A stretch of DNA of 64,000 nt from Solibacillus sp. R5-41 (lineage in GTDB: Bacteria; Bacillota; Bacilli; Bacillales_A; Planococcaceae), in NCBI RefSeq assembly GCF_002736105.1, contig NZ_CP024123.1, positions 3,982,001-4,046,000 of the forward strand, read 5' to 3'. Below the pieces are notes generated by a model. It ran no database searches. It saw nothing but the letters and a program-made list of their open reading frames with translations, and was not told the origin of the DNA. Each line of letters opens with the position of its first letter. Positions within the stretch are counted from its first letter, which is position 1. The translations under genes were made by a program, and so were the position numbers. Shown here in pieces: positions 1-64,000 of this stretch.

Positions 1-137
1 AACAAACTCTAGTTGTTCTTTTAAATTTTATATATCCCTAAAAAAGTCATAATAAAAAGCACACCAAATATATGGCGCACTTTCATTATATGTGATTAGC
101 ATTAGTTAATAAATCAGTTTTGCTAAGGTATATTTGG

Positions 138-2309
138 TTAAATACTCTCTTGAAGTGCTGGTGGAAGCATTGTTAAAGATATTCTTCCTTTATTTACTTC
201 GACATTTTCAATCCACACGGTCACGATATCACCTAGAGATACTACATCCAGTGGGTGCTTAACTCGACTCTTTTGTAATTTGGAAATATGAACGAGTCCA
301 TCTTGTTTGACGCCGATATCAACAAATGCGCCAAAATCTACAACATTTCTAACCGTTCCTTGTAATTCCATTCCTACTTTTAAATCCTTCATTTGTAATA
401 CATCTGTTTTTAATAACGGTTGTGGAAAGGCATCTCGAGGGTCTCGCGCTGGTTTCATTAATGTACCTACAATATCTTTTAAAGTTACTTCCCCAATTTG
501 TAATGTTTCACTTAATGCTACCAACCCTAATTGACTAATCGATTGTTCAGCTTTTGCCGTTCCTAAATCATTTTTCGTTAGGCTTGCTGCTTGCAGGATT
601 TCTTCCGCTAATTTATAACTCTCTGGATGGATTCCTGTTGCATCTAATGGATTCTTTGCTTCTGGTATACGTAAAAAACCGATTGCTTGTTCATACGTTT
701 TTGCGCCTAAGCGTGGAATCTTCTTCAATTGAGCACGGGAAGTGAACTTTCCATTTTCACCGCGCATCGTTACAATATTTTCCGCAACGGTTTTTGATAG
801 CCCTGAAACATACTGTAAAAGTGAGGCTGAAGCTGTGTTTACATCTACCCCAACTTGGTTTACTGCTGTTTCTACAATAAAAGTAAGGGACTCAGCCAAT
901 TGTTTTTGCGAGACATCGTGCTGATATTGTCCTACTCCCACAGCTTTTGGATCTATTTTCACTAATTCTGATAAAGGATCTTGTAATCGACGGGCAATCG
1001 ATACCGCGCTACGTTGTTCTACTTGTAAATCTGGGAATTCTGCGCGCGCTGTTTCAGATGCCGAATAAACAGATGCCCCCGCTTCATTAACAATGACATA
1101 CGCCACATCCTGCGTAACCTCCTTCAACAGTTCCGCAATAAACTGCTCTGTCTCACGTGAAGCTGTCCCATTGCCAATAGCAATAATACTAATTGGGTAT
1201 TTATTTAATATTGATTTAATCGTCGTTTTTGATTTCGTTGTATCCGAAGTAGTATGAGGATAAATGACACCTACCTCAATCATTTTCCCTGTCTCATCAA
1301 CTACCGCTAACTTACAGCCCGTTCTATATGCAGGGTCAACACCAAGTACATACTTCCCTCGCATCGGAGGTTGTAATAATAAATTCCGTAAGTTTTCCGA
1401 GAAAATATGGATAGCTTGAGTTTCAGCTTTAGCCGTTAACTCGCCTCGTAACTCCCTTTCAATAGAGGGCTGGATTAAACGTTTGTAACTGTCTGTAACC
1501 GCTTGTTTTACTTGTTCCACAGACGGGCCGACAAAATTCCTTGGAATCCATTGATACTCCATTTGAATTGTTGCTTTTTCTATTGGTACTTCAATTGAAA
1601 CACGTAAAATTTCTTCTTTTTCTCCACGATTGACTGCCAATGTACGATGTGGCGCCATTCGATGGATAGGCTCTTCGTATGCGTAATACATTTCAAAAAC
1701 TTGCTTCTCATCTTTCTCTGCATTTTTTACGGCTGTGGCAAGTTTCCCTTCACGCCATGAAAGTATTCGTAACTTTTCACGTATGGAGGCATCATCAGCA
1801 AAACGTTCAGCAAGTATATCCCGCGCACCAGCTAAAGCATCCTCTTCTGTGATTACCCCTTGCTCTACATTTATATATAGTGCAGCCATCTGATACGTAT
1901 CTTGTTTTGTGAATTTTAATAATTGATCCGCTAGTGGTTCTAAGCCACGTTCTTTCGCAATCGTTGCCTTTGTTCGACGCTTTTGTTTATAAGGTCGATA
2001 TAAATCTTCAACACGTTGAAGTACTGTTGCCCCTTGAATTGCACTAGCTAATTCCTCTGTAAGCTTTCCTTGTTCATCAATTAATCGCAAAACTTCTTCT
2101 TTTCTTGTTTCAAGTTGCTGTATGTAATGGAATCGATCTTCCACAGCTTTAATTTGCACCTCATCTAAAGAACCCGTTACTTCTTTGCGATAGCGTGCAA
2201 TAAAAGGTACGGTATTCCCTTCCTCTAACAGCTTGATTACCGCTTCCGCTTGCTTGACTTGTACATTCGCTTCTTTTGCAATAATTTGTAGCATTTGTTT
2301 TTGTTCCAT
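138..2309 (-). CDS. tex: Tex family RNA-binding transcription accessory protein (YdcI)
   Basis: A 723-residue protein with the full Tex layout: a helical N-terminal region, a YqgF/RNase H-like fold starting near residue 320 (YVLGVDPAYRTG), helix-hairpin-helix repeats around 490-560, and a C-terminal S1 RNA-binding domain around 645-715 (GTVRNVVDFGAFVDIG). Tex proteins bind nucleic acid and associate with transcription and stress tolerance; the exact role in Firmicutes is not settled. The ATG start follows an AAAGGGAG ribosome binding site. In B. subtilis the homologue ydcI lies just after the sigB operon, and here it lies just after a ruined sigB. Length is normal for the family. I see no clear terminator in the 137 bases downstream. 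Confidence 0.95.
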   Translation of the reverse strand: MEQKQMLQIIAKEANVQVKQAEAVIKLLEEGNTVPFIARYRKEVTGSLDEVQIKAVEDRFHYIQQLETRKEEVLRLIDEQGKLTEELASAIQGATVLQRVEDLYRPYKQKRRTKATIAKERGLEPLADQLLKFTKQDTYQMAALYINVEQGVITEEDALAGARDILAERFADDASIREKLRILSWREGKLATAVKNAEKDEKQVFEMYYAYEEPIHRMAPHRTLAVNRGEKEEILRVSIEVPIEKATIQMEYQWIPRNFVGPSVEQVKQAVTDSYKRLIQPSIERELRGELTAKAETQAIHIFSENLRNLLLQPPMRGKYVLGVDPAYRTGCKLAVVDETGKMIEVGVIYPHTTSDTTKSKTTIKSILNKYPISIIAIGNGTASRETEQFIAELLKEVTQDVAYVIVNEAGASVYSASETARAEFPDLQVEQRSAVSIARRLQDPLSELVKIDPKAVGVGQYQHDVSQKQLAESLTFIVETAVNQVGVDVNTASASLLQYVSGLSKTVAENIVTMRGENGKFTSRAQLKKIPRLGAKTYEQAIGFLRIPEAKNPLDATGIHPESYKLAEEILQAASLTKNDLGTAKAEQSISQLGLVALSETLQIGEVTLKDIVGTLMKPARDPRDAFPQPLLKTDVLQMKDLKVGMELQGTVRNVVDFGAFVDIGVKQDGLVHISKLQKSRVKHPLDVVSLGDIVTVWIENVEVNKGRISLTMLPPALQESI

Positions 2310-2434
2310 AGTACCACTCCCTTTGTTAAGCTTTCTTTAGTTTACCATTATTTTGTCCATTTCTAGCAGTTGTTACCCCCTCTTTCCCACCAAAAAAGAG
2401 TCCACCACGGAAACTCTAGTAGACTCACAGAATA

Positions 2435-2705
2435 TTATAATAAAATGCCTCCACTTGATATAAGGGTCTCTTGTACTCTCTTGATTGCTATTCTTTGTAT
2501 TTGCGATACAAGCATTTTTGAAATACCTAAACGACCTCCAACTTCATTTTGACTTAATTACCCTAAGTAGTTGAGTTGGATAATTTATCGTTTTCTTTCA
2601 CTTAAAATATTCATCGCAACAGCAACAATCGTTCAGTTTGACTTTTTAAGTAATCTGCTATTATGTTTTTCTATTGAATTTGTAGTTCATTCAATTTATC
2701 ACTTC
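2435..2705 (-). pseudogene. sigB: Remnant of sigB (general stress sigma factor), internally deleted with in-frame stops
   Basis: The minus strand between rsbT and tex encodes a broken sigma-70 region 4. Reading from about 2612 down to 2435 gives VAMNILSERKR, stop, IIQLNYLG, stop, then LSQNEVGGRLGISKMLVS, followed by QIQRIAIKRVQETL, ending in TAA at 2435-2437. This matches the LSQ-ETGEKLGISQMHVSRIQR pattern of SigB region 4.2. The 5' part (about 2620-2700) reads NELQIQ, stop, KNIIADYLKSQTERL in another frame, which resembles a SigB N-terminus. Regions 2 and 3 are missing, so about 180 codons were lost. Its position after rsbT agrees with the B. subtilis order rsbT...sigB. The region 4 match is clear; the N-terminal match is weaker. 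Confidence 0.8.
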
Positions 2706-2708
2706 CTA

Positions 2709-3107
2709 CTAAATCCATTTTTCAATCTTAACCATCGTCCCTTTTCCAACAGTAGTGTGGATTGCCATTGCATCCATTAATCTTTTTACACCCGGTAATC
2801 CAGCACCTAGCCCACCAGAAGTTGAATATCCGTCTTCCATAACTTTACGAACATTATCTATTCCTGGACCTTTGTCCGTTGCCGTAATACGAATTCCATA
2901 CTTCCCACTCTCTTCAATGTGTTCAATTACAATTTCACCTGTACGGGCATATAAATAAATATTTCGTGCCAGTTCACTAATCGCTGTTGTAATTCGAGCC
3001 TGTTCTACCGTACCAAAACCAATAATCTTCGCTTCATTCCGTCCCAGTTGGCGTGCAACTACAATGTCCCATTCTGTAATGATTTCAACGGTAGATTTAG
3101 TATTCAA
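2709..3107 (-). CDS. rsbT: RsbT-type serine/threonine kinase, orphan
   Basis: A 132-residue GHKL-fold kinase almost collinear with B. subtilis RsbT: TEWDIVVARQLGRNEA near the start, AISELARNIYLYA (N box), DKGPGI (G1 box) and GGLGAGLPGVKRLMD (G2 region). RsbT normally phosphorylates RsbS and RsbR in the stressosome and activates the RsbU phosphatase to release SigB. I chose the TTG start at 3107 because a GGGAGG site lies 7 bases upstream and the N-terminus then matches the family length; a longer reading to 3128 exists. None of rsbR, rsbS, rsbU, rsbV or rsbW is beside it and sigB is broken, so its target must be elsewhere in the genome or the gene is a relic. Confidence 0.9.
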   Translation of the reverse strand: MNTKSTVEIITEWDIVVARQLGRNEAKIIGFGTVEQARITTAISELARNIYLYARTGEIVIEHIEESGKYGIRITATDKGPGIDNVRKVMEDGYSTSGGLGAGLPGVKRLMDAMAIHTTVGKGTMVKIEKWI

Positions 3108-3306
3108 TATAATGCCTCCCACCATCAACTTAACTAGTACTTATTATCTATTAGTTGTTAATTTTAATTTTATCACTATTTCACCCTGTTCAATATTCCG
3201 AATTGTTAATAAATTATAATACAAAAACCTAATAAAATCCCCTATATTTTCAAAATAAATTTATCATTTTATAAATATTGCTTAAACAACAACTAAATGA
3301 AGATAA

Positions 3307-3341
3307 AAAAAGTATCGAAACAGACTGTTTCGATACTTTTT
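3307..3341 (-). terminator. Terminator after mazF
   Basis: A perfect 17-base-pair inverted repeat (arms 3307-3323 and 3325-3341) with AT tails on both sides. It lies 9 bases beyond the mazF stop and could also work on the other strand. It separates mazEF from rsbT, unlike B. subtilis where the rsb genes follow ndoA. Confidence 0.85.
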
Positions 3342-3349
3342 ATTATGTA

Positions 3350-3700
3350 TTAAAATTTAACGAGTCCTAGACTGATGCCAAGCGCGACATCCACTTGTTC
3401 CATCAGTTGTGTATCAAGCTGAGTTATGCGATCTGTTAATCGTGATTTATCAATTGTACGCAATTGCTCAAGCAAAATTACCGAATCACGCTCAAAACCA
3501 TATTTTTTGGCATTGATTTCAACATGTGTTGGCAATTTTGCTTTTTGAATTTGCGCTGTAATTGCAGCTATAATGACTGTAGGACTAAATCGATTTCCAA
3601 TATCATTTTGAATAATTAAAACGGGTCTGGTACCACCTTGCTCAGAACCTACAACAGGTGACAGGTCAGCAAAAAAAACATCCCCACGCTTTACAATCAA
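3350..3700 (-). CDS. ndoA: MazF/NdoA family endoribonuclease toxin
   Basis: A 116-residue protein nearly identical in plan to B. subtilis NdoA (EndoA): [20 protein letters not shown] at the N-terminus, [17 protein letters not shown] and [17 protein letters not shown] further on. NdoA cuts mRNA at UACAU sites and is held inactive by its antitoxin. The ATG lies 4 bases after the stop of the upstream antitoxin gene, so translation is probably coupled. The PemK/MazF catalytic features R25 and T48-S53 region appear intact. The gene pair downstream of alr is conserved across Bacillales. A strong terminator follows. Confidence 0.95.
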
Positions 3701-3704
3701 ATTG

Positions 3705-4004
3705 TCATCCCCCGCTAACGAGACGCTCTACCATATGTTCCGCTTCATACTCTGCATGTGAGCATTCACCACAAATAGACAGATTAATGTGCGACATTTC
3801 CACATAGCCTTTCCTTAAAGCTTCCCGTAATTGATTTGGTTGCATATGCTCTATATATTTTCGCGTCGAAAGATATGTAATCGTTCCATCGCTAATAATA
3901 TTATGGCCAAGTGTTCTTTCAAATTGAATAACTAATTCATCAGGAATTTCAATAATTACTTCTTCCAATTCTACTTTTACTTCTTCTAATTCTTTTGCGA
4001 ACAA
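3705..4004 (-). CDS. ndoAI: MazE/NdoAI family antitoxin
   Basis: A 99-residue partner of the adjacent MazF toxin. The C-terminal third ([14 protein letters not shown], ending MVERLVSGG) matches the toxin-binding tail of B. subtilis NdoAI ([21 protein letters not shown]). The N-terminal half, expected to be a ribbon-helix-helix DNA-binding domain, is divergent and acidic. I chose the TTG start at 4004 because GGAGG lies 8 bases before it; an ATG at 4025 has no such site. An unusual ICGECSH motif places two cysteines and a histidine just before the conserved tail, where B. subtilis has SSEAH. Function is assigned from position and tail identity. Confidence 0.85.
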
Positions 4005-4154
4005 AACAAGCACCTCCACAAACATACCATTTCAATTTCATTTTAGCATCGAAACTCGACAATGAAAAGACAAGAAGTGAAAAATACTGACAACTCTTGC
4101 AATGAAAATGAGGTTTTTGTGGCGTTTCTTGTATTATTTTTTGGTTTTCCGTCG

Positions 4155-4184
4155 ATTATAACACTTTATTTCGACAAAATTCAA
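4155..4184 (-). promoter_or_regulatory. Sigma-A-type promoter for mazEF
   Basis: On the minus strand TTGAAT (4179-4184) is followed after 18 bases by TATAAT (4155-4160). It starts directly after the alr stop codon and would give a leader of about 145 bases before the antitoxin start. This suggests mazEF is transcribed separately from alr, with possible read-through because no terminator is seen after alr. Confidence 0.6.
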
Positions 4185-4188
4185 ATAA

Positions 4189-5313
4189 TTAGGATTTATA
4201 TACTCTTGGAACTCTCGCAGTAATTACACAAGGAATTTCATAATTAATCGTCTCTAATTTAGACGCCCAATCATCTATTGTTATTTCATCTTCTTGCTGT
4301 TGGCCAATTAATAAAACATGCTCACCAACATTATATGCTTCTTCCATCAAAATCATACTTTGATCCATACAAATTCTTCCGATAATTTGAGCGCGCCTTC
4401 CTCCTATTAATACCTCTTGTCCACTGAGCCTGCGTATCATCCCATCAGCATACCCAATCGGTATTGTTCCGATGAAACAATCTTTTTCTGCCGTAAATGT
4501 TGCCCCGTAGCCAACAGACTGTCCTGCTTTTAGCTTCTTCACATGCACTAACTCTGTTTCTAAAGAAAATGCAGGCTTCAATGGAAATGGTAATAACTCC
4601 CCAACATAGGATGATGCCAATAAACCATACATAGATATTCCAAAACGAACTGCATCATATTGTAAAGACGAATCCTTTACTAATGCGGTTGCAGTATTTG
4701 CTACATGGACTAATCTAGGTTTTTCCGGTAGAACATTCAATAATTCCTTAAATAGACAAACTTGTTTTTCAAAATATCCGTCGTCGTCTTCTTCATCTGC
4801 AGTAGCAAAGTGTGTAAAAATACCATCGACTACAAATTGTGATGATTTTTGAATCACTGAATACAACGTCAATAATTCTTCCTTCGTGGTAATACCGATA
4901 CGGCCCATGCCAGAGTCTATCTTTACATGTAATTTCACTTGTTTAGAGAGCGGCAAATATTCTTGTGCTTGCTCCATCCATTCCGCCGAAAATACAGTAA
5001 GCGTAATATTTTCTCTCGATGCATAGGGAATAAAAGAAGCAGGAGTTGCGCCTAATACTAAAATATCGATGTAATCAAAATGTTCTCTTATATGCACTGC
5101 TTCATCTGGTGTTGCAACTGCTAGCATTGTCGCGCCAGCATTAATCGCTGCGTTCGCTACTTCGATATCACCGTGACCATATGCATTTGCCTTAACAACG
5201 GCAATGATTCTTACATTTGGTTGGAGATAATGACGTAAGGAAACTACATTTTGGTGAATTGCTTGTAAATCAATAACTGCTTTTGTTGGACGATAATTCG
5301 TTTTATTTTCCAT
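4189..5313 (-). CDS. alr: Alanine racemase
   Basis: A 374-residue PLP enzyme of fold type III that interconverts L- and D-alanine for peptidoglycan synthesis in the cytoplasm. The PLP lysine is in AVVKANAYGHG (Lys41), and the second catalytic base is the tyrosine in SVGYGATF (about Tyr269). The C-terminal beta domain carries GRICMDQSMI. Length is typical. It follows the acpS and lipoprotein genes on the same strand with gaps of 65 and 45 bases, so the three probably form an operon, as in B. subtilis. The D-alanine product feeds the ddl and murF enzymes at 12.9-15.4 kb. Confidence 0.97.
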   Translation of the reverse strand: MENKTNYRPTKAVIDLQAIHQNVVSLRHYLQPNVRIIAVVKANAYGHGDIEVANAAINAGATMLAVATPDEAVHIREHFDYIDILVLGATPASFIPYASRENITLTVFSAEWMEQAQEYLPLSKQVKLHVKIDSGMGRIGITTKEELLTLYSVIQKSSQFVVDGIFTHFATADEEDDDGYFEKQVCLFKELLNVLPEKPRLVHVANTATALVKDSSLQYDAVRFGISMYGLLASSYVGELLPFPLKPAFSLETELVHVKKLKAGQSVGYGATFTAEKDCFIGTIPIGYADGMIRRLSGQEVLIGGRRAQIIGRICMDQSMILMEEAYNVGEHVLLIGQQQEDEITIDDWASKLETINYEIPCVITARVPRVYKS

Positions 5314-5358
5314 ATCTAATTATTCCCTCTTTTTTACAATCAAACTTTATTGTTCATT

Positions 5359-6357
5359 TTATTTCATACTTCCTGCTGTAACACTCGCAGCTACTTCCAT
5401 TAATTCATTTTGTGTAAGATGTGTCGATGCAATAAAGAAGGCCATACCATCTTGTTCCCATCGAATTGAGTTTTCTGTCATCGCTCCAACAGTAAACCCT
5501 AAATCAGCAGGGTCGCCAGGTGCGAAAACAGCTAAAGTATCCTGAGTATTTTGAATAGGCTGTTGCATTAAAGTAAACGGTTTTTCACCTTCGAATGTTA
5601 AAATAACACGAGAATTACCGTTTTCCTCCGTTTTGTATTCATCTATCAGCTTTGTATGCTCCCAATTTAATACCGGATAATGCACTTCGAACTCTGTGTT
5701 TTCTATATCGGCAGATGCTGCTTCTTTTTCCTTACTTTCTGAAAATTTTTCCACTGCATATTCTTCTGCTTTATGTTTTGCGCCCAGTTGAATATCTTTA
5801 AACGTAATAATAACCTGTTCTTCTAATGACTCGTTTAGCACACTCACCTTCGTAGGCAGCATTGTTTTTTTATCAATTGTAATTTGTTGCACAGGTAATG
5901 CTGTTCTTTCGACATTGCGTGTAGCTAATTCGAATGTATATTGTTTGTCATCTTCCGTCATAACGGCTGCTTTATCTGCTAGTAAATCTTCCGCAAGCGT
6001 CCCAATCAAATAGGCTTGGCTATTTTGCTTCGGCCATTCACTTTGGAATTTATATGTTTTCTTCAACGCTGGCGTGACAACAAAGACACCTTCTTCATTT
6101 CGAACAATCATTTGCGTCTCTTTATCACCTTGCGTGTTCACCGAAACACGATAGAAATCCGGCTTTGTATGCCAAACGTTCACATCATAAACTCTCGGTT
6201 CAGTACCTGTCCTAACTTCCATCGTCGCATTTAATTCATAGCCTTTCGCTTCATTCCATTTTTCATTTACCTCTTGAACAACTTCCTCCTGAGTGGCTTT
6301 TCCACATGCTACCAAAAACAAACAACAGGCAACTACAACTAACATACGGATTTTCAA
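5359..6357 (-). CDS. ydcC: YdcC-like lipoprotein of the LolA/DUF4367 type
   Basis: A 332-residue secreted lipoprotein. The signal peptide ends in a clear lipobox (LFLVACGK), so the mature protein would be anchored to the outer face of the membrane at its cysteine. The body resembles the LolA-like beta fold of B. subtilis YdcC, which lies in the same place between acpS and alr. Its function is unknown; the B. subtilis gene belongs to the sporulation set, but no sporulation promoter was identified here. A TTG start at 6357 is supported by an AAGGGTG site 5 bases upstream. The C-terminal part (from about 220) matches the DUF4367-like region only by general character. Confidence 0.8.
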   Translation of the reverse strand: MKIRMLVVVACCLFLVACGKATQEEVVQEVNEKWNEAKGYELNATMEVRTGTEPRVYDVNVWHTKPDFYRVSVNTQGDKETQMIVRNEEGVFVVTPALKKTYKFQSEWPKQNSQAYLIGTLAEDLLADKAAVMTEDDKQYTFELATRNVERTALPVQQITIDKKTMLPTKVSVLNESLEEQVIITFKDIQLGAKHKAEEYAVEKFSESKEKEAASADIENTEFEVHYPVLNWEHTKLIDEYKTEENGNSRVILTFEGEKPFTLMQQPIQNTQDTLAVFAPGDPADLGFTVGAMTENSIRWEQDGMAFFIASTHLTQNELMEVAASVTAGSMK

Positions 6358-6422
6358 CGCTTCACCCTTTCTCCCATCTGCTCCGATAAATCAGCATATG
6401 AAAAAGAGCAAGCTAATATGTA

Positions 6423-6776
6423 TCACTCCATTAATATCACTTGAGCTGCCGCAGTTGTGTGCGTATGTGTAATTGAAACAAACGCTTTTGCTTGTTGACC
6501 ATCAAAATAAAGAATCGGTTTTCCTAATGAATCTTTCAAAATTTCAATTTGTTGCAACTCACAGCCTTCACCAATTCCCGTCCCATTCGCTTTTGAATAG
6601 GCCTCTTTTGCAGCAAAGCGCCCTGCTAAAAATTCAACTTTCCGCGCACCCGAAAGTGTATCGAAAATAGCCAATTCCCTTTCCGATAAAATTCTTTGTT
6701 GGAATTTTTTTGTCCTGTTCATCGCTTTTTCTATTCTTACCATTTCGACAAGATCTAATCCAATTCCTTTAATCAA
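6423..6776 (-). CDS. acpS: Holo-[acyl-carrier-protein] synthase
   Basis: A 117-residue phosphopantetheinyl transferase that moves 4'-phosphopantetheine from CoA to the serine of acyl carrier protein. GIGLDLVEMVRIE supplies the metal-binding aspartate near residue 8, and FAAKEAYSKANGTG supplies the glutamate near residue 58. VSITHTHTTAAAQVI is the C-terminal strand motif. The start is TTG, 7 bases after GGGAG. Probably the first gene of the acpS-ydcC-alr operon, divergent from the rhomboid gene across a 99-base gap. The name in B. subtilis is acpS (ydcB). Confidence 0.95.
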   Translation of the reverse strand: MIKGIGLDLVEMVRIEKAMNRTKKFQQRILSERELAIFDTLSGARKVEFLAGRFAAKEAYSKANGTGIGEGCELQQIEILKDSLGKPILYFDGQQAKAFVSITHTHTTAAAQVILME

Positions 6777-6875
6777 GCAAGAGCTCCCCCTTTCATTTGG
6801 ACATTATTACAATGTATACTTATGAAGATAGAATATTGTCCGTACATTTTTTCAATTTATATTTCGAGGTGAAAC

Positions 6876-7475
6876 ATGTTTATTCGGAGAGAAAATTTCA
6901 AACAATACATTAAGTTATACCCCGTTGTGTCGTCAATTATTGCGATTAACTTTATTGTATTCATTATTACATTAATCCCTGGTATTGGTGAAGACATTTT
7001 ATACGCCGGGATGAGCGTAAATGCCTTCATTGCTGCAGGTGAATGGTGGCGAATCATTACTTCTATGTTTTTACACGCGAGTTTTACACATGTATTTTTC
7101 AATATGTTTTCGCTCTTTTTATTCGGTCCTGAACTTGAAAAAATCGCTGGGAAAATGCGTTTTTTAACGATTTACTTTTTAGCAGGTATCTTTGGTGTCG
7201 CAGCCACTTTCCTTACACAGGATCCATACTATGCGAGCGTAGGTGCTAGCGGTGCAATTTACGGTATTTTTGGTGCTTTCGCTGCACTCGTTTATTATAC
7301 GCGCAATTCTTTCCCGCAGCTAAAGCAAATTATTTTACCTATTATCGTTATCAGTGTCATTATGACATTCCTCACACCTAATATTAATATTATGGCACAT
7401 TTAGGTGGATTGGTTACTGGTTTTATTTTAGGCTTTGTTTACTTCAATTCCAAGAATATGCTACGTTGGCGTTAA
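6876..7475 (+). CDS. Rhomboid family intramembrane serine protease (YdcA-like)
   Basis: A 199-residue membrane protein with about six hydrophobic segments. The rhomboid serine lies in GASGAIYG (Ser125) and the partner histidine in MAHLGGLVTG (His175). HASFTHVFFNM holds the conserved His and Asn of TM2 (Asn76). It probably cleaves membrane-spanning substrates, which are unknown. The ATG follows GAGGTG. It lies where ydcA lies in B. subtilis, between acpS and the ydb genes. A repeat element begins 1 base after the stop codon, and the hairpin at 7546-7582 serves as the terminator for both this gene and ydbT. Confidence 0.93.
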   Translation: MFIRRENFKQYIKLYPVVSSIIAINFIVFIITLIPGIGEDILYAGMSVNAFIAAGEWWRIITSMFLHASFTHVFFNMFSLFLFGPELEKIAGKMRFLTIYFLAGIFGVAATFLTQDPYYASVGASGAIYGIFGAFAALVYYTRNSFPQLKQIILPIIVISVIMTFLTPNINIMAHLGGLVTGFILGFVYFNSKNMLRWR

Positions 7476-7476
7476 A

Positions 7477-7545
7477 TCAATTACGCCTTGGTTTAATTGT
7501 GTCAGGATTTTGAATTGTACTTGCACAATTCTGCTGAATGAAGAA
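7477..7545 (+). repeat. Mosaic intergenic repeat, short copy A
   Basis: Begins with ATCAATTACGCCTTGG, continues with CAGGATTTTGAATTGTACTT and ends CTGCTGAATGAAGAAAAAAG. The first part matches copies at 18.0, 23.3, 29.8, 37.8 and 50.2 kb; the end matches copies at 29.7 and 37.9 kb. The middle modules present in longer copies are missing. It fills the entire space between the rhomboid stop codon and the terminator. Confidence 0.75.
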
Positions 7546-7582
7546 AAAAGGACTGCTCTCCGATTACGAGAGCAGTCCTTTT
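7546..7582. terminator. Bidirectional terminator between rhomboid and ydbT
   Basis: GGACTGCTCTC and GAGAGCAGTCC form a stem around CGATTAC, with A-rich and T-rich flanks. It touches the ydbT stop codon, so it can end both converging transcripts. Confidence 0.8.
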
Positions 7583-9047
7583 ATCGTTCATACCATTGTA
7601 ATATGGTCTCTACTTCTCGTTGTTCTAGGTGGCGAACCGTAGCAGATGCACCCGCCAATCCTGACATCACAACAATTCGTGCAGAGCCAATTTGTCTTCT
7701 TTTCTGAAAATAATTTTGACTCCCTTGTGTAACTTGAATTCTTTTTTTCTCAGCAAAGAAAGTCACGCGACTAATTGTACGAGAAACAATCGTAATTTGC
7801 TGTCCATTTAACAAATAGCCGTCCGTCTTAAATTGCCATCTTCCTAGCAAAATAATCGGGACAATTAAAAGAAATGACAATAAGCCATACGGGTAAAAGA
7901 AATACGATAATGCCGCAATTAATGGCACCATCCATACAAAATCAATGCGGTAGAAAAAAGGTTGCGCTCTTTTTGGCGGTGTCACTTCTGGTGTCATCGT
8001 AAAATCAATATGTGGGAATAACTCACTCAAAGGCTTTATGAGCATTTTTTTAGAAATAAGCGGAAATAACACAATTTTTTTATCTTTCTCGCCACTAAAG
8101 CTCCCACCCGCACTTTCCACAATAACCGTCGCCAAGCCTAACATTTGTCGGAATGGATTTTCTACTATTTTTACAGCTTGCACGCGATGTAATGGAATCG
8201 TTACTCGTTTTTTCTCTAATAATCCACGCGTTATAATTAAACGTTTATTTTGCTCCGTAACAGTAAAATCATAATAATTCAAAAACGTAAGAGCAACCGA
8301 AATGAGCCAAGCAGCAATAAATGCAAATGCAATTAAAATCGACACAATAATAACACTGAATTTCATCAAAATGGCCATTTCATTGTAAATATCATCAAAT
8401 GGAATAAACTGAGAAAATTGTGAAACTAAAGCGAATATACCCGCTAATACAACCCCGATACCACCTGAAGTTGTCGCTAATAACAACAATTCTTTCGGAT
8501 GCATTTTATGGATAATAAATGAAGGTTCTTCTGATGGTGCCTCTTGACCTTCCTCCATTGAAGAATCTATTTGCTTTACTTTTTTCATTTGGATTTCAAT
8601 TTCATCCGCTGCAAGTCTTGTCACAGCTGTTAGTTCTGCTTCTGGTTTGCCATTTTTACTACCTGCCGTCTCCACCTGTACTTGAACTAACCCAAAAATC
8701 CGATGAAAAATGCCTTCTTTGTAGTTTAAGCTTTGGATACGATCAAACGGAATATAACGCTTCTTTTTTACAAAAAGACCATATTCTACTCGCAATTCAC
8801 GATCCTCAAACCAATACGTAAAGGTCGCCCATTTAATTAAGCCGTTTACCATCGTCCAAATAACAATGACAAATAAAAAGATTAACGGAACCATTTCACT
8901 AAAAAAACTTTCATCCCGGTAATTAAAATTTAAGGTAAAACCATTGGCAACTACAATAATAACGATGGGAATCAACAAATCTTTTAACGCTTTTACAACA
9001 TTAATAATCGCCGTTACCGGATGAAGTTTATATTTTTCATTAGACAT
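7581..9047 (-). CDS. ydbT: YdbT-like membrane protein with bacterial PH domains (bPH2)
   Basis: A 488-residue membrane protein. Paired hydrophobic segments near residues 15-70 and 195-255, and again near 375-405, alternate with bPH2 domains; the phrases RVEYGLFVKKKRYIPFDRIQ and ITRGLLEKKRVTIPLHRVQ are the typical repeat starts. B. subtilis YdbT has the same layout. YdbS/YdbT have been linked to resistance against amylolysin-type peptides in related bacilli, but the molecular role is unknown. It overlaps the end of ydbS by 8 bases and is probably translated with it. The third PH-like repeat starts near residue 405. Confidence 0.9.
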   Translation of the reverse strand: MSNEKYKLHPVTAIINVVKALKDLLIPIVIIVVANGFTLNFNYRDESFFSEMVPLIFLFVIVIWTMVNGLIKWATFTYWFEDRELRVEYGLFVKKKRYIPFDRIQSLNYKEGIFHRIFGLVQVQVETAGSKNGKPEAELTAVTRLAADEIEIQMKKVKQIDSSMEEGQEAPSEEPSFIIHKMHPKELLLLATTSGGIGVVLAGIFALVSQFSQFIPFDDIYNEMAILMKFSVIIVSILIAFAFIAAWLISVALTFLNYYDFTVTEQNKRLIITRGLLEKKRVTIPLHRVQAVKIVENPFRQMLGLATVIVESAGGSFSGEKDKKIVLFPLISKKMLIKPLSELFPHIDFTMTPEVTPPKRAQPFFYRIDFVWMVPLIAALSYFFYPYGLLSFLLIVPIILLGRWQFKTDGYLLNGQQITIVSRTISRVTFFAEKKRIQVTQGSQNYFQKRRQIGSARIVVMSGLAGASATVRHLEQREVETILQWYER

Positions 9048-9519
9048 CTTCTTCAGCCACCTTCGCTAATTCAGAAATTTTGGTTCTTAGCATGTCGGCA
9101 TCCTCTGTTAACAGCATCGGAATGGTATGTACTGTCGCAGCTGAAGATATAGAAATATTAGCTAAATTATAATTTTTTAAAATCGGACCTTGCTCTGTAT
9201 CGACATGCTGTACGCGTATCATCGGAATTAAAGTACGCTTCACAACGAACAAACCACTTTGAATTTCAATTTCTTGTTCTCTTACTTCATAACGCCAAAT
9301 TTCCCAACGTATATTCGGAAAAACAATAATAGATAAAATTATCGATAATACAACGATACCTACAGCAACCCAACTAATCCACTGTGACCATTCATATTTA
9401 ATCGCAAAAAATACAACGGCCGCTGCAATAAGTGCTAAAATAACAGATTGAATAATTCCATACAATCGCCAGACCGTTTGAGCCTTTTTAGGTAATTGAT
9501 ATTTTGGTTGTGCTCTCAT
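9040..9519 (-). CDS. ydbS: YdbS-like membrane protein with one bPH2 domain
   Basis: A 159-residue protein with two membrane segments (about residues 19-40 and 47-68) followed by a PH-like domain that begins with YEVREQEIEIQSGLFVVKRT. The domain is the same type as those in the adjacent ydbT, and the two genes overlap, so they probably act as one complex in the membrane. A start at 9519 (ATG) lies in front of AAAGAGGTGTGAAAG-like sequence. Position and order match B. subtilis ydbS-ydbT. Biochemical function is unknown. Confidence 0.9.
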   Translation of the reverse strand: MRAQPKYQLPKKAQTVWRLYGIIQSVILALIAAAVVFFAIKYEWSQWISWVAVGIVVLSIILSIIVFPNIRWEIWRYEVREQEIEIQSGLFVVKRTLIPMIRVQHVDTEQGPILKNYNLANISISSAATVHTIPMLLTEDADMLRTKISELAKVAEEDV

Positions 9520-9623
9520 CTTTCACACCTCTTTCTATTACCTATTGTATACGTTTTACTTGATAATTTGTTTCATTTTACCACTTACTTTTCTGATGAT
9601 TTACGAATTCCCCCATTATTTCG

Positions 9624-9660
9624 AAAAAAATACACACCAACGGAAAAACGTTGATGTGTA
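9624..9660 (-). terminator. Terminator after cshA
   Basis: A stem of TACACA/TGTGTA and CAACG/CGTTG around GAAAAA (9631-9660), followed on the minus strand by seven T residues (A run on the plus strand at 9624-9630). It lies just after the cshA stop. Confidence 0.75.
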
Positions 9661-9675
9661 TTATAGATAAGGCTA

Positions 9676-11226
9676 TTAGTCTTCGCGACGTTGACGAGGA
9701 CGACGATCGCGATTAGGAGCACTTCCTTCACGACGACCACCGCCATTGCCACCTTCACGACGACCTGAATCACGGCGTCCGCCACCTTCACGACGACGAT
9801 CTCCACCGCCACCGCCACCGCCACGACGGTCATTACCACCGCGACTTGAGCGACCGCGATCATTACCACCACGACCACCGCCGCCATTAGAACGGTCACG
9901 ACGCATTGGTAATGGACGCTCTTCTGACAATGTGATTGGTGTTGCATCTGGCTCTTTTGTAATTGATTTTAATGCAGCAGCTACTAAATCAAGCGCTTCA
10001 TTATTTTCTAATAATCGAGCAGCTAATTCACGGTATTTGCCGATGTCTTCATTTTGTACTAGGTTCACCAGATTTTTCATTGCATCTTCTTGTAAACCTA
10101 CTAATGCTTCCTCTGATGTTGGAGTACGTAATGGTGTCATACGTTTTTTCGTTGTTTCTTCAACGATACGTAAGTAACCCATTTCACGTGGTGTTACAAA
10201 TGTTACAGCAACACCTGATTTACCAGCACGGCCTGTACGACCAATACGGTGAACATATGATTCTGGATCTTGTGGAATATCAAAGTTGTAAACATGTGTT
10301 ACACCCGAAATATCTAAACCACGAGCCGCTACATCTGTTGCGATTAAAATATCAATTTTACCTTCTTTAAATTGACGTAAAACTGAGATACGTTTTGCTT
10401 GGCTTAAGTCACCGTGAATGCCTTCTGCAAGGAAACCACGTAAACCTAATGCTTGGCTTAACTCATCGACACGACGTTTTGTACGACCGAAGATGATTGC
10501 TAATTCTGGCTTTTGAGAATCTAATAAACGAGAAAGTGCGTCGAATTTCTCGCGCTCAGTAGCTTTTACGAAAAACTGCTCAATGTTTTCCATTGTTAAT
10601 TCTTTTGCTTTGATTTTAACCACTTCAGGGTTATTCATGAATGTCTCAGCAATTTTACGGATTGCTGGAGGCATTGTAGCTGAGAATAATAATGTTTGGC
10701 GACTATCTGGAACAGATTCTAAAATGGCATTAATATCATCAATAAAGCCCATGTTTAACATTTCATCTGCTTCGTCTAATACTAATGTTTGTACTTCGTC
10801 TAACTTTAATGTACGACGGTTAATATGGTCTTGAATACGACCTGGTGTACCCACGATGATTTGAGGGTGGTTTTTAAGCGCACGGATTTGACGACCAATT
10901 TCTTGACCACCGTAAACTGATAATAATTTTACGCGCTTGTCATAACCTAATTTATAAAGTTCTTCTGAAACTTGGATTGCTAACTCACGAGTTGGAGCAA
11001 TAACTAATGCTTGGATGTTTGGGTTTTTTGGATCGATCTTCTCGATTAACGGAATACCGAATGCAGCTGTTTTACCAGTACCAGTTTGCGCTTGACCTAA
11101 TACGTCACGGCCATCCATTGCAAATGTAATTGTACCCTCTTGAATTGGTGTTGCTTCTTCAAATCCCATACGTTTAATTGAACGTAATGTAGATTCACTA
11201 ATATTTAATTCTGAAAAATTTGTCAA
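9676..11226 (-). CDS. cshA: DEAD-box ATP-dependent RNA helicase CshA
   Basis: A 516-residue helicase with all core motifs in order: GFEEATPIQ (Q motif), AQTGTGKT (motif I, about 46-53), PTRELA, DEADEM (motif II), SATMP, RGLDISG and [11 protein letters not shown]. The tail from about residue 440 is a low-complexity RGG/RGR region rich in Arg and Gly, expected to bind RNA. CshA acts in mRNA decay and ribosome assembly. I chose the TTG start at 11226, 9 bases after GGAG, because the upstream TTG at 11235 is only 1 base from that site; the product then begins MTNFSELNI, like B. subtilis CshA (MTITFQDFN). A structured leader precedes it. Confidence 0.95.
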
Positions 11227-11458
11227 ACTATTCAATCTCCTTTTTCCTTATAAGTCGACAAATGGTTACATTTTCAGATGACATGGCGGCAAATTCGAGC
11301 CAATGTATATGGAACGTTTCCGTTACTTTAAAATTATCTCTACATTACTTGTAGAGTCTATTATACGAAAAGGAAAGCCCGGTCTTTGCCGAGCGGTTCA
11401 ATTCTACGATTCTAATTTGGATTAAAAGTATAAAAAATAGAATAAAACCGTTAAGTTC
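11227..11458 (-). promoter_or_regulatory. cshA promoter and structured leader
   Basis: On the minus strand a TATAAT lies at 11360-11365, with no good -35 box 17 bases before it. Transcription would begin inside or just before the hairpin CTCTACA-AGTAA-TGTAGAG (11338-11356), leaving a leader of about 125 bases before the TTG start. A hairpin at the 5' end of an mRNA often raises stability; this is inference. The part 11366-11458 shows nothing else I recognise. Confidence 0.45.
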
Positions 11459-11495
11459 AAAAAAAAGTACTCTTCATCATAAAGTCTGAAGAGTC
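11459..11495 (-). terminator. Terminator of the esterase gene
   Basis: ACTCTTCA and TGAAGAGT pair around a 10-base loop (about 11469-11494), followed on the minus strand by eight T residues. It lies about 90 bases past the stop of the hydrolase gene at 11583. Confidence 0.65.
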
Positions 11496-11582
11496 CTCGC
11501 ACAAAATGTATCCATTGCTTACATCAGTCTAACATGGGTTGTAGCAGTATGCAATGATAATGCCTGTATCTAAATAATCTGT

Positions 11583-12287
11583 TTATTTATTGTCTGTTTT
11601 AATGAAAATCAATACTTCATCAAACCACTCGTCACAATCATCGCTATAACAAATATGATGCTTCCCACATTCTGAAAGATAAATTAATTTTTCTTTTGAT
11701 TGTATTTGGTCATACAATATTTGTGCGGTTTGGCTCGGCACAATGCCATCCAGTAATCCTTGCACAATAAATGTTGGACACTTTATATTTTTAATATAAG
11801 GAGAAGTTTTTTGAACAACTTTCATAAATTCAACAGTCGCACTAAAAGGGACATTTAGAAATTTAAATTTATAGCGGGCAAACAATTCATTTTCTTGCAG
11901 TTTTTTATTCATTGCATCTGTGGCCATTATACGAAAATCCTTTACTAATTGTGATGGACTTATATACTTTGCTGCAGCGCTTAATAGGACTAATTTCTTC
12001 ACCTTATAGCGATTCGCCAAATACATAGCGATGACGCCCCCCATCGAAAACCCGACAATAATAATCTCATCCACTTGCTTTGCCAATCGGCGGTAAGCAA
12101 TTTCGGCGTCCATTAACCAATGTTGCGCTTTATACCCTTTCATTTCTAGATGCTCTGCCTCACCATGCCCCGACAATGTTGGAATCGCCATCATCCAACC
12201 TGTCTTTTTTTGTACATAATCTGCAAAAGGTTGAACTTCATATGGTCCACCGGAAAATCCATGTAAAAAAAGTACGCCAATCGACAT
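11583..12287 (-). CDS. Alpha/beta hydrolase, carboxylesterase or monoacylglycerol lipase type
   Basis: A 234-residue cytosolic hydrolase. FLHGFSGGPYE near the N-terminus gives the oxyanion-hole HGF motif, GFSMGG contains the nucleophile Ser81, GLLDGIVP near residue 186 carries the probable acid, and GKHHICYSDD near 210 the catalytic histidine. This is the Est30/YvaK kind of carboxylesterase, which cleaves short and medium acyl esters; the natural substrate is unknown. A single-gene transcript seems likely, with its own terminator at 11459-11495. The start is ATG at 12287. Confidence 0.85.
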   Translation of the reverse strand: MSIGVLFLHGFSGGPYEVQPFADYVQKKTGWMMAIPTLSGHGEAEHLEMKGYKAQHWLMDAEIAYRRLAKQVDEIIIVGFSMGGVIAMYLANRYKVKKLVLLSAAAKYISPSQLVKDFRIMATDAMNKKLQENELFARYKFKFLNVPFSATVEFMKVVQKTSPYIKNIKCPTFIVQGLLDGIVPSQTAQILYDQIQSKEKLIYLSECGKHHICYSDDCDEWFDEVLIFIKTDNK

Positions 12288-12387
12288 TTAATCAACTCCA
12301 AAATATATATTCTAATTCTATATAATTGTTATAATATGTATAAATTTAAATAAAAAGGATTTTCTTATAAAATCATTTTCAATAACC

Positions 12388-12820
12388 ATGAAAATCAACT
12401 TACCCATTATTAGTAGTATTACCGTAATCGCAATTGCAATTGCAATCATTATCAGTGTCAATTACCAAATTGAAAAAACGATGCTGCAAACTTACAAAAA
12501 ACCTTTTAAACCTTTCAACAAGTATCTATCAACATTTAGATGCTCGATATGAAGGTTCTTGGGCTACACAAGATAATACCTTATCCAAAGGGAATGGAAA
12601 TGCAGAATCCATAACTCCCACTCTTAGATGACATGGGCTCTGATATGAATATTGTTTCTACCATTTTCTCAAATGATACACGCGTTGCTACAAATGTCCA
12701 AGTCAAATGGAAAACGTTCAATTGTTACACAAGCAAGTAAGGGAAATTACAGTTTCCGCAAAATCATTAGCACAAGCTTCAGAAGGGCTACAAATATTAA
12801 TTAACCGCTTCAAATTTTAA
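12388..12820 (+). pseudogene. Decayed methyl-accepting chemotaxis protein
   Basis: Pieces of one receptor appear in order on the plus strand. From 12388: MKINLPIISSITVIAIAIAI, an N-terminal membrane segment. After a frameshift near 12490: YQHLDARYEGSWATQDNTL, then SKGNGNAES, a Cache-domain signature; then near 12640 MNIVSTIFSNDTRVATNVQ, the usual Cache ending. Last, from about 12735: REITVSAKSLAQASEGLQIL and NRFKF with TAA at 12818, the typical C-terminus of the signalling domain. The second membrane segment, HAMP and most of the signalling domain are deleted. An intact receptor is near 560 residues, so about three quarters is lost. Confidence 0.8.
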
Positions 12821-12876
12821 AAAGAGGCGTAAATGTTATCCCAAATGGGTATTTGAGCCTGAAATGCACAAAATAA

Positions 12877-12919
12877 AAAATGCCGAAACGTTAATTAAAC
12901 ATCGTTTCGGCATTTTTAA
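12877..12919. terminator. Bidirectional terminator after murF
   Basis: AAAAATGCCGAAACG and CGTTTCGGCATTTTT pair around a 12-base loop. It lies between the receptor remnant and the murF stop and serves murF on the minus strand; it may once have ended the receptor gene too. Confidence 0.8.
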
Positions 12920-12950
12920 ATTTAATTCATTTTGTTAATCACGGGTTTTA

Positions 12951-14321
12951 TTAGACAGCCCCTGCACCTGTAATTATATTTTCCAACCGCATACCACGCG
13001 AACCTTTTACTAATAGTAATGATTGCTCCGTTGCGTGCTGTTTAATTTTTTCAATAATGACTGCATAATCTGCTTCTGTATATAAAAGATGCTGCTCATC
13101 AATAACAGGTTTCAATTTCTCATAAAGCCACTTCATACGAGGTCCGAACAGACAAACATACGTCGTTTTTTCAGGATCAATTACTTCTACCAATTCTTCA
13201 TGGAATCGCTGTTCATCTTGCCCAAGCTCAAGCATATCTCCAAGCACTAACCATTTCTCATCACGAATGGCCGTTTGCTGAATAAAATGAATCGCAGCAT
13301 GCATCGAAGTTGGCGCAGCATTGTATGCGTCATTAATAAAGAATTTATCGCCAACCGTTATTAATTGCATGCGCATATCCGTTAACGTTACCTGCTTTAA
13401 TGCCTCACGAATTTGTTCCTCTGATAAACCAAGCGATTTGCTTACAAGCATTGCGCTTAGCGTGTTTTTCACTTGATGTTCACCTAAAACAGATATGAAA
13501 AAGTTTCCGTCTATTAATCCTTCGCTGTGGAAATGACTTCCCGACTCCGATGTCATAATAGCTGAAGCAATTAAATCCTGCCCCTTTGTAAAACCAAATG
13601 ATTTCGTTTGTAATGAGTCATTTTTTGCAACTAACTGTTGGAGTAATGGCTCGTCACCATCAAAGAACAGTATGCCACCGGGTTCTAAACCTTGAACAAT
13701 TTCAAACTTCGCCTGTGCAATACCTTCACGGGAGCCTAAATCTTGCATATGCGCTTCCCCGATATTTGTAATAATTGCATAATGGGGGCGAGCAAGCTTT
13801 GTTAAATATTCAATTTCACCAAAGCCACTCATTCCCATCTCAAGCACTGAGATTTCTGTATCTTCATCTAATTGTAAAATCGTAATGGGTAAGCCCAGTT
13901 GATTATTAAAATTACCAATCGTTTTTTGAACTTTAAAATACGGTGTAAGTGCACTTGCTAAAATATCTTTTGAAGATGTTTTTCCGTTCGAACCAGTAAT
14001 ACCAATAAAAGTCGCTTGATGTTCGTTGCGGTAAGCAACCGCCATTTCTTGTAACGCCACTTCAGGATCATCAATGAAAATTAATGGATAGTTTGCTGGT
14101 GGATTCGGTTCATCCTTCATCCATAAAGAAGCTGCTGCCCCTTTTTCAAAAGCCTGCTCAACGTAACGATGCCCATTGACCGCCTCTCCTCGGAAAGGAA
14201 TAAATAAATCGCCTAGCTGAATCGTACGCGTATCAATCGAAACACCCGTTACGACCGTATCTTGAAATAATTGATGCTCAATTTTTAACCACTTTGCAAG
14301 TTGCTTTAAGTTTTTTTTCAC
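12951..14321 (-). CDS. murF: UDP-N-acetylmuramoyl-tripeptide--D-alanyl-D-alanine ligase
   Basis: A 456-residue Mur ligase. The ATP-binding P-loop reads GITGSNGKTSSKD near residue 106-118, VLEMGMSGFGEIEYL follows in the central domain, and NDAYNAAPTSM is the family motif near residue 310. The enzyme adds D-Ala-D-Ala to the UDP-MurNAc-tripeptide, the last cytoplasmic step before lipid I. It lies 12 bases downstream of ddl on the same strand, so substrate maker and user are co-transcribed, as in B. subtilis. The next gene downstream is a terminator, so ddl-murF is a two-gene unit, followed in B. subtilis by cshA, which lies a short way off here. Confidence 0.96.
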   Translation of the reverse strand: MKKNLKQLAKWLKIEHQLFQDTVVTGVSIDTRTIQLGDLFIPFRGEAVNGHRYVEQAFEKGAAASLWMKDEPNPPANYPLIFIDDPEVALQEMAVAYRNEHQATFIGITGSNGKTSSKDILASALTPYFKVQKTIGNFNNQLGLPITILQLDEDTEISVLEMGMSGFGEIEYLTKLARPHYAIITNIGEAHMQDLGSREGIAQAKFEIVQGLEPGGILFFDGDEPLLQQLVAKNDSLQTKSFGFTKGQDLIASAIMTSESGSHFHSEGLIDGNFFISVLGEHQVKNTLSAMLVSKSLGLSEEQIREALKQVTLTDMRMQLITVGDKFFINDAYNAAPTSMHAAIHFIQQTAIRDEKWLVLGDMLELGQDEQRFHEELVEVIDPEKTTYVCLFGPRMKWLYEKLKPVIDEQHLLYTEADYAVIIEKIKQHATEQSLLLVKGSRGMRLENIITGAGAV

Positions 14322-14333
14322 TCTTTATCCCAC

Positions 14334-15407
14334 TCAATCTCTTTTGTATTGAAGTTTTTGTTTTTCCGTATGACGCTCTATCGCTAATGCAATTAATTGA
14401 TCGATTAATTGCGGATAAGTTACAGCTGTATGCTGCCATAATAGCGGGTACATACTTACCGGTGTAAATCCAGGCATCGTGTTCACTTCATTGATATATA
14501 GTTCATTATCAGCTGTCACAAAAAAGTCAGCACGTACTAAACCTGATCCATCAATTGCTTTAAATGCCTTTTTCGCCATATCAACTAAATCTTGGTACAC
14601 ATTCCCCTGCAGTTCTGCTGGAATGATTAATACCGTTGAACCATCTTTATATTTTGAATCATAATCATAAAATTCCGTTACTGGTTTAATTTCTCCCGCT
14701 ACCGATACTTCTGGTGTGTCGTTCCCAAGTACGGCAAGCTCGATTTCCCGGGCAATAACCCCTTGCTCCACAACGATTTTACGGTCATATTGGAGGGCAA
14801 ATTGAACGGCCTTTTCTAATTCTTGTATATTTGTTGCTTTACTAATTCCGACACTCGAGCCCAAATTTGCTGGCTTAACGAACATCGGGTAGCCAAGTTT
14901 TCGCTCACACTTCTCTACCCATTGTGAACGATCCCCTTCCCACTCACTACGAATGAAATACACGTATGGTAATTGAGGTAAATCTGCCATCTCAAATAAT
15001 TGCTTCATCACAACCTTATCCATTCCAGCCGCCGAACTAAGCACGCCATTGCCAACGTAAGGGATATTTAAAACATCCAAAAATCCTTGAACCGTTCCAT
15101 CTTCGCCATTCGTCCCATGCAACAATGGGAATACAACATCAAAAGGATTTTTCGTATGCGCTTCGATAAATTGTATAATATTATTAGCAGAATGATCTGC
15201 CATTGATTTAAATTGTAATTGTTCAGGTGATTGTGCTGGTTCTATTAATCGAGGTCCTACACGCCATTCGCCATCCAATGTAATAAAAATCGGATATACA
15301 TCATATTCATTAAAATTCAAAGCTTGCGTTACAGCCTGTGCCGTCGACAATGATACTTCATGCTCCGCAGACTTCCCTCCATACAATAAACCGATTCTTT
15401 TTTTCAT
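14334..15407 (-). CDS. ddl: D-alanine--D-alanine ligase
   Basis: A 357-residue ATP-grasp ligase that joins two D-alanines. [20 protein letters not shown] is the N-terminal signature, [15 protein letters not shown] follows near 95, [16 protein letters not shown] is the ATP-grasp loop, and [19 protein letters not shown] closes the active site. I moved the start to ATG at 15407, 8 bases after GGAGG; the open frame extends upstream without a second site. ddl and murF form an operon and use D-alanine from alr at 4.2 kb. No promoter with good spacing was identified in the short upstream gap. Confidence 0.96.
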
Positions 15408-15487
15408 TTTTGTGACCTCCAATTTTTTACTAAACATAGTGTATCACGAATCCTTACTTATACGGATTTCGTTTCTTCCTATTCATT

Positions 15488-15518
15488 AAAAACACTCACT
15501 GCAGCAGCTGTGAGTGTT
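15488..15518 (-). terminator. Terminator of the unknown gene at 15.5 kb
   Basis: AACACTCAC and GTGAGTGTT pair around TGCAGCAGCT, with A residues at 15488-15492 giving a T tail on the minus strand. It touches the stop codon of the gene at 15517, isolating that gene from ddl. Confidence 0.65.
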
Positions 15519-16266
15519 AACTGATTTGTATTAATTCATCATAGCTAATCTTTAATATTTCATCTAAATCGTCCCATACTTCATCTGGAAAATCATAATC
15601 CGATAACGTGCGAACTTCAATTCCATAATGACCACTTGGTTTATCTAGTTTATATAATGATAATAGTGCGCCTTCCTTCACAAATGACCTATATAATCGC
15701 AATGTTGAAGGATCAATCATTGGCAAATTACCTTTATTTTTTCTTCGCCAAAAGCTTCCTACACTTTCTTTTTCCTTTATCATTTGATTAAATAAATTCG
15801 CTACTAATAATTCTGAGTCTCCCATAAAACGAAAATACACTTTTGTCATTTTATCCGCTATGGAAGAATAGTAGGCATATCGATTTTGCAGTTTGCCCAT
15901 GAATGGCGTTGCGAGTGGCTCACGCTTATGACTAAAATAAAGTAACTCTGCTTGTTCAAGTGGCGTAAGTGCATCCACATTTTTTTCAGTCATAAAATCA
16001 ACCCAGCAAAGATCTTTTTTCAAGTCCTGTTCGGTCTTTAAAAAATCTTGCATATCTTCACTGCTCACAAAATCAAATTGCGTATGCATATTAAAAGAGC
16101 CATCTTCGTATGCGTGCTTTAAAAGTAAAACATTTTTTACAGATTCTACTGAAGGTAAAAATTGCTTTAGCGAAACACCGCTAAAAATTACAAAATGATC
16201 CACGTCATTCATATGTATATATAAATGATGCATAAAATCATCTGCGGTTTTCAATTTCTTTGCCAC
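15517..16266 (-). CDS. Conserved-looking protein of unknown function
   Basis: I do not recognise this 249-residue protein. It has no signal peptide or membrane segment and is rich in aromatic and charged residues, so it is probably cytosolic. Notable stretches are HHLYIHMNDVDHFVIFSGVS near the N-terminus, MGDSELLVANLFNQMIKEKE in the middle and DEVWDDLDEILKISYDELIQ at the acidic C-terminus. The GTG start at 16266 is chosen for an AGGGG site 10 bases upstream; the frame runs further up to 16356. It sits alone between the ddl operon and divergent rodA, with its own terminator. Codon use looks like the neighbours. Confidence 0.7.
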   Translation of the reverse strand: MAKKLKTADDFMHHLYIHMNDVDHFVIFSGVSLKQFLPSVESVKNVLLLKHAYEDGSFNMHTQFDFVSSEDMQDFLKTEQDLKKDLCWVDFMTEKNVDALTPLEQAELLYFSHKREPLATPFMGKLQNRYAYYSSIADKMTKVYFRFMGDSELLVANLFNQMIKEKESVGSFWRRKNKGNLPMIDPSTLRLYRSFVKEGALLSLYKLDKPSGHYGIEVRTLSDYDFPDEVWDDLDEILKISYDELIQIS

Positions 16267-16517
16267 AACACATACGCCCCTTTTAACACAAATATTATGA
16301 TTATTATATGACTTATTGAACGAATTTGAAACATTTTCTACGCTGTTTCGTCTCAACTTTTACGATAAGCTTACTAAAGTAATTTTCCATGGAATATGAT
16401 AAAGTTAAACAAGTTACAAAAGAGCTACTTTTTTAACGTACTTTACAATTTCAGTAACCTCTACACGTATAAGTACATTTCTCGAAATAAATATTTTTAG
16501 ATGACAAGGTGAAACGA

Positions 16518-17708
16518 ATGGATACAAATAAACTTAGTTTTAATAAGCGGTTTGACTGGCCACTTGCCATTATATTAATGATGTTTCTAGGTGTCAGTTT
16601 ATTGGCGATTTCTTCCGCCCAAACATCAGGGCAATATGGGAATAATTTTGTCCCCCAACAAATTTTAAATTATATGATCGGCGCCATGATCGTTGCATTC
16701 GTTATGTACTTCGATCCCGATCAATATAAAAAGCTCGCATGGCCATTTTACTGGTTTGGAATAGCATTACTTGTCGCAGTAGTAGTCATCCCTTCGTCAA
16801 CGGGAATAACGGTATTCGTTAACGGGGCACAAAGTTGGTTTAAAACACCTATTGGTAATATACAACCAGCAGAGTTTATGAAAACCTTTTATATTCTCGC
16901 AACAGCCTATTTAATTAGTACGCATCACGCAGCTAATCCGAACAAAACAATAAAAACTGATTGTATGCTTCTTCTAAAAATGAGTTTGACTTTAGTAGTA
17001 CCATTAGGATTAATTATGTTACAACCAGACTTGGGTTCATCACTTGTATTCATCGCGATTACAGCAGCCCTCATCATTGTTGCAGGGGTAACTTGGAAGA
17101 TTATCCTTCCACTCTTTGGAGGCGTATTTGCACTTGGTGGTGCATTACTTTGGATGGCTGTCTACATGCAAGACTTCCTTGAGAAAACATTTGGGTTCCA
17201 ACCGTATCAATTTGCGCGTATTTATTCTTGGTTAGACCCTTATTCTTACGCCACATCTGACGGTTATCATTTAATTACATCATTAAATGCAATTGGCTCA
17301 GGTGAGGTTTTCGGAAAAGGCTTTATGGGTCGCGAAGTATATGTTGCCGAAAATCATACAGATTTTATTTTTGCAGTTATCGGAGAAGAATGGGGCTTTA
17401 TCGGTGCAAGTGGCGTCATCTGTCTATACTTCCTATTAATTTATCATTTAACTAAGACAACACTCTTACTAAAAGATCCCTTCTGTACATATGTTTGTGC
17501 AGGAATTATTGCCATGATTACGTTCCACGTTTTTGAAAATATCGGAATGACGATTCAATTATTACCGATTACAGGTATTCCTTTACCGTTTTTAAGCTAC
17601 GGGGGTAGTTCGTTAATGGGGAATGCGCTAGCAATTGGGCTTGTATTCGGTATGAAATTCCATTACCGCACGTATATGTTCAATGCAAATGACCCAGAAG
17701 AAGATTAA
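16518..17708 (+). CDS. rodA: RodA-type SEDS peptidoglycan polymerase
   Basis: A 396-residue membrane protein of the SEDS (RodA/FtsW/SpoVE) family with about ten membrane segments. Family marks are GAQSWFKTPIGNIQPAEFMK (the extracellular loop with the conserved Gln-Pro-Ala-Glu), LQPDLGSSLVF with the catalytic aspartate, and PLPFLSYGGSSLMGNALAIG near the C-terminus. RodA polymerises lipid II glycan strands for side-wall growth together with class B PBPs. The resemblance to B. subtilis RodA over FtsW is by overall character. I chose the ATG at 16518 because AAGGTG lies 6 bases before it; a GTG at 16509 overlaps that site. A strong terminator follows directly. Confidence 0.9.
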   Translation: MDTNKLSFNKRFDWPLAIILMMFLGVSLLAISSAQTSGQYGNNFVPQQILNYMIGAMIVAFVMYFDPDQYKKLAWPFYWFGIALLVAVVVIPSSTGITVFVNGAQSWFKTPIGNIQPAEFMKTFYILATAYLISTHHAANPNKTIKTDCMLLLKMSLTLVVPLGLIMLQPDLGSSLVFIAITAALIIVAGVTWKIILPLFGGVFALGGALLWMAVYMQDFLEKTFGFQPYQFARIYSWLDPYSYATSDGYHLITSLNAIGSGEVFGKGFMGREVYVAENHTDFIFAVIGEEWGFIGASGVICLYFLLIYHLTKTTLLLKDPFCTYVCAGIIAMITFHVFENIGMTIQLLPITGIPLPFLSYGGSSLMGNALAIGLVFGMKFHYRTYMFNANDPEED

Positions 17709-17709
17709 T

Positions 17710-17748
17710 AAAAGACACCTCGTGAATGTAACACGAGGTGTCTTTTTT
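17710..17748 (+). terminator. Terminator after rodA
   Basis: AAAAGACACCTCGTG and CACGAGGTGTCTTTTTT form a 15-base-pair stem around AATGTAA, ending in six T residues, directly after the rodA stop codon. Confidence 0.9.
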
Positions 17749-17778
17749 ATTTGGATCAATACGTCTACGACTATTTAT

Positions 17779-17817
17779 AAAACGCCTATCGATTCTTGTG
17801 AATCAACAGGCGTTTTT
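17779..17817 (-). terminator. Terminator of the small gene at 17.8 kb
   Basis: AAAACGCCT and AGGCGTTTT enclose an inner GATTC/GAATC stem. The minus-strand T tail lies at the 17779 end. It is 9 bases beyond the stop codon of the small reading frame at 17826. Confidence 0.7.
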
Positions 17818-17825
17818 GTATTCAA

Positions 17826-17963
17826 TCAATTTTGCGTTTGTGGTGTTTGTGTTGGTGGTGTTAAAACTTTTAAAAATTCGTTACGAGATTTCGTAACTGT
17901 CGCCGTAACACCTAATTTAGATAAGTTTGTAACAATACGTTTTAAATCAATCTCTTTCGCCAT
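17826..17963 (-). CDS. Small protein of 45 residues, unknown function
   Basis: A short frame encoding MAKEIDLKRIVTNLSKLGVT, then ATVTKSRNEFLKVL and a Pro/Thr/Gln tail. It starts with ATG after GAGGTG at the right distance and is followed at once by an intrinsic terminator, so it looks like a real monocistronic gene. The N-terminal part could form one amphipathic helix; there is no membrane segment or cysteine. Most gene callers would skip it. A mosaic repeat begins about 70 bases upstream and may contain or displace its promoter. No homologue is recalled. Confidence 0.6.
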   Translation of the reverse strand: MAKEIDLKRIVTNLSKLGVTATVTKSRNEFLKVLTPPTQTPQTQN

Positions 17964-18033
17964 TTCTCTACACCTCAACTTTTCCTTTATTAGAATATAT
18001 AACGAATTGTTTTCATTTAAAGTTGCAATTAAA

Positions 18034-18216
18034 TCAATTATAACTCGGCATAATTGCATCTAGAAACAGTTCTGCGCTTGCACAAAGAACTCGATTCCGT
18101 GACATCCGCCGGAGGCCTAACTTCTTACAACGGTTATTTGAACACACACTGTATAGTAACCTAAAACCAGCATTCATCTCTCCACCTATAGAGTTGAGGG
18201 ACTTCTGCCGAAAGAA
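18034..18216 (+). repeat. Mosaic intergenic repeat, long copy B
   Basis: All modules appear in order: TCAATTATAACTCGGCATAA, CATCTAG, a GTTCT...AGAAC hairpin around GCGCTTGCACAA, GTGACATCCGCCGGAGGCCT, GGTTATTTGAACACACACTG, CATCTCTCCACCTATAGAGT and ACTTCTGCCGAAAGAA. The same order occurs on the minus strand in copy E at 29.7 kb. It sits upstream of the small gene at 17826. Confidence 0.8.
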
Positions 18217-18601
18217 ATCAAAGGTCTGACCTTCTACTTCTTTATAATAACACTTAATTTCACAGAAGAATCTTTCGAATTTGTTACAAAATTAAGAACT
18301 TTATCTTTTTTAGTGTAACCTTATTACATTTAATGTAAACCCCTGTTTTGAATTTTTTTCAATAAGTTTATTTTTCATTTCCAAGAACAAAACAATCAAT
18401 ATACCTTGGCATTATTGACTGGTATCGAACAGTTAGATAGCGTTTTTACCACTTTTCACTATAAGCATAGTAAAAAACCTTTATTAATAAATTTTAATCA
18501 TGTTTAATGACAAATACAAGTGGAAATATTGTAGTATCACGCAGTTTTCTGTATGAAACAACTATTCACTAATTGGACGTTATTTCAGAGGAGGGGCCTT
18601 T
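18217..18601. other. Intergenic region upstream of the DUF1963 gene, with one operator-like palindrome
   Basis: This 385-base AT-rich stretch has no gene. A perfect 15-base palindrome TTACATTTAATGTAA lies at 18324-18338, next to a similar half-site (TGTAAC at 18314-18319). The size and symmetry fit a repressor binding site, but I cannot name the regulator and it is about 260 bases from the next start codon. Nothing else stands out. Confidence 0.4.
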
Positions 18602-19402
18602 ATGGAGAATTTAGATAAAATTATTTTTATCCCAAAAGAATTGAATCATTTCTATTGTTCTTTAATTGGCTCAGCGATTCAAGCTGCTATTATTGACCCT
18701 ATAAAACAAGCAACACTTTTACACGAAAGTAAGTTTGCCGGCCTACCTTATTTACCTAAGGGGTTCATACATCCTAAAGGTGATGATGGAAAGTTTATGT
18801 TGTTATTAGCACAAGTTAATTTTTCTGAGTTTCAGCTCAATCAACCATTCCCCTCAAAAGGAATTTTGCAATTTTATATTTCACAGCAATGCTCTCCTCA
18901 AAGAAAAGCTAACGCTGAGCTATGTCACTTTCACTTGCAATATGTTCCCACAAATGAATCGGAAGAGACGATCGAGCCTGATTTTTCTTATATGAATGGC
19001 GCGGATCTTCGGTATTTTCCAATAATGCAGGAGATGAAGCTGCATTTCAATAAATTATTTGAGCCTGTTTCTATAATGGACTACCGATTAAAATATTATT
19101 TTACACCAACAATTATGAATGAATTGATTACTTTAGATGAGCGCTCTTTTCACGATATTTATTTAGTAAATTATTTAGCGGCCGAACATAAAATAGGAGG
19201 CTATCCGTATTTTATTGAACAGGATTTTAGAGAAGCAAATCCTCATTTACAGCACTATGACACACTGCTCCTACAAATCGTGTCAAATGATGCACAACAG
19301 ATCATGTGGGGTGACAGTGGTATTATTAGCTTTTTTATTAATTCGAAAAAATTACAGCAACTCGACTTCTCCGATATTTATTTTCATTTAGAACAATATT
19401 AA
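18602..19402 (+). CDS. DUF1963 (YwqG-like) protein
   Basis: A 266-residue cytosolic protein. The pattern SKFAGLPYLPKGFIHPKG (normally SKxGGxPyLPxg-xwP), LLAQVNFSEF, GILQFYIS, IGGYPYFIEQD and the ending QIMWGDSGIISFFI are the DUF1963 hallmarks also found in B. subtilis YwqG. Function is unknown; members often occur near contact-dependent toxin loci such as the ywqHIJK-L cluster, but no toxin or immunity gene is beside this one. The ATG follows a very strong GAGGAGGGG site. Upstream is a 385-base gap with a palindrome; downstream is a hairpin repeat that can act as terminator. Confidence 0.88.
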   Translation: MENLDKIIFIPKELNHFYCSLIGSAIQAAIIDPIKQATLLHESKFAGLPYLPKGFIHPKGDDGKFMLLLAQVNFSEFQLNQPFPSKGILQFYISQQCSPQRKANAELCHFHLQYVPTNESEETIEPDFSYMNGADLRYFPIMQEMKLHFNKLFEPVSIMDYRLKYYFTPTIMNELITLDERSFHDIYLVNYLAAEHKIGGYPYFIEQDFREANPHLQHYDTLLLQIVSNDAQQIMWGDSGIISFFINSKKLQQLDFSDIYFHLEQY

Positions 19403-19473
19403 AAATTAAAGTTGTTTTTATTTATGTATATAAATAAAAGAATCTACCCTATTGATGTAAGTTTTCTATTATG

Positions 19474-19556
19474 GATTCTAATAAAGCGCGTGCTTATTTG
19501 GCTGGCTAAGCACATGAGTCACACAGCTTTGTGCTTTGTGCAAGGCCAGCCTTTTT
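19474..19556 (+). repeat. Hairpin repeat, family 2, copy 1 (terminator-like)
   Basis: ATTCTAATAAAGCGCGTGCT, TATTTGGCTGGCTAAGCACA and CACACAGCTTTGT also occur in diverged form at 56764-56847. GGCTGGC (19500-19506) pairs with GCCAGCC (19545-19551) and five T residues follow, so this copy probably terminates the DUF1963 transcript, 72 bases past its stop. Confidence 0.7.
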
Positions 19557-19693
19557 AGAGTAATTTTTAAAAGAGGGATTCTTTAGTTCATTTTATATAA
19601 TAACAATATGCTGACTTTTTTCATGAATGTTTCATATTAAGCAATTGGTTAATACGGTATAATGATATGAAAACAGCTAAAGAAGGTGAAATT

Positions 19694-21151
19694 TTGAGCA
19701 CATTGCTGGATTATAAATTAATATTGCCCCTCTTTATGCTTTTAAATTTTTTATTTGCTTTAGCGGTCATTTTTCTAGAGCGGAAAAAACCATCCTCTAC
19801 TTGGGCATGGTTACTCGTGTTATTTTTCCTACCATCTTTCGGATTTATTATATATTTACTTTTAGGACGGCAACTTCGGAAAAAACATCTATTCCGCTGG
19901 GACGGTCAAAAGAATATCGGGATTGAGAATCTAATCAGTTATCAAATTGAAGCCATAAAAAATGATGAGCTCGAATTCCGTACAGAACATATTAAAGAAT
20001 ATAATCACTTAATTTATATGAATTTAACAACCAATCATGCCGTTTTAACGCAGGATAATCAAATAAAAGTTTTTAATGATGGTAGTGACAAATTCGAAGC
20101 GTTAATTCACGACATTCTTGCCGCAAAAAATCATATTCATATTCAATATTATATTTTTAAGCTGGATAATTTAGGGCAACGTATTTTAAATGCCTTACAA
20201 AAAAAAGCGAAGCAAGGCGTAAAAGTTCGGATTTTATACGACGAAATGGGTTCACGTCGTGTTAAAAAACATCATTTTAAAGAATTAACTGATTTAGGTG
20301 GTGAGGTAGAAGTCTTTTTCCCATCTATTCTGCCACTTATAAACCCCCGTTTAAATTTTCGAAATCATCGTAAAATCGTCGTAATTGATGGGCGTATCAG
20401 CTATACGGGTGGGTTTAATGTAGGGGATGAATATTTAGGTTTATCAGATCGTTTTGGTTATTGGCGCGATACACATTTGCGCATTGAAGGAAGTGCCGTT
20501 CACCCTTTACAAACGCGATTTTTACTCGATTGGAATCAGGCAAGTACACATCATCAAATAGGCTATTCCAATCGTTACTTCCCCATCATTCCGCAAAAAG
20601 GGAATGTCGCTTTGCAAATTGTTTCAAGTGGACCTGATACAGAATGGGAAGTCATAAAAAATAATTACTTACGTTTGATTTCTACTGCGCAAAAGTTTGT
20701 CTATATTCAAACGCCGTATTTTATTCCAGACGATTCCTTTATGGATGCGATTCGAATTGCAGCCTTATCTGGGGTAGATGTGCGTATTATGATACCGAAT
20801 AAGCCAGATCACCTTTTCGTCTATTGGGCAACTTATTCCTATGTGGGGCAACTTGTTCAAGCTGGGGCGAAAATTTACCATTATGAAAAAGGCTTTATCC
20901 ATGCAAAAATGATTGTAGTTGATGATGAGGTAGCTTCAGTCGGCACTGCAAATATTGATGTGCGCAGCTTCAGTTTAAACTTTGAGGTAAATGTCTTAAT
21001 TTATGACCGCGTACTTGCTCACCAGCTAGCAGAAATCTTTGAAACAGATATATTAGATTGCTCTGAACTTACTCCAGAAATTTATGCAAACCGTTCAAAT
21101 ATTATAAAGTTTAAAGAGTCTATTTCAAGACTACTTTCACCAATTTTATAA
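19694..21151 (+). CDS. cls: Cardiolipin synthase
   Basis: A 485-residue membrane phospholipase D enzyme that condenses two phosphatidylglycerols to cardiolipin. Two membrane segments lie in the first 60 residues. The two HKD catalytic motifs are complete: HRKIVVIDGRISYTGGFN near residue 232 and HAKMIVVDDEVASVGTANID near 410. The TTG at 19694 is the likely start because GAAGGTG precedes it by 5 bases; the ATG at 19667 lacks a site and falls 4 bases after a TATAAT at 19658-19663 that is probably the promoter -10 box. A bidirectional terminator follows. Confidence 0.93.
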   Translation: MSTLLDYKLILPLFMLLNFLFALAVIFLERKKPSSTWAWLLVLFFLPSFGFIIYLLLGRQLRKKHLFRWDGQKNIGIENLISYQIEAIKNDELEFRTEHIKEYNHLIYMNLTTNHAVLTQDNQIKVFNDGSDKFEALIHDILAAKNHIHIQYYIFKLDNLGQRILNALQKKAKQGVKVRILYDEMGSRRVKKHHFKELTDLGGEVEVFFPSILPLINPRLNFRNHRKIVVIDGRISYTGGFNVGDEYLGLSDRFGYWRDTHLRIEGSAVHPLQTRFLLDWNQASTHHQIGYSNRYFPIIPQKGNVALQIVSSGPDTEWEVIKNNYLRLISTAQKFVYIQTPYFIPDDSFMDAIRIAALSGVDVRIMIPNKPDHLFVYWATYSYVGQLVQAGAKIYHYEKGFIHAKMIVVDDEVASVGTANIDVRSFSLNFEVNVLIYDRVLAHQLAEIFETDILDCSELTPEIYANRSNIIKFKESISRLLSPIL

Positions 21152-21162
21152 CATATGACTAC

Positions 21163-21200
21163 AAAAAAGGTATTTTGACTCGAGATCAAAATACCTTTTT
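21163..21200. terminator. Bidirectional terminator between cls and the carboxypeptidase gene
   Basis: AAAAAGGTATTTTGA and TCAAAATACCTTTTT pair around CTCGAGA. It lies between two converging genes and has T tails in both directions. Confidence 0.85.
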
Positions 21201-21213
21201 CCGTTGCAATATT

Positions 21214-22140
21214 TTACTCTATCCCTAAATACTCTTCTAATGTGACACCTGCATTATATACCTTTGTTGCCGTATCTCCCTCTAAATAACGGAAGTGCCA
21301 TGACTCATACATATAACCTGTAATGTCTTCCTTACCTTCTGGATAACGTAAAATAAATCCGTATTTATGGGCGTTTGTTGCTAACCATTTTCCAGCTGAT
21401 GTTTCACCAAATCCATTTGTTAGCCATAAGTTTTCTTTACCCTTCTCCCCAATATCAAACGATAAGCCTGTCTGATGCTCTGAATAACCTGGACGAGCAC
21501 TATAACGATCGGCGGCATCCTTACCATCGCGGTTTACATAGCGATTGTATAGATCTGTTTGATACTCATATGAACGGAAGCCACTAAAAGCTACTAGCGT
21601 ATACCCTTGTTTTCCCGCCTCGCCAATCATTTCTTCAAGCGCCGCACGTGCTTCAGGAGATTCACCTTTATTGAAAGTGGCTGGTAAAGGATACTTTTTA
21701 TTAGCAATTAAAATATTATCTACATAAGTCGGTTCTTTCGCAGGTTGTTGACCAACGATATAACCGTTTTCTTTTTTCACGACTTCATTTTCCTTTGGAG
21801 CATCTGTTTCACTTTTTGAACCCGCAGTTCCATTGCCATTCGCACTTGCTGTTGGGATGTCTGGTGAATCTGAATTACCTTCTTTTGGCTTCTCATCTTC
21901 ATTAGTATTTGCTTGTGGTTGTTCTATTTCTCCTACATTCAAATCATCTTTGTCATTTGATGGCACTTGCTCACCATCATTCGTTGGCTCTTGTCCTGTT
22001 ACTGCATCATTTTCATTCGTTACATCTCGATTGGCAACATCGTATTTATAAATGACCGAGCCAATAATTGCAATAATGAGTAACAATGAGATGATGGCAC
22101 CCGTTACAATTGGGCTGCTTTTTTTCTTCTTTGATTTCAT
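21214..22140 (-). CDS. VanY/LdcB-type D-Ala-D-Ala or LD-carboxypeptidase (M15B), membrane anchored
   Basis: A 308-residue protein with a lysine-rich start and one membrane segment (about residues 13-32), then a long Asp/Asn/Glu/Pro-rich linker to about 120, then an M15B zinc peptidase domain. The metal motifs are PGYSEHQTGLSFDIG (the SxHxxGxxxD signature) and ESWHFRYL (ExWHxxY). It is expected to trim peptidoglycan stem peptides outside the membrane. The ATG at 22140 follows AAGGTG by 6 bases. The adjacent small membrane protein gene upstream is 32 bases away and may be co-transcribed. Confidence 0.9.
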   Translation of the reverse strand: MKSKKKKSSPIVTGAIISLLLIIAIIGSVIYKYDVANRDVTNENDAVTGQEPTNDGEQVPSNDKDDLNVGEIEQPQANTNEDEKPKEGNSDSPDIPTASANGNGTAGSKSETDAPKENEVVKKENGYIVGQQPAKEPTYVDNILIANKKYPLPATFNKGESPEARAALEEMIGEAGKQGYTLVAFSGFRSYEYQTDLYNRYVNRDGKDAADRYSARPGYSEHQTGLSFDIGEKGKENLWLTNGFGETSAGKWLATNAHKYGFILRYPEGKEDITGYMYESWHFRYLEGDTATKVYNAGVTLEEYLGIE

Positions 22141-22172
22141 CTTTTTCACCTTCCCCTAGAAACCCCACTATT

Positions 22173-22433
22173 TTAGCCGGCTATCATAATCATTAATACC
22201 AATACAGATAAAACAGCAAAAGTAATCGACATTTTTCTCATCCATTTGGATTCTTTTTCATGACCTTGTTCTTTAAACGTGCGAGATCGGAAAAAGTTCG
22301 TTAACGTAAACATAACTGTCATCGATAAAATCGCGGCATTCATATTTTGTTGAATAATAAAATACAACGCAGAAAAACTTGCTGTTGCTACTAATAGTAG
22401 CGAAATAACCTTCTCATTCTTAATCTTTTTCAT
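22173..22433 (-). CDS. Small membrane protein of unknown function
   Basis: An 86-residue protein with three hydrophobic stretches (about residues 9-26, 30-45 and 67-85) and a basic loop NFFRSRTFKEQGHEKESKW between the second and third. The ATG follows AAAGGAG at the right distance. It is placed between yidC and the VanY-type carboxypeptidase on the same strand, with 32 bases to the latter. I cannot assign a family; B. subtilis has several proteins of this size and shape. Confidence 0.7.
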   Translation of the reverse strand: MKKIKNEKVISLLLVATASFSALYFIIQQNMNAAILSMTVMFTLTNFFRSRTFKEQGHEKESKWMRKMSITFAVLSVLVLMIMIAG

Positions 22434-22498
22434 TACTATCTCCTTTATTAGACTACCCTATATCAACTAGCGTAACATGTTTCCGTTACTTAACCGCT

Positions 22499-22529
22499 AA
22501 AAAAGTCGAGGCGATTATTAGCCCCGACC
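22499..22529 (-). terminator. Terminator after yidC
   Basis: GTCGAGGC and GCCCCGAC pair with one mismatch around GATTATTA, followed on the minus strand by a T run (22499-22504 A residues). It ends the yidC transcript. Confidence 0.6.
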
Positions 22530-22537
22530 CTATCCAT

Positions 22538-23293
22538 TTAGCCTTGCTTAGGTACATCTGAAAAATATTTTTTTCCTAAATATGTTTGTACGATTAATAT
22601 AAATCCTCCGACAGACCAGTATAAAGGTAACGCGGCCATAGAGGAGAATGAAATAAATACAATCATAATCGGTGAAATATACATCATTAGCTTCATCTGA
22701 GCTTGTTGGGCTTGAGGAACCGTTGCTAATGAAACTTTTGATTGAATAAAATAAATAATTCCAGCAACCGCTGTCATGACAATATCCGGTGAACCTAAGC
22801 TAAACCATAAAAATTCATGCGATTTTACATCTGCGGAATTCAAGATAGCAAAATATAATCCCATAATGATTGGCAATTGAATGAGCATTGGTAAACAACC
22901 CATATTGATTGGATTGACACCTGCATTTCTATAAACTTGCATCATTTCTTGCTGGAGTGCCCTTTGCTCTTCCTTAGAATCAACTGTTTTTAATTTTTGT
23001 TGAATATCATCCATTTTCGGCTTAATTTCATCCATCTTTAAGCGCATAATCGCTTGTGAGCGATAGTTTTTCAACATAATAGGCATTAAAATTAGTCGAA
23101 TTAAAATTGTAATAGTAATAATGGCTAATCCATAACTACCATTAAAAATCGTGTTCCCTAAGAAATCTAATAAAAAATCCATCGGTTTTACAAAAGTATT
23201 ATAAAAAATCCCTTCCTCATTTTCAACAGATTGACAACCCGTTAGTAAAATAGATGTTATGGCTAATAAAATCAATAACTTCCATCGCTTCAT
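22538..23293 (-). CDS. yidC: YidC/Oxa1 family membrane protein insertase
   Basis: A 251-residue lipoprotein insertase. The signal peptide ends LLTGCQS, giving a lipid anchor on the cysteine near residue 20. Five membrane segments follow; YGLAIITITILIRLILMPIM is the first, carrying the conserved arginine in the groove, and MGCLPMLIQLPIIMGLYFA the typical Oxa1 loop. It inserts proteins into the membrane alone or with SecYEG. It resembles B. subtilis YqjG/YidC2 in size. No mifM-like leader was found. A mosaic repeat starts 20 bases upstream of the ATG, just before the AAGGTG site, so its leader includes that repeat. Confidence 0.94.
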   Translation of the reverse strand: MKRWKLLILLAITSILLTGCQSVENEEGIFYNTFVKPMDFLLDFLGNTIFNGSYGLAIITITILIRLILMPIMLKNYRSQAIMRLKMDEIKPKMDDIQQKLKTVDSKEEQRALQQEMMQVYRNAGVNPINMGCLPMLIQLPIIMGLYFAILNSADVKSHEFLWFSLGSPDIVMTAVAGIIYFIQSKVSLATVPQAQQAQMKLMMYISPIMIVFISFSSMAALPLYWSVGGFILIVQTYLGKKYFSDVPKQG

Positions 23294-23312
23294 AGTTCAC
23301 CTTCTCAATGTT

Positions 23313-23416
23313 CAATTATGCCTCGGCATACTTGCATACAAATTTGACATTGTGCTCGCATAAAGAACACCTTTCTGAATCTGTGATTTCCGCCGGGGAT
23401 TTAACTTATTTTGAAG
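23313..23416 (+). repeat. Mosaic intergenic repeat, copy D, in the yidC leader
   Basis: CAATTATGCCTCGGCATACT is followed by GTGCTCGCATAAAGAACACC, TCTGTGATTTCCGCCGGGGA and TTAACTTATTTTGAAG. The order is the same as copies B and E without the last modules. It is on the strand opposite to yidC and begins 20 bases upstream of the yidC start codon. A TATACT at 23416-23421 (minus strand) may be the yidC -10 box. Confidence 0.75.
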
Positions 23417-23638
23417 TATAGCGCACTTTTAGCAAAACATAAAACGCTAGGTACAATCTCTGACTAAAGTTTTTTACAAAACAAAAAAAAACGGCACTTA
23501 CAATCTGTCGGGGTTTGGCATACAATTGCCTTCACAACATTTTTGTAGTGCAGTTTTAATATACTATGTTCTTCCATTTCCCAATCTGATTTTGAACTTG
23601 AAGGAACGCATCATTACTCTTGTAATATGTATCTTTAT

Positions 23639-24433
23639 TTATACATTCACAAACTCGATTTCCGTCATTTCAAAACGGTAAAATTCATGATGAAGCTCAT
23701 CACGGAAATGCTTCGGTGTTACACCTGTATACTTTTTGAAAATTCGTGTGAAATAGCTTTGGTTACAAAAATGGAATTGCTCAGAAATAGATGTAATGCT
23801 TTTATTTGTATGGCGTAAATAATATTGAGACTCCTCTACTCGACGAACATTTAAGTATTCTACTAATGTAATGCCCACATGTTCACGAAATATACGAGAT
23901 AAATGACTTGTACTAATATGGAAGTTAGCCGCAATGCTCTCAACCGATAAATCATTTTCAAGTTCGTCATTAATATACATAATCACTTTATTAACCGTTT
24001 GATGACGGAATGTAGGCTGTTTTCGATCCGCAATAAAATACACATAAAAATCAATTAAGTCATCCGCAAATTGTAAAAATTCAGCATCCTTCATTGAATT
24101 TTCAATCATATCTGCGCATGCTAAATTAAAGGCAAATGCTTTTTTTGATGGAACCTGATTATCAAGCAATTTACGTGCAACTATTGATGAGACCGTAATG
24201 AAATAATGACGTAAAACTTTAATAACCTGTTTACCAAAGCGCGCAGATAAAATATCAATAATCTCATGTAATGTTTTCTTCGCTTTCGTAGCCTCTAAAT
24301 GATAGATTTCAAATAAAAACTTCGATTCTAATACAAAAAAGTCCTCGATACCCACGTATTGATTAATATTATCGATTTCTTGGAAATACCTTTTGGATAT
24401 CGTTTCAGATATTGAATGTTGATGTAGCTGCAT
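23639..24433 (-). CDS. AraC family transcriptional regulator
   Basis: A 264-residue regulator with a C-terminal AraC/XylS domain of two helix-turn-helix units: LSVESIAANFHISTSHLSRI and then ITSISEQFHFCNQSYFTRIF, followed by FKKYTGVTPKHFRDEL. The N-terminal 165 residues are helical, have no cupin motif and match no sensor I know. A LEN-DLSVESIA phrase opens the DNA-binding part. The start ATG follows GAGGGG by 8 bases. It is divergent from the LytTR regulator across 547 bases and has no obvious target beside it, so its regulon cannot be stated. Confidence 0.88.
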   Translation of the reverse strand: MQLHQHSISETISKRYFQEIDNINQYVGIEDFFVLESKFLFEIYHLEATKAKKTLHEIIDILSARFGKQVIKVLRHYFITVSSIVARKLLDNQVPSKKAFAFNLACADMIENSMKDAEFLQFADDLIDFYVYFIADRKQPTFRHQTVNKVIMYINDELENDLSVESIAANFHISTSHLSRIFREHVGITLVEYLNVRRVEESQYYLRHTNKSITSISEQFHFCNQSYFTRIFKKYTGVTPKHFRDELHHEFYRFEMTEIEFVNV

Positions 24434-24980
24434 AGATTATCCCCTCTTTCTTCAGGCATAAATATTCTGTTATTCATAAGAAATACATCCTTCACTCTCA
24501 ATAGAGAATGATGTTGATTTTATCGATCCAATATTATTTCTTCTTTAATTGCTATGTTATGAAATGTAATGCATAAGTAAAAATTATGTAGTTTATAAAG
24601 CAAAGGAATTATTAACCATCTAGTTAGCTATTCTCTCTTTTGCGTATAATTACTCGTTTCGGTTTAGTGACTATAGTGAATATTACCATATTTTACGTTT
24701 TTCTTTCAACCTAATTTTAACAATTCTAATAGTTCTAAAATATCAACCTATTTCCTCTTTTTTCAAATAACCTTATTATTTCTCATATTTCAACGGTATA
24801 AAACATACAATTAATAACTTTTTATTCAATAAATAACCAAATATTACTTTCTTTATATAAAACTTTTTTAATAAAAAAGTTTTATCTTCATAATGAAACG
24901 AATCTTCTCAACCTAATTGCTTTAAATATGTAGTAAAATAGTTCATAATTGTTTAAAATGCTTATAAAGAGGTGTTAAAA
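24434..24980. other. AT-rich divergent intergenic region between two regulators
   Basis: No gene is visible in these 547 bases. The most marked structure is AACTTTTTTAATAAAAAAGTT (within about 24857-24883), a long AT hairpin some 100 bases upstream of the LytTR gene. Oligo-T and oligo-A tracts recur with about helical spacing, which suggests curved DNA. Promoters for both flanking genes must lie here but none has consensus boxes. Confidence 0.4.
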
Positions 24981-25631
24981 ATGGATCCAAAACAAATCGA
25001 AGAAATCATGGATGTCATTAAGGAGTTTTTTCCAGAAAATACGTCAATTGCTATCTCGGATACAAATGAGTATCTATACTACCAACCTAGCAAAAAGGTT
25101 GACCTAAAAATCAAACCAGGTGACCCTATTAAAGAGGGCTCCGCTGCTTACAAAGCATTAGCTTATGGTCAAAAAATCAATTCTTATATCGAATCAGATG
25201 TTTTTGGTGTCCCTTATTATGGTATGAGTATTCCTCTTATCGAAGAAGGCGAAACAAAAGGGGCAATTACAGCCATTTTCCCACAAAAACCATCACCATT
25301 CTTGACAAATTACATCACGGTAAAAATCGACGACTGCTGGTACCCAATTAAACATAGCGAAGTCATTTACCTTGAAACTCAGCTTCGTAAAACATTTGTA
25401 AAAACTATGCACCGTGAAGGCTACCACCGCTTAAATTTAAGCGACTTAGAATTATTCTTAGCGCCGGATTCCTTCATCCGATGCCACCGTTCATACATTG
25501 TTAATATTGACTTTATTGAAGAAATCCAACCTGATTCTCATTCAACGTTCTTATTAATTATGAAAGATGGGACACGCATTCCAGTAAGTCAACGTTATGC
25601 GAGTTACTTCAGACGTTCCCTAGGCTTCTAA
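24981..25631 (+). CDS. LytTR family regulator with an N-terminal sensor-like domain
   Basis: A 216-residue protein. Residues 1-105 resemble a PAS/Cache-like small sensor: DPKQIEEIMDVIKEFFPEN, YLYYQPSKKVDLKIKPGDPI and VPYYGMSIPLIEEGETKGAI. Residues 110-216 form a LytTR DNA-binding domain: YPIKHSEVIYLETQLRKTFV, FIRCHRSYIVNIDFIEEI and GTRIPVSQRYASYFRR. There is no receiver domain, so it probably senses a ligand directly. ATG at 24981 follows AAGAGGTG. It precedes an acetyl-CoA hydrolase gene by 411 bases, with its own terminator, so it may control that gene; this is inference. Confidence 0.9.
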   Translation: MDPKQIEEIMDVIKEFFPENTSIAISDTNEYLYYQPSKKVDLKIKPGDPIKEGSAAYKALAYGQKINSYIESDVFGVPYYGMSIPLIEEGETKGAITAIFPQKPSPFLTNYITVKIDDCWYPIKHSEVIYLETQLRKTFVKTMHREGYHRLNLSDLELFLAPDSFIRCHRSYIVNIDFIEEIQPDSHSTFLLIMKDGTRIPVSQRYASYFRRSLGF

Positions 25632-25641
25632 TGACTATATC

Positions 25642-25674
25642 AAAAACGACTTGTATAAAAACAAGTCGTTTTTT
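25642..25674 (+). terminator. Terminator after the LytTR gene
   Basis: AAAAACGACTTGT and ACAAGTCGTTTTT pair around a short loop, with six T residues at the end. It lies just after the stop codon. Confidence 0.85.
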
Positions 25675-25719
25675 GATTGCTTAAAATACACTTTTTCTTT
25701 GATTACTCAATTCAACGCT

Positions 25720-25750
25720 ATTCGCCATTTTATGAAGTTTTTCGTCATTG
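25720..25750 (+). promoter_or_regulatory. Candidate LytTR-type direct repeat
   Basis: ATTCGCCATTT (25720-25730) and TTTCGTCATTG (25740-25750) form an imperfect direct repeat with a 20-base period, two helical turns. LytTR proteins bind paired 9-base direct repeats about two turns apart. The match to the general consensus is only partial. It lies downstream of the LytTR gene and about 290 bases before the CoA-transferase start. Confidence 0.3.
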
Positions 25751-25886
25751 GTCATTCTTGATAAATAGCATTTTTATATGATTATTTCAATAAATATTGT
25801 ATAAATTCGCTACGCAACTCGCAAAATAAATTTTACACAAATTTAACTACCGTCGATTCTACACATATTTTCCCTTTAAAACATTT

Positions 25887-25900
25887 TTTAAGCGCTTTTA
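25887..25900 (+). promoter_or_regulatory. Candidate cre site (CcpA box)
   Basis: TTTAAGCGCTTTTA matches the Bacillus cre consensus TGWAAGCGYTWNCW at all but two positions, including the central AAGCGCTT core. It lies about 145 bases upstream of the acetyl-CoA hydrolase start codon. Carbon control by CcpA would fit an acetate/CoA enzyme; direct binding is inference. Confidence 0.5.
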
Positions 25901-26042
25901 TGTTCCCGCAAACAAAATGTGACAATTTGATGATATTATTATCTCATATGTCAGCTTACTATCTGACGAAATAAACAGAAAATTCAAACAATTTTCTAAT
26001 AGCTCCAAACCATCAAAAAACTTTTAGGGGAGGATTTTTTCT

Positions 26043-27563
26043 ATGGATCCACGAGTTGAGAAACGTTTAGGTTTAAAACAATTAGCAGATAAGGTCGTAT
26101 CTGCACAAGAGGCTGCTGCTTTAATTCAAGATGGCACAGTAGTAGGTATGTCTGGATTTACTCGCGCTGGAGATGCAAAAGTAGTACCAATGGCATTAGT
26201 TGAACGCGCTAAAAATGAACAAATTAAAATTGATGTATATACAGGGGCTTCTTTAGGTCCTGAAGTAGATAACCACCTAGCAGCTGCAGGTGTTATCAAT
26301 AAACGCGGTCCGTTCCAAGGTGATGCGGTAATGCGTGGTTTAATCAACAAAGGCGACATCAAATATGTAGACGCTCACCTTTCTCACAATGCTGAATTAG
26401 TACGTCAAGGTATTATGGGTCCAATTAAACACTTAATTTTAGAAGCTGTTGCAATTACTGAAGATGGTTTAATTATTCCAACAAACTCTGTTGGTAACTC
26501 ACCAATTTTCGCAGAGTATGCAGAAAACATTATTATCGAATTAAACATTTCTCATCCAGAAGCATTAATCGGTATTCACGACATCTACGTTCCTGGTGAA
26601 CAAGGTAAACGTGAAGCGATTCCAATGACAAATGCTGAACAACGTATTGGTGAAATCGGTATTCGTGTTCCTGTTGAGAAAATCCAAGCAATCGTTATTT
26701 CTGAAGAGCCAGATGCGCCTTCATTAATCGTTCCTCCAGATGAGGAAACTCAAAACATGGCAAACATTTTATTAGACTTCTTCCGTGATGAAATTAAAGC
26801 GGGTCGTTTAACAAATGAACTTATGCCATTACAATCTGGTGTAGGTTCTGTTGCTAACGCTGTATTAGATGGCTTTGCTGATTCAGAGTTCGAAAACTTA
26901 GTTGTTGCTTCTGAAGTATTACAAGATGCAGTATTCAACTTAATCGATGCTGGTAAAGTACGATTTGCGGCTGCAACTTCAATTACGTTAACGAAAGAAT
27001 TACAAGATAAAGTTTACGGTAACTTAGAAGCTTACGCAGATAAAATTTGCTTACGTCCACAAGAAATCTCTAACCACCCAGAAATTATCCGTCGTTTAGG
27101 TTTAATTTCAATTAATACAGCACTTGAGTTAGATATCTATGGTAACGTTAACTCTACACACGTTTCAGGTACAAAAATGATGAACGGTATCGGTGGTTCT
27201 GGTGACTTCGCTCGTAACGCTCGTCTTGGAATTTTCGTAACGAAATCATATGCAAAAGGTGGCGCGATTTCTTCAATCGTACCAATGGTTTCTCACGTAG
27301 ACCACACTGAACATGATGTAGATGTAATCGTAACTGAGCAAGGGATTGCAGACTTACGCGGCCTTTCTCCAAAAGAGCGTGTACAATTAATTATCAATAA
27401 CTGTGCACACCCAGATTTCAAAGAGCAATTATTTGATTACTATAACCGTGCAGTTGAAGCAACAGGTAATGCACATACTCCTCATATCTTAGAGGAAGCA
27501 CTTTCTTGGCACGTAAACCTTGCTAAAAACAAAACAATGAAAAAAGAAGCTGTTAAAGCATAA
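26043..27563 (+). CDS. Acetyl-CoA hydrolase / succinyl-CoA:acetate CoA-transferase family protein
   Basis: A 506-residue class I CoA-transferase of the Ach1/SucCoA-acetate type. Marks are GVVGMSGFTRAGDAK-like N-terminal strand (TVVGMSGFTRAGDAK), LQSGVGSVANAVLDGF near 263-278, the catalytic glutamate in ASEVLQD (Glu291), and GIGGSGDFARNARL near the C-terminal domain. It either hydrolyses acetyl-CoA or swaps CoA between succinate and acetate; sequence alone does not decide. The ATG follows GGGGAGGA. The gene has a separate transcript with a candidate cre site and follows a LytTR regulator. Length is normal, and a strong terminator follows. Confidence 0.92.
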   Translation: MDPRVEKRLGLKQLADKVVSAQEAAALIQDGTVVGMSGFTRAGDAKVVPMALVERAKNEQIKIDVYTGASLGPEVDNHLAAAGVINKRGPFQGDAVMRGLINKGDIKYVDAHLSHNAELVRQGIMGPIKHLILEAVAITEDGLIIPTNSVGNSPIFAEYAENIIIELNISHPEALIGIHDIYVPGEQGKREAIPMTNAEQRIGEIGIRVPVEKIQAIVISEEPDAPSLIVPPDEETQNMANILLDFFRDEIKAGRLTNELMPLQSGVGSVANAVLDGFADSEFENLVVASEVLQDAVFNLIDAGKVRFAAATSITLTKELQDKVYGNLEAYADKICLRPQEISNHPEIIRRLGLISINTALELDIYGNVNSTHVSGTKMMNGIGGSGDFARNARLGIFVTKSYAKGGAISSIVPMVSHVDHTEHDVDVIVTEQGIADLRGLSPKERVQLIINNCAHPDFKEQLFDYYNRAVEATGNAHTPHILEEALSWHVNLAKNKTMKKEAVKA

Positions 27564-27590
27564 TTTTTCGTTGGGCTTGTCCCATAACTT

Positions 27591-27632
27591 AAAAGACACA
27601 ATTCGATCTAATTAAATCGAGTTGTGTCTTTT
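27591..27632. terminator. Bidirectional terminator after the CoA-transferase gene
   Basis: AAAAGACACAA and TTGTGTCTTTT plus inner TCGAT/ATCGA pairing, around CTAATTAA. It lies between converging genes. Confidence 0.85.
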
Positions 27633-27659
27633 CTTATGCTGATTTTCTATATTTTGTAA

Positions 27660-27986
27660 TTAACTTTGATTTTTGTTAAATTCACTAATCGCTGTTTGTC
27701 CGCCGCCCTCATCGATAAATCTATTTTCTTGAATTGTTAAGGATTTGGGTCCTGCTGGTGTTTGTGCTACATCACCCGCCACGTCTCCTGTTGCCATTAA
27801 ATTACTTCGTGTTGAAGTACTTCCGATATTCCCTTTTTGGTCTGCCATCACTTTTGTTGCTTTCGTTTTTGCATCATTAAATAATTCCATCGCTTTATCA
27901 CGGTTTTCCTTTTTACTTAACACGGAAGCTACCCCAGCAACTAAACCTGCGAAAACAACACCTTTACCTTTAAATTTCGCCATCAT
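27660..27986 (-). CDS. Small YtxH-like protein, function unknown
   Basis: A 108-residue protein (107 if the second ATG is used). A short hydrophobic segment KGVVFAGLVAGVASVLS near residues 6-24 is followed by KKENRDKAMELFNDAKTKAT, a charged helix, and a polar Gly/Ser/Thr-rich tail. This layout is like YtxH-type envelope stress proteins, but the match is only in shape. The starts follow GGGAGGA at 5 or 8 bases. It appears to be a single-gene unit ended by the terminator at 27591-27632. Confidence 0.7.
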   Translation of the reverse strand: MMAKFKGKGVVFAGLVAGVASVLSKKENRDKAMELFNDAKTKATKVMADQKGNIGSTSTRSNLMATGDVAGDVAQTPAGPKSLTIQENRFIDEGGGQTAISEFNKNQS

Positions 27987-28269
27987 ACATTCCTCCCAAA
28001 AATTTAGCTACAAATATTTTTCCCTAAATACAGTATTTAAAACATCCATTATTTAGAAACTTTAAAATTTCAATTAAAATGAACGGATTAAGATATTCAT
28101 GGGCATAATAGTAGTGTTATTCAAAATGAGCAATCTATATATTCCAAAATAAAGAAATTGGTTTTGAATGGCTGGAAATCCCTCCCTTTCGGTGTATCGC
28201 TGGTTATTACTGACATTATTTCACTTTTAATGACGGAATGAATTCAAACATTAGCTAAATGAAGATAAA
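27987..28269. other. Intergenic region without recognised gene
   Basis: These 283 bases, part of a 363-base gap, hold no open frame with a ribosome site. The stretch CTAAATGAAGATAAAA at 28255-28270 also occurs at 3295-3310, again directly beside a terminator; the ends of copies A and F of the mosaic repeat carry a related sequence. Confidence 0.4.
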
Positions 28270-28316
28270 AGGACACCCATTCACGTAAATCGAACGTGAA
28301 TGAATGTCCTCTTTTT
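28270..28316 (-). terminator. Terminator after the acetyltransferase gene
   Basis: AGGACA/TGTCCT and ATTCACGT/ACGTGAAT pair with small internal mismatches around AAATCGA. It lies 33 bases beyond the stop of the gene at 28350. Confidence 0.75.
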
Positions 28317-28349
28317 AATTGTGGATTTTCACAACCCACTATTCATTTT

Positions 28350-28631
28350 CTATGCTTTAACATCGTCATATTCATTACTTTTTTCAAATGCAGAGACAAC
28401 ATACGAACAAACTGGTGTCATTTTTAATTGTTCTTCACGTGCATAATTTGCGGCCGCATCTAACAGCTTTTTCGCTACACCTTGACCTCGTAGTATATTA
28501 GATACGTATGTGTGGTCCATTGACATAATTCCGTTCAGCTCGATCCAAGTAATTTCTGCTACACGTTGTCCGTCCAGCTCGTATTCAAATGCCCCTTGAC
28601 CATTACCTGATTTATTCAACTTAAATTCCAT
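28350..28631 (-). CDS. Small GNAT-type N-acetyltransferase (YjdJ-like)
   Basis: A 93-residue minimal GNAT domain. RVAEITWIELNGIMSMDHTY provides the strands before the acetyl-CoA site, and NILRGQGVAKKLLDAAANYA is the acetyl-CoA binding loop with its R/QxxGxG/A pattern. VCSYVVSAFEK closes the fold. The family (YjdJ/Gtn10-like) is widespread and its substrate unknown. ATG at 28631 follows GGAGG; the longer reading upstream has no site. A stand-alone gene between two terminators. Confidence 0.85.
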   Translation of the reverse strand: MEFKLNKSGNGQGAFEYELDGQRVAEITWIELNGIMSMDHTYVSNILRGQGVAKKLLDAAANYAREEQLKMTPVCSYVVSAFEKSNEYDDVKA

Positions 28632-28689
28632 ACTATCCCTCCTCTTTGTAAATTTAATATAGCATATTTCCAAAAAGCACAAAAAATAA

Positions 28690-28714
28690 AAAGCCTCCAA
28701 AATTGGAAGCTTTC
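28690..28714 (-). terminator. Terminator after ypuA
   Basis: AAAGCCTCCAA and TTGGAAGCTTT pair almost fully with a tiny loop; the minus-strand T tail is at the 28681-28692 A-rich end. It is 7 bases past the ypuA stop. Confidence 0.7.
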
Positions 28715-28720
28715 ACATTT

Positions 28721-29641
28721 TTATTCTTTTGTAAACCAAGATGAGATTGTATCAATTAAATTACTAAAGAAGTTTTTTACGCTTTGCCAGAAACCTTCAT
28801 CTTCTAAAATAGCTCCAAACTTTTCTTCAAATTTTGAGCTTAAATCTGAGAGTTGACTTGATAATTTACTAAAGTCGATATTTAAATTACTAATTCGATC
28901 CATTAGGTCCACTAATAATTGGCGATCTTGATCACTTAAGTTAATTTGGAACTTCGCTAATTGTTCTTCGACGATTGTTTGTACTTCTTCTTTTGTAGCA
29001 GGCTTATTTTCAGCAATTACTTTTTTAATTTCTGTTATTAATTCTGCTACTCTTTCATCACTTATACCAGCTGTTTCGGCTAATGAAGTAGCAACAGATA
29101 ACTCATCGTTTGCAACGTCTGTACGTTCCATATCGAGCGTTTCTCCTGTTCCTACTTCATACGCTTTGTAAATCCCTACCAATGCCGAGTGACCCGTTAC
29201 AGGCTTAGGTGCTGCAATTTCTACAATTGCATCCTCAATTCCTGCTGTTAACATCGCACTTGCATACATTTCAGATGTTACTTGTGTAATATTTTCTGGT
29301 GTAACTATACTAATTGTTAACCCTTTTCCCTTATCTTGACGCGTAATTTTTGCTGATGAGTACATACGAGAGCTTGAATTACTGTCTTTAATATATTTTG
29401 CCAAATCTTGTCCTGAGATTGTAATTTCATCTATTTCAGATTCCTGATCTACCCGTAAAGCCGTTTTTACATGTTCCTTTTCGTTGCTCGATAGGCTACT
29501 TCCATAAACGACGATTGGTACACCTAGCTTTTCATTTACTGGATTTTTTTGTGTATTGTCCGCTGCAAATGTATGCATCGGAGAAATACATGCAAATAAC
29601 ATTACTAAAGCAGCAAAGAGTGCGAACCATTTTTGTTTCAT
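28721..29641 (-). CDS. ypuA: YpuA-like DUF1002 secreted protein
   Basis: A 306-residue protein with a signal peptide (FALFAALVMLFACISPMHTF, cleavage after AFA near residue 26). The DUF1002 domain begins EKLGVPIVVYGSSLSSNEKE and covers most of the chain. The last 90 residues are a coiled-coil-like region ending in FWQSVKNFFSNLIDTISSWF, an amphipathic tail. Function is unknown. The ATG at 29641 follows AAAGGGG; an upstream TTG at 29659 overlaps that site. A long mosaic repeat begins 30 bases upstream and fills the leader. The B. subtilis homologue is ypuA. Confidence 0.88.
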   Translation of the reverse strand: MKQKWFALFAALVMLFACISPMHTFAADNTQKNPVNEKLGVPIVVYGSSLSSNEKEHVKTALRVDQESEIDEITISGQDLAKYIKDSNSSSRMYSSAKITRQDKGKGLTISIVTPENITQVTSEMYASAMLTAGIEDAIVEIAAPKPVTGHSALVGIYKAYEVGTGETLDMERTDVANDELSVATSLAETAGISDERVAELITEIKKVIAENKPATKEEVQTIVEEQLAKFQINLSDQDRQLLVDLMDRISNLNIDFSKLSSQLSDLSSKFEEKFGAILEDEGFWQSVKNFFSNLIDTISSWFTKE

Positions 29642-29670
29642 GAAAAATACCCCTTTCAAAATGTACGATT

Positions 29671-29864
29671 AACTTGCTTCAGCAGAAGTCTCCCACTTCA
29701 ATTAAGTGTGAGGGGTGAATGCCAAGTATGACCTTAATTCACTGGGAATTCAAACCCAAGCTGAATCAAGTTAAAGCCCCCGACGGATGTCACAGATTTT
29801 TATTGGAGTTTTTCGAGCAAGCTCGAAAAAAATCTAGACAAAAGTTAGCCGAGGCGTAATTGAT
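29671..29864 (-). repeat. Mosaic intergenic repeat, full copy E
   Basis: Read on the minus strand: CAATCAATTACGCCTCGGCT, TTTTGTCTAGA, a TTTTTCGAGC-TT-GCTCGAAAAA hairpin, TCTGTGACATCCGTCGGGGG, CTTTAACTTGATTCAGCTTG, GGTTTGAATT, CATTCACCCCTCACACTTAA and GACTTCTGCTGAAG. At 194 bases it is the most complete copy. It is in the same direction as ypuA and fills the space between the cvfB terminator and the ypuA ribosome site. Confidence 0.85.
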
Positions 29865-29889
29865 TGCAAACTCATTTTATAATACGAAT

Positions 29890-29933
29890 AAAAAAAGTAA
29901 AAGGTTGCAATCCTGTTAGCCTTTTACTTTTTT
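29890..29933 (-). terminator. Terminator after cvfB
   Basis: AAAAAAGTAAAAGG and CCTTTTACTTTTTT pair around a 14-base loop, just after the cvfB stop codon. Confidence 0.8.
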
Positions 29934-29951
29934 CGCTTTGCTTTTGTTGAC

Positions 29952-30809
29952 TTAGACGATTTCTGTCCAGCCGTCTTGTTGTATAATTTTGCGAGCTTTC
30001 ATTAACGTTCCGAGTGCGCGTTTGAATGCACCTTTACTCATATTGAACATTTCTTCAATTTCTTCAGGTGTTGATTTATCATGGAATGGCATCTTTCCAC
30101 CAACACTTTCTAAATAAGCAAAGATTTTTTCTGCATCTTCCCCTAGTCTTTCGTGCTTACGTGGAAGTAGCGAACCATTTAATGACCCATCCTCTTTCAC
30201 ATCAATAATACGCACTTGAACATCTTGACCTAAGCGTGGCTCTGCCTTCATTTCAGATTGGTGTACAAAAATACGATATGGTGCTTCCACTCCAATTAAA
30301 AACGAGCCAATTGGTAATAAGCGATATGGACGTGCAACAATGTTTTTATTAAAAGCATCCTCATGGGCACCTTCATACATTTCGTTAACTTTTTCTTCTG
30401 TAATTAGACGACCAAATAAATCACCATTACGGTCTGTGCGCAACGTTATATATAAATGATCCCCTGCTTGTGGCCAAACTTCCTGTAATGCAGGTAAATC
30501 TTCCGCGCGTACGAGTACTTCACGAGTCGTTCCGATATCACAAAAAGCACCCTCTTGTGTCACCTTTAATACGCGTGCCCATCCATAATCTGCTTCTGTA
30601 ATATGGGGAACTACCGTTGTTGCCTGCAAACTGCCTCGACGGTCTGTGTATAAAAATACTTTCACGACATCTCCAATTGTTAATGCTTGTTCTACATCCG
30701 AAGTATTTAACGGAATTTCGATATCACCGTTCGTTAAAATATAACGTGACCCTTGTTCTTCTAGTATTGTTAAGTCTACAACTTGACCTGATTTCATTAA
30801 TTGATTCAT
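29952..30809 (-). CDS. cvfB: CvfB family S1-domain RNA-binding protein (YitL)
   Basis: A 285-residue protein with tandem S1-like domains and a C-terminal winged helix. Typical phrases are GDVVKVFLYTDRRGSLQATT, GAFCDIGTTREVLVRAEDLP, DHLYITLRTDRNGDLFGRL and, at the end, FNMSKGAFKRALGTLMKARK. CvfB binds RNA and affects virulence factor expression in Staphylococcus aureus; in B. subtilis it is YitL. ATG at 30809 follows AAGGAG by 7 bases. It is 42 bases downstream of mntR on the same strand and may share its transcript. Confidence 0.92.
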   Translation of the reverse strand: MNQLMKSGQVVDLTILEEQGSRYILTNGDIEIPLNTSDVEQALTIGDVVKVFLYTDRRGSLQATTVVPHITEADYGWARVLKVTQEGAFCDIGTTREVLVRAEDLPALQEVWPQAGDHLYITLRTDRNGDLFGRLITEEKVNEMYEGAHEDAFNKNIVARPYRLLPIGSFLIGVEAPYRIFVHQSEMKAEPRLGQDVQVRIIDVKEDGSLNGSLLPRKHERLGEDAEKIFAYLESVGGKMPFHDKSTPEEIEEMFNMSKGAFKRALGTLMKARKIIQQDGWTEIV

Positions 30810-30851
30810 TCGTTTTCTCCTTTTTCTCGTCAATCATTACTTATTATGATT

Positions 30852-31256
30852 TTATTTCATTTCTTCCAACTTCTGTGTCAGCTCGGGCTGCTCTTCTAAA
30901 AGCTGAACAAGATCAGCAATTCTGTCGATTGAGTTCCAGCTTAAATGATGTTCAATACCTTCAACATCGTCATAAATACGTTCCTCATCCACACCAATCA
31001 GTCGTAAAAACTGTTCTAACAAATCATGTCGCTGCACGAGGCGCTTGCCTAACTTTTGCCCTTTTGGCGTCAAAGTTAATCCTCGATATTTTTCATAGAT
31101 TAAATAGCCATCTTTATCTAATTTTTGGACCATCTTTGTCACTGAGGAAGGCAGAACAGATAAAGCTTCCGCAATATCGGACACACGCGCATATCCTTTA
31201 TTTTCAATGAGTAAATAAATTTGTTCTATGTGATCCTCCATACTAGGTGTTGGCAT
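30852..31256 (-). CDS. mntR: Manganese-responsive repressor MntR (DtxR family)
   Basis: A 134-residue regulator. The winged helix reads [20 protein letters not shown], and [21 protein letters not shown] is the wing. Metal ligands match B. subtilis MntR: Asp8 and Glu11 in MEDHIEQIY, His77-region RHDLLEQFL, and Glu/His of GIEHHLSWN. With Mn2+ it represses mntH and mntABC uptake genes, which are not in this window. ATG at 31256 follows GAGGGG. Dimer-interface residues appear intact, and length is slightly shorter than the B. subtilis protein (142). Confidence 0.95.
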
Positions 31257-31328
31257 AGTCTGTTCCCCTCTTTCCAAATACTATCTCAAGTTTACTACAT
31301 TTTTGCATAAAAAGTTAACTGAAAACGG

Positions 31329-31366
31329 TAAAAGAGCCCTCTTCTCAATGAAGAAGGCTCTTTTTT
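31329..31366 (-). terminator. Terminator after the comFB-like gene
   Basis: AAAAGAGCC/GGCTCTTTT with inner CTTCT/AGAAG, around CAATG, followed by T residues. It overlaps the stop codon region of the gene at 31365. Confidence 0.8.
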
Positions 31367-31643
31367 AATGTCTTGGATATCGACTCACTATATGAAGTGC
31401 ACGAATAATTTGCTTGTTTATTTCTTCGATATTTTCTGGAGTGTTTAGTTGTTCAAATACAATATCTCTTGATTTTTGTGAGGCTATATATTTTGCTGGT
31501 AATACATTTAATGCAATCGCGTTAACATCCATCTCACATTGCTCACAATGGCAAAATGTTTGATATTCTACACCGTGCAACAAAAAATTAACAAGTCCTC
31601 GAACAATTTCTTCCATCACATTTACCAATATACTATTCGACAT
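31365..31643 (-). CDS. ComFB-type late competence protein
   Basis: A 92-residue protein with the ComFB domain: NVMEEIVRGLVNFLLHGVEY, then CHCEQCEMDVNAIALNVLPA followed by KYIAS. The Cys pairs (CHC, CEQC) are the family's expected metal site and DVNAIALN-LPAKY its core helix. In B. subtilis comFB sits between comFA and comFC, but here it is alone; many bacteria carry such stand-alone copies, some of which bind cyclic di-nucleotides in cyanobacteria. Ribosome site is weak (GAGG 13 bases before the ATG). Its role here is unknown. Confidence 0.8.
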   Translation of the reverse strand: MSNSILVNVMEEIVRGLVNFLLHGVEYQTFCHCEQCEMDVNAIALNVLPAKYIASQKSRDIVFEQLNTPENIEEINKQIIRALHIVSRYPRH

Positions 31644-31809
31644 TTCTTACTTTCGCCTCATTCAATTGTTGGTTTTATGTTACTCCTAATCATATACCGT
31701 TCATTGAAATAACTCAATTATTTCAGTTCCACTTCGTAAAGATTTTCTATATTCAGCATATTTATGCTATAACCGATTCTCATAACATTATGCTTATTTT
31801 TATTTTATC

Positions 31810-33924
31810 CTATTTCATTTTTAATAATCGTAGTGAATTTAAAATAACGAGTAAAGTTGCACCCATATCTGCAAATATAGCAATCCATAATGTCAGCCAA
31901 CCTGGTATTACTAACAATAGCGCAATTACTTTTAAACCTAAGGCAAAAATAATATTTTGCTTAATAATCGTTACTGTTTTTTTACTTAAATTAATCGTAT
32001 AAGGTAATTTTGTTAAATCATCACTCATCAACACAACTTGAGCGGTTTCTAAGGCGGCATCCGTCCCCGCGCCACCCATGGCGATACCAATATTAGCTGC
32101 CGCTAATGCAGGAGCATCATTGACACCATCTCCAATCATCGCAACCGTGCCATACTGCTGTTGTAACTCCTTCATCGCTTGTAATTTGTTTTCTGGCAAT
32201 AAATTAGCGCGCACATCATCAATGCGTAGTTCCTCAGCAATTTTGTTTGCGGTTTGGGATGCATCCCCTGTCAACATCACCGTATGACGAATTTTATTTT
32301 CATGGAGTACTTTGATAACTTCTTTACTTTCGTCACGCACTTGATCAGCAATAGCAATGACGCCAAGTAGAGCTGTTTCATTGGCTGCAATTATGACCGA
32401 TTTTCCTTCTGATGCAAATTTTTCGATGACATGATGTAGCTTTGGTGAAATTGGAACGATTGTTTGAATCCAGTTAACGCTTCCTACATAAATCATTTGG
32501 CCATTAACACTTGCATAAGCCCCTTTACCCATTACGGATTGGAAGTTTTCTACGCTTGGAATATGGACTTTTTGCTCAAATGCTTTAGAAAGAATTGCGC
32601 GTGCTAATGGATGCTGTGATTTTTTCTCTACTGCGGCAATTTGCGCTAATAATTGCTGCTCATTTTGTCCTTCTTCTGCTAAAACCGCAACTACTTCTGG
32701 CTGGCCTTTTGTTAATGTACCCGTTTTATCAAATGCTACTGCTTGAATACGACCAAGCTCTTCTAAATACGCGCCACCCTTAATCAATACGCCCTGTTTA
32801 GCAGCATTCCCGATGGCCGTAACAATCGCAACTGGAGTTGAAATAATTAACGCACATGGACAACCAACAACTAATACCGCGAGCCCTTGATAAATCCAAT
32901 GTTGCCAATCACCCGTTATAAACCCTGGAACAACCGCAACTAATAACGCGCCTAACATGATAGCCGGTGTATAATATTTGGCAAAGCGGTCGACGAATTT
33001 TTGTGAAGGAGCTTTTTCAGCTTGGGCCTCTTCTACTAAATGAATAATTTTCGCGATCGTTGTATCCTCTACACGCTTTGTAACTTTTATTTCAAGCGCA
33101 CCTTCTTCATTCAGTGTGCCTGCAAAAACCGTATCTTCAACCGTTTTCGTTACAGGAATAGACTCCCCTGTAATGGCTGACTGATTAACCGTCGAAACGC
33201 CCTCGATTACAATCCCATCCATTGCAATTTTTTGCCCTGGCTTGACGATTAAAATATCGCCAATCTGAATATTTTCAGTTGCCACTTCCATTTCGTGGAA
33301 ATGCCCGCCATGTGCTCGTTTAATGAGTGCGGTAGAAGGTGCAATATCGATCAGCTGTGAAATCGATTGACGCGCTTTGTTCATAGAATAGGCTTCTAAC
33401 GCTTCACTTACCGCAAATAAAAATACAACAATCGCTGCTTCTTGCCATTCCCCAATAATGGCTGCACCAATAATGGCAATCGTCATTAACGTTTTCATAT
33501 CGAATTCTAGGTTTCTCAAATTCTTAATACCCGTTTTGAAAATAGGTAACCCACCTACAACAATGGCGATTGCAAATAAACTATTCGCGATAAGATGGCC
33601 TTCCCCTTTTGTAAAGCTCGCGATCAAACCAAAGAAAACAAAGATAAGTGAAAAGGCGGCTAATAGATTTTCTTTTCGCTTGTAGAATGGAATCGAATTT
33701 ACCTTTTTCCGTTCATTTGCTAAAGCTACTTTTATGCCGTCAAATGCTCCAGCCTCTTCTAACTGTGCAACCGTTACCTCACCTGTAACGGTTAACTTTG
33801 CTGCACCAAAATTTAGCTGCACCTCTTCCACAGTAGAAATTTCACGTATATTACGTTCAAATTTCGCTGCGCAATTCGCACAAGATAAATTTTCTAATCG
33901 AAATTGTTCTGTCTTTTGTGCCAT
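31810..33924 (-). CDS. cadA: Cd/Zn/Co-type P1B ATPase
   Basis: A 704-residue metal efflux ATPase. The N-terminal metal-binding domain has LENLSCANCAAKFERNI (CxxC). Membrane helix 6 carries the CPC motif (VVGCPCALIISTPV), the phosphorylation site is DKTGTLTKGQPE, and the nucleotide domain has the HP motif (SQHPLARAI) and GDGVNDAPALA. CPC with these neighbours fits export of Zn2+, Cd2+ or Pb2+. ATG at 33924 follows AGGGAG. The gene starts 5 bases after the cadC-like regulator, under its promoter. No clear terminator is seen after its stop. Confidence 0.93.
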   Translation of the reverse strand: MAQKTEQFRLENLSCANCAAKFERNIREISTVEEVQLNFGAAKLTVTGEVTVAQLEEAGAFDGIKVALANERKKVNSIPFYKRKENLLAAFSLIFVFFGLIASFTKGEGHLIANSLFAIAIVVGGLPIFKTGIKNLRNLEFDMKTLMTIAIIGAAIIGEWQEAAIVVFLFAVSEALEAYSMNKARQSISQLIDIAPSTALIKRAHGGHFHEMEVATENIQIGDILIVKPGQKIAMDGIVIEGVSTVNQSAITGESIPVTKTVEDTVFAGTLNEEGALEIKVTKRVEDTTIAKIIHLVEEAQAEKAPSQKFVDRFAKYYTPAIMLGALLVAVVPGFITGDWQHWIYQGLAVLVVGCPCALIISTPVAIVTAIGNAAKQGVLIKGGAYLEELGRIQAVAFDKTGTLTKGQPEVVAVLAEEGQNEQQLLAQIAAVEKKSQHPLARAILSKAFEQKVHIPSVENFQSVMGKGAYASVNGQMIYVGSVNWIQTIVPISPKLHHVIEKFASEGKSVIIAANETALLGVIAIADQVRDESKEVIKVLHENKIRHTVMLTGDASQTANKIAEELRIDDVRANLLPENKLQAMKELQQQYGTVAMIGDGVNDAPALAAANIGIAMGGAGTDAALETAQVVLMSDDLTKLPYTINLSKKTVTIIKQNIIFALGLKVIALLLVIPGWLTLWIAIFADMGATLLVILNSLRLLKMK

Positions 33925-33929
33925 CCCTT

Positions 33930-34274
33930 TCACTCCCTTGAATGTTCATATGCAATTGTAACAATTTGATAAACATGGTCATCCGCTAATGAGTAATACA
34001 TCAATTTTCCTTCACGTGTTGATTTTGCTAAGGCATGCTCTTTTAAATAGCGTAAATGATGGGAGGCAGTTGCTGTACTTGAGCCAATAATCGCCGCAAC
34101 ATCACATACGCATAGTCGTTTTTCTATCGTTAATGCGTACGCAATTTTTAAGCGTGTTTCGTCTGCTAGTGCCTTTAAAAATTGGGCAACTTTTGAAAGC
34201 TCTGGCATTTGTTGTTGCACACGTTGTACTGCTTCTTCATTAACCTTCGTTACTTCACAAATTTCCTTTGTCAC
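33930..34274 (-). CDS. cadC: CadC/SmtB-type ArsR family metal repressor
   Basis: A 114-residue ArsR-family dimer. LKALADETRLKIAYAL opens the domain; EKRLCVCDVAAIIGSSTATA has the metal-sensing CVC of the alpha3N site inside the helix-turn-helix, and HHLRYLKEHALAKSTREGK is the recognition helix and wing. N-terminal EICEV offers another thiol ligand. It should release DNA on binding Cd, Pb or Zn and so switch on the ATPase. Two matching operators lie upstream (34286-34305 and 34331-34350). ATG at 34274 follows GAGGTGATGA. Confidence 0.93.
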   Translation of the reverse strand: MTKEICEVTKVNEEAVQRVQQQMPELSKVAQFLKALADETRLKIAYALTIEKRLCVCDVAAIIGSSTATASHHLRYLKEHALAKSTREGKLMYYSLADDHVYQIVTIAYEHSRE

Positions 34275-34285
34275 TTCATCACCTC

Positions 34286-34350
34286 ATTCAAATGTTTGTT
34301 TGATTGTATTATAACTTATTGATTCATCTTATTCAAATGGGCGTTTGAAT
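34286..34350 (-). promoter_or_regulatory. cadCA promoter with two CadC-type operators
   Basis: On the minus strand TTGAAT (34331-34336) is followed after 17 bases by TATAAT (34308-34313). ATTCAAATGGGCGTTTGAAT (34331-34350) and ATTCAAATGTTTGTTTGATT (34286-34305) are two copies of the inverted repeat ATTCAAA-N6-TTTGAAT. One covers the -35 box and the other lies just after the -10 box, the usual cadO layout (TCAAATAAATATTTGAA in pI258). Both could block polymerase. Confidence 0.8.
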
Positions 34351-34448
34351 GTTCGGGGCAATGTGGGGATTTTTTTATAAAAGTTTTAGTATCTTTCTTC
34401 TAGAACTTGTTTAGCTGGTGGGGGGCATAGAAGGCACTCACCCCAATA

Positions 34449-34486
34449 CAAAAAAGGTATTCAACACAAAGTTGAAATACCTTTTT
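34449..34486 (-). terminator. Terminator after the penicillin acylase gene
   Basis: AAAAAGGTATTCAAC and GTTGAAATACCTTTTT pair around ACAAA with one bulge. It lies about 36 bases past the stop codon. Confidence 0.8.
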
Positions 34487-34522
34487 CCTCATAGTAGATT
34501 TATTTTATGCTACTGCCGATTA

Positions 34523-36922
34523 TTATTGGGCTTTCAATAAGAGCTCATAGCCTGTGTCTAATTCACCGTTAATTTTGGTTTTATGGTAATTACCAGATAC
34601 CCAGTTGGATACTTGATTATCGTACCATTTTGATTTTACGTGACCGCTTTGACCAGGACCTACTATGTGCTCGGCTGCGGATAAATCTTGTAAATCCGCT
34701 ACGAAACGCCATGACGCTCCGTGATTAACGTTTCCTTTACCATCTTCAGCAGCCGCTTGAACGGTAACGCTCGATCCGCCTACTGGCAACTTTTTTGGAT
34801 TTAAGTACCTAGCCAATAAATCTGAAGCACTTGATAATGGGTGGTTAAACGTAAGCTGACTATAGCTACCCCATTGCCACTTTGACACGGACTTCCCGAA
34901 TTTATCTTGTATTTTCGCAATCGTATCTTCAAATGCAGTATAAACAAATTCATCTAATCCACCCTCTTCCGTAATCCAAACACCTGGACTACCGGCATAC
35001 GCATCTCGTAGCATATCATTTGTAATTTGCGCTTTAGCTGGCATGATTTTATAAATATCCGCTGGCATAGTATCTTCAAATAATTCCTTTTTCATATTTT
35101 CAAATAAGAAGTGATAAATAAGCGGTGCACCTTGTTCTTGATTATCATAGTACTCCCACTCTTCTAACAGCGAAATTGCCTCTTTATATTTACCTTCCGA
35201 ATCTTGCGCTTTAATGGTTTCTAAAAATTTCGGTAAAAATTCCACAGCATGTAGGTTTTTCTTATCCATCTGCATTTTTTTCATGTCTTCTGCCGTTAGT
35301 TTTATTTGCTTATTTGCTTTTTCATCTGCAATCATTTCTACAATTCGTTCATAACGATATGGCTGCGCCCAAAGATTTGACAAATGATACGGATATTCTT
35401 TTCCGATGACTTCGTTATTTGCCGTTGCTATAAAGCCTTGTTCTGGATCGATCACTGTTGGTAATTCGTCAAACGGAATATAGCTTCCCCAACCATAGGC
35501 AGAAGAATCACCCGGTACTGGTAGTGCACCTGTACCTTGCTTACGGATTGGCACTAAACCATTTGCCTTATAGGCGATTTGTCCATCTGTTGAAGCAAAT
35601 ACAAAGTTTTGAGCCGGCGCTTTAAAATCTTCTAAAGCAAGCTCAAATTCATCCCAATTCGTCGCTTTGTTAAAACCTAAAATTGCTTTTAATTCTTGTG
35701 TTGATTGCAATGCTGTCCATTGCATCGAAAACAGTTCTTTTACTTCTGTTTCTTTTGTTATAATGTTCGAAATAATTGGACCATGTCTCGTTTCCACCAC
35801 TTCAAAATCAACCGTTTGCCCACCTTTTACTTTAATCGGCTCTTGGCGAACAGTTGCATCTTCCCACTGTCCATCATATTTAAATTGATATGGATTTTCT
35901 GGGTTTGGCGTTTCGATATATAAATCCTGTACATCTGGATTGACGTTCGTTACACCCCAAGTAATTTCTTCGTTATGCCCTAAAATAATGCCTGGAATCC
36001 CAGCGAAAATAACACCACTTACATTTTGCTCTGGTGATTGCAAATGCATTTGATACCAAATCGACGGTGTGCTTAATCCTAAATGAGGATCATCCGCAAG
36101 CAATGGTTTCCCTGATTCTGTGAGCTCACCTGAAACGACCCAGTTATTACTTCCATTAAATTCTGGGGGTAAATAATCGGCTGTAAAGGCTGTTGCCACA
36201 TTTGTTTTTATATTTAAATTGGCTTCAATAATCGATTTTGCTTCCTCAGGATATTCCACAAATAATTCTTCTACTTGCTCTAGTGTATAATTTTGTAATG
36301 CCCATGAACGAAACGCTTGCTGATTCCAGTTGCCCCCTAAATCATACGCCATATACTTACCAATTGTTAAAGAATCCAATGGTGTCCATGGCTCTGGTGT
36401 ATAACCGAGCACCTTAAATTCATAAGATAGCTTGCTCGTTCCCTTTACTTCATCAATAAAAGCATTAACCCCTTCTGCAAACCACTCTAAAATTTGTTTA
36501 GACTCGGCATCATAGCCATCCCATGAGCGTTCTGCTGCATGACGTAAACTAAATGTACGGAAATATTTATCTGTATTTACCGCGGCTCCCCCAATTACTT
36601 CTGCTAAGTTACCGCTTGCTTGACGACGCGCTAAATCCATTTGAAATAGGCGATCCTGTGCTTGTACATACCCTTGTGCTCGATATAAATCAGCATCCGA
36701 TTGAGCCACAATATGCGGCACCCCTACCTCGTCACGCGTTACCTTTACATCACTTTCCAAAATTGAAACAACCGCTTCGCCTTTAATTAACGGCTTTGAT
36801 TGCGAAAGGTATATTTGTAAGCCTGCTACCGCTACACCACCGATAACAATGAGTATCCCAATAACCCACATTGCTATTTTTAACAGATTACGTTTCTTGG
36901 ATTTTGTCGTCTGTCCTGCCAT
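34523..36922 (-). CDS. Penicillin acylase family N-terminal nucleophile hydrolase
   Basis: A 799-residue enzyme of the Ntn hydrolase class (penicillin amidase / acyl-homoserine-lactone acylase). One membrane segment (about residues 15-34) anchors it or serves as a signal. VTRDEVGVPHIVAQSDADLY is the A-chain start, and FNGSNNWVVSGELTESGKPL contains the nucleophile serine after NG at the autoprocessing site, followed by DPHLGLSTPSIWYQM. FVFASTDGQIAYKANGLVPI carries the B-chain oxyanion asparagine region. Substrate is unknown; quorum-signal or beta-lactam side-chain cleavage are family options. It is a single-gene unit. Confidence 0.9.
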   Translation of the reverse strand: MAGQTTKSKKRNLLKIAMWVIGILIVIGGVAVAGLQIYLSQSKPLIKGEAVVSILESDVKVTRDEVGVPHIVAQSDADLYRAQGYVQAQDRLFQMDLARRQASGNLAEVIGGAAVNTDKYFRTFSLRHAAERSWDGYDAESKQILEWFAEGVNAFIDEVKGTSKLSYEFKVLGYTPEPWTPLDSLTIGKYMAYDLGGNWNQQAFRSWALQNYTLEQVEELFVEYPEEAKSIIEANLNIKTNVATAFTADYLPPEFNGSNNWVVSGELTESGKPLLADDPHLGLSTPSIWYQMHLQSPEQNVSGVIFAGIPGIILGHNEEITWGVTNVNPDVQDLYIETPNPENPYQFKYDGQWEDATVRQEPIKVKGGQTVDFEVVETRHGPIISNIITKETEVKELFSMQWTALQSTQELKAILGFNKATNWDEFELALEDFKAPAQNFVFASTDGQIAYKANGLVPIRKQGTGALPVPGDSSAYGWGSYIPFDELPTVIDPEQGFIATANNEVIGKEYPYHLSNLWAQPYRYERIVEMIADEKANKQIKLTAEDMKKMQMDKKNLHAVEFLPKFLETIKAQDSEGKYKEAISLLEEWEYYDNQEQGAPLIYHFLFENMKKELFEDTMPADIYKIMPAKAQITNDMLRDAYAGSPGVWITEEGGLDEFVYTAFEDTIAKIQDKFGKSVSKWQWGSYSQLTFNHPLSSASDLLARYLNPKKLPVGGSSVTVQAAAEDGKGNVNHGASWRFVADLQDLSAAEHIVGPGQSGHVKSKWYDNQVSNWVSGNYHKTKINGELDTGYELLLKAQ

Positions 36923-37009
36923 TTAACCCACCCCTTTTGTCTATGTAACCCCTTTGGAAATCAATTACTATTCATTTCCACACATTTTGACAAAACCCTG
37001 CAATTCTAT

Positions 37010-37777
37010 TTACCTTCTAATGTTTGAACTTAATTTTAGTAATATCGGGCAATGGTCGCTTCCTAAAACTTGTGGATGAATGCTTGCTTCTTCAATATTT
37101 TCTATTAAACGATTCGATAGGATGAAATAATCGATACGCCAACCTATGTTTCTTTCGCGCACACTATTCATGTAAGACCACCACGTAAAATGGTCAGTTT
37201 CATGAGGGTGGCAATGTCGGAATGTATCGTTGAAGCCACTCGCCAATAAATCTGTCATCTTTCCACGCTCTTCCACCGTAAATCCTGAGTTACCCTTATT
37301 TGATTTCGCATTTTTAATATCAATTTCTTCGTGTGCAACATTCAAGTCCCCACAATAAATGACAGGCTTTTTCGCATCAAGCTCCTTTAAATACAGTGCG
37401 AGCTTGTCTTCCCAATGGAGTCGAAAATTCAGTCGCGCCAAATCCCGCTGTGCATTCGGTGTATACACATTAACTATGTAAAAATGTTCGTATTCTAATG
37501 TTATAATTCGTCCTTCTGCTTCTGACTCTTCTTCTCCTACACCATAAAAAACATTGAGTGGCTCATGCTTTGTAAAAATAGCCGTTCCTGAGTACCCTTT
37601 TTTCTGTGCATAATTCCAATATTGAAAATATCCCTCTAGTTGTAATTCAATTTGTCCTGCTTGGCACTTTGTTTCTTGAATGCAAAAAAAGTCTGCGTCC
37701 ATTTCCATAAAATAATCCAAAAAGCCTTTTTTCACACATGCTCGTATCCCATTTACATTCCACGAAATAAACTTCAT
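37010..37777 (-). CDS. exoA: Exodeoxyribonuclease III (ExoA type)
   Basis: A 255-residue EEP-fold nuclease that cuts at abasic sites and trims 3' ends in base excision repair. MKFISWNVNGIRACVKKGF begins the enzyme; IQETKCQ has the catalytic glutamate, YTPNAQRDLARL the tyrosine, IYCGDLNVAHEEID the DLN pair and RIDYFILS then GSDHCPI the final DH pair. ATG at 37777 follows AAGGAAGAGG. A mosaic repeat begins 22 bases upstream of this ATG, immediately before the ribosome site, so the promoter is inside or beyond the repeat. Confidence 0.95.
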   Translation of the reverse strand: MKFISWNVNGIRACVKKGFLDYFMEMDADFFCIQETKCQAGQIELQLEGYFQYWNYAQKKGYSGTAIFTKHEPLNVFYGVGEEESEAEGRIITLEYEHFYIVNVYTPNAQRDLARLNFRLHWEDKLALYLKELDAKKPVIYCGDLNVAHEEIDIKNAKSNKGNSGFTVEERGKMTDLLASGFNDTFRHCHPHETDHFTWWSYMNSVRERNIGWRIDYFILSNRLIENIEEASIHPQVLGSDHCPILLKLSSNIRR

Positions 37778-37798
37778 TGTCCTCTTCCTTTCATTAAT

Positions 37799-37898
37799 CA
37801 ATTACACCTTGGCTAACTCTTGTCCAGATTTTGAATTGTGCTTCTTTAGCCAGAGTTCCTCTATTCAGCTGGTATTTGAACACACACTGAAAGAAGAT
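37799..37898 (+). repeat. Mosaic intergenic repeat, copy F, upstream of exoA
   Basis: CAATTACACCTTGGCTAACT, CTTGTCCAGATTTTGAATTG, TTTAGCCAGAGTTCC, GGTATTTGAACACACACTGA and AAGAAGATAAAA in order. The AGCCAGAGTTCC module is shared with copies G and H, and GAACACACACTG with copy B. It lies between the exoA ribosome site and the murB terminator. Confidence 0.75.
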
Positions 37899-37942
37899 AA
37901 AAAAAGACACTTTACGTTTGTACGAAAAGTGCCTTCTTTTTA
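37899..37942 (-). terminator. Terminator after murB
   Basis: AAAGACACTTTACGT pairs with ACGAAAAGTGCCTTCTTT with two mismatches; an A run at the left end gives the minus-strand T tail. It touches the murB stop codon. Confidence 0.6.
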
Positions 37943-38851
37943 ATCTTCGCCGACGATTTTAACTTCCATCTCAAGATCTACATTAAATTTTTCTTTTACA
38001 ACTTTTTGCACCATTTTAATAGTTTCGATATAGTCCGTTGCCGATGCATTGTCTTTATTAATAATAAAGCCTGCATGTTTTGTAGAAACTTCTGCTCCGC
38101 CAACACCTTTTCCTTGTAGGTCGCTGTCTTGTATCAACTTCCCAGCAAAGTGTCCTGGTGGGCGTTTAAATACACTTCCGGCAGATGGATATTCTAACGG
38201 CTGTTTTGATTCACGCTGATAAGTTAAATCCGCTATTTTTGCATCAATTTCTTGTTGATCACCGCGCGCTAATTGGAACGTTGCCGAAAGTACATAATAA
38301 CCATTTTTCGATATAATACTTTTTCGATAGGCAAGTTCAAGCTGATCATTTGTTAAAGTAATTCGCTCGCCTTCTGGTGTGATCACTGTGCAAGATGTAA
38401 CGATATCTTTCACTTCGCCCCCATATGCACCAGCATTCATCGCCATCGCACCGCCAATTGAACCAGGAATACCACATGCAAATTCAAAGCCAGTTAAACT
38501 TTGAGCAGCTACCATTTTTGATACCTCTTTAATAAGCGCACCACTTTGCACTAATACAGTATCTCCCTCAATGTGGACCTCATTTAATAAAGCAAAATTT
38601 ATTACAATACCGCGAATACCACCATCACGAACAACCATATTCGAACCATTACCCAACATAAGTAGGGGAATTTGATGTTCAACAGCATATTTAACAACAG
38701 CTGCTGCTTGCTCCTCTGTTTCTGGTAAAACAAGTAGATCTGCCTTGCCACCAAGTTTTGTCATCGTATATTTTTTTAACGATTCATTTCGTTTTATATT
38801 ATGTGGTTGAACCCACTGTGCTAAATCTATTTCCCATTGTTTCATTGTCAT
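37940..38851 (-). CDS. murB: UDP-N-acetylenolpyruvoylglucosamine reductase
   Basis: A 303-residue FAD enzyme of the type II MurB group that reduces UDP-GlcNAc-enolpyruvate to UDP-MurNAc. TKLGGKADLLVLPETEEQAA is the FAD-domain start, LMLGNGSNMVVRDGGIRG the FAD loop, FACGIPGSIGGAMAMNAGAY the diphosphate site and YPSAGSVFKRPPGHFAGKLI the substrate loop with the catalytic serine. ATG at 38851 follows AAAGGA by about 10 bases and gives the usual length; a longer frame overlapping the HxlR gene has no site. Unlike in many Bacillales it stands alone, away from the division cluster. Confidence 0.95.
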   Translation of the reverse strand: MTMKQWEIDLAQWVQPHNIKRNESLKKYTMTKLGGKADLLVLPETEEQAAAVVKYAVEHQIPLLMLGNGSNMVVRDGGIRGIVINFALLNEVHIEGDTVLVQSGALIKEVSKMVAAQSLTGFEFACGIPGSIGGAMAMNAGAYGGEVKDIVTSCTVITPEGERITLTNDQLELAYRKSIISKNGYYVLSATFQLARGDQQEIDAKIADLTYQRESKQPLEYPSAGSVFKRPPGHFAGKLIQDSDLQGKGVGGAEVSTKHAGFIINKDNASATDYIETIKMVQKVVKEKFNVDLEMEVKIVGED

Positions 38852-38933
38852 AAAAGCCATTTCCTTTCTTGTAAAGCTCAGTACTTCTTTAGTATCTGTT
38901 TTTACCGTTCTTTTTACAAGTAAAACTGTATCG

Positions 38934-39248
38934 CTATAACCATTTTTTCGACCATTCCTCAATTTCCCTTACTACTTGCTCAAGAGACTGTCCTTTTTCT
39001 GTTAATGAGTACTCTACTCGAACTGGAACCTCAGAAAAAACGTTACGTTCTACAATTCCTTCCTTTTCTAATTCTTTGAGACGCTCTGATAATAAGCGAC
39101 CACTAATTGGCAAGGATGATTCAATCGCATTAAAACGTTGTGGACCATCTAATAATTGATAAATAATTAATGCTGTCCAGCGTTTTCCGACAAGCTCCAT
39201 CGCCTTTGATAAACGTGGACATAATGCTGTTTCTTTCACGTTTTTCAC
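38934..39248 (-). CDS. HxlR family transcriptional regulator
   Basis: A 104-residue winged-helix protein. CPRLSKAMELVGKRWTALII is the family's opening with the conserved cysteine (Cys9 region), then LLDGPQRFNAIESSLPISGR and LLSERLKELEKEGIVERNVF form the DNA-binding helices, and VEYSLTEKGQSLEQVVREIE the dimer helix. HxlR-type proteins such as HypR sense thiol stress or aldehydes through that cysteine. It is divergent from a YceI-family gene, with 180 bases between, and may regulate it or the nearby redox genes. Confidence 0.9.
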   Translation of the reverse strand: MKNVKETALCPRLSKAMELVGKRWTALIIYQLLDGPQRFNAIESSLPISGRLLSERLKELEKEGIVERNVFSEVPVRVEYSLTEKGQSLEQVVREIEEWSKKWL

Positions 39249-39428
39249 CTCTATGTTTTAATTCTATACACTGAAAATTAGTAAATTGTACACTTTCCGT
39301 ACTTTATTTTAACACTTTAGACAAATTACGAATAGTTAGTAGCTTACTTTTTAATCATCATTGTAATTAATATCCAAGTATTTTATGATGGATATATATG
39401 CCAGTATGAATTATCAAGGGGAGATACT

Positions 39429-39953
39429 ATGACTACATATGCTATTGACTTTATGCATTCATCTATTAACTTTTCAATCAAACATATGATGATTTCGAAA
39501 ATTCACGGGGTATTTAATTCGTATTCTGCTCAATTGCAAATGGAACAAATTGAGGATTTTAAAAACGCTGACATTCGCTTTGACTTGGATGTTGCTAGTA
39601 TTAATACACGCGATAATTCACGTGATCACCATCTAGTTTCTGCAGATTTCTTTGATGCCGATCGATATCCTAAAATTACGTTTATCAAAAAGGCATCTGA
39701 AGGTGACAATACAAACATTAAGCTGATTGGTGATTTAACGATTAAAGGCGTTACAAAAGAAGTGGTTTTTGATGTCGTTTATTCAGGACATGTCAAAAGC
39801 CCATGGAACACAGATGCTTACGGCTTTTCTTGCCAAACCATTATCAATCGGAAGGATTTTAACTTAACATACAAATCTACACTCGAATCCGGTGGGTTTT
39901 TAATCGACGAAAATGTTCAAATCAATGTTGAACTGGAGATAAATCCATTATAA
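39429..39953 (+). CDS. YceI family polyisoprenoid-binding protein
   Basis: A 174-residue lipocalin-like protein without signal peptide. YAIDFMHSSINFSIKHMMIS is the YceI opening; SINTRDNSRDHHLVSADFFD and KITFIKKAS follow, then LTIKGVTKEVVFDV and FSCQTIINRKDFNLTY. YceI proteins carry isoprenoid lipids in a long tunnel; quinone handling or base-stress response are reported roles in other bacteria. The ATG follows GGGGAG. It is divergent from the HxlR regulator and 25 bases upstream of a DUF2500 gene, with which it probably shares a transcript. Confidence 0.92.
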   Translation: MTTYAIDFMHSSINFSIKHMMISKIHGVFNSYSAQLQMEQIEDFKNADIRFDLDVASINTRDNSRDHHLVSADFFDADRYPKITFIKKASEGDNTNIKLIGDLTIKGVTKEVVFDVVYSGHVKSPWNTDAYGFSCQTIINRKDFNLTYKSTLESGGFLIDENVQINVELEINPL

Positions 39954-39978
39954 TTTTAAAAGGAAAAGGAAGGTTTAT

Positions 39979-40323
39979 ATGTTTATCGATGATGGATTTT
40001 TTTCAATTATTCCTGTAATTGTTTCGCTCGGTTTCGTTACAGTATTCGGAATTATCATTTTCAGAGTATTTACTAACATTAATCAGAGCATCAAAAATAA
40101 TAATTCTCCATTGCTTTCTGTCCCTGCACAAGTAGTTACTAAAAGAACTACCGTACAAGGCGACCACTCTTATACAACTTACTTTGTCACATTCGAAGTA
40201 CAAAGTGGCGATCGAATGGAGTTCAAAGTAAAGGGGGAGCAGTTTGGGCAGTTTGTTGAGAAGGATTTAGGCGTATTAGCTTTCCAAGGTAGTCGTCTCA
40301 TATCGTTTGAGCGACAGAAGTAA
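39979..40323 (+). CDS. DUF2500 domain membrane protein
   Basis: A 114-residue protein with one membrane segment (about residues 8-30, IIPVIVSLGFVTVFGIIIFR) followed by a small beta domain: PLLSVPAQVVTKRTTVQGDH, TTYFVTFEVQSGDRMEFKV and GVLAFQGSRLISFER. This is the DUF2500 layout, in which the phrase TxYYVTFEvxsGdRxEf is conserved. Function is unknown. The ATG follows AAAGGAAGG. It is probably the second gene of the YceI transcript, ending at the hairpin 40364-40400. Confidence 0.88.
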   Translation: MFIDDGFFSIIPVIVSLGFVTVFGIIIFRVFTNINQSIKNNNSPLLSVPAQVVTKRTTVQGDHSYTTYFVTFEVQSGDRMEFKVKGEQFGQFVEKDLGVLAFQGSRLISFERQK

Positions 40324-40363
40324 TATGATTTGTCATATAGTTTATCGTAATAGCCATAAATAA

Positions 40364-40400
40364 CAAAAGCTTCTCGCAAATTAATGCGAGAAGCTTTTTT
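40364..40400. terminator. Bidirectional terminator before azoR
   Basis: AAAAGCTTCTCGCA and TGCGAGAAGCTTTT pair around AATTAA, with T tails both ways. It serves the DUF2500 transcript and azoR, which converge here. Confidence 0.9.
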
Positions 40401-40409
40401 ATAAAACGA

Positions 40410-41048
40410 TTAAGCAGTTACTGTAGCTAATTTTTGTGCAACTTCTTTAACTTGCGCTAAACCTGCTTCGATAATGTTTGCAGCTTCTGCTTGGTTTGCA
40501 TTGTGACCTTCGATGATTACTTCAGCCACTTTTGTCATACCATAAACGCCACCAACAACCATATTGATATATGTTGCAGCCATTTCCATTGGAGCAGTCT
40601 CTGGTGTTGAGTAAATCCCACCACGAGCTGATAATACAATATATTTTTTATCTGTCATTAAGCTTACTAAGTTACCATTCTCATCATATTTGAATGAATA
40701 GCCTGCACCGTAAGTGTAGTCAATAAATGATTGTAACGCAGCAGGAATTGTTAAGTTCCATAATGGGAAGGCAAATACTACTACGTCAGCAGCTGTTAAC
40801 ACTTCACGTGATTTGTTGAATGATTCAATTGAAGCTTGCTCACGAACTGACAATACTTCACCATTTTGTGCTTTACCGAAAGCGTTGAATAATTCTTGAC
40901 CGAAGTATTCTAAGTTTTCTTCAAATACATCAAAAGTTGAAATCGATAAACCTTCTACTTTTGAAGCCTCTGCTACGAATGTTTCATACATTTTAGTTGA
41001 TACGCCATCTGGACGGTTATTTGCTTTAATTACTAATACGTTTTTCAT
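40410..41048 (-). CDS. azoR: FMN-dependent NADH-azoreductase
   Basis: A 212-residue flavodoxin-like reductase. VLVIKANNRPDGVSTKMYET gives the phosphate-binding start, VVVFAFPLWNLTIPAALQSF the FMN site (PLWNLTIP), and YTYGAGYSFKYDENG plus VLSARGGIYS the other FMN loops. It reduces quinones and azo compounds with two electrons and so limits quinone stress. The gene stands alone with its own terminator. A nearby HxlR regulator 2 kb away may be relevant but no direct link is visible. ATG at 41048 follows AAGGAG. Confidence 0.93.
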   Translation of the reverse strand: MKNVLVIKANNRPDGVSTKMYETFVAEASKVEGLSISTFDVFEENLEYFGQELFNAFGKAQNGEVLSVREQASIESFNKSREVLTAADVVVFAFPLWNLTIPAALQSFIDYTYGAGYSFKYDENGNLVSLMTDKKYIVLSARGGIYSTPETAPMEMAATYINMVVGGVYGMTKVAEVIIEGHNANQAEAANIIEAGLAQVKEVAQKLATVTA

Positions 41049-41167
41049 ACTATGTTAATTCTCCTTATTTATCCTAGTTTTATATATCTCAAATTCGAGG
41101 TACTTTTCTATAATATAAAAGTAACCTAAAAAAAGCAATTAGATTACCTTCATACTTTAGTCTGAAA

Positions 41168-41881
41168 TTAAATATCGCAAGAATCATCTGTGCAGGTTGG
41201 ACCATTTCCGCCCTGCATATTTAAAGGTTTTCTTAAGCCCGCTTCTTGTGCAGCTTTTTCAATTGTTTTCTCAAAAACTTCTTGTGGTTGCGCTCCTGCA
41301 ATGCCGTATTTATTATCAATAACGAAAAATGGTACGCCGCGCACGCCTAGTTGCTGTGCTGTAGCAATATCTTGCTGTACTTCATCTTCAAATTGATCAC
41401 CTGCGATAATTTCTTTTGCTGCGTCAGTTGGTAAACCTGCTTTTTCCACAAGAGCTAATAAAACATCTGCTTGCCCAATTGCTTGCCCTTCTAAAAAATA
41501 CGCTTTTAACACAAACTCTGTAAATTCTTTTCCTTTTCCTTGTGTCTCGGCCCATTTCGATAAACGATGAGCTTTCACTGTGTTAGCCGTTTTCATATCA
41601 TCAAAATTGTAATCTAACCCGACATTTTTTGCGCGTTCCGCAACGTTGTCTGCCATATTTTTCACTTCTTCAAAAGACATATTATATTTTTGTTGTAAGT
41701 CGTTATAAATCGATTCTGAAGCATCAACAGGTGTACTTGGATCTAATAAATAACTTTTATATTCAATCTCTACCGCCTGTTCATAACCTGTTTGTTGCAA
41801 TGCGATTTCTAATTGTTTTTTACCAATATAACAAAATGGACATACATAATCTGACCAAACTTCAATTTTCATCTGTTTCAC
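41168..41881 (-). CDS. DsbA family oxidoreductase (FrnE-like)
   Basis: A 237-residue cytoplasmic thioredoxin-fold protein. IEVWSDYVCPFCYIGKKQLE has the CPFC active site and typical FrnE continuation, a helical insert covers about 60-150, and LGVRGVPFFVIDNKYGIAGA has the cis-proline loop. The tail ends CTDDSCDI, a second cysteine pair also seen in family members. There is no signal peptide. The role is thiol-disulfide isomerase or reductase in the cytosol, substrate unknown. ATG at 41881 has an AGGAGAG site in front. Confidence 0.92.
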   Translation of the reverse strand: MKQMKIEVWSDYVCPFCYIGKKQLEIALQQTGYEQAVEIEYKSYLLDPSTPVDASESIYNDLQQKYNMSFEEVKNMADNVAERAKNVGLDYNFDDMKTANTVKAHRLSKWAETQGKGKEFTEFVLKAYFLEGQAIGQADVLLALVEKAGLPTDAAKEIIAGDQFEDEVQQDIATAQQLGVRGVPFFVIDNKYGIAGAQPQEVFEKTIEKAAQEAGLRKPLNMQGGNGPTCTDDSCDI

Positions 41882-42045
41882 TCTCCTCGTACTGTATTGT
41901 ATCGAAATAAGGAAAATATGTACATTAAGTGAATCGCGCTCCCCTCACAAATTCCTTTCATAACGAATATTTTAGTATCCACTAATAAGAATTTTGTATA
42001 AAACACCAACATTTTCATCATCCTAAAAAATAAAAAGGTGATACT

Positions 42046-43434
42046 TTGAAACAGTCGCTCTGGTTAGAAAATGTTCCAACGATTTCTGCTCCATCATTAA
42101 AGCAATCCCTTCATTGTGATATTTGTATCATTGGAGGGGGGCTAAACGGAATTTACAATGCATATTTATTAGCCAAAAAGGGCTTCCATGTCGTATTAAT
42201 CGAAGCGCTTAGTGAATTTTCCTATGGTACAACCGCCTTTTCAACAGGCAAATTAACTGCGCAGCATAGCTTAATTTATTCTGCATTAACAACGGATCAA
42301 GGTAAGCTTTATTATGAAGCCAACCATTCAGCAATTGAACGAGCACTCGAAACGAATCCCCCAAGTTTTTCACGTGCTACCTCTTTTTTATATACGGGTA
42401 CTTCTTTAGGCAAGGAACAATTAGTAGCTGAGGCAGAATGTTATAAAAAAATAGGGATTCCCTACGTTGCAACAAATGAAACAGAGCTAGCATTATCCGC
42501 AGAATTAGCACTTGGGATGAAGGATGAAGGTCAAATTAATCCCTTCCTTTTTGCACAACACTTTGTACAGCTCGCTAGACAGCATGGAGCCGAAATCTTT
42601 TTAAACACACGCGTCACGCAAATTCATTCAAGTAAAAAATGTGTAACGACCGAACACGGACATGACATTCACTATAAAAAGTTGTTATTATGCACGCACT
42701 ATCCTATTGAATCCATTCGACGTTTATATAGTGTAAAACTTCAAGTAAATCGCTCCTATTTGACTGCTACGAAGTGTACGCAATTATTACAGGAGCAATA
42801 TATTAGTATTGATGAACAAAGTCGGACAATTCGTACCGCGCTCATTAATAACGTACCCTATTTTGTTTATGGTGGCCGCTCACATACCGCTGGAACCGTC
42901 ACGCATACGGAACCATTTTATACTACGCTCAGCACGGAATTACAAACTCAATTTGGTCTTCCTGCACCGAAATATAGTTGGAGTGCTCAAGATATTCAGA
43001 CGCCCGATAAAGTTCCTTATATTGGGCAGTTGTCACCAAATGATGATAGCTTATATATTGCAACGGGGTTTAATAAATGGGGACTTTCGACAGCACTCGT
43101 TGCAGGGGAAATTTTGAGTAACTTAATTTCGAAAACACCGCATCCTGCAACAGAGTTATTTTCACCAAGCCGCTCTAGCTTCGGCAATAAACTATATTTT
43201 ATGATTCAAACGGGGGGCTTTATTGGTAAGGAATTTATTAAAGGTCATGTGACACGGACAAATGCGCCCCGCTGTACACATCTCGGTTGTAAAACAAGAT
43301 GGAATGAAGGCGACCGCACATGGGATTGCCCATGTCATGGCTCACGGTATGATGAACACGGACAAGTAATTGAAGGTCCGGCCGTTTATCCATTAGACAT
43401 GAAAAAGTTAAAACATGGGCAAGGTGAAATGTAG
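42046..43434 (+). CDS. FAD-dependent oxidoreductase fused to a Rieske iron-sulfur domain
   Basis: A 462-residue two-domain protein. [20 protein letters not shown] with LIEAL is the dinucleotide-binding site of a DAO-type (glycine oxidase-like) flavoprotein; [13 protein letters not shown] follows, and [24 protein letters not shown] is the C-terminal FAD region. The last 80 residues form a Rieske [2Fe-2S] domain with [10 protein letters not shown] and [12 protein letters not shown], all four ligands present. B. subtilis YhfW has this same fusion. The TTG start at 42046 follows AAGGTG. The substrate is unknown. It converges with ppaC at a terminator. Confidence 0.92.
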
Positions 43435-43458
43435 AAAATTACCTCACATTTCGATATG

Positions 43459-43508
43459 AAAAAAACCCGGTGCTACCTCTAATTTCGAGAAAGCACCGGA
43501 TTTTTTTA
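43459..43508. terminator. Bidirectional terminator between the Rieske fusion gene and ppaC
   Basis: CCGGTGCT and AGCACCGG with inner CTC/GAG pairing, flanked by A and T runs on either side. Confidence 0.85.
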
Positions 43509-44435
43509 TTATTTTAATCCTTCAGTTAACACAGGAACGATTTGCTTTTTACGTGATACAACACCTGGAAGTACAATTCGACCGTTTTCGATTGTTGCAC
43601 CAAATGCTTTTGCTGCTGCTTCTGCAACTTGTCCAGCCGCAACTGCTGTAGAATCATTGTTTAAAATATCTGTTACAACAAAGAAGAATAAATCTAATCC
43701 GTTATCTGCAACATCTTTATTTAATAAGTTTACTAACTCTTCTTGACGACCTAGGACATCCTCAATATCTACTGCATTCACTTGTGCAACAGTTGCTTTA
43801 AAAGCACCGAACTCGAAGCCTTTTGCATCTAATGATAGAAGGTCCTCCAATGATTTATCCGAAAGGTCAGCACCCGCTTTTAACATAGCTAAGCCGTACT
43901 CTGCAGCATCAACGCCTGCAATTTTTGCTAACTCCTCACCCGCTTTTACATCTTGGTCTGTGCAAGTTGGTGATTTGAATAATAATGTATCAGAAACGAT
44001 GGCAGAAAACATTAAGCCAGCGATATTTGCTGGGATCTCTACGCCATTTTCTTTGAAGATTTTATTTAAAATCGTTGCTGTACACCCTACTGGCTCAGCA
44101 CGGAAATATAATGGATCTGCTGTTTGGAAGTTTGCAATACGATGGTGGTCGATTACTTCTGTGATTTGTACCGCTTCAATACCCTCTGCAGATTGTTGGA
44201 ATTCATTATGATCTACTAAAATAACTTGCTGTGCTTCGTCTTTTACATTTCCAATTAAACGAGGTGCTTCAAAGCCGAATTTATTTAGCGCAAATTGCGT
44301 TTCATTATTAATTTCACCAAGGCGAACTGCTTCTGCATCCACACCCATTTGTTGCTTTAAATACGCATATACAATCGCGGATGTAATTGTATCTGTATCT
44401 GGATTTTTATGTCCGAAAACTAAAACTTTACTCAT
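43509..44435 (-). CDS. ppaC: Manganese-dependent inorganic pyrophosphatase
   Basis: A 308-residue DHH-family enzyme that splits pyrophosphate in the cytosol. [16 protein letters not shown] carries the first metal ligands (His, Asp, Asp), [12 protein letters not shown] the DHN motif, [12 protein letters not shown] the DHH motif, and the C-terminal DHHA2 domain ends [18 protein letters not shown] with the SRKKQ substrate-binding signature. ATG at 44435 follows AGGAGG; the open frame extends 50 codons further without a site. Length matches B. subtilis PpaC (309). Confidence 0.97.
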
Positions 44436-44568
44436 AATTGAGCCTCCTATAATAAAAACTATTTCGTCCTCTATTTTAACATATTCGTGTCGTTGAAAAA
44501 AATAGAAGATTATAATTGATGAAAGCAAATCAACCGTTACTATTTTCATCACGAATTGTAATACATAC

Positions 44569-44605
44569 AAAAAACGTAACGGCACCTACACCTTTACGTT
44601 TTTTT
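44569..44605 (-). terminator. Terminator after the RpiR gene
   Basis: AAAAACGTAA and TTTACGTTTTTTT pair around a CGGCACCTACACC loop, overlapping the stop codon region of the gene at 44604. The stem is short. Confidence 0.55.
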
Positions 44606-45458
44606 ATCGTTTACCAATTTCAATTAATTTTGCACTTTTATATTCTTTAATTAGTTTTTTACGAAACCCTTCATATTGCTTTGGATTTTGAATGACCATT
44701 GACTCTACTAATGCATGTAGCAATGCGAAAATAACAATTGTACATGTTGCGCCACCTTCTTGAGCTGAAGGCACAATCAATACTTTGTCCGCGGGTTCTT
44801 TAACAGCAATAAGCTTTTTATCACGAATCGCAACAATTTTGACTTTCTTTCTTTTAGCAATTTCAACAGTTGTAATAATATCCTCGTATTCATCGTCTAA
44901 CGAGATGATAATGAGTAACGAATCTTCATCCATTAACGTAAGCTGTTGAACAATTTTATCCGCTTCATGCTCAATAAAATAAACATGATCTCGCAACATA
45001 GCCATGTTATTATATAACCAAAATGACGCAGGAGCTGATTGTCTAAATCCTAAAAGGTGCACCTTTTTTGTACTGTGCAAAAGTTGAACGACTTCTTCAA
45101 ATTGCTGTTCGTTCAGCTGATTAAATGTCTTTGAAATGCCATCAATATTTTGTTTAACAATAGCCGAGCAGACATTATTCTCTACTTTTGAAACTGGAGC
45201 TGATTTTTTCTTAAGTGACGTTTCGCCGTTATGAATCAGATTTTCTCTGACTTTGTTTTGCAAATCACTAAATCCAGATAAGTCCATCGCATAGCAAAAG
45301 CGAATGACAGTTGATTCGCTCACACCCGCTTGTCTTCCAACTTCAGAAGCAATTTGTGTCGCGACAACATTTGGATTATCCATTATAAATTGAGCCACTT
45401 TACGTTGCCCTTTTGATAAGTGAATAAATTTCTTCTTTATTTCTTCACAAATTCTCAT
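44604..45458 (-). CDS. RpiR/MurR family transcriptional regulator
   Basis: A 284-residue regulator. Residues 1-75 form the HTH_6 domain: LSKGQRKVAQFIMDNPNVVA and AGVSESTVIRFCYAMDLSGF. Residues 125-260 form a SIS sugar-phosphate-binding domain: KKVHLLGFRQSAPASFWLYN, DSLLIIISLDDEYEDIITTV and VKIVAIRDKKL. Such regulators sense phosphosugars, but no sugar gene is beside it and the SIS domain's usual GxG-xS pattern is altered (LGFRQSAPAS), so the ligand may differ. Copies of AGAGAATTAA upstream (45600, 45661) may be its operators. Confidence 0.9.
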   Translation of the reverse strand: MRICEEIKKKFIHLSKGQRKVAQFIMDNPNVVATQIASEVGRQAGVSESTVIRFCYAMDLSGFSDLQNKVRENLIHNGETSLKKKSAPVSKVENNVCSAIVKQNIDGISKTFNQLNEQQFEEVVQLLHSTKKVHLLGFRQSAPASFWLYNNMAMLRDHVYFIEHEADKIVQQLTLMDEDSLLIIISLDDEYEDIITTVEIAKRKKVKIVAIRDKKLIAVKEPADKVLIVPSAQEGGATCTIVIFALLHALVESMVIQNPKQYEGFRKKLIKEYKSAKLIEIGKR

Positions 45459-45921
45459 CCTATATCTCTACCCTTTCTCTATTTAATTTCAACCAATTGC
45501 TTCCCGAATCCTAATTCCATATTCTCTATACAATAAAAAATACATTAACATGAATATTAATCGAATTCAACGAGTTTTCTGAAAAAACTGTATCTTCACA
45601 GAGAATTAAGTACTATATGTATAAAATTGACAAAAAATTGTAATGTTTTTAAAATTAAATAGAGAATTAATAAGAATATACTATACTTATTATATTAATA
45701 GGTATTAACATAATGCATATTTCATGTTTAACAAAGACAAAATTAAGACAAAAAACCTAATTTTCAACAGGCTATTTTACATAGAACACACCAAAAATTT
45801 ATACACTATTTTCCACCTCAATCAAATAATCCTCTATGTTAAAAGTATCATTTTTAATAGGTGTGATTTGGTTGAGTTGGCATGGAGTAAACCTATCATG
45901 GTAATCAACTGACTCCACATC
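45459..45921. other. AT-rich intergenic region upstream of the RpiR gene
   Basis: No gene is supported in these 463 bases. AGAGAATTAA occurs at 45600-45609 and 45661-45670, and the reverse-oriented ATTCTCT lies at 45521-45527, nearer the RpiR start. Three related sites upstream of a regulator suggest autoregulation, but the spacing is irregular. A 62-codon frame at 45724 has no ribosome site. Confidence 0.4.
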
Positions 45922-45962
45922 AAAAAACTCACCATCTCAAATTTCGAAATGGTGAGTTTTTA
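45922..45962 (-). terminator. Terminator after niaP
   Basis: AAAAACTCACCAT and ATGGTGAGTTTTT pair around CTCAAATTTCGAA; the tail is T-rich in both directions. It lies 28 bases past the niaP stop. Confidence 0.85.
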
Positions 45963-45990
45963 ATTTCATGCTATTTCCTATCATTTTTAC

Positions 45991-47232
45991 TTATAGTAGC
46001 TCTGTTTGTTTTGTTTCTTTTCCTAAAAAGATAACGGTCAACACGCCAATAACAATGGCCACACAGAAAATCGTGAAAATGTAGCTAATATCATAGCCCT
46101 TCGTCAGCAATGTACCTACTAATAACGGACCAAAAATACCACCTACACGTCCGATTGATGCCGCCATTCCTGCTCCAGTTCCACGGACAATCGCTGGGTA
46201 TTGCTCAGGAGTATAAGCGTATAATGCTCCCCAAGCACCTAAATTAAAGAAAGATAAAAGCATACCTGAAATTAATAATGCTGTTACCGTTTCTGCGCCA
46301 CCAAATACAAAGGCACTTGCTGCTGTCCCTAATAAATAAGTAACTAATACAAATTTCCGACCAAACTTTTCGATAAACCAAGCAGCTGTAAAATAACCTG
46401 GTAACTGAGCCAGCGTCATAATTAACACATACTTAAAGCTTGAGATTAAATCAAATCCTTTACCTACCATTACACTCGGTAACCAAAGGAACATGCCGTA
46501 ATATGAAAATACAACTGCAAACCATAAAATCCATAACATCAAAGTAGAACGAGCGTATTTTGCTGACCATACTTCCGATATGTTTTGAAAGATAGATCGT
46601 TTTTTTGATTCAGCTTTTACCCTGAATTGTGGTGAATCCGGTAATTTTATACGAATATAGATTGCATAAAATGCTGGTAATGCCGTTAATAATAATGCAA
46701 CACGCCAACCATCAATCGGCCAAAATTCTGCTGGAATAACAAAATAAGATATAATTGCGGCAATTAGCCAACCACCTGCCCAAAAACTTTCTAATAAAAC
46801 GACTACTCTTCCGCGCTCCTCTGCCTTTACACTTTCAGCAACTAATGTTGACGCAACTGGTAGTTCTCCTCCAAGTCCCATCCCCACAAAAAAGCGTAAT
46901 ATTAAAAATGCAGTGAGTGTTGTTGTAAACGCTGATAATCCGCTAGCAACTGAAAATAAAATAAGTGTCCACATAAAAATTTGTTTGCGTCCCACTTTAT
47001 CTGCTAACACACCAAATACTAGTGCACCAACTGCCATACCGATGGAGTTAATGCTTCCAATCCACCCCATTTCAGTACTATTTAAATTCCACTCCACTGC
47101 CAATGCTGCAATAACAAAGGATAAAATACCAACATCCATTGCATCGAACATCCATCCTACACCTGCAACACCTAAAAGCTTGTTACGTGAAAGGGGCTTT
47201 GTTTGACTATTATTTGCTTCCACTTTACTCAT
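45991..47232 (-). CDS. niaP: Niacin transporter NiaP (MFS family)
   Basis: A 413-residue permease with 12 membrane segments. NKLLGVAGVGWMFDAMDVGI and LSFVIAALAVEWNL at the start, GVLADKVGRKQIF in the loop 2-3 motif, and FFVGMGLGGELPVASTLVAE match B. subtilis NiaP (YceI) closely. It imports nicotinate for NAD synthesis. ATG at 47232 is preceded closely by AAGGG; the spacing is short, and a second ATG at 47262 lacks a site. A repeated GTGTC sequence (47244-47260) in the leader may be the NiaR operator. It is divergent from thrC. Confidence 0.88.
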   Translation of the reverse strand: MSKVEANNSQTKPLSRNKLLGVAGVGWMFDAMDVGILSFVIAALAVEWNLNSTEMGWIGSINSIGMAVGALVFGVLADKVGRKQIFMWTLILFSVASGLSAFTTTLTAFLILRFFVGMGLGGELPVASTLVAESVKAEERGRVVVLLESFWAGGWLIAAIISYFVIPAEFWPIDGWRVALLLTALPAFYAIYIRIKLPDSPQFRVKAESKKRSIFQNISEVWSAKYARSTLMLWILWFAVVFSYYGMFLWLPSVMVGKGFDLISSFKYVLIMTLAQLPGYFTAAWFIEKFGRKFVLVTYLLGTAASAFVFGGAETVTALLISGMLLSFFNLGAWGALYAYTPEQYPAIVRGTGAGMAASIGRVGGIFGPLLVGTLLTKGYDISYIFTIFCVAIVIGVLTVIFLGKETKQTELL

Positions 47233-47243
47233 ATCCCTTCTAC

Positions 47244-47260
47244 GTGTCTTTACATGTGTC
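47244..47260 (-). promoter_or_regulatory. Operator-like GTGTC direct repeat in the niaP leader
   Basis: GTGTC occurs at 47244-47248 and 47256-47260 (12-base period) in the short space between a TAGTAT-type -10 box and the niaP start. In many Firmicutes niaP is repressed by the nicotinate-sensing NiaR (YrxA), whose sites are rich in TGTC half-sites as far as I recall. Position fits an operator; identity is inference. Confidence 0.35.
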
Positions 47261-47431
47261 ATATTAATAATACTATACAATTGTTTCTTAAAAGTGACAA
47301 CTCTCAATTTATTTATCGAATAGTTTAGACAATTTTTCGTTTCCTATTGAAATCACCTAGCTATAGGTTTAAAATGTCTTGTATATAAAAACAAATGTTC
47401 ATCCTACGAGAACAAAAGGAGCTAATTTTCT

Positions 47432-48490
47432 ATGTGGAAAGGTCTTATAGAAGAATATAAACAATTTTTACCCGTAACTGAAAATACACCTGCATTAACT
47501 TTAAATGAGGGGAATACACCGCTCATCCATTTAGTCAACTTATCAAAGGAATTAGGAATTGAATTGTACGGTAAAATTGAAGGGGCAAATCCAACTGGTT
47601 CATTTAAAGACCGCGGTATGGTTTTTGCTGTAGCAAAGGCTATTGAAGAAGGTTCAAAAGTTGTCATTTGTGCATCGACAGGGAATACTTCAGCAGCCGC
47701 AGCAGCATATGCAACACGCGCTGGTATTCAGTCCATCGTTGTCATTCCAAAAGGCAAAGTGGCACTAGGAAAACTGGCTCAAGCTTGTATGTACGGTGCT
47801 AAAATCATTGAAATTGACGGAAATTTCGATGATGCATTAAATATTGTTCGAAAAATTGGAGAAACAACTCCGATTGCACTTGTAAACTCTGTAAACCCAT
47901 TCCGAATTGAAGGCCAAAAAACGGCAGCATTCGAAATCGTAGATCAATTAGGCAAAGCACCTGATTATTTATGTATTCCAGTAGGAAATGCGGGGAATAT
48001 TACAGCGTATTGGAAAGGTTTCAAGGAATATAATGAAGCAAAACAAAGTGGCTTACCAAAAATGTATGGTTTCGAGGCGGAAGGTTCTGCGGCAATCGTA
48101 AAAGGCGAACCCATTGCAAATCCGGAAACTGTGGCAACTGCAATCCGTATAGGAAACCCCGCTAGTTGGAAGTTCGCTGAAGCGGCTCGTGATGAATCTG
48201 GCGGTATTATCGATTCCGTAACAGACAAGGAAATTTTAGAGGCATACAAACTAATCGCTGGTAAAGAAGGTATTTTTGTTGAGCCTGGTTCAGCTGCTTC
48301 ATTAGCAGGTGTGATAAAATCAGTAAAGGCAGGTAAAATTGCACTAGGTAGTCGTGTCGTTACTGTATTTACTGGAAATGGCTTAAAAGATCCTGATACT
48401 GCAATGAATGTTTCTTCAGTTGATCTTGTTTCATTAAAAAATGATGAGCAAGAAATTCGTAGCTATATCGAAGGCGTATTTTCACTATGA
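47432..48490 (+). CDS. thrC: Threonine synthase
   Basis: A 352-residue PLP enzyme that turns O-phosphohomoserine into threonine. [20 protein letters not shown] begins the fold, [20 protein letters not shown] has the PLP lysine, [18 protein letters not shown] the cofactor phosphate loop, and [15 protein letters not shown] plus [11 protein letters not shown] the end. ATG at 47432 follows AAAGGAG. Its stop overlaps the thrB start by 4 bases. In B. subtilis hom precedes thrCB, but hom is absent here and niaP faces the other way. No T-box or attenuator was seen in the short leader. Confidence 0.96.
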
Positions 48491-49389
48491 GAACAAAATG
48501 GCAAATTTCAATACCTGGTAGCACAGCCAATTTAGGTCCTGGTTTTGATTCAATTGGGCTTAGTCTATCACTTTACTTAACATTAAATGTAAGTTTACAA
48601 GACGAGTGGGAATTTGTTCATATTGGGGAAAATGTTCCAATGGATACGACCGTAGAAACGCATTTAATTTATCAAATTGCTAAGCAAGTGGCTCTTCAAT
48701 ATGAACGCACCTTACGCCCTTGTAAAATAGAAATGAAGAGTGAGCTGCCTCTTGCGAGAGGTTTAGGTAGTAGTGCCGCTGCGATTGTGGCTGCCATAGA
48801 ACTAGCGAATATTTTATGTGAGCTCAATTTGTCGACACAAGACAAGTTGAATATTTCATCGCAAATAGAAGGTCATCCTGACAATGCAACGGCTTCTGTT
48901 GTAGGTGGATTAACCATTTCTTCTATGGATGAAAGCGGCATTGTAGATACCATTCGTATTAATGATTTAGACGTGGCATTTGTTGTTTTTATTCCAGATG
49001 TTGAATTAAAAACAGCCGATTCACGCAATGTTTTGCCTGATCAACTTGACCGTGGCTATTCCGTCCGTGCAAGTGCCCATGCAAACATGCTTGCAGCCTC
49101 TTTCGTTGCAAAAGATTATGAGCGTATCGGTCGATATATGGAAGCTGACTTATTCCACGAGCCATTCCGAGCAAAGCTTATTCCAAACTATATAGAAATT
49201 CGAGAGTCCGCAAAGCAAGCTGGTGCGTATGGAACAGCTTTAAGTGGCGCTGGCCCGACACTTATTTCAATAGTCCCGACTACGATTGCGAATCAGTTTG
49301 TAAGTACGATGCGCACACAATTCCCTGAGCATGACATTGTTTTAACAAGCGCCGATAATGAGGGTATTACGGTGACTGAACTTTTATAA
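48487..49389 (+). CDS. thrB: Homoserine kinase
   Basis: A 300-residue GHMP kinase that makes O-phosphohomoserine, the substrate of the adjacent threonine synthase. [20 protein letters not shown] is the N-terminal motif 1, [20 protein letters not shown] the ATP loop (motif 2), and [16 protein letters not shown] motif 3. The ATGA overlap with thrC indicates translational coupling. A strong terminator follows, so thrC-thrB form a two-gene unit. Confidence 0.96.
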
Positions 49390-49400
49390 AGTCGCTATAT

Positions 49401-49440
49401 TAAAAGGAGCATTTTGGTTAACATCAAAATGCTCCTTTTA
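49401..49440 (+). terminator. Terminator after thrB
   Basis: TAAAAGGAGCATTTTG and CAAAATGCTCCTTTTA pair fully around GTTAACAT, right after the thrB stop. Confidence 0.9.
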
Positions 49441-49508
49441 TTTAATTACCCGCATAGATTTCACCAATTTGGGGTATAAATTACCCTATGTGAAAGGGGG
49501 AATTGTAG

Positions 49509-50156
49509 ATGAAAATTGCTATTATTGGGGCTGCGGGTAAAGCTGGAACACATCTTCTTAATGAAGCATTATTACGACAACTAGATGTTACGGCCATTCT
49601 AAAAAATGCAGCCAATCTATCCATCGAGGATGTCTCAATCATTGAAAGAGATTTATTTAATTTAACAAAGGATGATTTAGCACCGTTTAATATTATTATT
49701 AATGCTTTCGCTCCGTTATCAGGGGAAGAACATCTTCATATTTCAGCAGGGAATCATTTAATCACCTTACTCGAGGGGACATCACAAAAGTTATTTATCA
49801 TTGGATGCTCCGGTTGCTTATTTGTTGACGATGAAAAAACAAAGCGCTTAATGGAGGATGAGGAGTATCCACAGGACCTTCTCGATACTTCTAAGGCACA
49901 ATTACAAAACTTACAAAATCTAGAAAACTCATCTATTCAATGGACGTATTTTATTCCTTCTGCCATGTTTGATTCGGAAGGTCCTCGTACAGGGCATTAC
50001 ATTAAAGGCGAGAATCAAATGCTCCTTAATTCGCAATTCAATAGTTATATTAGTTACGCAGACTTTGCTGTTGCAATGCTAGATGAAATCGAAAAAAATG
50101 AACATAACAACACATGCTTCACCGTTGCATCTGAAAATGTAACTGCTGCATCCTAA
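49509..50156 (+). CDS. NmrA-like NAD(P)-binding oxidoreductase (YwnB type)
   Basis: A 215-residue atypical SDR. MKIAIIGAAGKAGTHLLNEA gives the GxxGxxG dinucleotide site, DLAPFNIIINAFAP and KLFIIGCSGCLFVDDE the central strands, and IQWTYFIPSAMFDSEGPRTG the C-terminal part. There is no YxxxK pair, as usual for this group. Substrate is unknown. ATG at 49509 follows AAAGGGGG. It is a single gene between two terminators. A CGCSGC-like cysteine pair (GCSGC) occurs near residue 100. Confidence 0.88.
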   Translation: MKIAIIGAAGKAGTHLLNEALLRQLDVTAILKNAANLSIEDVSIIERDLFNLTKDDLAPFNIIINAFAPLSGEEHLHISAGNHLITLLEGTSQKLFIIGCSGCLFVDDEKTKRLMEDEEYPQDLLDTSKAQLQNLQNLENSSIQWTYFIPSAMFDSEGPRTGHYIKGENQMLLNSQFNSYISYADFAVAMLDEIEKNEHNNTCFTVASENVTAAS

Positions 50157-50182
50157 TCAATTTACATGTATTTACCTACACA

Positions 50183-50225
50183 CGAAAAACATCATTTTGA
50201 CGATTAATCAAAATGATGTTTTTCG
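50183..50225 (+). terminator. Terminator after the NmrA-like gene
   Basis: CGAAAAACATCATTTTGA and TCAAAATGATGTTTTTCG form an 18-base-pair stem around a 7-base loop with T residues in the right arm. Confidence 0.85.
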
Positions 50226-50234
50226 TATCAATAT

Positions 50235-50382
50235 CATTTACGCCTCGTCGCAATTGCGTCCATATTTTTCCAAGACAGAAAAACTCCTCTAAATAATTGT
50301 GACATCCACCGGTGCTTTGGGCCAACACGATGTTGGTCACTCATGCGTTGCCGCACGACGCGGCGTTCCTAGCCAGAGTTCC
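50235..50382 (+). repeat. Mosaic intergenic repeat, copy G
   Basis: TTTACGCCTCGTCGCAATTG, TTGTGACATCCACCGGTGCT, then GCCAACACGATGTTGGTCAC, TCATGCGTTGCCGCACGACG and AGCCAGAGTTCC. The CCAAC-ACGAT-GTTGG part is a small hairpin. The last three modules match copy H at 57980 with few changes, whereas the first two match copies A-F. Confidence 0.8.
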
Positions 50383-50412
50383 ACTACAAGCAATTTAAAA
50401 GACATTGAGGCT

Positions 50413-51231
50413 TTAAGGAGTTAATAAAACTAAGCTAATTGCCATAACAGCCATACCAGCTACTAACCCGTAAATGGATAAATGGGTCTCGTCATATTTT
50501 TTAGCTGCGGGCAATAATTCATCTAATGAAATGAATACCATAATCCCCGCAACACCAGCAAATATGATTCCAAAAATCACATCATTTAAAAATGGCATTA
50601 AAACTAAAAATGCAACGAATGCCCCCACTGGTTCTGCTAGCCCCGATAAAAATGATAATTTAAACGCTTTACGACGATTGCCTGTCGCGAAATAAATAGG
50701 TACTGCTACCGCAATTCCTTCTGGGATATTATGAATAGCTACCGCAATCGCAATGGCTATACCTACATTCGGATCTTGTAGCGCGGCCATAAACGTCGCA
50801 ATACCTTCCGGAAAGTTGTGTATAGCAATAGCGAGGGCAGTAAATAGCCCCATCTTCATTAATCGCTCTTCATCTATTCCTTGCTTGATCTGTACTGCAT
50901 TTACATCCTCAACTGTACGAACTTCGTGTGGATTATTAGATTTCGGGATGAAACGGTCTATTAAGGCAATTAATAATATACCCCCAAAGAAACCGAGGAG
51001 TGTCATCCAATAACCTTGTGTAGCACCTAATGCAGCTGTTAATGAAATTTTTGCTTTGACAAAAATTTCAACTAAAGAAACATAAATCATAACGCCCGCA
51101 GAAAAACCTAAGGCCACAGATAAAAATTTTGTATTCGTTCTTGAAGTGAAAAATGCTAATAAACTACCGACACCTGTTGCAAGCCCTGCAAAGAGTGTTA
51201 AACCTAACGCAAAAACAACATTTTCGTCCAT
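50413..51231 (-). CDS. ZIP family metal transporter (ZupT-like)
   Basis: A 272-residue membrane protein with about eight segments. AIAIHNFPEGIATFMAALQD (TM4) and VAIHNIPEGIAVAVPIYFAT (TM5) carry the HNxPEG metal-binding motifs of ZIP carriers. The loop between TM3 and TM4 is short. It should bring in Zn2+, Fe2+ or Mn2+; the metal cannot be told from sequence. ATG at 51231 follows GAGGGGAA. The upstream neighbour is the PAP2 gene with its own terminator, so this is transcribed alone. A repeat lies between it and the converging gene. Confidence 0.93.
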   Translation of the reverse strand: MDENVVFALGLTLFAGLATGVGSLLAFFTSRTNTKFLSVALGFSAGVMIYVSLVEIFVKAKISLTAALGATQGYWMTLLGFFGGILLIALIDRFIPKSNNPHEVRTVEDVNAVQIKQGIDEERLMKMGLFTALAIAIHNFPEGIATFMAALQDPNVGIAIAIAVAIHNIPEGIAVAVPIYFATGNRRKAFKLSFLSGLAEPVGAFVAFLVLMPFLNDVIFGIIFAGVAGIMVFISLDELLPAAKKYDETHLSIYGLVAGMAVMAISLVLLTP

Positions 51232-51340
51232 AGAATTCCCCTCTTCATCTATTTATTAATATGATTATAAACTAAATGTTTCCCGAGAGCAACATTTTTC
51301 GCTATAGTAACATCTTATGCAAAAGACCAACTTTTGACTC

Positions 51341-51374
51341 AAAAAAAGAACACCTAAATGATAATTAGGTGTTC
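51341..51374 (-). terminator. Terminator at the end of the PAP2 gene
   Basis: GAACACCTAAAT and ATTAGGTGTTC pair across the stop codon (51365-51367) with a seven-residue T tail on the minus strand (51341-51347). The right arm is inside the coding sequence. Confidence 0.7.
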
Positions 51375-51976
51375 CTTTTCTTAAGTTTCTTTTTTCTTGA
51401 TTCATACCAAATAACACATACAATGAACCAACTGTAGCCCATGCTCCATCCTGCAATAACATCCGTTGCAAAGTGGCGGCTTTCTGCAATCCGTGATAGT
51501 CCTATTAAACAAGCTAATAGGATAGCAGCAATCCAAACGATTTGAATTTTCTTTTTTTCCTTAGCGATTTGTGAAAAAATAAATGCAAGTGTAAATAAGT
51601 ACAGTACACCCGACATTGAATGCCCTGATGGAAAACTAAAAGAAGTCAACTGATCTATGATTTCCGGACGAGGACGTTCAAAAATTCTTTTTAATACTTG
51701 ATTTAGTGCGCTACCTACTGCAAATGTAAGCAAAATGAAGATCATGCCATGATAGTTTCGCTCGCGTTTCCATAAATAAAGAAAAGCAATCAATCCAACC
51801 GCTACTACAAATATCGGCTCTCCAATATAATGAAATAAAATAATGAATTCATTTCCAGTTAGTAATGTAGCTATTTTATCATCAAACGCATTCATTGCCG
51901 TCGTATTATAAGTGAATGCCATTACGATAAAAATAATGCCCGTTACAATTGCTAATGGATAAGCCCATTTTTTCAC
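51365..51976 (-). CDS. PAP2 family membrane phosphatase
   Basis: A 203-residue protein with six membrane segments. The three PAP2 motifs are complete: KRIFERPRP, SFPSGHSMS and SRIAESRHFATDVIAG, giving the catalytic Lys, Arg, His and Asp set on the outer side. It removes phosphate from lipid phosphates; undecaprenyl diphosphate or phosphatidylglycerol phosphate are possible substrates. The terminator hairpin overlaps its stop codon. ATG at 51976 has a weak upstream GGAA site. Homologues in B. subtilis include YodM and YwoA, and this is more like YodM in length. Confidence 0.9.
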   Translation of the reverse strand: MKKWAYPLAIVTGIIFIVMAFTYNTTAMNAFDDKIATLLTGNEFIILFHYIGEPIFVVAVGLIAFLYLWKRERNYHGMIFILLTFAVGSALNQVLKRIFERPRPEIIDQLTSFSFPSGHSMSGVLYLFTLAFIFSQIAKEKKKIQIVWIAAILLACLIGLSRIAESRHFATDVIAGWSMGYSWFIVCVIWYESRKKKLKKRNT

Positions 51977-52077
51977 ATAAATTCCTACTTCCTAATATTA
52001 AATATGCTAACATTATCTTATCATATACATAGTAAACGATAAAAAATGATTTAAAGTTTCCTACTGCTCATTCCATC

Positions 52078-52109
52078 AAAAAAACAACAGGGAGTATTTC
52101 ACTGTTGCT
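52078..52109 (-). terminator. Terminator after the haem monooxygenase gene
   Basis: CAACAG and CTGTTG with flanking A/T pairs around GGAGTATTTCA; A residues at 52078-52084 make the minus-strand T tail. It lies a few bases past the stop of the gene at 52118. Confidence 0.6.
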
Positions 52110-52117
52110 TCTGTCTA

Positions 52118-52450
52118 TTATTCAACTACTGTATAATTCGTATTTTCCATTGAAATAACGAATTCTGGTTTTGGCGGCTTACCACCATGCTCTTTAATTT
52201 TTGCTTTATGTCCTGCAATATGCTCGGGACTCTTTTCCCAATTTTTCCATACTTCTTCAGATTCCCAGCGAATAATCATGACTACCTCATCTTCACCGCG
52301 GCGAACTTTTTTTTGTAATAGTTCACGTCCGATAAAGCCTGGTTGCCTTTCTAATATAGATGGGCCTTCATCTGGTTTTTGGCTAAATCGTTCAATAATT
52401 TTATCTGCATTGCCTTCCGTTAACGTCCATTTACGAATTTGTACAAACAT
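52118..52450 (-). CDS. hmoA: HmoA-type haem-degrading monooxygenase (ABM superfamily)
   Basis: A 110-residue dimeric alpha+beta barrel protein. MFVQIRKWTLTEGNADKIIE, LERQPGFIGRELLQKK, EVVMIIRWESEEVWKNWEKS and HIAGHK match B. subtilis HmoA, which opens haem to release iron. NWEKSPEHIAGHK contains the Trp and His that flank the haem site. It lies 60 bases downstream of the yclQ-like siderophore gene, and no Fur box or promoter is visible between them apart from the terminator at 52471-52503, so partial co-expression is plausible. ATG follows GGGGG at 10 bases. Confidence 0.85.
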   Translation of the reverse strand: MFVQIRKWTLTEGNADKIIERFSQKPDEGPSILERQPGFIGRELLQKKVRRGEDEVVMIIRWESEEVWKNWEKSPEHIAGHKAKIKEHGGKPPKPEFVISMENTNYTVVE

Positions 52451-52470
52451 TATTATATAGCCCCCTATTT

Positions 52471-52503
52471 TAAAAAAGCCGCCTTCAATTAGAAGGACGG
52501 CCT
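52471..52503 (-). terminator. Terminator after yclQ
   Basis: GCCGCCTTC and GAAGGACGGC pair with one bulge around AATTA; six A residues on the left give the T tail for the minus strand. It ends the yclQ message before hmoA. Confidence 0.7.
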
Positions 52504-52510
52504 ATTTATA

Positions 52511-53512
52511 TTATTTTAAAGCGTTAATAATTTCATTTACTTTTTCAAGCTCAGAAGTTAAACCGCCACCTGCTAAGTACCAAAGCGCACCGTTTAAGTA
52601 TACGATTTTACCGTTTTTAGCAGCGTTCGTTTTATTTACTAAATCATTATTAAATGCTTCTGAAATGTTTGATTCTTCACCCGTAGCGGCCATACGATCA
52701 ACTACGAATAAAATATCTGGGTTAATTTCTAAAATTTGCTCATAGCTGATTTGTGCACCATGCGTTGAGTTTTCTAATGTATCATCCGCAGCTGGGAATC
52801 CATAAACGTTGTGTACGAAACCAAAGCGTGAACCTTCACCTGGGCCATAAGCAGAAATTGTTTCATTGTAAAGTGTTACTAATGCTTTTTCATCTGAGCT
52901 AGAAGAGATTGATTTTACTTCTTCAATAGCTGCTTCAATTTCAGCAATCTTTGTATCTACTTCAGCTTGCTTACCAAAAAGATCTGCAGCGATTTGAGTT
53001 GAAGCTTTAAATGTATTCCAGTAATCCGTGCTTGTAGTACCAACGAATACAGTTGGTGCTATTTTTGATAATTCTTCATACGCATCTCCTTGACGACCAG
53101 AGATGAAAATTGCATCTGGTTTCATTGCAGCGATATCTTCAAATAATGGCTCTTTTAATCCACCTGCGTTTGCATATTTGTCATCCGCATATTGGCTTAA
53201 ATGTTTTGGGAAGTTCCCTTTTGCAACAGCTGTAACTTCAACGTCTAATGCAGTTAATGTATCTAAGAAACCATAGTCAAATACTACAATTTTTTCTGGT
53301 TTTTTTTCAAACGTTACATCTGCATAGTTTGAATCTGTTGATTTAATTGTCATTGGGTATGCTGAAGCAACCTCTTCTTTACTCGTGTCCTCTGTTTTAG
53401 CAGAGTTTTCTTTCTCTGAATCCTTTGAAGTGGCATCATCATTTGAACCACATGCAGCTAACATTAAAACAAGCATTGATAAAATAACAGTCATTAACTT
53501 CCAGTTCTTCAT
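52511..53512 (-). CDS. yclQ: YclQ-like petrobactin-type siderophore-binding lipoprotein
   Basis: A 333-residue class III solute-binding lipoprotein. The lipobox is LMLAACGS at about residue 18-25, followed by an acidic Ser/Glu/Lys linker. KIVVFDYGFLDTLTALDVEV, DKYANAGGLKEPLFEDIAAM and KPDAIFISGRQGDAYEELSK match B. subtilis YclQ, which binds petrobactin and its precursors. It delivers ligand to the YclN-YclO permease. ATG at 53512 follows AGGAG at 10 bases. It has its own Fur-controlled promoter, separate from yclNOP. Confidence 0.92.
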   Translation of the reverse strand: MKNWKLMTVILSMLVLMLAACGSNDDATSKDSEKENSAKTEDTSKEEVASAYPMTIKSTDSNYADVTFEKKPEKIVVFDYGFLDTLTALDVEVTAVAKGNFPKHLSQYADDKYANAGGLKEPLFEDIAAMKPDAIFISGRQGDAYEELSKIAPTVFVGTTSTDYWNTFKASTQIAADLFGKQAEVDTKIAEIEAAIEEVKSISSSSDEKALVTLYNETISAYGPGEGSRFGFVHNVYGFPAADDTLENSTHGAQISYEQILEINPDILFVVDRMAATGEESNISEAFNNDLVNKTNAAKNGKIVYLNGALWYLAGGGLTSELEKVNEIINALK

Positions 53513-53568
53513 CTGTAAATCGCTCCTATTCATATATGTAAATTCGTTTTATTCATTTAAGTTCCCAA

Positions 53569-53626
53569 TGATTATCATTATCATTTGAACAGTACTCATT
53601 ATATCGAGATTGATTCTCAGTGTCAA
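53569..53626 (-). promoter_or_regulatory. Consensus promoter and Fur box of yclQ
   Basis: On the minus strand TTGACA (53621-53626) is followed after 17 bases by TATAAT (53598-53603), a perfect sigma-A promoter. The Fur box TGATAATGATAATCA (53569-53583, minus strand) differs from the 7-1-7 consensus TGATAATNATTATCA at two places and lies 14 bases after the -10 box, where iron-bound Fur would block initiation. Confidence 0.9.
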
Positions 53627-53785
53627 CTAGTTTTGTAAATTAAATCAATTATTATAATAAAAGTACATTATGAGGGATTTTTTTGATTTTAAATAAATAT
53701 TTCCCTTTTATTTCCTCGGTAAAAATGAAAATAACGTTGCATCATGTCCTTATTTAAAGAATCCCACATCATACTATTCAAAAAA

Positions 53786-53823
53786 GAAAAACACCATTTC
53801 GACTGAATCAAAATGGCATTTTC
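53786..53823 (-). terminator. Terminator after yclP
   Basis: CACCATTT and AAATGGCA pair with flanking A/T runs around a 14-base loop, 17 bases beyond the yclP stop. It separates yclNOP from the yclQ promoter. Confidence 0.65.
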
Positions 53824-53839
53824 ACATAAACATTACGCT

Positions 53840-54604
53840 CTAATGAGAATTAAAATAAACACAAATACGGCAGCCATCTTGTTCTTGAACAGGGATGTCC
53901 ATATCATAAATTTGCTTTAATGCAGAAGAATTAATGATTTCGTTTGTTGGACCATCTTTGACAATACGTCCATCTTTTAAAGCCACAATACGGTCGGAAT
54001 AAACCGATGCGAAGTTAATATCATGCAATACGATAATAACCGTTTTCCCTAACTCATCTACAAGCTTACGTAAAATTTTCATAATTTGAACCGAGTGCTT
54101 CATATCTAAGTTATTTAAAGGCTCATCTAATAGCACATATTCTGTATCTTGTGCGATGACCATTGCAATGAAAGCACGCTGACGTTGACCACCAGAAAGC
54201 TCATCTAAAAACTTGTCACTCATGTCCACTAAGTTCATATACTCCATCGCACGGTCTATATGCCCATTATCTTCTGCTGTAAGACGACCACGTGAATAGG
54301 GGAAACGCCCAAATGACACAAGCTCACGAATCGTTAAACGTACATTCATAAAATTTGATTGCTTTAAGATCGATACACGTTTTGCAAATTCCTCGGATTT
54401 CATTTTACGTACATCTGCTGTATCCAGTAATATTTCACCTGTATCTGCATCTAATAAACGACTCACCATCGAAAGTAGCGTCGATTTTCCAGCACCATTT
54501 GGCCCGATGAATGATGTAATTTTACCTGTTTCTATCGTTACATGTACATCTTCTACAACGGCTTTTTTACCGAAGTATTTGCTTAATCCTTTTACTTGAA
54601 TCAT
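53840..54604 (-). CDS. yclP: YclP-like ferri-siderophore ABC transporter ATP-binding protein
   Basis: A 254-residue ATPase. Walker A is GPNGAGKST, the signature is LSGGQRQRAFIAM, Walker B is YVLLDEPLNNLD, and the switch histidine is in VIVLHDINFAS. It drives iron-siderophore import by the two permeases encoded just upstream. The ATG overlaps the yclO stop (ATGA), so the genes are coupled. RQLTAED-like linker LTAEDNGHIDRAMEYM matches B. subtilis YclP. The C-terminus ends CRICVYFN, and no unusual features are seen. Confidence 0.94.
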   Translation of the reverse strand: MIQVKGLSKYFGKKAVVEDVHVTIETGKITSFIGPNGAGKSTLLSMVSRLLDADTGEILLDTADVRKMKSEEFAKRVSILKQSNFMNVRLTIRELVSFGRFPYSRGRLTAEDNGHIDRAMEYMNLVDMSDKFLDELSGGQRQRAFIAMVIAQDTEYVLLDEPLNNLDMKHSVQIMKILRKLVDELGKTVIIVLHDINFASVYSDRIVALKDGRIVKDGPTNEIINSSALKQIYDMDIPVQEQDGCRICVYFNSH

Positions 54605-55557
54605 CCTGCTGACCTACTCTCTTTTAATAGTAAATAAATAAAGTAAATGCCACCAATGAAGTTAATAATAACACTCAATGTTGTACTAAATTCGAATAGA
54701 TGCTCGACAATAAATTGCCCACCGACTAATGCAATAATACTAATTAAACTTGCCCCCACTATAAGCACCGAATGCTTGTACGTTGCAAAAAATTGATACG
54801 CTAAGTTGGCAACAATTAATCCAAAGAATAGGATTGGACCTACAAGCGCTGTAGATGTTGCAATTAATACAGAAGATAAAATAAGTACATTCATCACAAT
54901 ACGATCATAGTTAATGCCCAGGTTAATTGCTGTATCGCGACCTAAAGACATAACATCTAACTTATTTAATATCGTATACCCATATATAAAGGCAATCGCT
55001 AAAATACCCGCTGCTACCCATACAAGGTCACCATTAACGTTATTAAAGCTTGCAAACATTTTATTTTGCAGACTTGTATATTCATTCGGATCAATAACAA
55101 CTTGCATAAATGTCGTCACGCTACCAAGTAATGTTCCTAAAATCATTCCGATAAGTAATAAAAAATAAATTGGCTGCTTATCTGCTCTAAATAAGAAACG
55201 ATATAAAATCAGTGCGAATAATACCATCGCTCCAATTGAAATTACAAAGTTAAAATATTTATTTAATACTAATATAGAAGAAGATCCTAAGAAGAAATAA
55301 ATACATGTTTGCACAACCATATACATTGAATCTAAGCCCATGACAGAAGGCGTTAAAATTCGGTTATGTGTAATCGTCTGGAATACAACGGTTGAATACG
55401 CAATAGCTACACCGGTTACAATCATTGCCAAGACGCGAATCATTCGACGTGGAAACGCATAGTCAAAGCTACCTTTAATATCATATAAACCATAAAGAGC
55501 GATACAACCGATTGCCACAATCGCTAAAATGGCTAATTTCAATCCTGTTTTACGCAT
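54601..55557 (-). CDS. yclO: YclO-like siderophore ABC transporter permease
   Basis: A 318-residue FecCD-type permease with about nine membrane segments. FPRRMIRVLAMIVTGVAIAY is the cytoplasmic start of the domain, NRILTPSVMGLDSMYMV the conserved loop, and STALVGPILFFGLIVANLAY the coupling region with a G-P-I-x-F-x-G-L motif that contacts YclP. It overlaps yclN by 8 bases and yclP by 4. With YclN it forms the membrane channel of the petrobactin-type importer. Confidence 0.94.
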   Translation of the reverse strand: MRKTGLKLAILAIVAIGCIALYGLYDIKGSFDYAFPRRMIRVLAMIVTGVAIAYSTVVFQTITHNRILTPSVMGLDSMYMVVQTCIYFFLGSSSILVLNKYFNFVISIGAMVLFALILYRFLFRADKQPIYFLLLIGMILGTLLGSVTTFMQVVIDPNEYTSLQNKMFASFNNVNGDLVWVAAGILAIAFIYGYTILNKLDVMSLGRDTAINLGINYDRIVMNVLILSSVLIATSTALVGPILFFGLIVANLAYQFFATYKHSVLIVGASLISIIALVGGQFIVEHLFEFSTTLSVIINFIGGIYFIYLLLKESRSAG

Positions 55558-56497
55558 ATGAACGCCCCCTAAACAACATGATTAAGAAAATCACGCCGCC
55601 GATTACACCGACTGTTAAGTTAATAGGGATTTCATATGGATATATTAAAATTCGACCAACGATATCACATGCCAATAGGAATAATGCACCTAGTACTGCT
55701 GTATGCGGTAATGTTTTCTTTAAATTATCCCCTTTATAAATCGATACGATGTTTGGAATAATTAATCCGACAAACGGAATTAAACCGACTGTTAGAATAA
55801 CTGTTGTTGAAATAAGTGCTACTAAAATGAGCCCCAAATTTACAACAAGGTTATAACGAACACCTAAGTTTTTCGCAAAGTCCTCTCCCATACCTGCAAC
55901 TGTAAAACGATTTGCATAAAGATACGTTATGATAATAACAGGGACGCTTAAATATAATAATTCATAGTTTCCTTTAATAACTAATGTAAAGCTCCCCATT
56001 AAAAAGGCTGAAACGTTTTGTAAAATGTCTGCCTTATAAGCAAAAAACGTCGTCATGGAAGAAATAATATTTCCAAACATTATCCCTACAAGGGGGATAA
56101 AAATTGCATCTTTAAACTTAATTCGGTTTAACAATTGCATGAATAGCATTGTACCTAATAATGCAAAAATAAAGGCTAGCACAACTTTTTCAGATTGTGT
56201 CCCACCTGTATAAATCATCGCAATTAACACACCAAATTTTGCCGCATCATCTGTTCCTGCAGTTGTTGGAGATACAAATTTATTTCTACTTAAAGATTGC
56301 ATGATTAAACCAGCTATACTCATGCCGACACCCGCTAATATGATTGCAATCAAGCGCGGTATACGGCTAATTAAGAAGACTTCTGTCTCTTCTGATGTAA
56401 AATCAAGCAAATCAAGTGGTGTAATGTCCTTGGCACCTAGAAATAACGAAATGAATGATAGAACAACAGTAGCGACAATCAAATACCATAATCTCAT
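55550..56497 (-). CDS. yclN: YclN-like siderophore ABC transporter permease
   Basis: A 315-residue FecCD permease and first gene of the yclNOP operon. SRIPRLIAIILAGVGMSIAG, LIMQSLSRNKFVSPTTAGTD and the coupling segment LTVGLIPFVGLIIPNIVSIY are the family motifs. The ATG follows AGGAG. Its promoter carries a 14 of 15 match to the Fur consensus, so transport is iron-repressed. B. subtilis yclNOPQ is one operon, whereas here yclQ has been placed under a second promoter after a terminator. Confidence 0.94.
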   Translation of the reverse strand: MRLWYLIVATVVLSFISLFLGAKDITPLDLLDFTSEETEVFLISRIPRLIAIILAGVGMSIAGLIMQSLSRNKFVSPTTAGTDDAAKFGVLIAMIYTGGTQSEKVVLAFIFALLGTMLFMQLLNRIKFKDAIFIPLVGIMFGNIISSMTTFFAYKADILQNVSAFLMGSFTLVIKGNYELLYLSVPVIIITYLYANRFTVAGMGEDFAKNLGVRYNLVVNLGLILVALISTTVILTVGLIPFVGLIIPNIVSIYKGDNLKKTLPHTAVLGALFLLACDIVGRILIYPYEIPINLTVGVIGGVIFLIMLFRGRSYA

Positions 56498-56537
56498 GTC
56501 ATTCTCCTGTTTTCCTTCTTTTTTTAATGACTCTCAT

Positions 56538-56596
56538 TGAAAATGATTATCATCTTTATCTGTTTCAATTATAGCTAGGTAGTACTAGAAAATCAA
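56538..56596 (-). promoter_or_regulatory. Promoter and Fur box of yclNOP
   Basis: On the minus strand TTGATT (56591-56596) is followed after 17 bases by TATAAT (56568-56573). The Fur box, TGAAAATGATTATCA on the plus strand (56538-56552), matches TGATAATNATTATCA at 14 of 15 positions and lies just after the start site. The remaining gap to 56763 holds nothing recognisable. Confidence 0.9.
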
Positions 56597-56763
56597 ACAG
56601 TCCTTAATAACTTTTCTTCATTTGTTATGGATTAGCACAGACGAAAGGACTTATTCAAGAAATCTACTGTATTTTCGATTGTTTTAGAGAATTCAAGGTT
56701 TATAAGAATGGAGATTATTTTTTGAAGGATTAATGTACTTTCTTTTAGGGGGATTCTTATAAG

Positions 56764-56847
56764 GAATCTAATAAGTTATTTGCTTATTTTGACTTGCTAA
56801 GCACAGGAGCCGCACAGCTTTGTTGTTACAAATCTGTACGGCCTGTC
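56764..56847 (+). repeat. Hairpin repeat, family 2, copy 2
   Basis: GAATCTAATAAGTTATTTGC, TTATTTTGACTTGCTAAGCA and CAGGAGCCGCACAGCTTTGT follow the same order as 19474-19551. Here CCGCACAGCTTTGT pairs with ACAAATCTGTACGG around TGTT. It ends 5 bases before the stop codon of the racemase gene and may terminate that transcript. Confidence 0.7.
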
Positions 56848-56851
56848 ACTA

Positions 56852-57961
56852 CTATATTCTAAATACGTTTTTCTCAGTGCAATATTTTTCAATTGCTTGC
56901 TCGTTTACTTTATAGCCGAGACCTGTTGTGCTTGGTACTGTTATGTAGCCATCTTCTACTATAACTTCAGGTAATATAATATCCTCATACCAATAACGTT
57001 CAGAAGCGGCTGTATCTCCAGGCATTGTGAAGTTGGATAAACTTGTGAGTGCGACATTTTGTGCCCTTCCAATCCCCGCTTCAAGCATGCCGCCACACCA
57101 TACAGGTAAGCCATGTTCACTGCATAAATCATGGATGCGCTTTGCTTCGCTTATTCCGCCAACTCGTGCAATTTTAATGTTGATTACGCCGCAGCTCCCT
57201 AACTGAATAGCCTTGCGTGCATCTTCATAAGAAGTAATGCTTTCATCTAAGCAAATCGGTGTTTGAATTTGCTGCTGTAACGTTGCATGATCAATTAAGT
57301 CATCGTGGGCAAGCGGCTGTTCAATCATCATTAATTGAAATTCATCGAGTTGCTTTAATAATTCGATGTCCTCTAGTGTATAAGATGAATTCGCATCGGC
57401 CATTAATGGCACAGTTGGAAAGGCATCTCGAATCGTTCGAATTAACGCTATATCTTTCCCAGGTTTGATTTTGACCTTTATTCGTTTATAGCCTTGCTCT
57501 AAAAAATCACGAATGGTTTCGATTAATTGCTCATTTGTTGGTTGCAATCCAATGCTAATGCCTACCTCAATTTTTTCCGTAATGCCCCCAAGTGCTTTAG
57601 CTAGTGTTTGATTTGTTAGCTGAGCATAAATATCCCACACCGCACCTTCAATAGCCGCTTTTGCCATGTTGTTACGACGAATTGGACGAAATAGTTCATA
57701 TACCTCATCTGGATGCGCTAATTGTTGCCCTAATAATCGCGGAATTAAAAAGTCCTCTAACATATGTAATGATGTTTTTAGTGTTTCTTCTGTATAAGAA
57801 GGTTCTTCAAATGCCACCCCTTCCCCCCAGCCAATTGCACCAGTTTCGTCCTTTGCCTTAATGACTATAAAACGCTTATTCTGCATTGTTCCAAGACTCG
57901 TTGTGAATGGAGTTTTCATACACATTTCAAGCTGATAAATTATAACTTCAACCAATTTCAT
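56852..57961 (-). CDS. N-succinylamino acid racemase / o-succinylbenzoate synthase (enolase superfamily)
   Basis: A 369-residue enolase-superfamily enzyme with all catalytic residues: Lys162 and Lys164 in IKVKIKPG, metal ligands Asp189 (MADANSSY), Glu214 (MIEQPLA) and Asp239 (CLDES), and Lys263 in [23 protein letters not shown] is the NSAR/OSBS group loop. These enzymes either make o-succinylbenzoate for menaquinone or racemise N-succinyl amino acids. No men genes are near; the gene upstream is a GNAT acyltransferase of the succinyltransferase type, so the racemase role is favoured. ATG at 57961 follows GGAGAG. Possible product annotation as menC is common. Confidence 0.88.
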
Positions 57962-57979
57962 CTCATTTCTCTCCTTTAT

Positions 57980-58156
57980 GCCAACACGATGTTGGTCACT
58001 CAGGCGTTGCCACAGGACGTGACGGGTTTAGCCTTTGTTCCCTTCCTTTAGCCAGAGCTCCACTGTACATCGAGCATTTGATCACCCAATGAAAAAATTC
58101 AAAACACCGTATCCATCTCACCATCTACAGAGATGAGAGTTTTCTTCTGAACGAAA
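57980..58156 (+). repeat. Mosaic intergenic repeat, copy H
   Basis: GCCAACACGATGTTGGTCAC, CAGGCGTTGCCACAGGACGT and TTTAGCCAGAGCTCC match copy G, while CATCTCACCATCTACAGAGA and TTTTCTTCTGAACGAA match the last modules of copies B and E. It begins 19 bases upstream of the racemase start codon and separates it from the acyltransferase gene. Confidence 0.8.
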
Positions 58157-58160
58157 ATAA

Positions 58161-58194
58161 CAATCCGTGGAGAATGAAACCGCCCCACGGATTG
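58161..58194 (-). terminator. Hairpin after the succinyltransferase-like gene
   Basis: CAATCCGTGG and CCACGGATTG pair around AGAATGAAACCGCC. T residues follow on the plus strand and a weak T/A tail on the minus strand, so termination of the minus-strand gene is possible but not certain. Confidence 0.45.
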
Positions 58195-58207
58195 AATTTT
58201 TTCCTTA

Positions 58208-59041
58208 TTATAGAGCAAATAGAGATCGCTTTACGAGTAAATAATGACCGATATGCTCATTGTATTTTGATAAGTGAATAATTTTATAGCCTTGATCGAA
58301 CATCGCTTGTAAAATATGGCGTGTTTTATAGCGCCAATCTTCTGCAAGTGCTGGACTTTCAACTTTTATTTTTTGGAAATGCGTAGGAATCGGTAATGTA
58401 TAGGAATCCTTTATAAAAGCTTCCTGCTGCATAAATTGCTGTTCTTTATCAAGCATCGGCAAGCCATCTGTACTGAGTGACCACTCCACTACAGGCACTG
58501 CCTCCTCTAATAATTCCTCGACTTTTGTATCCCAACGTAAATAATCATTATCTACAAGTTGCCACTCAACAAAAAGTCGATCTGTTGGTAAAAGGCGGTT
58601 AAACGGGTCTTCCATTTCTCCGTAACAATTTGGTATATACGTGTCGCTATAACCACGTAGCTTTGTAAAGTTTAAATACCCACTACGCCCTTCAAGCGGG
58701 TCAAATGTCCAACGGCAATTTCGATACCCTCGTGCTATAGCAAGATCCTTTAAATAAATTTTCATGAGCTCGCCTACACCTTGCTCGCGATAATTTCGTT
58801 TGATTCCAATCATATGTGAATACAAATATACTTTCTCTTCCATGAAGCCAGGGCAACTAAAGTTGAAGCCGATTAGTTCATCGTTAAGATAAGCGCCTAA
58901 TACAATCCCGCCATTTCGAATTGTGGCAAGCGTTTGATGCATCGGAATACTGCCAACTGCCCAAATATCATGCTCTAAATTTCTCGCCTCTTCAATTTGT
59001 TCAATCGTTGTTAATTCCTTTACAATTACTGATTCTAACAT
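58208..59041 (-). CDS. GNAT acyltransferase, probable succinyl-CoA:D-amino acid N-succinyltransferase
   Basis: A 277-residue protein. The N-terminal half is a GNAT domain: GIVLGAYLNDELIGFNFSCP, YLYSHMIGIKRNYREQGVGE (acyl-CoA loop RxxGxG) and LMKIYLKDLAIARGYRNCRW TFDPLEGR. The C-terminal half is a second, less clear acyltransferase-like lobe. This protein type accompanies N-succinylamino acid racemase in Geobacillus, where it succinylates D-amino acids for conversion to the L form. Position directly upstream of the racemase fits this role. ATG at 59041 follows AAGGTGG; a longer reading to 59059 begins at a poorer site. Confidence 0.78.
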   Translation of the reverse strand: MLESVIVKELTTIEQIEEARNLEHDIWAVGSIPMHQTLATIRNGGIVLGAYLNDELIGFNFSCPGFMEEKVYLYSHMIGIKRNYREQGVGELMKIYLKDLAIARGYRNCRWTFDPLEGRSGYLNFTKLRGYSDTYIPNCYGEMEDPFNRLLPTDRLFVEWQLVDNDYLRWDTKVEELLEEAVPVVEWSLSTDGLPMLDKEQQFMQQEAFIKDSYTLPIPTHFQKIKVESPALAEDWRYKTRHILQAMFDQGYKIIHLSKYNEHIGHYLLVKRSLFAL

Positions 59042-59072
59042 AATGTCCACCTTCCCCATTCTTCACTTTTTT

Positions 59073-59290
59073 TCATGCGAGTAAAGCTGTTTGTGCTAAA
59101 ATCTTTGCACCCATAATTAGGCGATTTGCATTCAATAATGCCTTGGGAGGATGGAAATTTAGGAAGAAAAGACTTTCCCTACTTCCTCAATAATCGCTTG
59201 CACGAATCGTTCTTGTGCGTCAACACTTACCTCAGCAACAACAATCACTGCTGTTTCTACAATTTTAATTTCACATTGTGTAAGCGCTCA
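59073..59290 (-). pseudogene. Decayed M20 family amidohydrolase (candidate desuccinylase)
   Basis: Upstream of the acyltransferase gene the minus strand holds two fragments in different frames. The first (about 59280-59165) reads CEIKIVETAVIVVAEVSVDA and QERFVQAIIEEVGKVFSS then TAA; the second (about 59160-59073) reads LNFHPPKALLNANRLIMGAK, ILAQTALLA then TGA. The second resembles the usual M20 amidohydrolase ending HHP-F-DERAL-IGA-ILAQTAL. The first is unassigned but could come from the dimerisation domain of the same enzyme. An intact gene would span about 1.1 kb, so most of it is deleted. Confidence 0.5.
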
Positions 59291-59382
59291 ACATTCGCAA
59301 CACGGGGGAATCATCCCGATGATTGAATATTCACTTTATACCATTATATACCACACTCACTCTTTTACAGTACATAACTTTT

Positions 59383-60669
59383 TTATTTCATTATATATCG
59401 CTCGTATTTTTGATAATCCGCGTCCTGCACTTCAACTGTGAGCAAAGTTCCTTCTTCTTCATAAGCAGTTTCTAAAATCGCCGCATGCTCATTTAAATAT
59501 GAGACGACAGTACCTTGATCATACGGAATGAGCATTTTACACGTTTTATAATCTGCAAAAACTTGCGTGCGAATCAACTGTACGAGCTCATCTAAACCAA
59601 CGTCCTCTTTTGCTGAAATCCAAATATTATCACCACTTACGAGCGGATATTCTAAATTAGCTAAATCCGACTTATTATATACATAAAGTGTTGGCACATC
59701 TTCAACTCCAACGGCTTTTAACGTATCATTTGTCACATCCATCATAAAACGGTATTCTTCGTTCGAAACATCGACGACGTGTAAAAGTAAATCCGCATCC
59801 CGTGCTTCTTCTAATGTCGAACGGAAAGCCTTCACTAAATGGTGAGGAAGTTTACTAACAAACCCGACTGTATCTGTTAATAAAAAGGATTTATTATCCG
59901 CAAGCTCAATTTGACGAACAGAAGTTTCAAGCGTTGCAAATAGCATATCTTTTTCAAATACTTGCTTCGTTTCATCTTGGCCAATCTTAGTAAGGAGCTG
60001 ATTCATAATTGTCGACTTTCCTGCGTTCGTATAACCTACAATTGAAACAACAGGTATCGCATTTTTTCGGCGCTGCTTACGCTGTGTTTCTCGTTGCTCT
60101 TTTACCACTTCTAAGTCTCGTTTTATTTTTGCAATTTGGTCCTCGATTTTACGACGATCGAGCTCGAGCTTCGTTTCACCAGCACCACGGTTTTTAAAGC
60201 CCCCGCCCGTTCCTCCACCTTGACGTGATAACGAAGCATGTAGCCCAACTAAACGCGGCAGCATATATTGTAATTGAGCTAGCTCGACTTGTAACTGTGC
60301 CTCACGCGTTTTGGCACGTCTTCCAAAAATATCTAAAATAAGCATTGTACGGTCAATTACTTTACATGCCAAATCGCGCTCTAAATTTCGAATTTGAGAT
60401 GGTGAAAGCTCATCATTAAAAATAATAATATTCGCATCTGCTTCTTCAAAAAATGCTTTAATTTCTTCAATTTTACCTGTCCCCACATAATGCGATGGTG
60501 TGACACGTTCCAAGTTTTGCGTGACCCTACCAACCACTTCAACATTTAAGGCATCTGCTAAATTGGCGAGTTCCTCCATTGAATAATCAAAATGATCATC
60601 CTTTTGTAAATTTACGCCTACTAATATGCCCTTTTCTACTAAAGTTTCAACGTCTTTCATTGAATTCAC
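59383..60669 (-). CDS. hflX: Ribosome-associated GTPase HflX
   Basis: A 428-residue GTPase. The N-terminal HflX domain has SHYVGTGKIEEIKAFFEEAD and LSPSQIRNLERDLACKVIDR TMLILDIF; a linker coiled coil with GGGTGGGFKNRGAGETKLEL follows; the G domain has GYTNAGKSTIMNQLL (G1), DTVGFVSKLPHHL (G3) and YNKSD (G4). HflX splits stalled ribosomes in stress. GTG start at 60669 follows GAGGAGG by 7 bases. A short C-terminal domain is present. Length and domain order are typical. It is transcribed alone. Confidence 0.96.
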   Translation of the reverse strand: MNSMKDVETLVEKGILVGVNLQKDDHFDYSMEELANLADALNVEVVGRVTQNLERVTPSHYVGTGKIEEIKAFFEEADANIIIFNDELSPSQIRNLERDLACKVIDRTMLILDIFGRRAKTREAQLQVELAQLQYMLPRLVGLHASLSRQGGGTGGGFKNRGAGETKLELDRRKIEDQIAKIKRDLEVVKEQRETQRKQRRKNAIPVVSIVGYTNAGKSTIMNQLLTKIGQDETKQVFEKDMLFATLETSVRQIELADNKSFLLTDTVGFVSKLPHHLVKAFRSTLEEARDADLLLHVVDVSNEEYRFMMDVTNDTLKAVGVEDVPTLYVYNKSDLANLEYPLVSGDNIWISAKEDVGLDELVQLIRTQVFADYKTCKMLIPYDQGTVVSYLNEHAAILETAYEEEGTLLTVEVQDADYQKYERYIMK

Positions 60670-60847
60670 TATGTTGCCTCCTCACGCGTTAAAAACGACT
60701 CTTTATTTGTTTTTATCGTAACATACAATCAAAAAACCTGTACAATCGCATCAAAAAGATTCTATATGATAAAATAGAAGGAACACTATAAGAGCTGTTT
60801 ATACATACTAAGTAGAAAAAACAGCTACCTAAGAAAAGGCGGTAACT

Positions 60848-62011
60848 ATGGAATTCCAACAAATGAAGGAGCAACTCATTACGCTCTTTAACTCAAAATC
60901 ACTCGTACAGGCAACGATTAGTCAGCCTCGCCAAAAATCCAATGAACTTAAGCGTATCCGACTAAAACCAGTCGAATTACGTGGCGCTTACATGATTCAG
61001 CTTGAATATCAGTATGAGCGTATTTTAAAGCACGAAAACATCCTACTCGAAAATTTACAGCAGCAACTTGATCAATTATTTGAGCAGTTTCGTCAAATGC
61101 ATGCTGAGTTTTCAGAGCAAACCGTTCAAATTCAGCTTTCGAAAAAAAATAAAGTCCTTTGGAAGTCGGATCAAGCTTCATCAACAAAACAAATCAATTT
61201 ATCACATAACCGAAAAAAACAGTATTTACTTGATGAATCACACCTTTATCCGTTTTTAGTGCGTCTAGGTGTTCAATCAGAGGATGGGCAAATTAAAAAA
61301 CAAAAATACGATAAATTTAAGCAAATTAATCGTTTTGTTGAATTTATTGATGACTCCCTTGCCCATTTACCAAAAGATCGTCAAATCCGCATTTTAGATT
61401 TTGGTTCAGGAAAGTCCTATTTAACGTTTGCCCTTTATCATTATTTAAAAATCGAAAAAGGATTCAATATTCGTGTTACAGGGCTCGATTTGAAAAAAGA
61501 AGTAATCGAGGAATGTAATCGGATTGCACAAGATTTGCACTATGAAGATTTAGAGTTCCAAGTTGGGGACATCAATGATTATAACGACGAAACTTCTGTA
61601 GATATGGTCGTTACTCTGCATGCCTGTGATGTTGCGACGGATATGGCTTTAGCGCGTGCTGTCAAATGGGGCGCAAAAGTTATTTTAAGTGTTCCTTGCT
61701 GTCAACATGAGCTGAATCGTCAATTACATGTTTCTGAATTAAATATTATGACGCAGCACGGTCTAATCAAAGAACGTTTTGCTGCACTTGCTACCGACTC
61801 AATCCGTGCTGAAATTTTATCGCTCGTTGGCTATGAAACGCAGTTATTGGAATTTATTGATATGGAAAATACACCTAAAAACATTTTAATTCGAGCGTAT
61901 TTCACCGGTAAGGTACCTACACATGGACAACGAAAAAAATATGATGAATTTGTACAATTTTTAAAAGCAACACCGTTTTTAGAAAATGAACTCCGGGATT
62001 TTCTTAACTAA
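60848..62011 (+). CDS. SAM-dependent methyltransferase (Methyltransf_32 type)
   Basis: A 387-residue protein. Residues 1-165 form a helical, charged N-terminal part; residues 170-330 carry the methyltransferase: IRILDFGSGKSYLTFALYHY (motif I), VTGLDLKKEVIEECNRIAQD (motif II) and MVVTLHACDVATDMALARAV, then ILSVPCCQHELNRQL. The PCCQH phrase is characteristic of this group, related to the GSTCD methyltransferase domain and to proteins annotated as tRNA or rRNA methylases. Substrate is unknown. ATG follows AAAGGCGG. It is divergent from hflX over 178 bases. Confidence 0.88.
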   Translation: MEFQQMKEQLITLFNSKSLVQATISQPRQKSNELKRIRLKPVELRGAYMIQLEYQYERILKHENILLENLQQQLDQLFEQFRQMHAEFSEQTVQIQLSKKNKVLWKSDQASSTKQINLSHNRKKQYLLDESHLYPFLVRLGVQSEDGQIKKQKYDKFKQINRFVEFIDDSLAHLPKDRQIRILDFGSGKSYLTFALYHYLKIEKGFNIRVTGLDLKKEVIEECNRIAQDLHYEDLEFQVGDINDYNDETSVDMVVTLHACDVATDMALARAVKWGAKVILSVPCCQHELNRQLHVSELNIMTQHGLIKERFAALATDSIRAEILSLVGYETQLLEFIDMENTPKNILIRAYFTGKVPTHGQRKKYDEFVQFLKATPFLENELRDFLN

Positions 62012-62210
62012 GTGGTGATTTCCCTGAAATTTGTTAAGAAATGCTAAGCACCTCTTTTTAAACGTTTAATTTATGCTATGCTCATTTGTTACAAAATTGT
62101 AAAGATTCGTTCGCTTGAAGTAATTCTTGTGTCGAAATTGCAAAGATTTTGTTATGATTAGTGAGTAATTTTTTAGATACGATCAATAATATATATTCAG
62201 GAGGCATTCC

Positions 62211-62831
62211 ATGTTTAGTCCAAAAAAACAAGATCCATTCTTTTCAGCCCTTCATAAAATTGCTGAAAACATGCGCCAAGCTGTCCATTACGCGAATGAT
62301 TTTCGCATTGAAACAGTCTCTGATTTAAAAGAAATTAGCGTCCGCATGAAGCAATATGAAACAGCTGGTGATAAATTAATTCATGAACTAATCGTCATGC
62401 TTAATAAATCATTTATGACACCTATTGAACGGGAAGACATTTTAGCGCTAGCGATTCGCATGGATGATATTTTAGATGGCACTGAAGGCACGATTGCGCA
62501 CTTTGAAATGTTTTCATTAGTAGAGATAGATGAATCAATGCGTAATTTCCTAAGCTATATTGTCAAATCAGCTGATGAAATCGTCAAAGCAATGGATTTA
62601 CTAAATAAGAAGGATCTTGTAGGAATGCGTCAGCATGCGATTCTTATTAAAGATTACGAACGCGAATGCGATGAAGTATTACGCTCATCAATTAAGCAAT
62701 TGTTTTTAAATGAAAAAGATCCAATCCGTTTAATTAAATTTAAAGATATTTATGAACAACTAGAAGAAATTGCTGACTATTGTCAAACAGTAGCCAACAC
62801 GATTGAAACTATCATTATGCGCAATGCATAA
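62211..62831 (+). CDS. ykaA: DUF47/PhoU-like phosphate transport accessory protein
   Basis: A 206-residue helical protein of the PhoU_div (DUF47) family, resembling B. subtilis YkaA. FFSALHKIAENMRQAVHYAN at the start, MKQYETAGDKLIHELIVMLN with the E-x-x-x-D metal pattern and MTPIEREDILALAIRMDDIL DGTEG are its marks. It is coupled to the phosphate transporter by a 18-base gap and probably modulates it. A start ATG at 62211 follows AGGAGG. Together the pair forms an operon widely conserved in Firmicutes. No Pho box was recognised upstream. Confidence 0.92.
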   Translation: MFSPKKQDPFFSALHKIAENMRQAVHYANDFRIETVSDLKEISVRMKQYETAGDKLIHELIVMLNKSFMTPIEREDILALAIRMDDILDGTEGTIAHFEMFSLVEIDESMRNFLSYIVKSADEIVKAMDLLNKKDLVGMRQHAILIKDYERECDEVLRSSIKQLFLNEKDPIRLIKFKDIYEQLEEIADYCQTVANTIETIIMRNA

Positions 62832-62849
62832 TATTTGGGAGTCCTTATA

Positions 62850-63866
62850 TTGAATACACTTTTAATCATTACAGTTTTAGTCGTAATATGTGCTTTAGCA
62901 TTCGACTTTATTAATGGTTTCCATGATACAGCAAATGCAATTGCTACTTCCGTTTCAACACGTGCATTGCCACCGCGTGTTGCCGTTTTAATGGCGGCGG
63001 TTATGAATTTCTTAGGAGCCATTACATTTGTTGGTGTAGCAAAAGCGATTGCATCAGACATCGTTGATCCATTTGCTTTATCGACGCCTGAGGCACCACT
63101 TATTGGCTCGGTCGTTATTTTAGCAGCTTTACTTTCCGCTATCACTTGGAATTTAGTCACATGGTACTTCGGCATCCCATCCAGTTCATCGCATACACTA
63201 ATTGGTTCGATAGCTGGTGCTGCAGTTGCTGCCTCAGGATTTGGCGTTTTAAATTACAGTGGCTTTAGTAAAATTATTATCGCTTTACTTGTTTCACCAA
63301 TCATTGCAATTGTTACTGGTTATTTAATGATGTCCTTGTTCAAATTTTTATTTAAAGATTTAAACCTTTATAAAACAAACAAAAGATTCCGCATTATGCA
63401 AATTTTCACAGCAGCCATTCAATCCTTTACACACGGTACAAATGATGCGCAAAAAGCAATGGGTATTATTACTATGGCCTTAATTGCTGCAAACTGGCAA
63501 ACGACTGATGATGTACAAGGCTGGGTGCGTTTAGCCTGTGCGATAGCAATGGGGTTAGGTACTTCTATTGGTGGTTATAAAATCATTAAAACAGTAGGCG
63601 GTAAGATAATGAAGATTCGCCCTGTAAACGGTGCAGCGGCAGACCTTTCTTCTGCTTCGATTATTTTCAGTGCAACATTAATTCATCTTCCCGTTTCAAC
63701 TACACATGTTATTTCATCTGCGATCATGGGTGTTGGTGCCGCTCAAAATGTAAAGGGCGTTAACTGGGGAATTGCTCGTAAAATTGTAACAACATGGATT
63801 ATAACAATGCCGATTTCTGCTGTCATGTCGGCAGTTATTTACTCCGTACTAAATCTATTCTTTTAA
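62850..63866 (+). CDS. pit: Low-affinity inorganic phosphate transporter (PiT family)
   Basis: A 338-residue carrier with about ten membrane segments. DFINGFHDTANAIATSVSTR and the second copy FTHGTNDAQKAMGIITMALI are the two PiT signature repeats (GxxDxANA and GxNDxQKA). WYFGIPSSSSHTLIGSIAG and HLPVSTTHVISSAIMGVGAA are the repeat loops. It imports phosphate with H+ or as metal phosphate. I chose TTG at 62850, 8 bases after GGGAG, over the TTG at 62835, which overlaps that site. A strong terminator follows. Confidence 0.95.
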   Translation: MNTLLIITVLVVICALAFDFINGFHDTANAIATSVSTRALPPRVAVLMAAVMNFLGAITFVGVAKAIASDIVDPFALSTPEAPLIGSVVILAALLSAITWNLVTWYFGIPSSSSHTLIGSIAGAAVAASGFGVLNYSGFSKIIIALLVSPIIAIVTGYLMMSLFKFLFKDLNLYKTNKRFRIMQIFTAAIQSFTHGTNDAQKAMGIITMALIAANWQTTDDVQGWVRLACAIAMGLGTSIGGYKIIKTVGGKIMKIRPVNGAAADLSSASIIFSATLIHLPVSTTHVISSAIMGVGAAQNVKGVNWGIARKIVTTWIITMPISAVMSAVIYSVLNLFF

Positions 63867-63889
63867 CTTACAATATTGAGCCCTATATA

Positions 63890-63927
63890 AAAAACATTCC
63901 GAAAAATCTCCATTCGGAATGTTTTTT
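63890..63927 (+). terminator. Terminator after pit
   Basis: AACATTCCGA and TCGGAATGTT pair around an 11-base loop, with five T residues in a row after them. It closes the ykaA-pit operon. Confidence 0.85.
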
Positions 63928-64000
63928 TATTTTTCAAAAATCCACAAAATTTTTCTACTCTCTCTATTACTGTTATACTTCATAACATCCATTTTCGGAA

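Follow-up and report, generated by a model that had tools for sequence, protein, structure and literature searches.

INTRODUCTION

PATEs are non-autonomous derivatives of IS200/IS605 insertion sequences. Target recognition by IS608 involves the base pair G+19:C-1. Further IS608 pairs, A+16:T-3 and A+17:T-4, are described in the excerpted text of PMC5934647, according to which A+42 and T+43 take part in triplets on the 3′ side of the hairpin. Excerpts of two accounts (PMC5934647, PMC6006769) characterize IS608 and the IS200/IS605 family by insertion 3′ of a retained tetranucleotide, subterminal hairpins, a guide 5′ of the left hairpin and a preference for the lagging-strand template. Other intergenic repeats have been explained differently. 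REP sequences are dispersed palindromes for which movement by Y1 enzymes has been proposed (excerpts of PMC3733652 and PMC6006769). BOX elements of Streptococcus pneumoniae are modular, intergenic and abundant, with extensive secondary structures possible; in excerpts of PMC3049150, 60.8% of the insertions lie on the leading strand and about half of the insertions occur in all strains. Bacillaceae-1 is listed among candidate RNAs by Weinberg 2010 (PMC2864571).

RESULTS

The window analysed here, a stretch of 64,000 nucleotides from Solibacillus sp. R5-41, contains seven gaps that a first-pass annotation had assigned to one repeat family with a fixed order of modules, the copies differing by whole modules. 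These statements were borne out: nhmmer matched modules of one family at all seven places, and the module order held. R4 (29673..29864, minus strand) is a full type A element of 192 nt (E 6.3e-24 and 1.4e-24), and R2 (18033..18217, plus strand) has both halves, A5 and A3, in diverged form (E 1.5e-6 and 9.5e-7). The remaining copies, all on the plus strand, are truncated or internally deleted. R1 (7476..7543, 68 nt, E 2.9e-4) is internally deleted and retains both ends, as do internally deleted copies generally. R3 (23311..23404, end approximate, E 4.7e-9) consists of the 5′ half, and R5 (37797..37896, E 3.3e-4) is a truncated and recombined copy with the A5 start, part of block B and the A3 apex. 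R6 (50233..50393, end approximate) is of type B, comprising A5 and a Bacillaceae-1 block (block E 2.4e-22), with the 3′ half truncated. R7 (57979..58154, ends approximate, E 2.4e-15) carries the Bacillaceae-1 block and A3 and lacks the 5′ half. The top strand of the element reads 5′-TTAA/CTTGCTTCAGCAG-AAGT-(22-nt hairpin)-AT ... GACG(CAATTACGCCGAGGCGTAATTG)AT-3′, and its middle is made up of exchangeable hairpin modules, Bacillaceae-1 of Rfam among them.

The family extends genome-wide, well beyond the seven copies of the annotation. The 19-mer AATCTGTGACATCCGCCGG gave 170 matches in the genome with up to three mismatches versus 0 for a reversed-pattern control, far above chance. Extrapolation from 47 clusters in 464 kb yielded 434 copies, an estimate that includes a 400-kb stretch chosen knowing its richness in matches; scaling by pattern matches, of which 28 of the 170 fall within those 464 kb, yielded 285. 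We thus estimate about 285 to 434 copies. Their intergenic location was confirmed, with only 1 of 162 lying within an open reading frame of at least 80 amino acids. Relatives of the repeat occur across the Planococcaceae, four genomes being rich in copies (the source genome, G000, and G002, G003 and G015). Plasmid and phage records gave no match, and IMG/VR contained nine stretches with the 16-mer, one of which had both element halves. No description of the repeat was found in the open-licence literature, among the matches listed.

Empty sites were taken from G003, a relative species that is 88% identical. The analysis covered 28 cases, and in 10 of them both flanks were placed. The junction offset was 0 in five of these ten, plus or minus 1 in four and 49 in one, so that nine were within 1 nt. 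The tetramers at 15 empty-site junctions were TTAA (8), TCAA (3), and TTAG, TTCA, AAAA and GTAA (1 each), against a TTAA background of 0.93% per base. The element is therefore inserted directly 3′ of a pre-existing TTAA-like tetranucleotide, which is retained once and not duplicated, as in IS200/IS605 elements. A separate search for target duplications, made with a crude end finder that misplaced some ends, revealed no flank pairing clearly above the shuffled control. R4 is not present in G003, whose empty site has the same TTAA as the target of R4 (29669..29672, plus strand). R1 is flanked by AAAA where the empty site has TTAA, and R2 by TCAA, with a further 49 nt difference at the G003 site. 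The majority of copies that allow comparison occur in one species but not the other; among the window copies, R3 and R5 occupy common sites, the R3 gap of G003 holding a longer, different derivative and the R5 counterpart being decayed. The annotation had called the repeat MITE-like. Its mobility is supported by the empty sites, but the terminal inverted repeats (judged by reading the element ends) and target duplications of a strict MITE are not present.

Viewed from its TTAA flank, the element has a left end with the IS608 layout, a putative guide AAnT lying directly 5′ of the 22-nt hairpin, which is followed by AT. By the published IS608 pairing, AAnT is complementary to the target; the fitting pairs are A+14:T-3, A+15:T-4 and T+17:A-1. 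In R4, AAGT (29686..29689, plus strand; top strand +14 to +17) lies immediately 5′ of the left-end hairpin (29690..29711, plus strand; +18 to +39), and from the IS608 pairing we infer its role as guide. Of the 121 aligned rows, 70 had intact ends; in these, the four guide positions were conserved at 0.90, 0.90, 0.67 and 0.93, with most variation at the free third base. In all 121 rows, the values were 0.89, 0.90, 0.68 and 0.79. AT stood exactly at +40/+41 in 29 of 85 unaligned TTAA copies, which we count against movement in the manner of IS200/IS605. The simple IS608 rule for a right-end guide did not hold: CR=TGAT would need CAnA, and GACG is present.

A subfamily that targets TTAT has AAnA in place of AAnT. 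Among 126 of 201 distinct copies, TTAA was combined with T as the fourth guide base in 83 and with A in 4, and TTAT with A in 31 and with T in 8 (Fisher p=8e-18). In the genome of Sporosarcina sp. ACRSM, where copies reach 98% identity, A was found in 23 of the 26 TTAT copies having A or T at this position, and T in both TTAA copies. G000 and G003 alone contributed only six TTAT copies, four of them with A (p 0.016), and there position +4 was more strongly associated with the target (p 8e-5). For these reasons, the covariation is one between subfamilies, not the outcome of many independent events.

The copies also show the orientation preference expected for an IS200/IS605 element. In the source genome, 74 of 100 copies, among the matches listed (100 of 170), have the top strand on the lagging-strand template, with 13 plus and 33 minus copies in the left half and 41 plus and 13 minus in the right (p 2.5e-6); the GC skew switches sign near mid-contig. 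In G003, with the replication halves assumed, 56 of 75 exact matches have this orientation (12 plus/29 minus and 27 plus/7 minus; p 2e-5). Copy orientation is confounded with gene orientation, and the control for the latter is suggestive only: in convergent and divergent gaps, 29 of 44 copies were oriented as expected, and where genes lie on the lagging strand only 9 of 17.

Enzyme searches covered Y1 transposases, RAYTs (REP-associated tyrosine transposases) and TnpB. None was found in three of the high-copy genomes (G000, G002 and G015); in the fourth, G003, TnpB matched 19 times and Y1 once, the Y1 match having an in-frame stop. No copy enclosed a TnpA or TnpB gene at any of 77 such loci. 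A search for long copies bearing a transposase gave four left-right pairs of 320-6000 nt (L063, L092, L129, L152), the longest of which falls between two separate elements. IS200 copies of the genus were rejected as a source since their ends are unrelated (11 copies, among those listed). The lack of a detectable Y1 gene in the genome would suit an old family moved by another enzyme, such as a DDE transposase, an IS110-like transposase or a reverse transcriptase, with the strand bias arising through some other link to replication; orientation bias by itself may also arise with enzymes other than those of the HUH type. We nevertheless consider this improbable, as the target is a one-sided tetranucleotide that is not duplicated, and the guide both matches the target and covaries with it.

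The annotation had also called the repeat REP-like. This did not hold in the strict sense of a short palindrome tagged with GTAG/GTGG (judged by reading the consensus) and a resident RAYT, the RAYT profile finding nothing in the genome. A looser version, in which the RAYT of the family mobilises the repeat, draws on RAYT-like Y1 proteins, present in 71 of the 151 family genomes sampled, and on a repeat copy directly after the gene at 3 of 30 RAYT loci, two of which also belong to the 8 Y1 loci, out of 48, that have a module match at E<=0.05. RAYTs were, however, not found in the genomes with many copies (G000, G002, G003, G015), 27 of the 30 loci had no module match within 1.5 kb, and a different palindrome (GTGCCAGGCAC, GTGTACCTGGTAC) occurs in the 3′ flank at several RAYT loci. 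We therefore reject mobilisation by a RAYT as very improbable. CGTC-tagged REPs, as excerpted in PMC3733652, were dismissed because the element has the order palindrome-CGTC rather than CGTC-palindrome, and integron attC sites and Helitrons because the inserted segment starts with ATC, not TT, and a G/TTAA target exists.

In R6 and R7, the alternative block proved to be Bacillaceae-1 (Rfam RF01690), on the strand opposite to the copies. Two of the seven window copies exceeded the covariance cut-off of 35 bits, namely R6 (50322..50388, minus strand, 59.9 bits) and R7 (57981..58047, minus strand, 64.7 bits). As for the earlier suggestion of small structured RNAs, the stems do covary. One-step G-T and A-C pairs were balanced in the terminal palindrome (58/53) and the outer second stem (18/17) and leaned in opposite directions in others (70/38 and 48/118), and so give no uniform indication that RNA on one strand is under selection; strand-specific RNA function is not supported, but as one module is a curated Rfam RNA family, some RNA role may exist. 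A functional structured RNA family, such as a Bacillaceae-1 sRNA, spread by recombination would account for a module that is a curated Rfam RNA family scoring above cut-off, for the compensatory changes and for the stable fold of R4 (z = -4.2 as single-strand DNA), but it is highly improbable given that the sister species lacks most copies having usable synteny, that the G-U bias is inconsistent and that RF01690 also lies within two other repeat families in one genome (G067).

DISCUSSION

We propose, with a probability of roughly 78%, that the repeat is a non-autonomous transposable element of modular build whose movement, as single-stranded DNA, resembles that of IS200/IS605 insertion sequences. 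It seems to insert at replication forks in single-stranded form. A Y1 HUH transposase, now lost or never resident, would act in trans and fold the element ends; the AAnT guide would then pair with its target, accessible on the lagging-strand template, where the element would be cut and rejoined. We have not filed the repeat as a member of IS200/IS605 because the genome has no detectable TnpA or TnpB, none of the 77 loci yielded a transposase-bearing copy and the right-end guide rule does not hold; neither a Y1 TnpA nor a resident insertion sequence with the same ends was found in the genome.

More tentatively, and with considerable doubt, one may imagine a class of single-strand elements that carry a guide but no transposase and that have persisted across the Planococcaceae through exchange of their hairpin cargo. 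Bacillaceae-1 would then be a mobile module of hairpin type, entering other repeats at their apices, and movement would depend either on Y1 enzymes present only transiently or on a host enzyme so far unrecognised.

For the abundant intergenic repeats of this genome, the proposal offers a specific mechanism, together with a natural covariation of target and guide that is directly testable. The question it raises is what mobilises single-strand elements, by the hundred, where a genome has no recognised transposase. The curated "small RNA" family RF01690 is suggested to be, at least here, part of mobile DNA.

Among known systems, bcr1 of the Bacillus cereus group, a repeat element with traits of mobile elements, is alike by description only. 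BOX elements share modularity, intergenic location, possible secondary structure and high copy number, and are set apart by description, not sequence, the excerpted account (PMC3049150) describing no guide or single-strand target. REP sequences share the dispersed intergenic palindromes and the proposed Y1-enzyme movement; unlike them, the repeat is not 20-40 bp long, lacks the GTAG/GTGG tag and has no RAYT found in its genome. The B block belongs to the Bacillaceae-1 RNA family (RF01690) and is here built into a larger mobile element as one of its modules. With IS608 and the IS200/IS605 family, the repeat has in common the retained tetranucleotide, the subterminal hairpins, the guide position and the lagging-strand preference. 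It differs from them in that no TnpA or TnpB was found in the genome, in a right end that departs from the guide rule, in its exchangeable internal modules and in its hundreds of copies.

Architecture, number, and placement of the repeat

The repeat works like a single-strand transposon of the IS200/IS605 type with a DNA guide. All seven intergenic copies that the first-pass annotation had claimed in the window (3,982,001-4,046,000 of the single 4,283,411-b contig of Solibacillus sp. R5-41, hereafter G000) are real and are named R1-R7. Full copies of type A comprise approximately 185-196 nt. In the plus orientation of that annotation, they begin with the palindrome CAATTACGCCTCGGCGTAATTG, followed by a nested hairpin, the very conserved single-stranded TGTGACATCCGCCGG, a hairpin with GGGGTTTGAACCCC at its apex, and a hairpin of 22 nt, and they end with CTGCTGAAGCAAG. 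Copies of 68, 76, and 92 nt retain both ends, indicating that the middle of the element is dispensable. In type B, the 5' half of type A (A5) is followed by a block of approximately 80 nt containing Rfam RF01690 (Bacillaceae-1). The order A5, one or two B blocks, 3' half (A3) was present in 28 of 172 G000 clusters (three patterns summed). At loci L081, L132, L150, L163, and L178, the second hairpin of the element itself has its apex occupied or replaced by the B block, so that A5 1-47 (or a nearby end point) precedes the block and A5 52/55-85 follows it; the same was seen near 43.8 kb in the syntenic stretch of another genome, G002.

The further copies sought genome-wide were indeed found. Searching both strands with a 19-mer pattern (up to three mismatches) gave 170 matches in G000 (86 forward, 84 reverse) and 85 forward and 89 reverse matches in the comparison species G003, while the reversed-pattern control gave none in either genome. 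In 464 kb of G000 (a 400-kb stretch plus the window), 47 clusters cover 1.43% and 1.39% of the two pieces. Linear extrapolation yields 434 copies, a value based on a 400-kb piece picked after frequent matches had been noticed there (it makes up 9.3% of the genome and holds 25 of the 170); when scaled to the pattern matches, the estimate is 285 copies, or ~0.9% of G000. Gene context was analyzed for 172 G000 clusters from a total of 868,591 b, part of which had been selected because it surrounded known copies. Both neighbours were present for 162 clusters, one of which lay inside an ORF of at least 80 aa. The neighbouring gene pairs (n = 161; 117 ++/--, 21 convergent, 23 divergent) resembled the background of all adjacent ORF pairs (521, 120, and 127, respectively), indicating no preference for convergent gaps.

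Insertion sites and proposed guide pairing

G003 is 88% identical to G000 in a syntenic gene. Among 81 clusters in stretches of both species, 33 fell into an alignment gap, seven within one aligned block, and 41 had no usable synteny; these counts are not independent, since in some cases several clusters belong to a single element. Most gap clusters (27/33) leave at most 40 nt in the other species. In the remaining six, the residue is 44-150 nt; R3 and its counterpart in G003 account for two of them and are a single shared site. As for the aligned blocks, R5 has a decayed counterpart in G003, five clusters are small insertions missing there, and the seventh, a G003 fragment, fits neither class clearly. 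Thus, R3 and R5 are the window copies common to both species. Clean empty sites exist in G003 for R1 and R4; R2, R6, and R7 have no counterpart there, but the gaps have diverged.

Empty sites read left flank | TTAA, and filled sites read left flank | ATCAATTACG...GCAAG | TTAA. Formal junction placement in 28 cases gave the tetramer in 15, with both flanks in 10; the other 13 had no recognised end or were unplaceable on the right flank. TTAA occurs on one side of the element only, and comparison of the junctions with the empty sites revealed no duplication of it. Direct evidence that the tetramer belongs to the target and not to the element comes from the TTAA type only.

For a TTAA target, the IS608 pairing rule predicts AAnT directly 5' of the left hairpin. 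On the TTAA-side (top) strand, opposite to the plus orientation used above, AAnT is present as predicted, followed by the 22-nt hairpin and AT. The guide occupies +14 to +17, compared with +16 to +19 in IS608. Guide (g1-g4) and target (c1-c4) were tabulated for 201 distinct copies from G000, G003, Sporosarcina sp. ACRSM, and other named loci. The fourth target and guide bases were A:T in 83, T:A in 31, A-A in 4, and T-T in 8 copies; outside this 2x2 table were 20 other combinations at TTAn targets and 55 copies with other tetramers. Over all 201 copies, Watson-Crick pairs were counted at c4-g4 (152), c2-g1 (147), c1-g2 (118), and c3-g3 (27), the last being the position left free by the IS608 rule. 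In G000 alone, TTAA was combined with T in 52 and with A in 2 copies, TTAT with A in 4 and with T in 2. A position scan associated +4 more strongly than the guide base, indicating that the TTAA and TTAT guide types are subfamilies. The guide switched between them once or a few times, in the direction predicted by the rule. The right end did not fit the same guide rule.

Orientation and strand

Among 100 listed places of the 170 in G000, 13 plus and 33 minus copies lie in the first half and 41 plus and 13 minus copies in the second. The 75 exact matches among 100 listed of 174 in G003 gave 12+/29- and 27+/7- for its assumed replication halves; the 25 one-mismatch matches left out are all in the first half (20 minus, 5 plus). 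Flank GC skew in G000 is positive up to 2 Mb and negative beyond, which makes the plus strand the lagging-strand template in the first half. Together with the copy orientation, this places the 5'-TTAA|CTTG strand on the lagging-strand template. According to PMC6006769, IS608 likewise inserts into the lagging-strand template. By gene context, the expected orientation was found in 14/21 convergent, 15/23 divergent, and 9/17 lagging-strand gene cases, weaker than the overall bias.

Double changes occur in the stems, such as 28 from CG to TA at one pair and 39 from TA to AT at another. One-step pairs (276 G-T, 342 A-C) favoured no consistent side. By stem, the G-T/A-C counts were 58/53 for the terminal palindrome, 18/17 and 70/38 for the second hairpin, 48/118 for the 22-nt hairpin, and 24/45 for the B block, the last two leaning to the top strand. 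The predicted single-stranded DNA fold of R4 lay 4.2 sd below that of shuffled sequences and did not include its terminal palindrome, which is degenerate.

Distribution and the Bacillaceae-1 block

One DNA query matched 18 of 41 genomes, including 15 of 16 from the genus (G000 counted), and the named carriers are mostly Planococcaceae. An exact 16-mer search of genome contigs retrieved at least 120 stretches. Among the matches listed, modules were present at loci of Sporosarcina, Solibacillus, Psychrobacillus, Lysinibacillus, Metasolibacillus, Filibacter, and Siminovitchia, as well as in two species carrying a Bacillus label; the other stretches listed, mostly high-GC, had no repeat modules. 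Sporosarcina and Psychrobacillus modules are up to 97.8% identical over 93 nt, and locus fragments align at 75.8% to Solibacillus palustris and at 79.2% to Metasolibacillus meyeri. Five loci labelled Arthrobacter beigongshangensis (L084, L097, L126, L129, L163) carry the repeat. Their G+C content of only 39-45% makes the label doubtful, and the record may be wrongly labelled or assembled.

In G000, 49 of 61 B-block clusters also have A5 or A3. Of 150 genomes sampled from the order, 105 had an RF01690 match; B. subtilis was the only one of 14 controls to match, and BSGatlas reports eight in this species (PMC8208703). The Bacillaceae-1 block here appears to be an exchangeable module and not a gene of its own. 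In a further genome, G067, two other high-copy repeat families contain it, at the centre of each 3-kb locus L390-L409 (of 20 stretches fetched, 19 were aligned and L403, at a contig end, was left out). One of these families is MITE-like, with terminal repeats GGCTCTACACCAAAA/TTTTGGTAAAGACC, which we take to be ISL3-like ends. Several copies are near-identical, suggesting recent activity.

The mover and comparison with IS200/IS605

PF01797 had no match in G000, G002, and G015 (a further genome), and the profile for RAYT, a REP-associated Y1 protein, had none in these three or in G003. PF01797 matched in 13 of 26 genomes searched and in 16 of 22 named carriers (at least 10 of 24 matches RAYT-like), the RAYT profile in 71 of 151 family genomes, and TnpB in 6 of 16 genus genomes. 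TnpB-domain matches numbered 19 in G003, versus none in G000, G002, and G015. The best G000 match of copy L002 is 91% identical. The mover either was lost after the last burst, or comes and goes, or was missed by the PF01797, RAYT, and TnpB models. RAYT-like Y1 proteins of ~195-230 aa with an HxH motif are encoded at L270-L278, L284, L285, L214, and L290-L319. The gene is single-copy in many family genomes, and in several it is followed by the palindrome GTGCCAGGCAC or GTGTACCTGGTAC, which may be its own REP.

We do not file the repeat in IS200/IS605, since two tests had a negative outcome: no Y1/TnpB enzyme was found in G000, and the right end departs from the simple IS608 rule. Like IS200/IS605 elements, the repeat has a left guide 5' of a hairpin, a one-sided, unduplicated tetramer, and the lagging-strand-template orientation.
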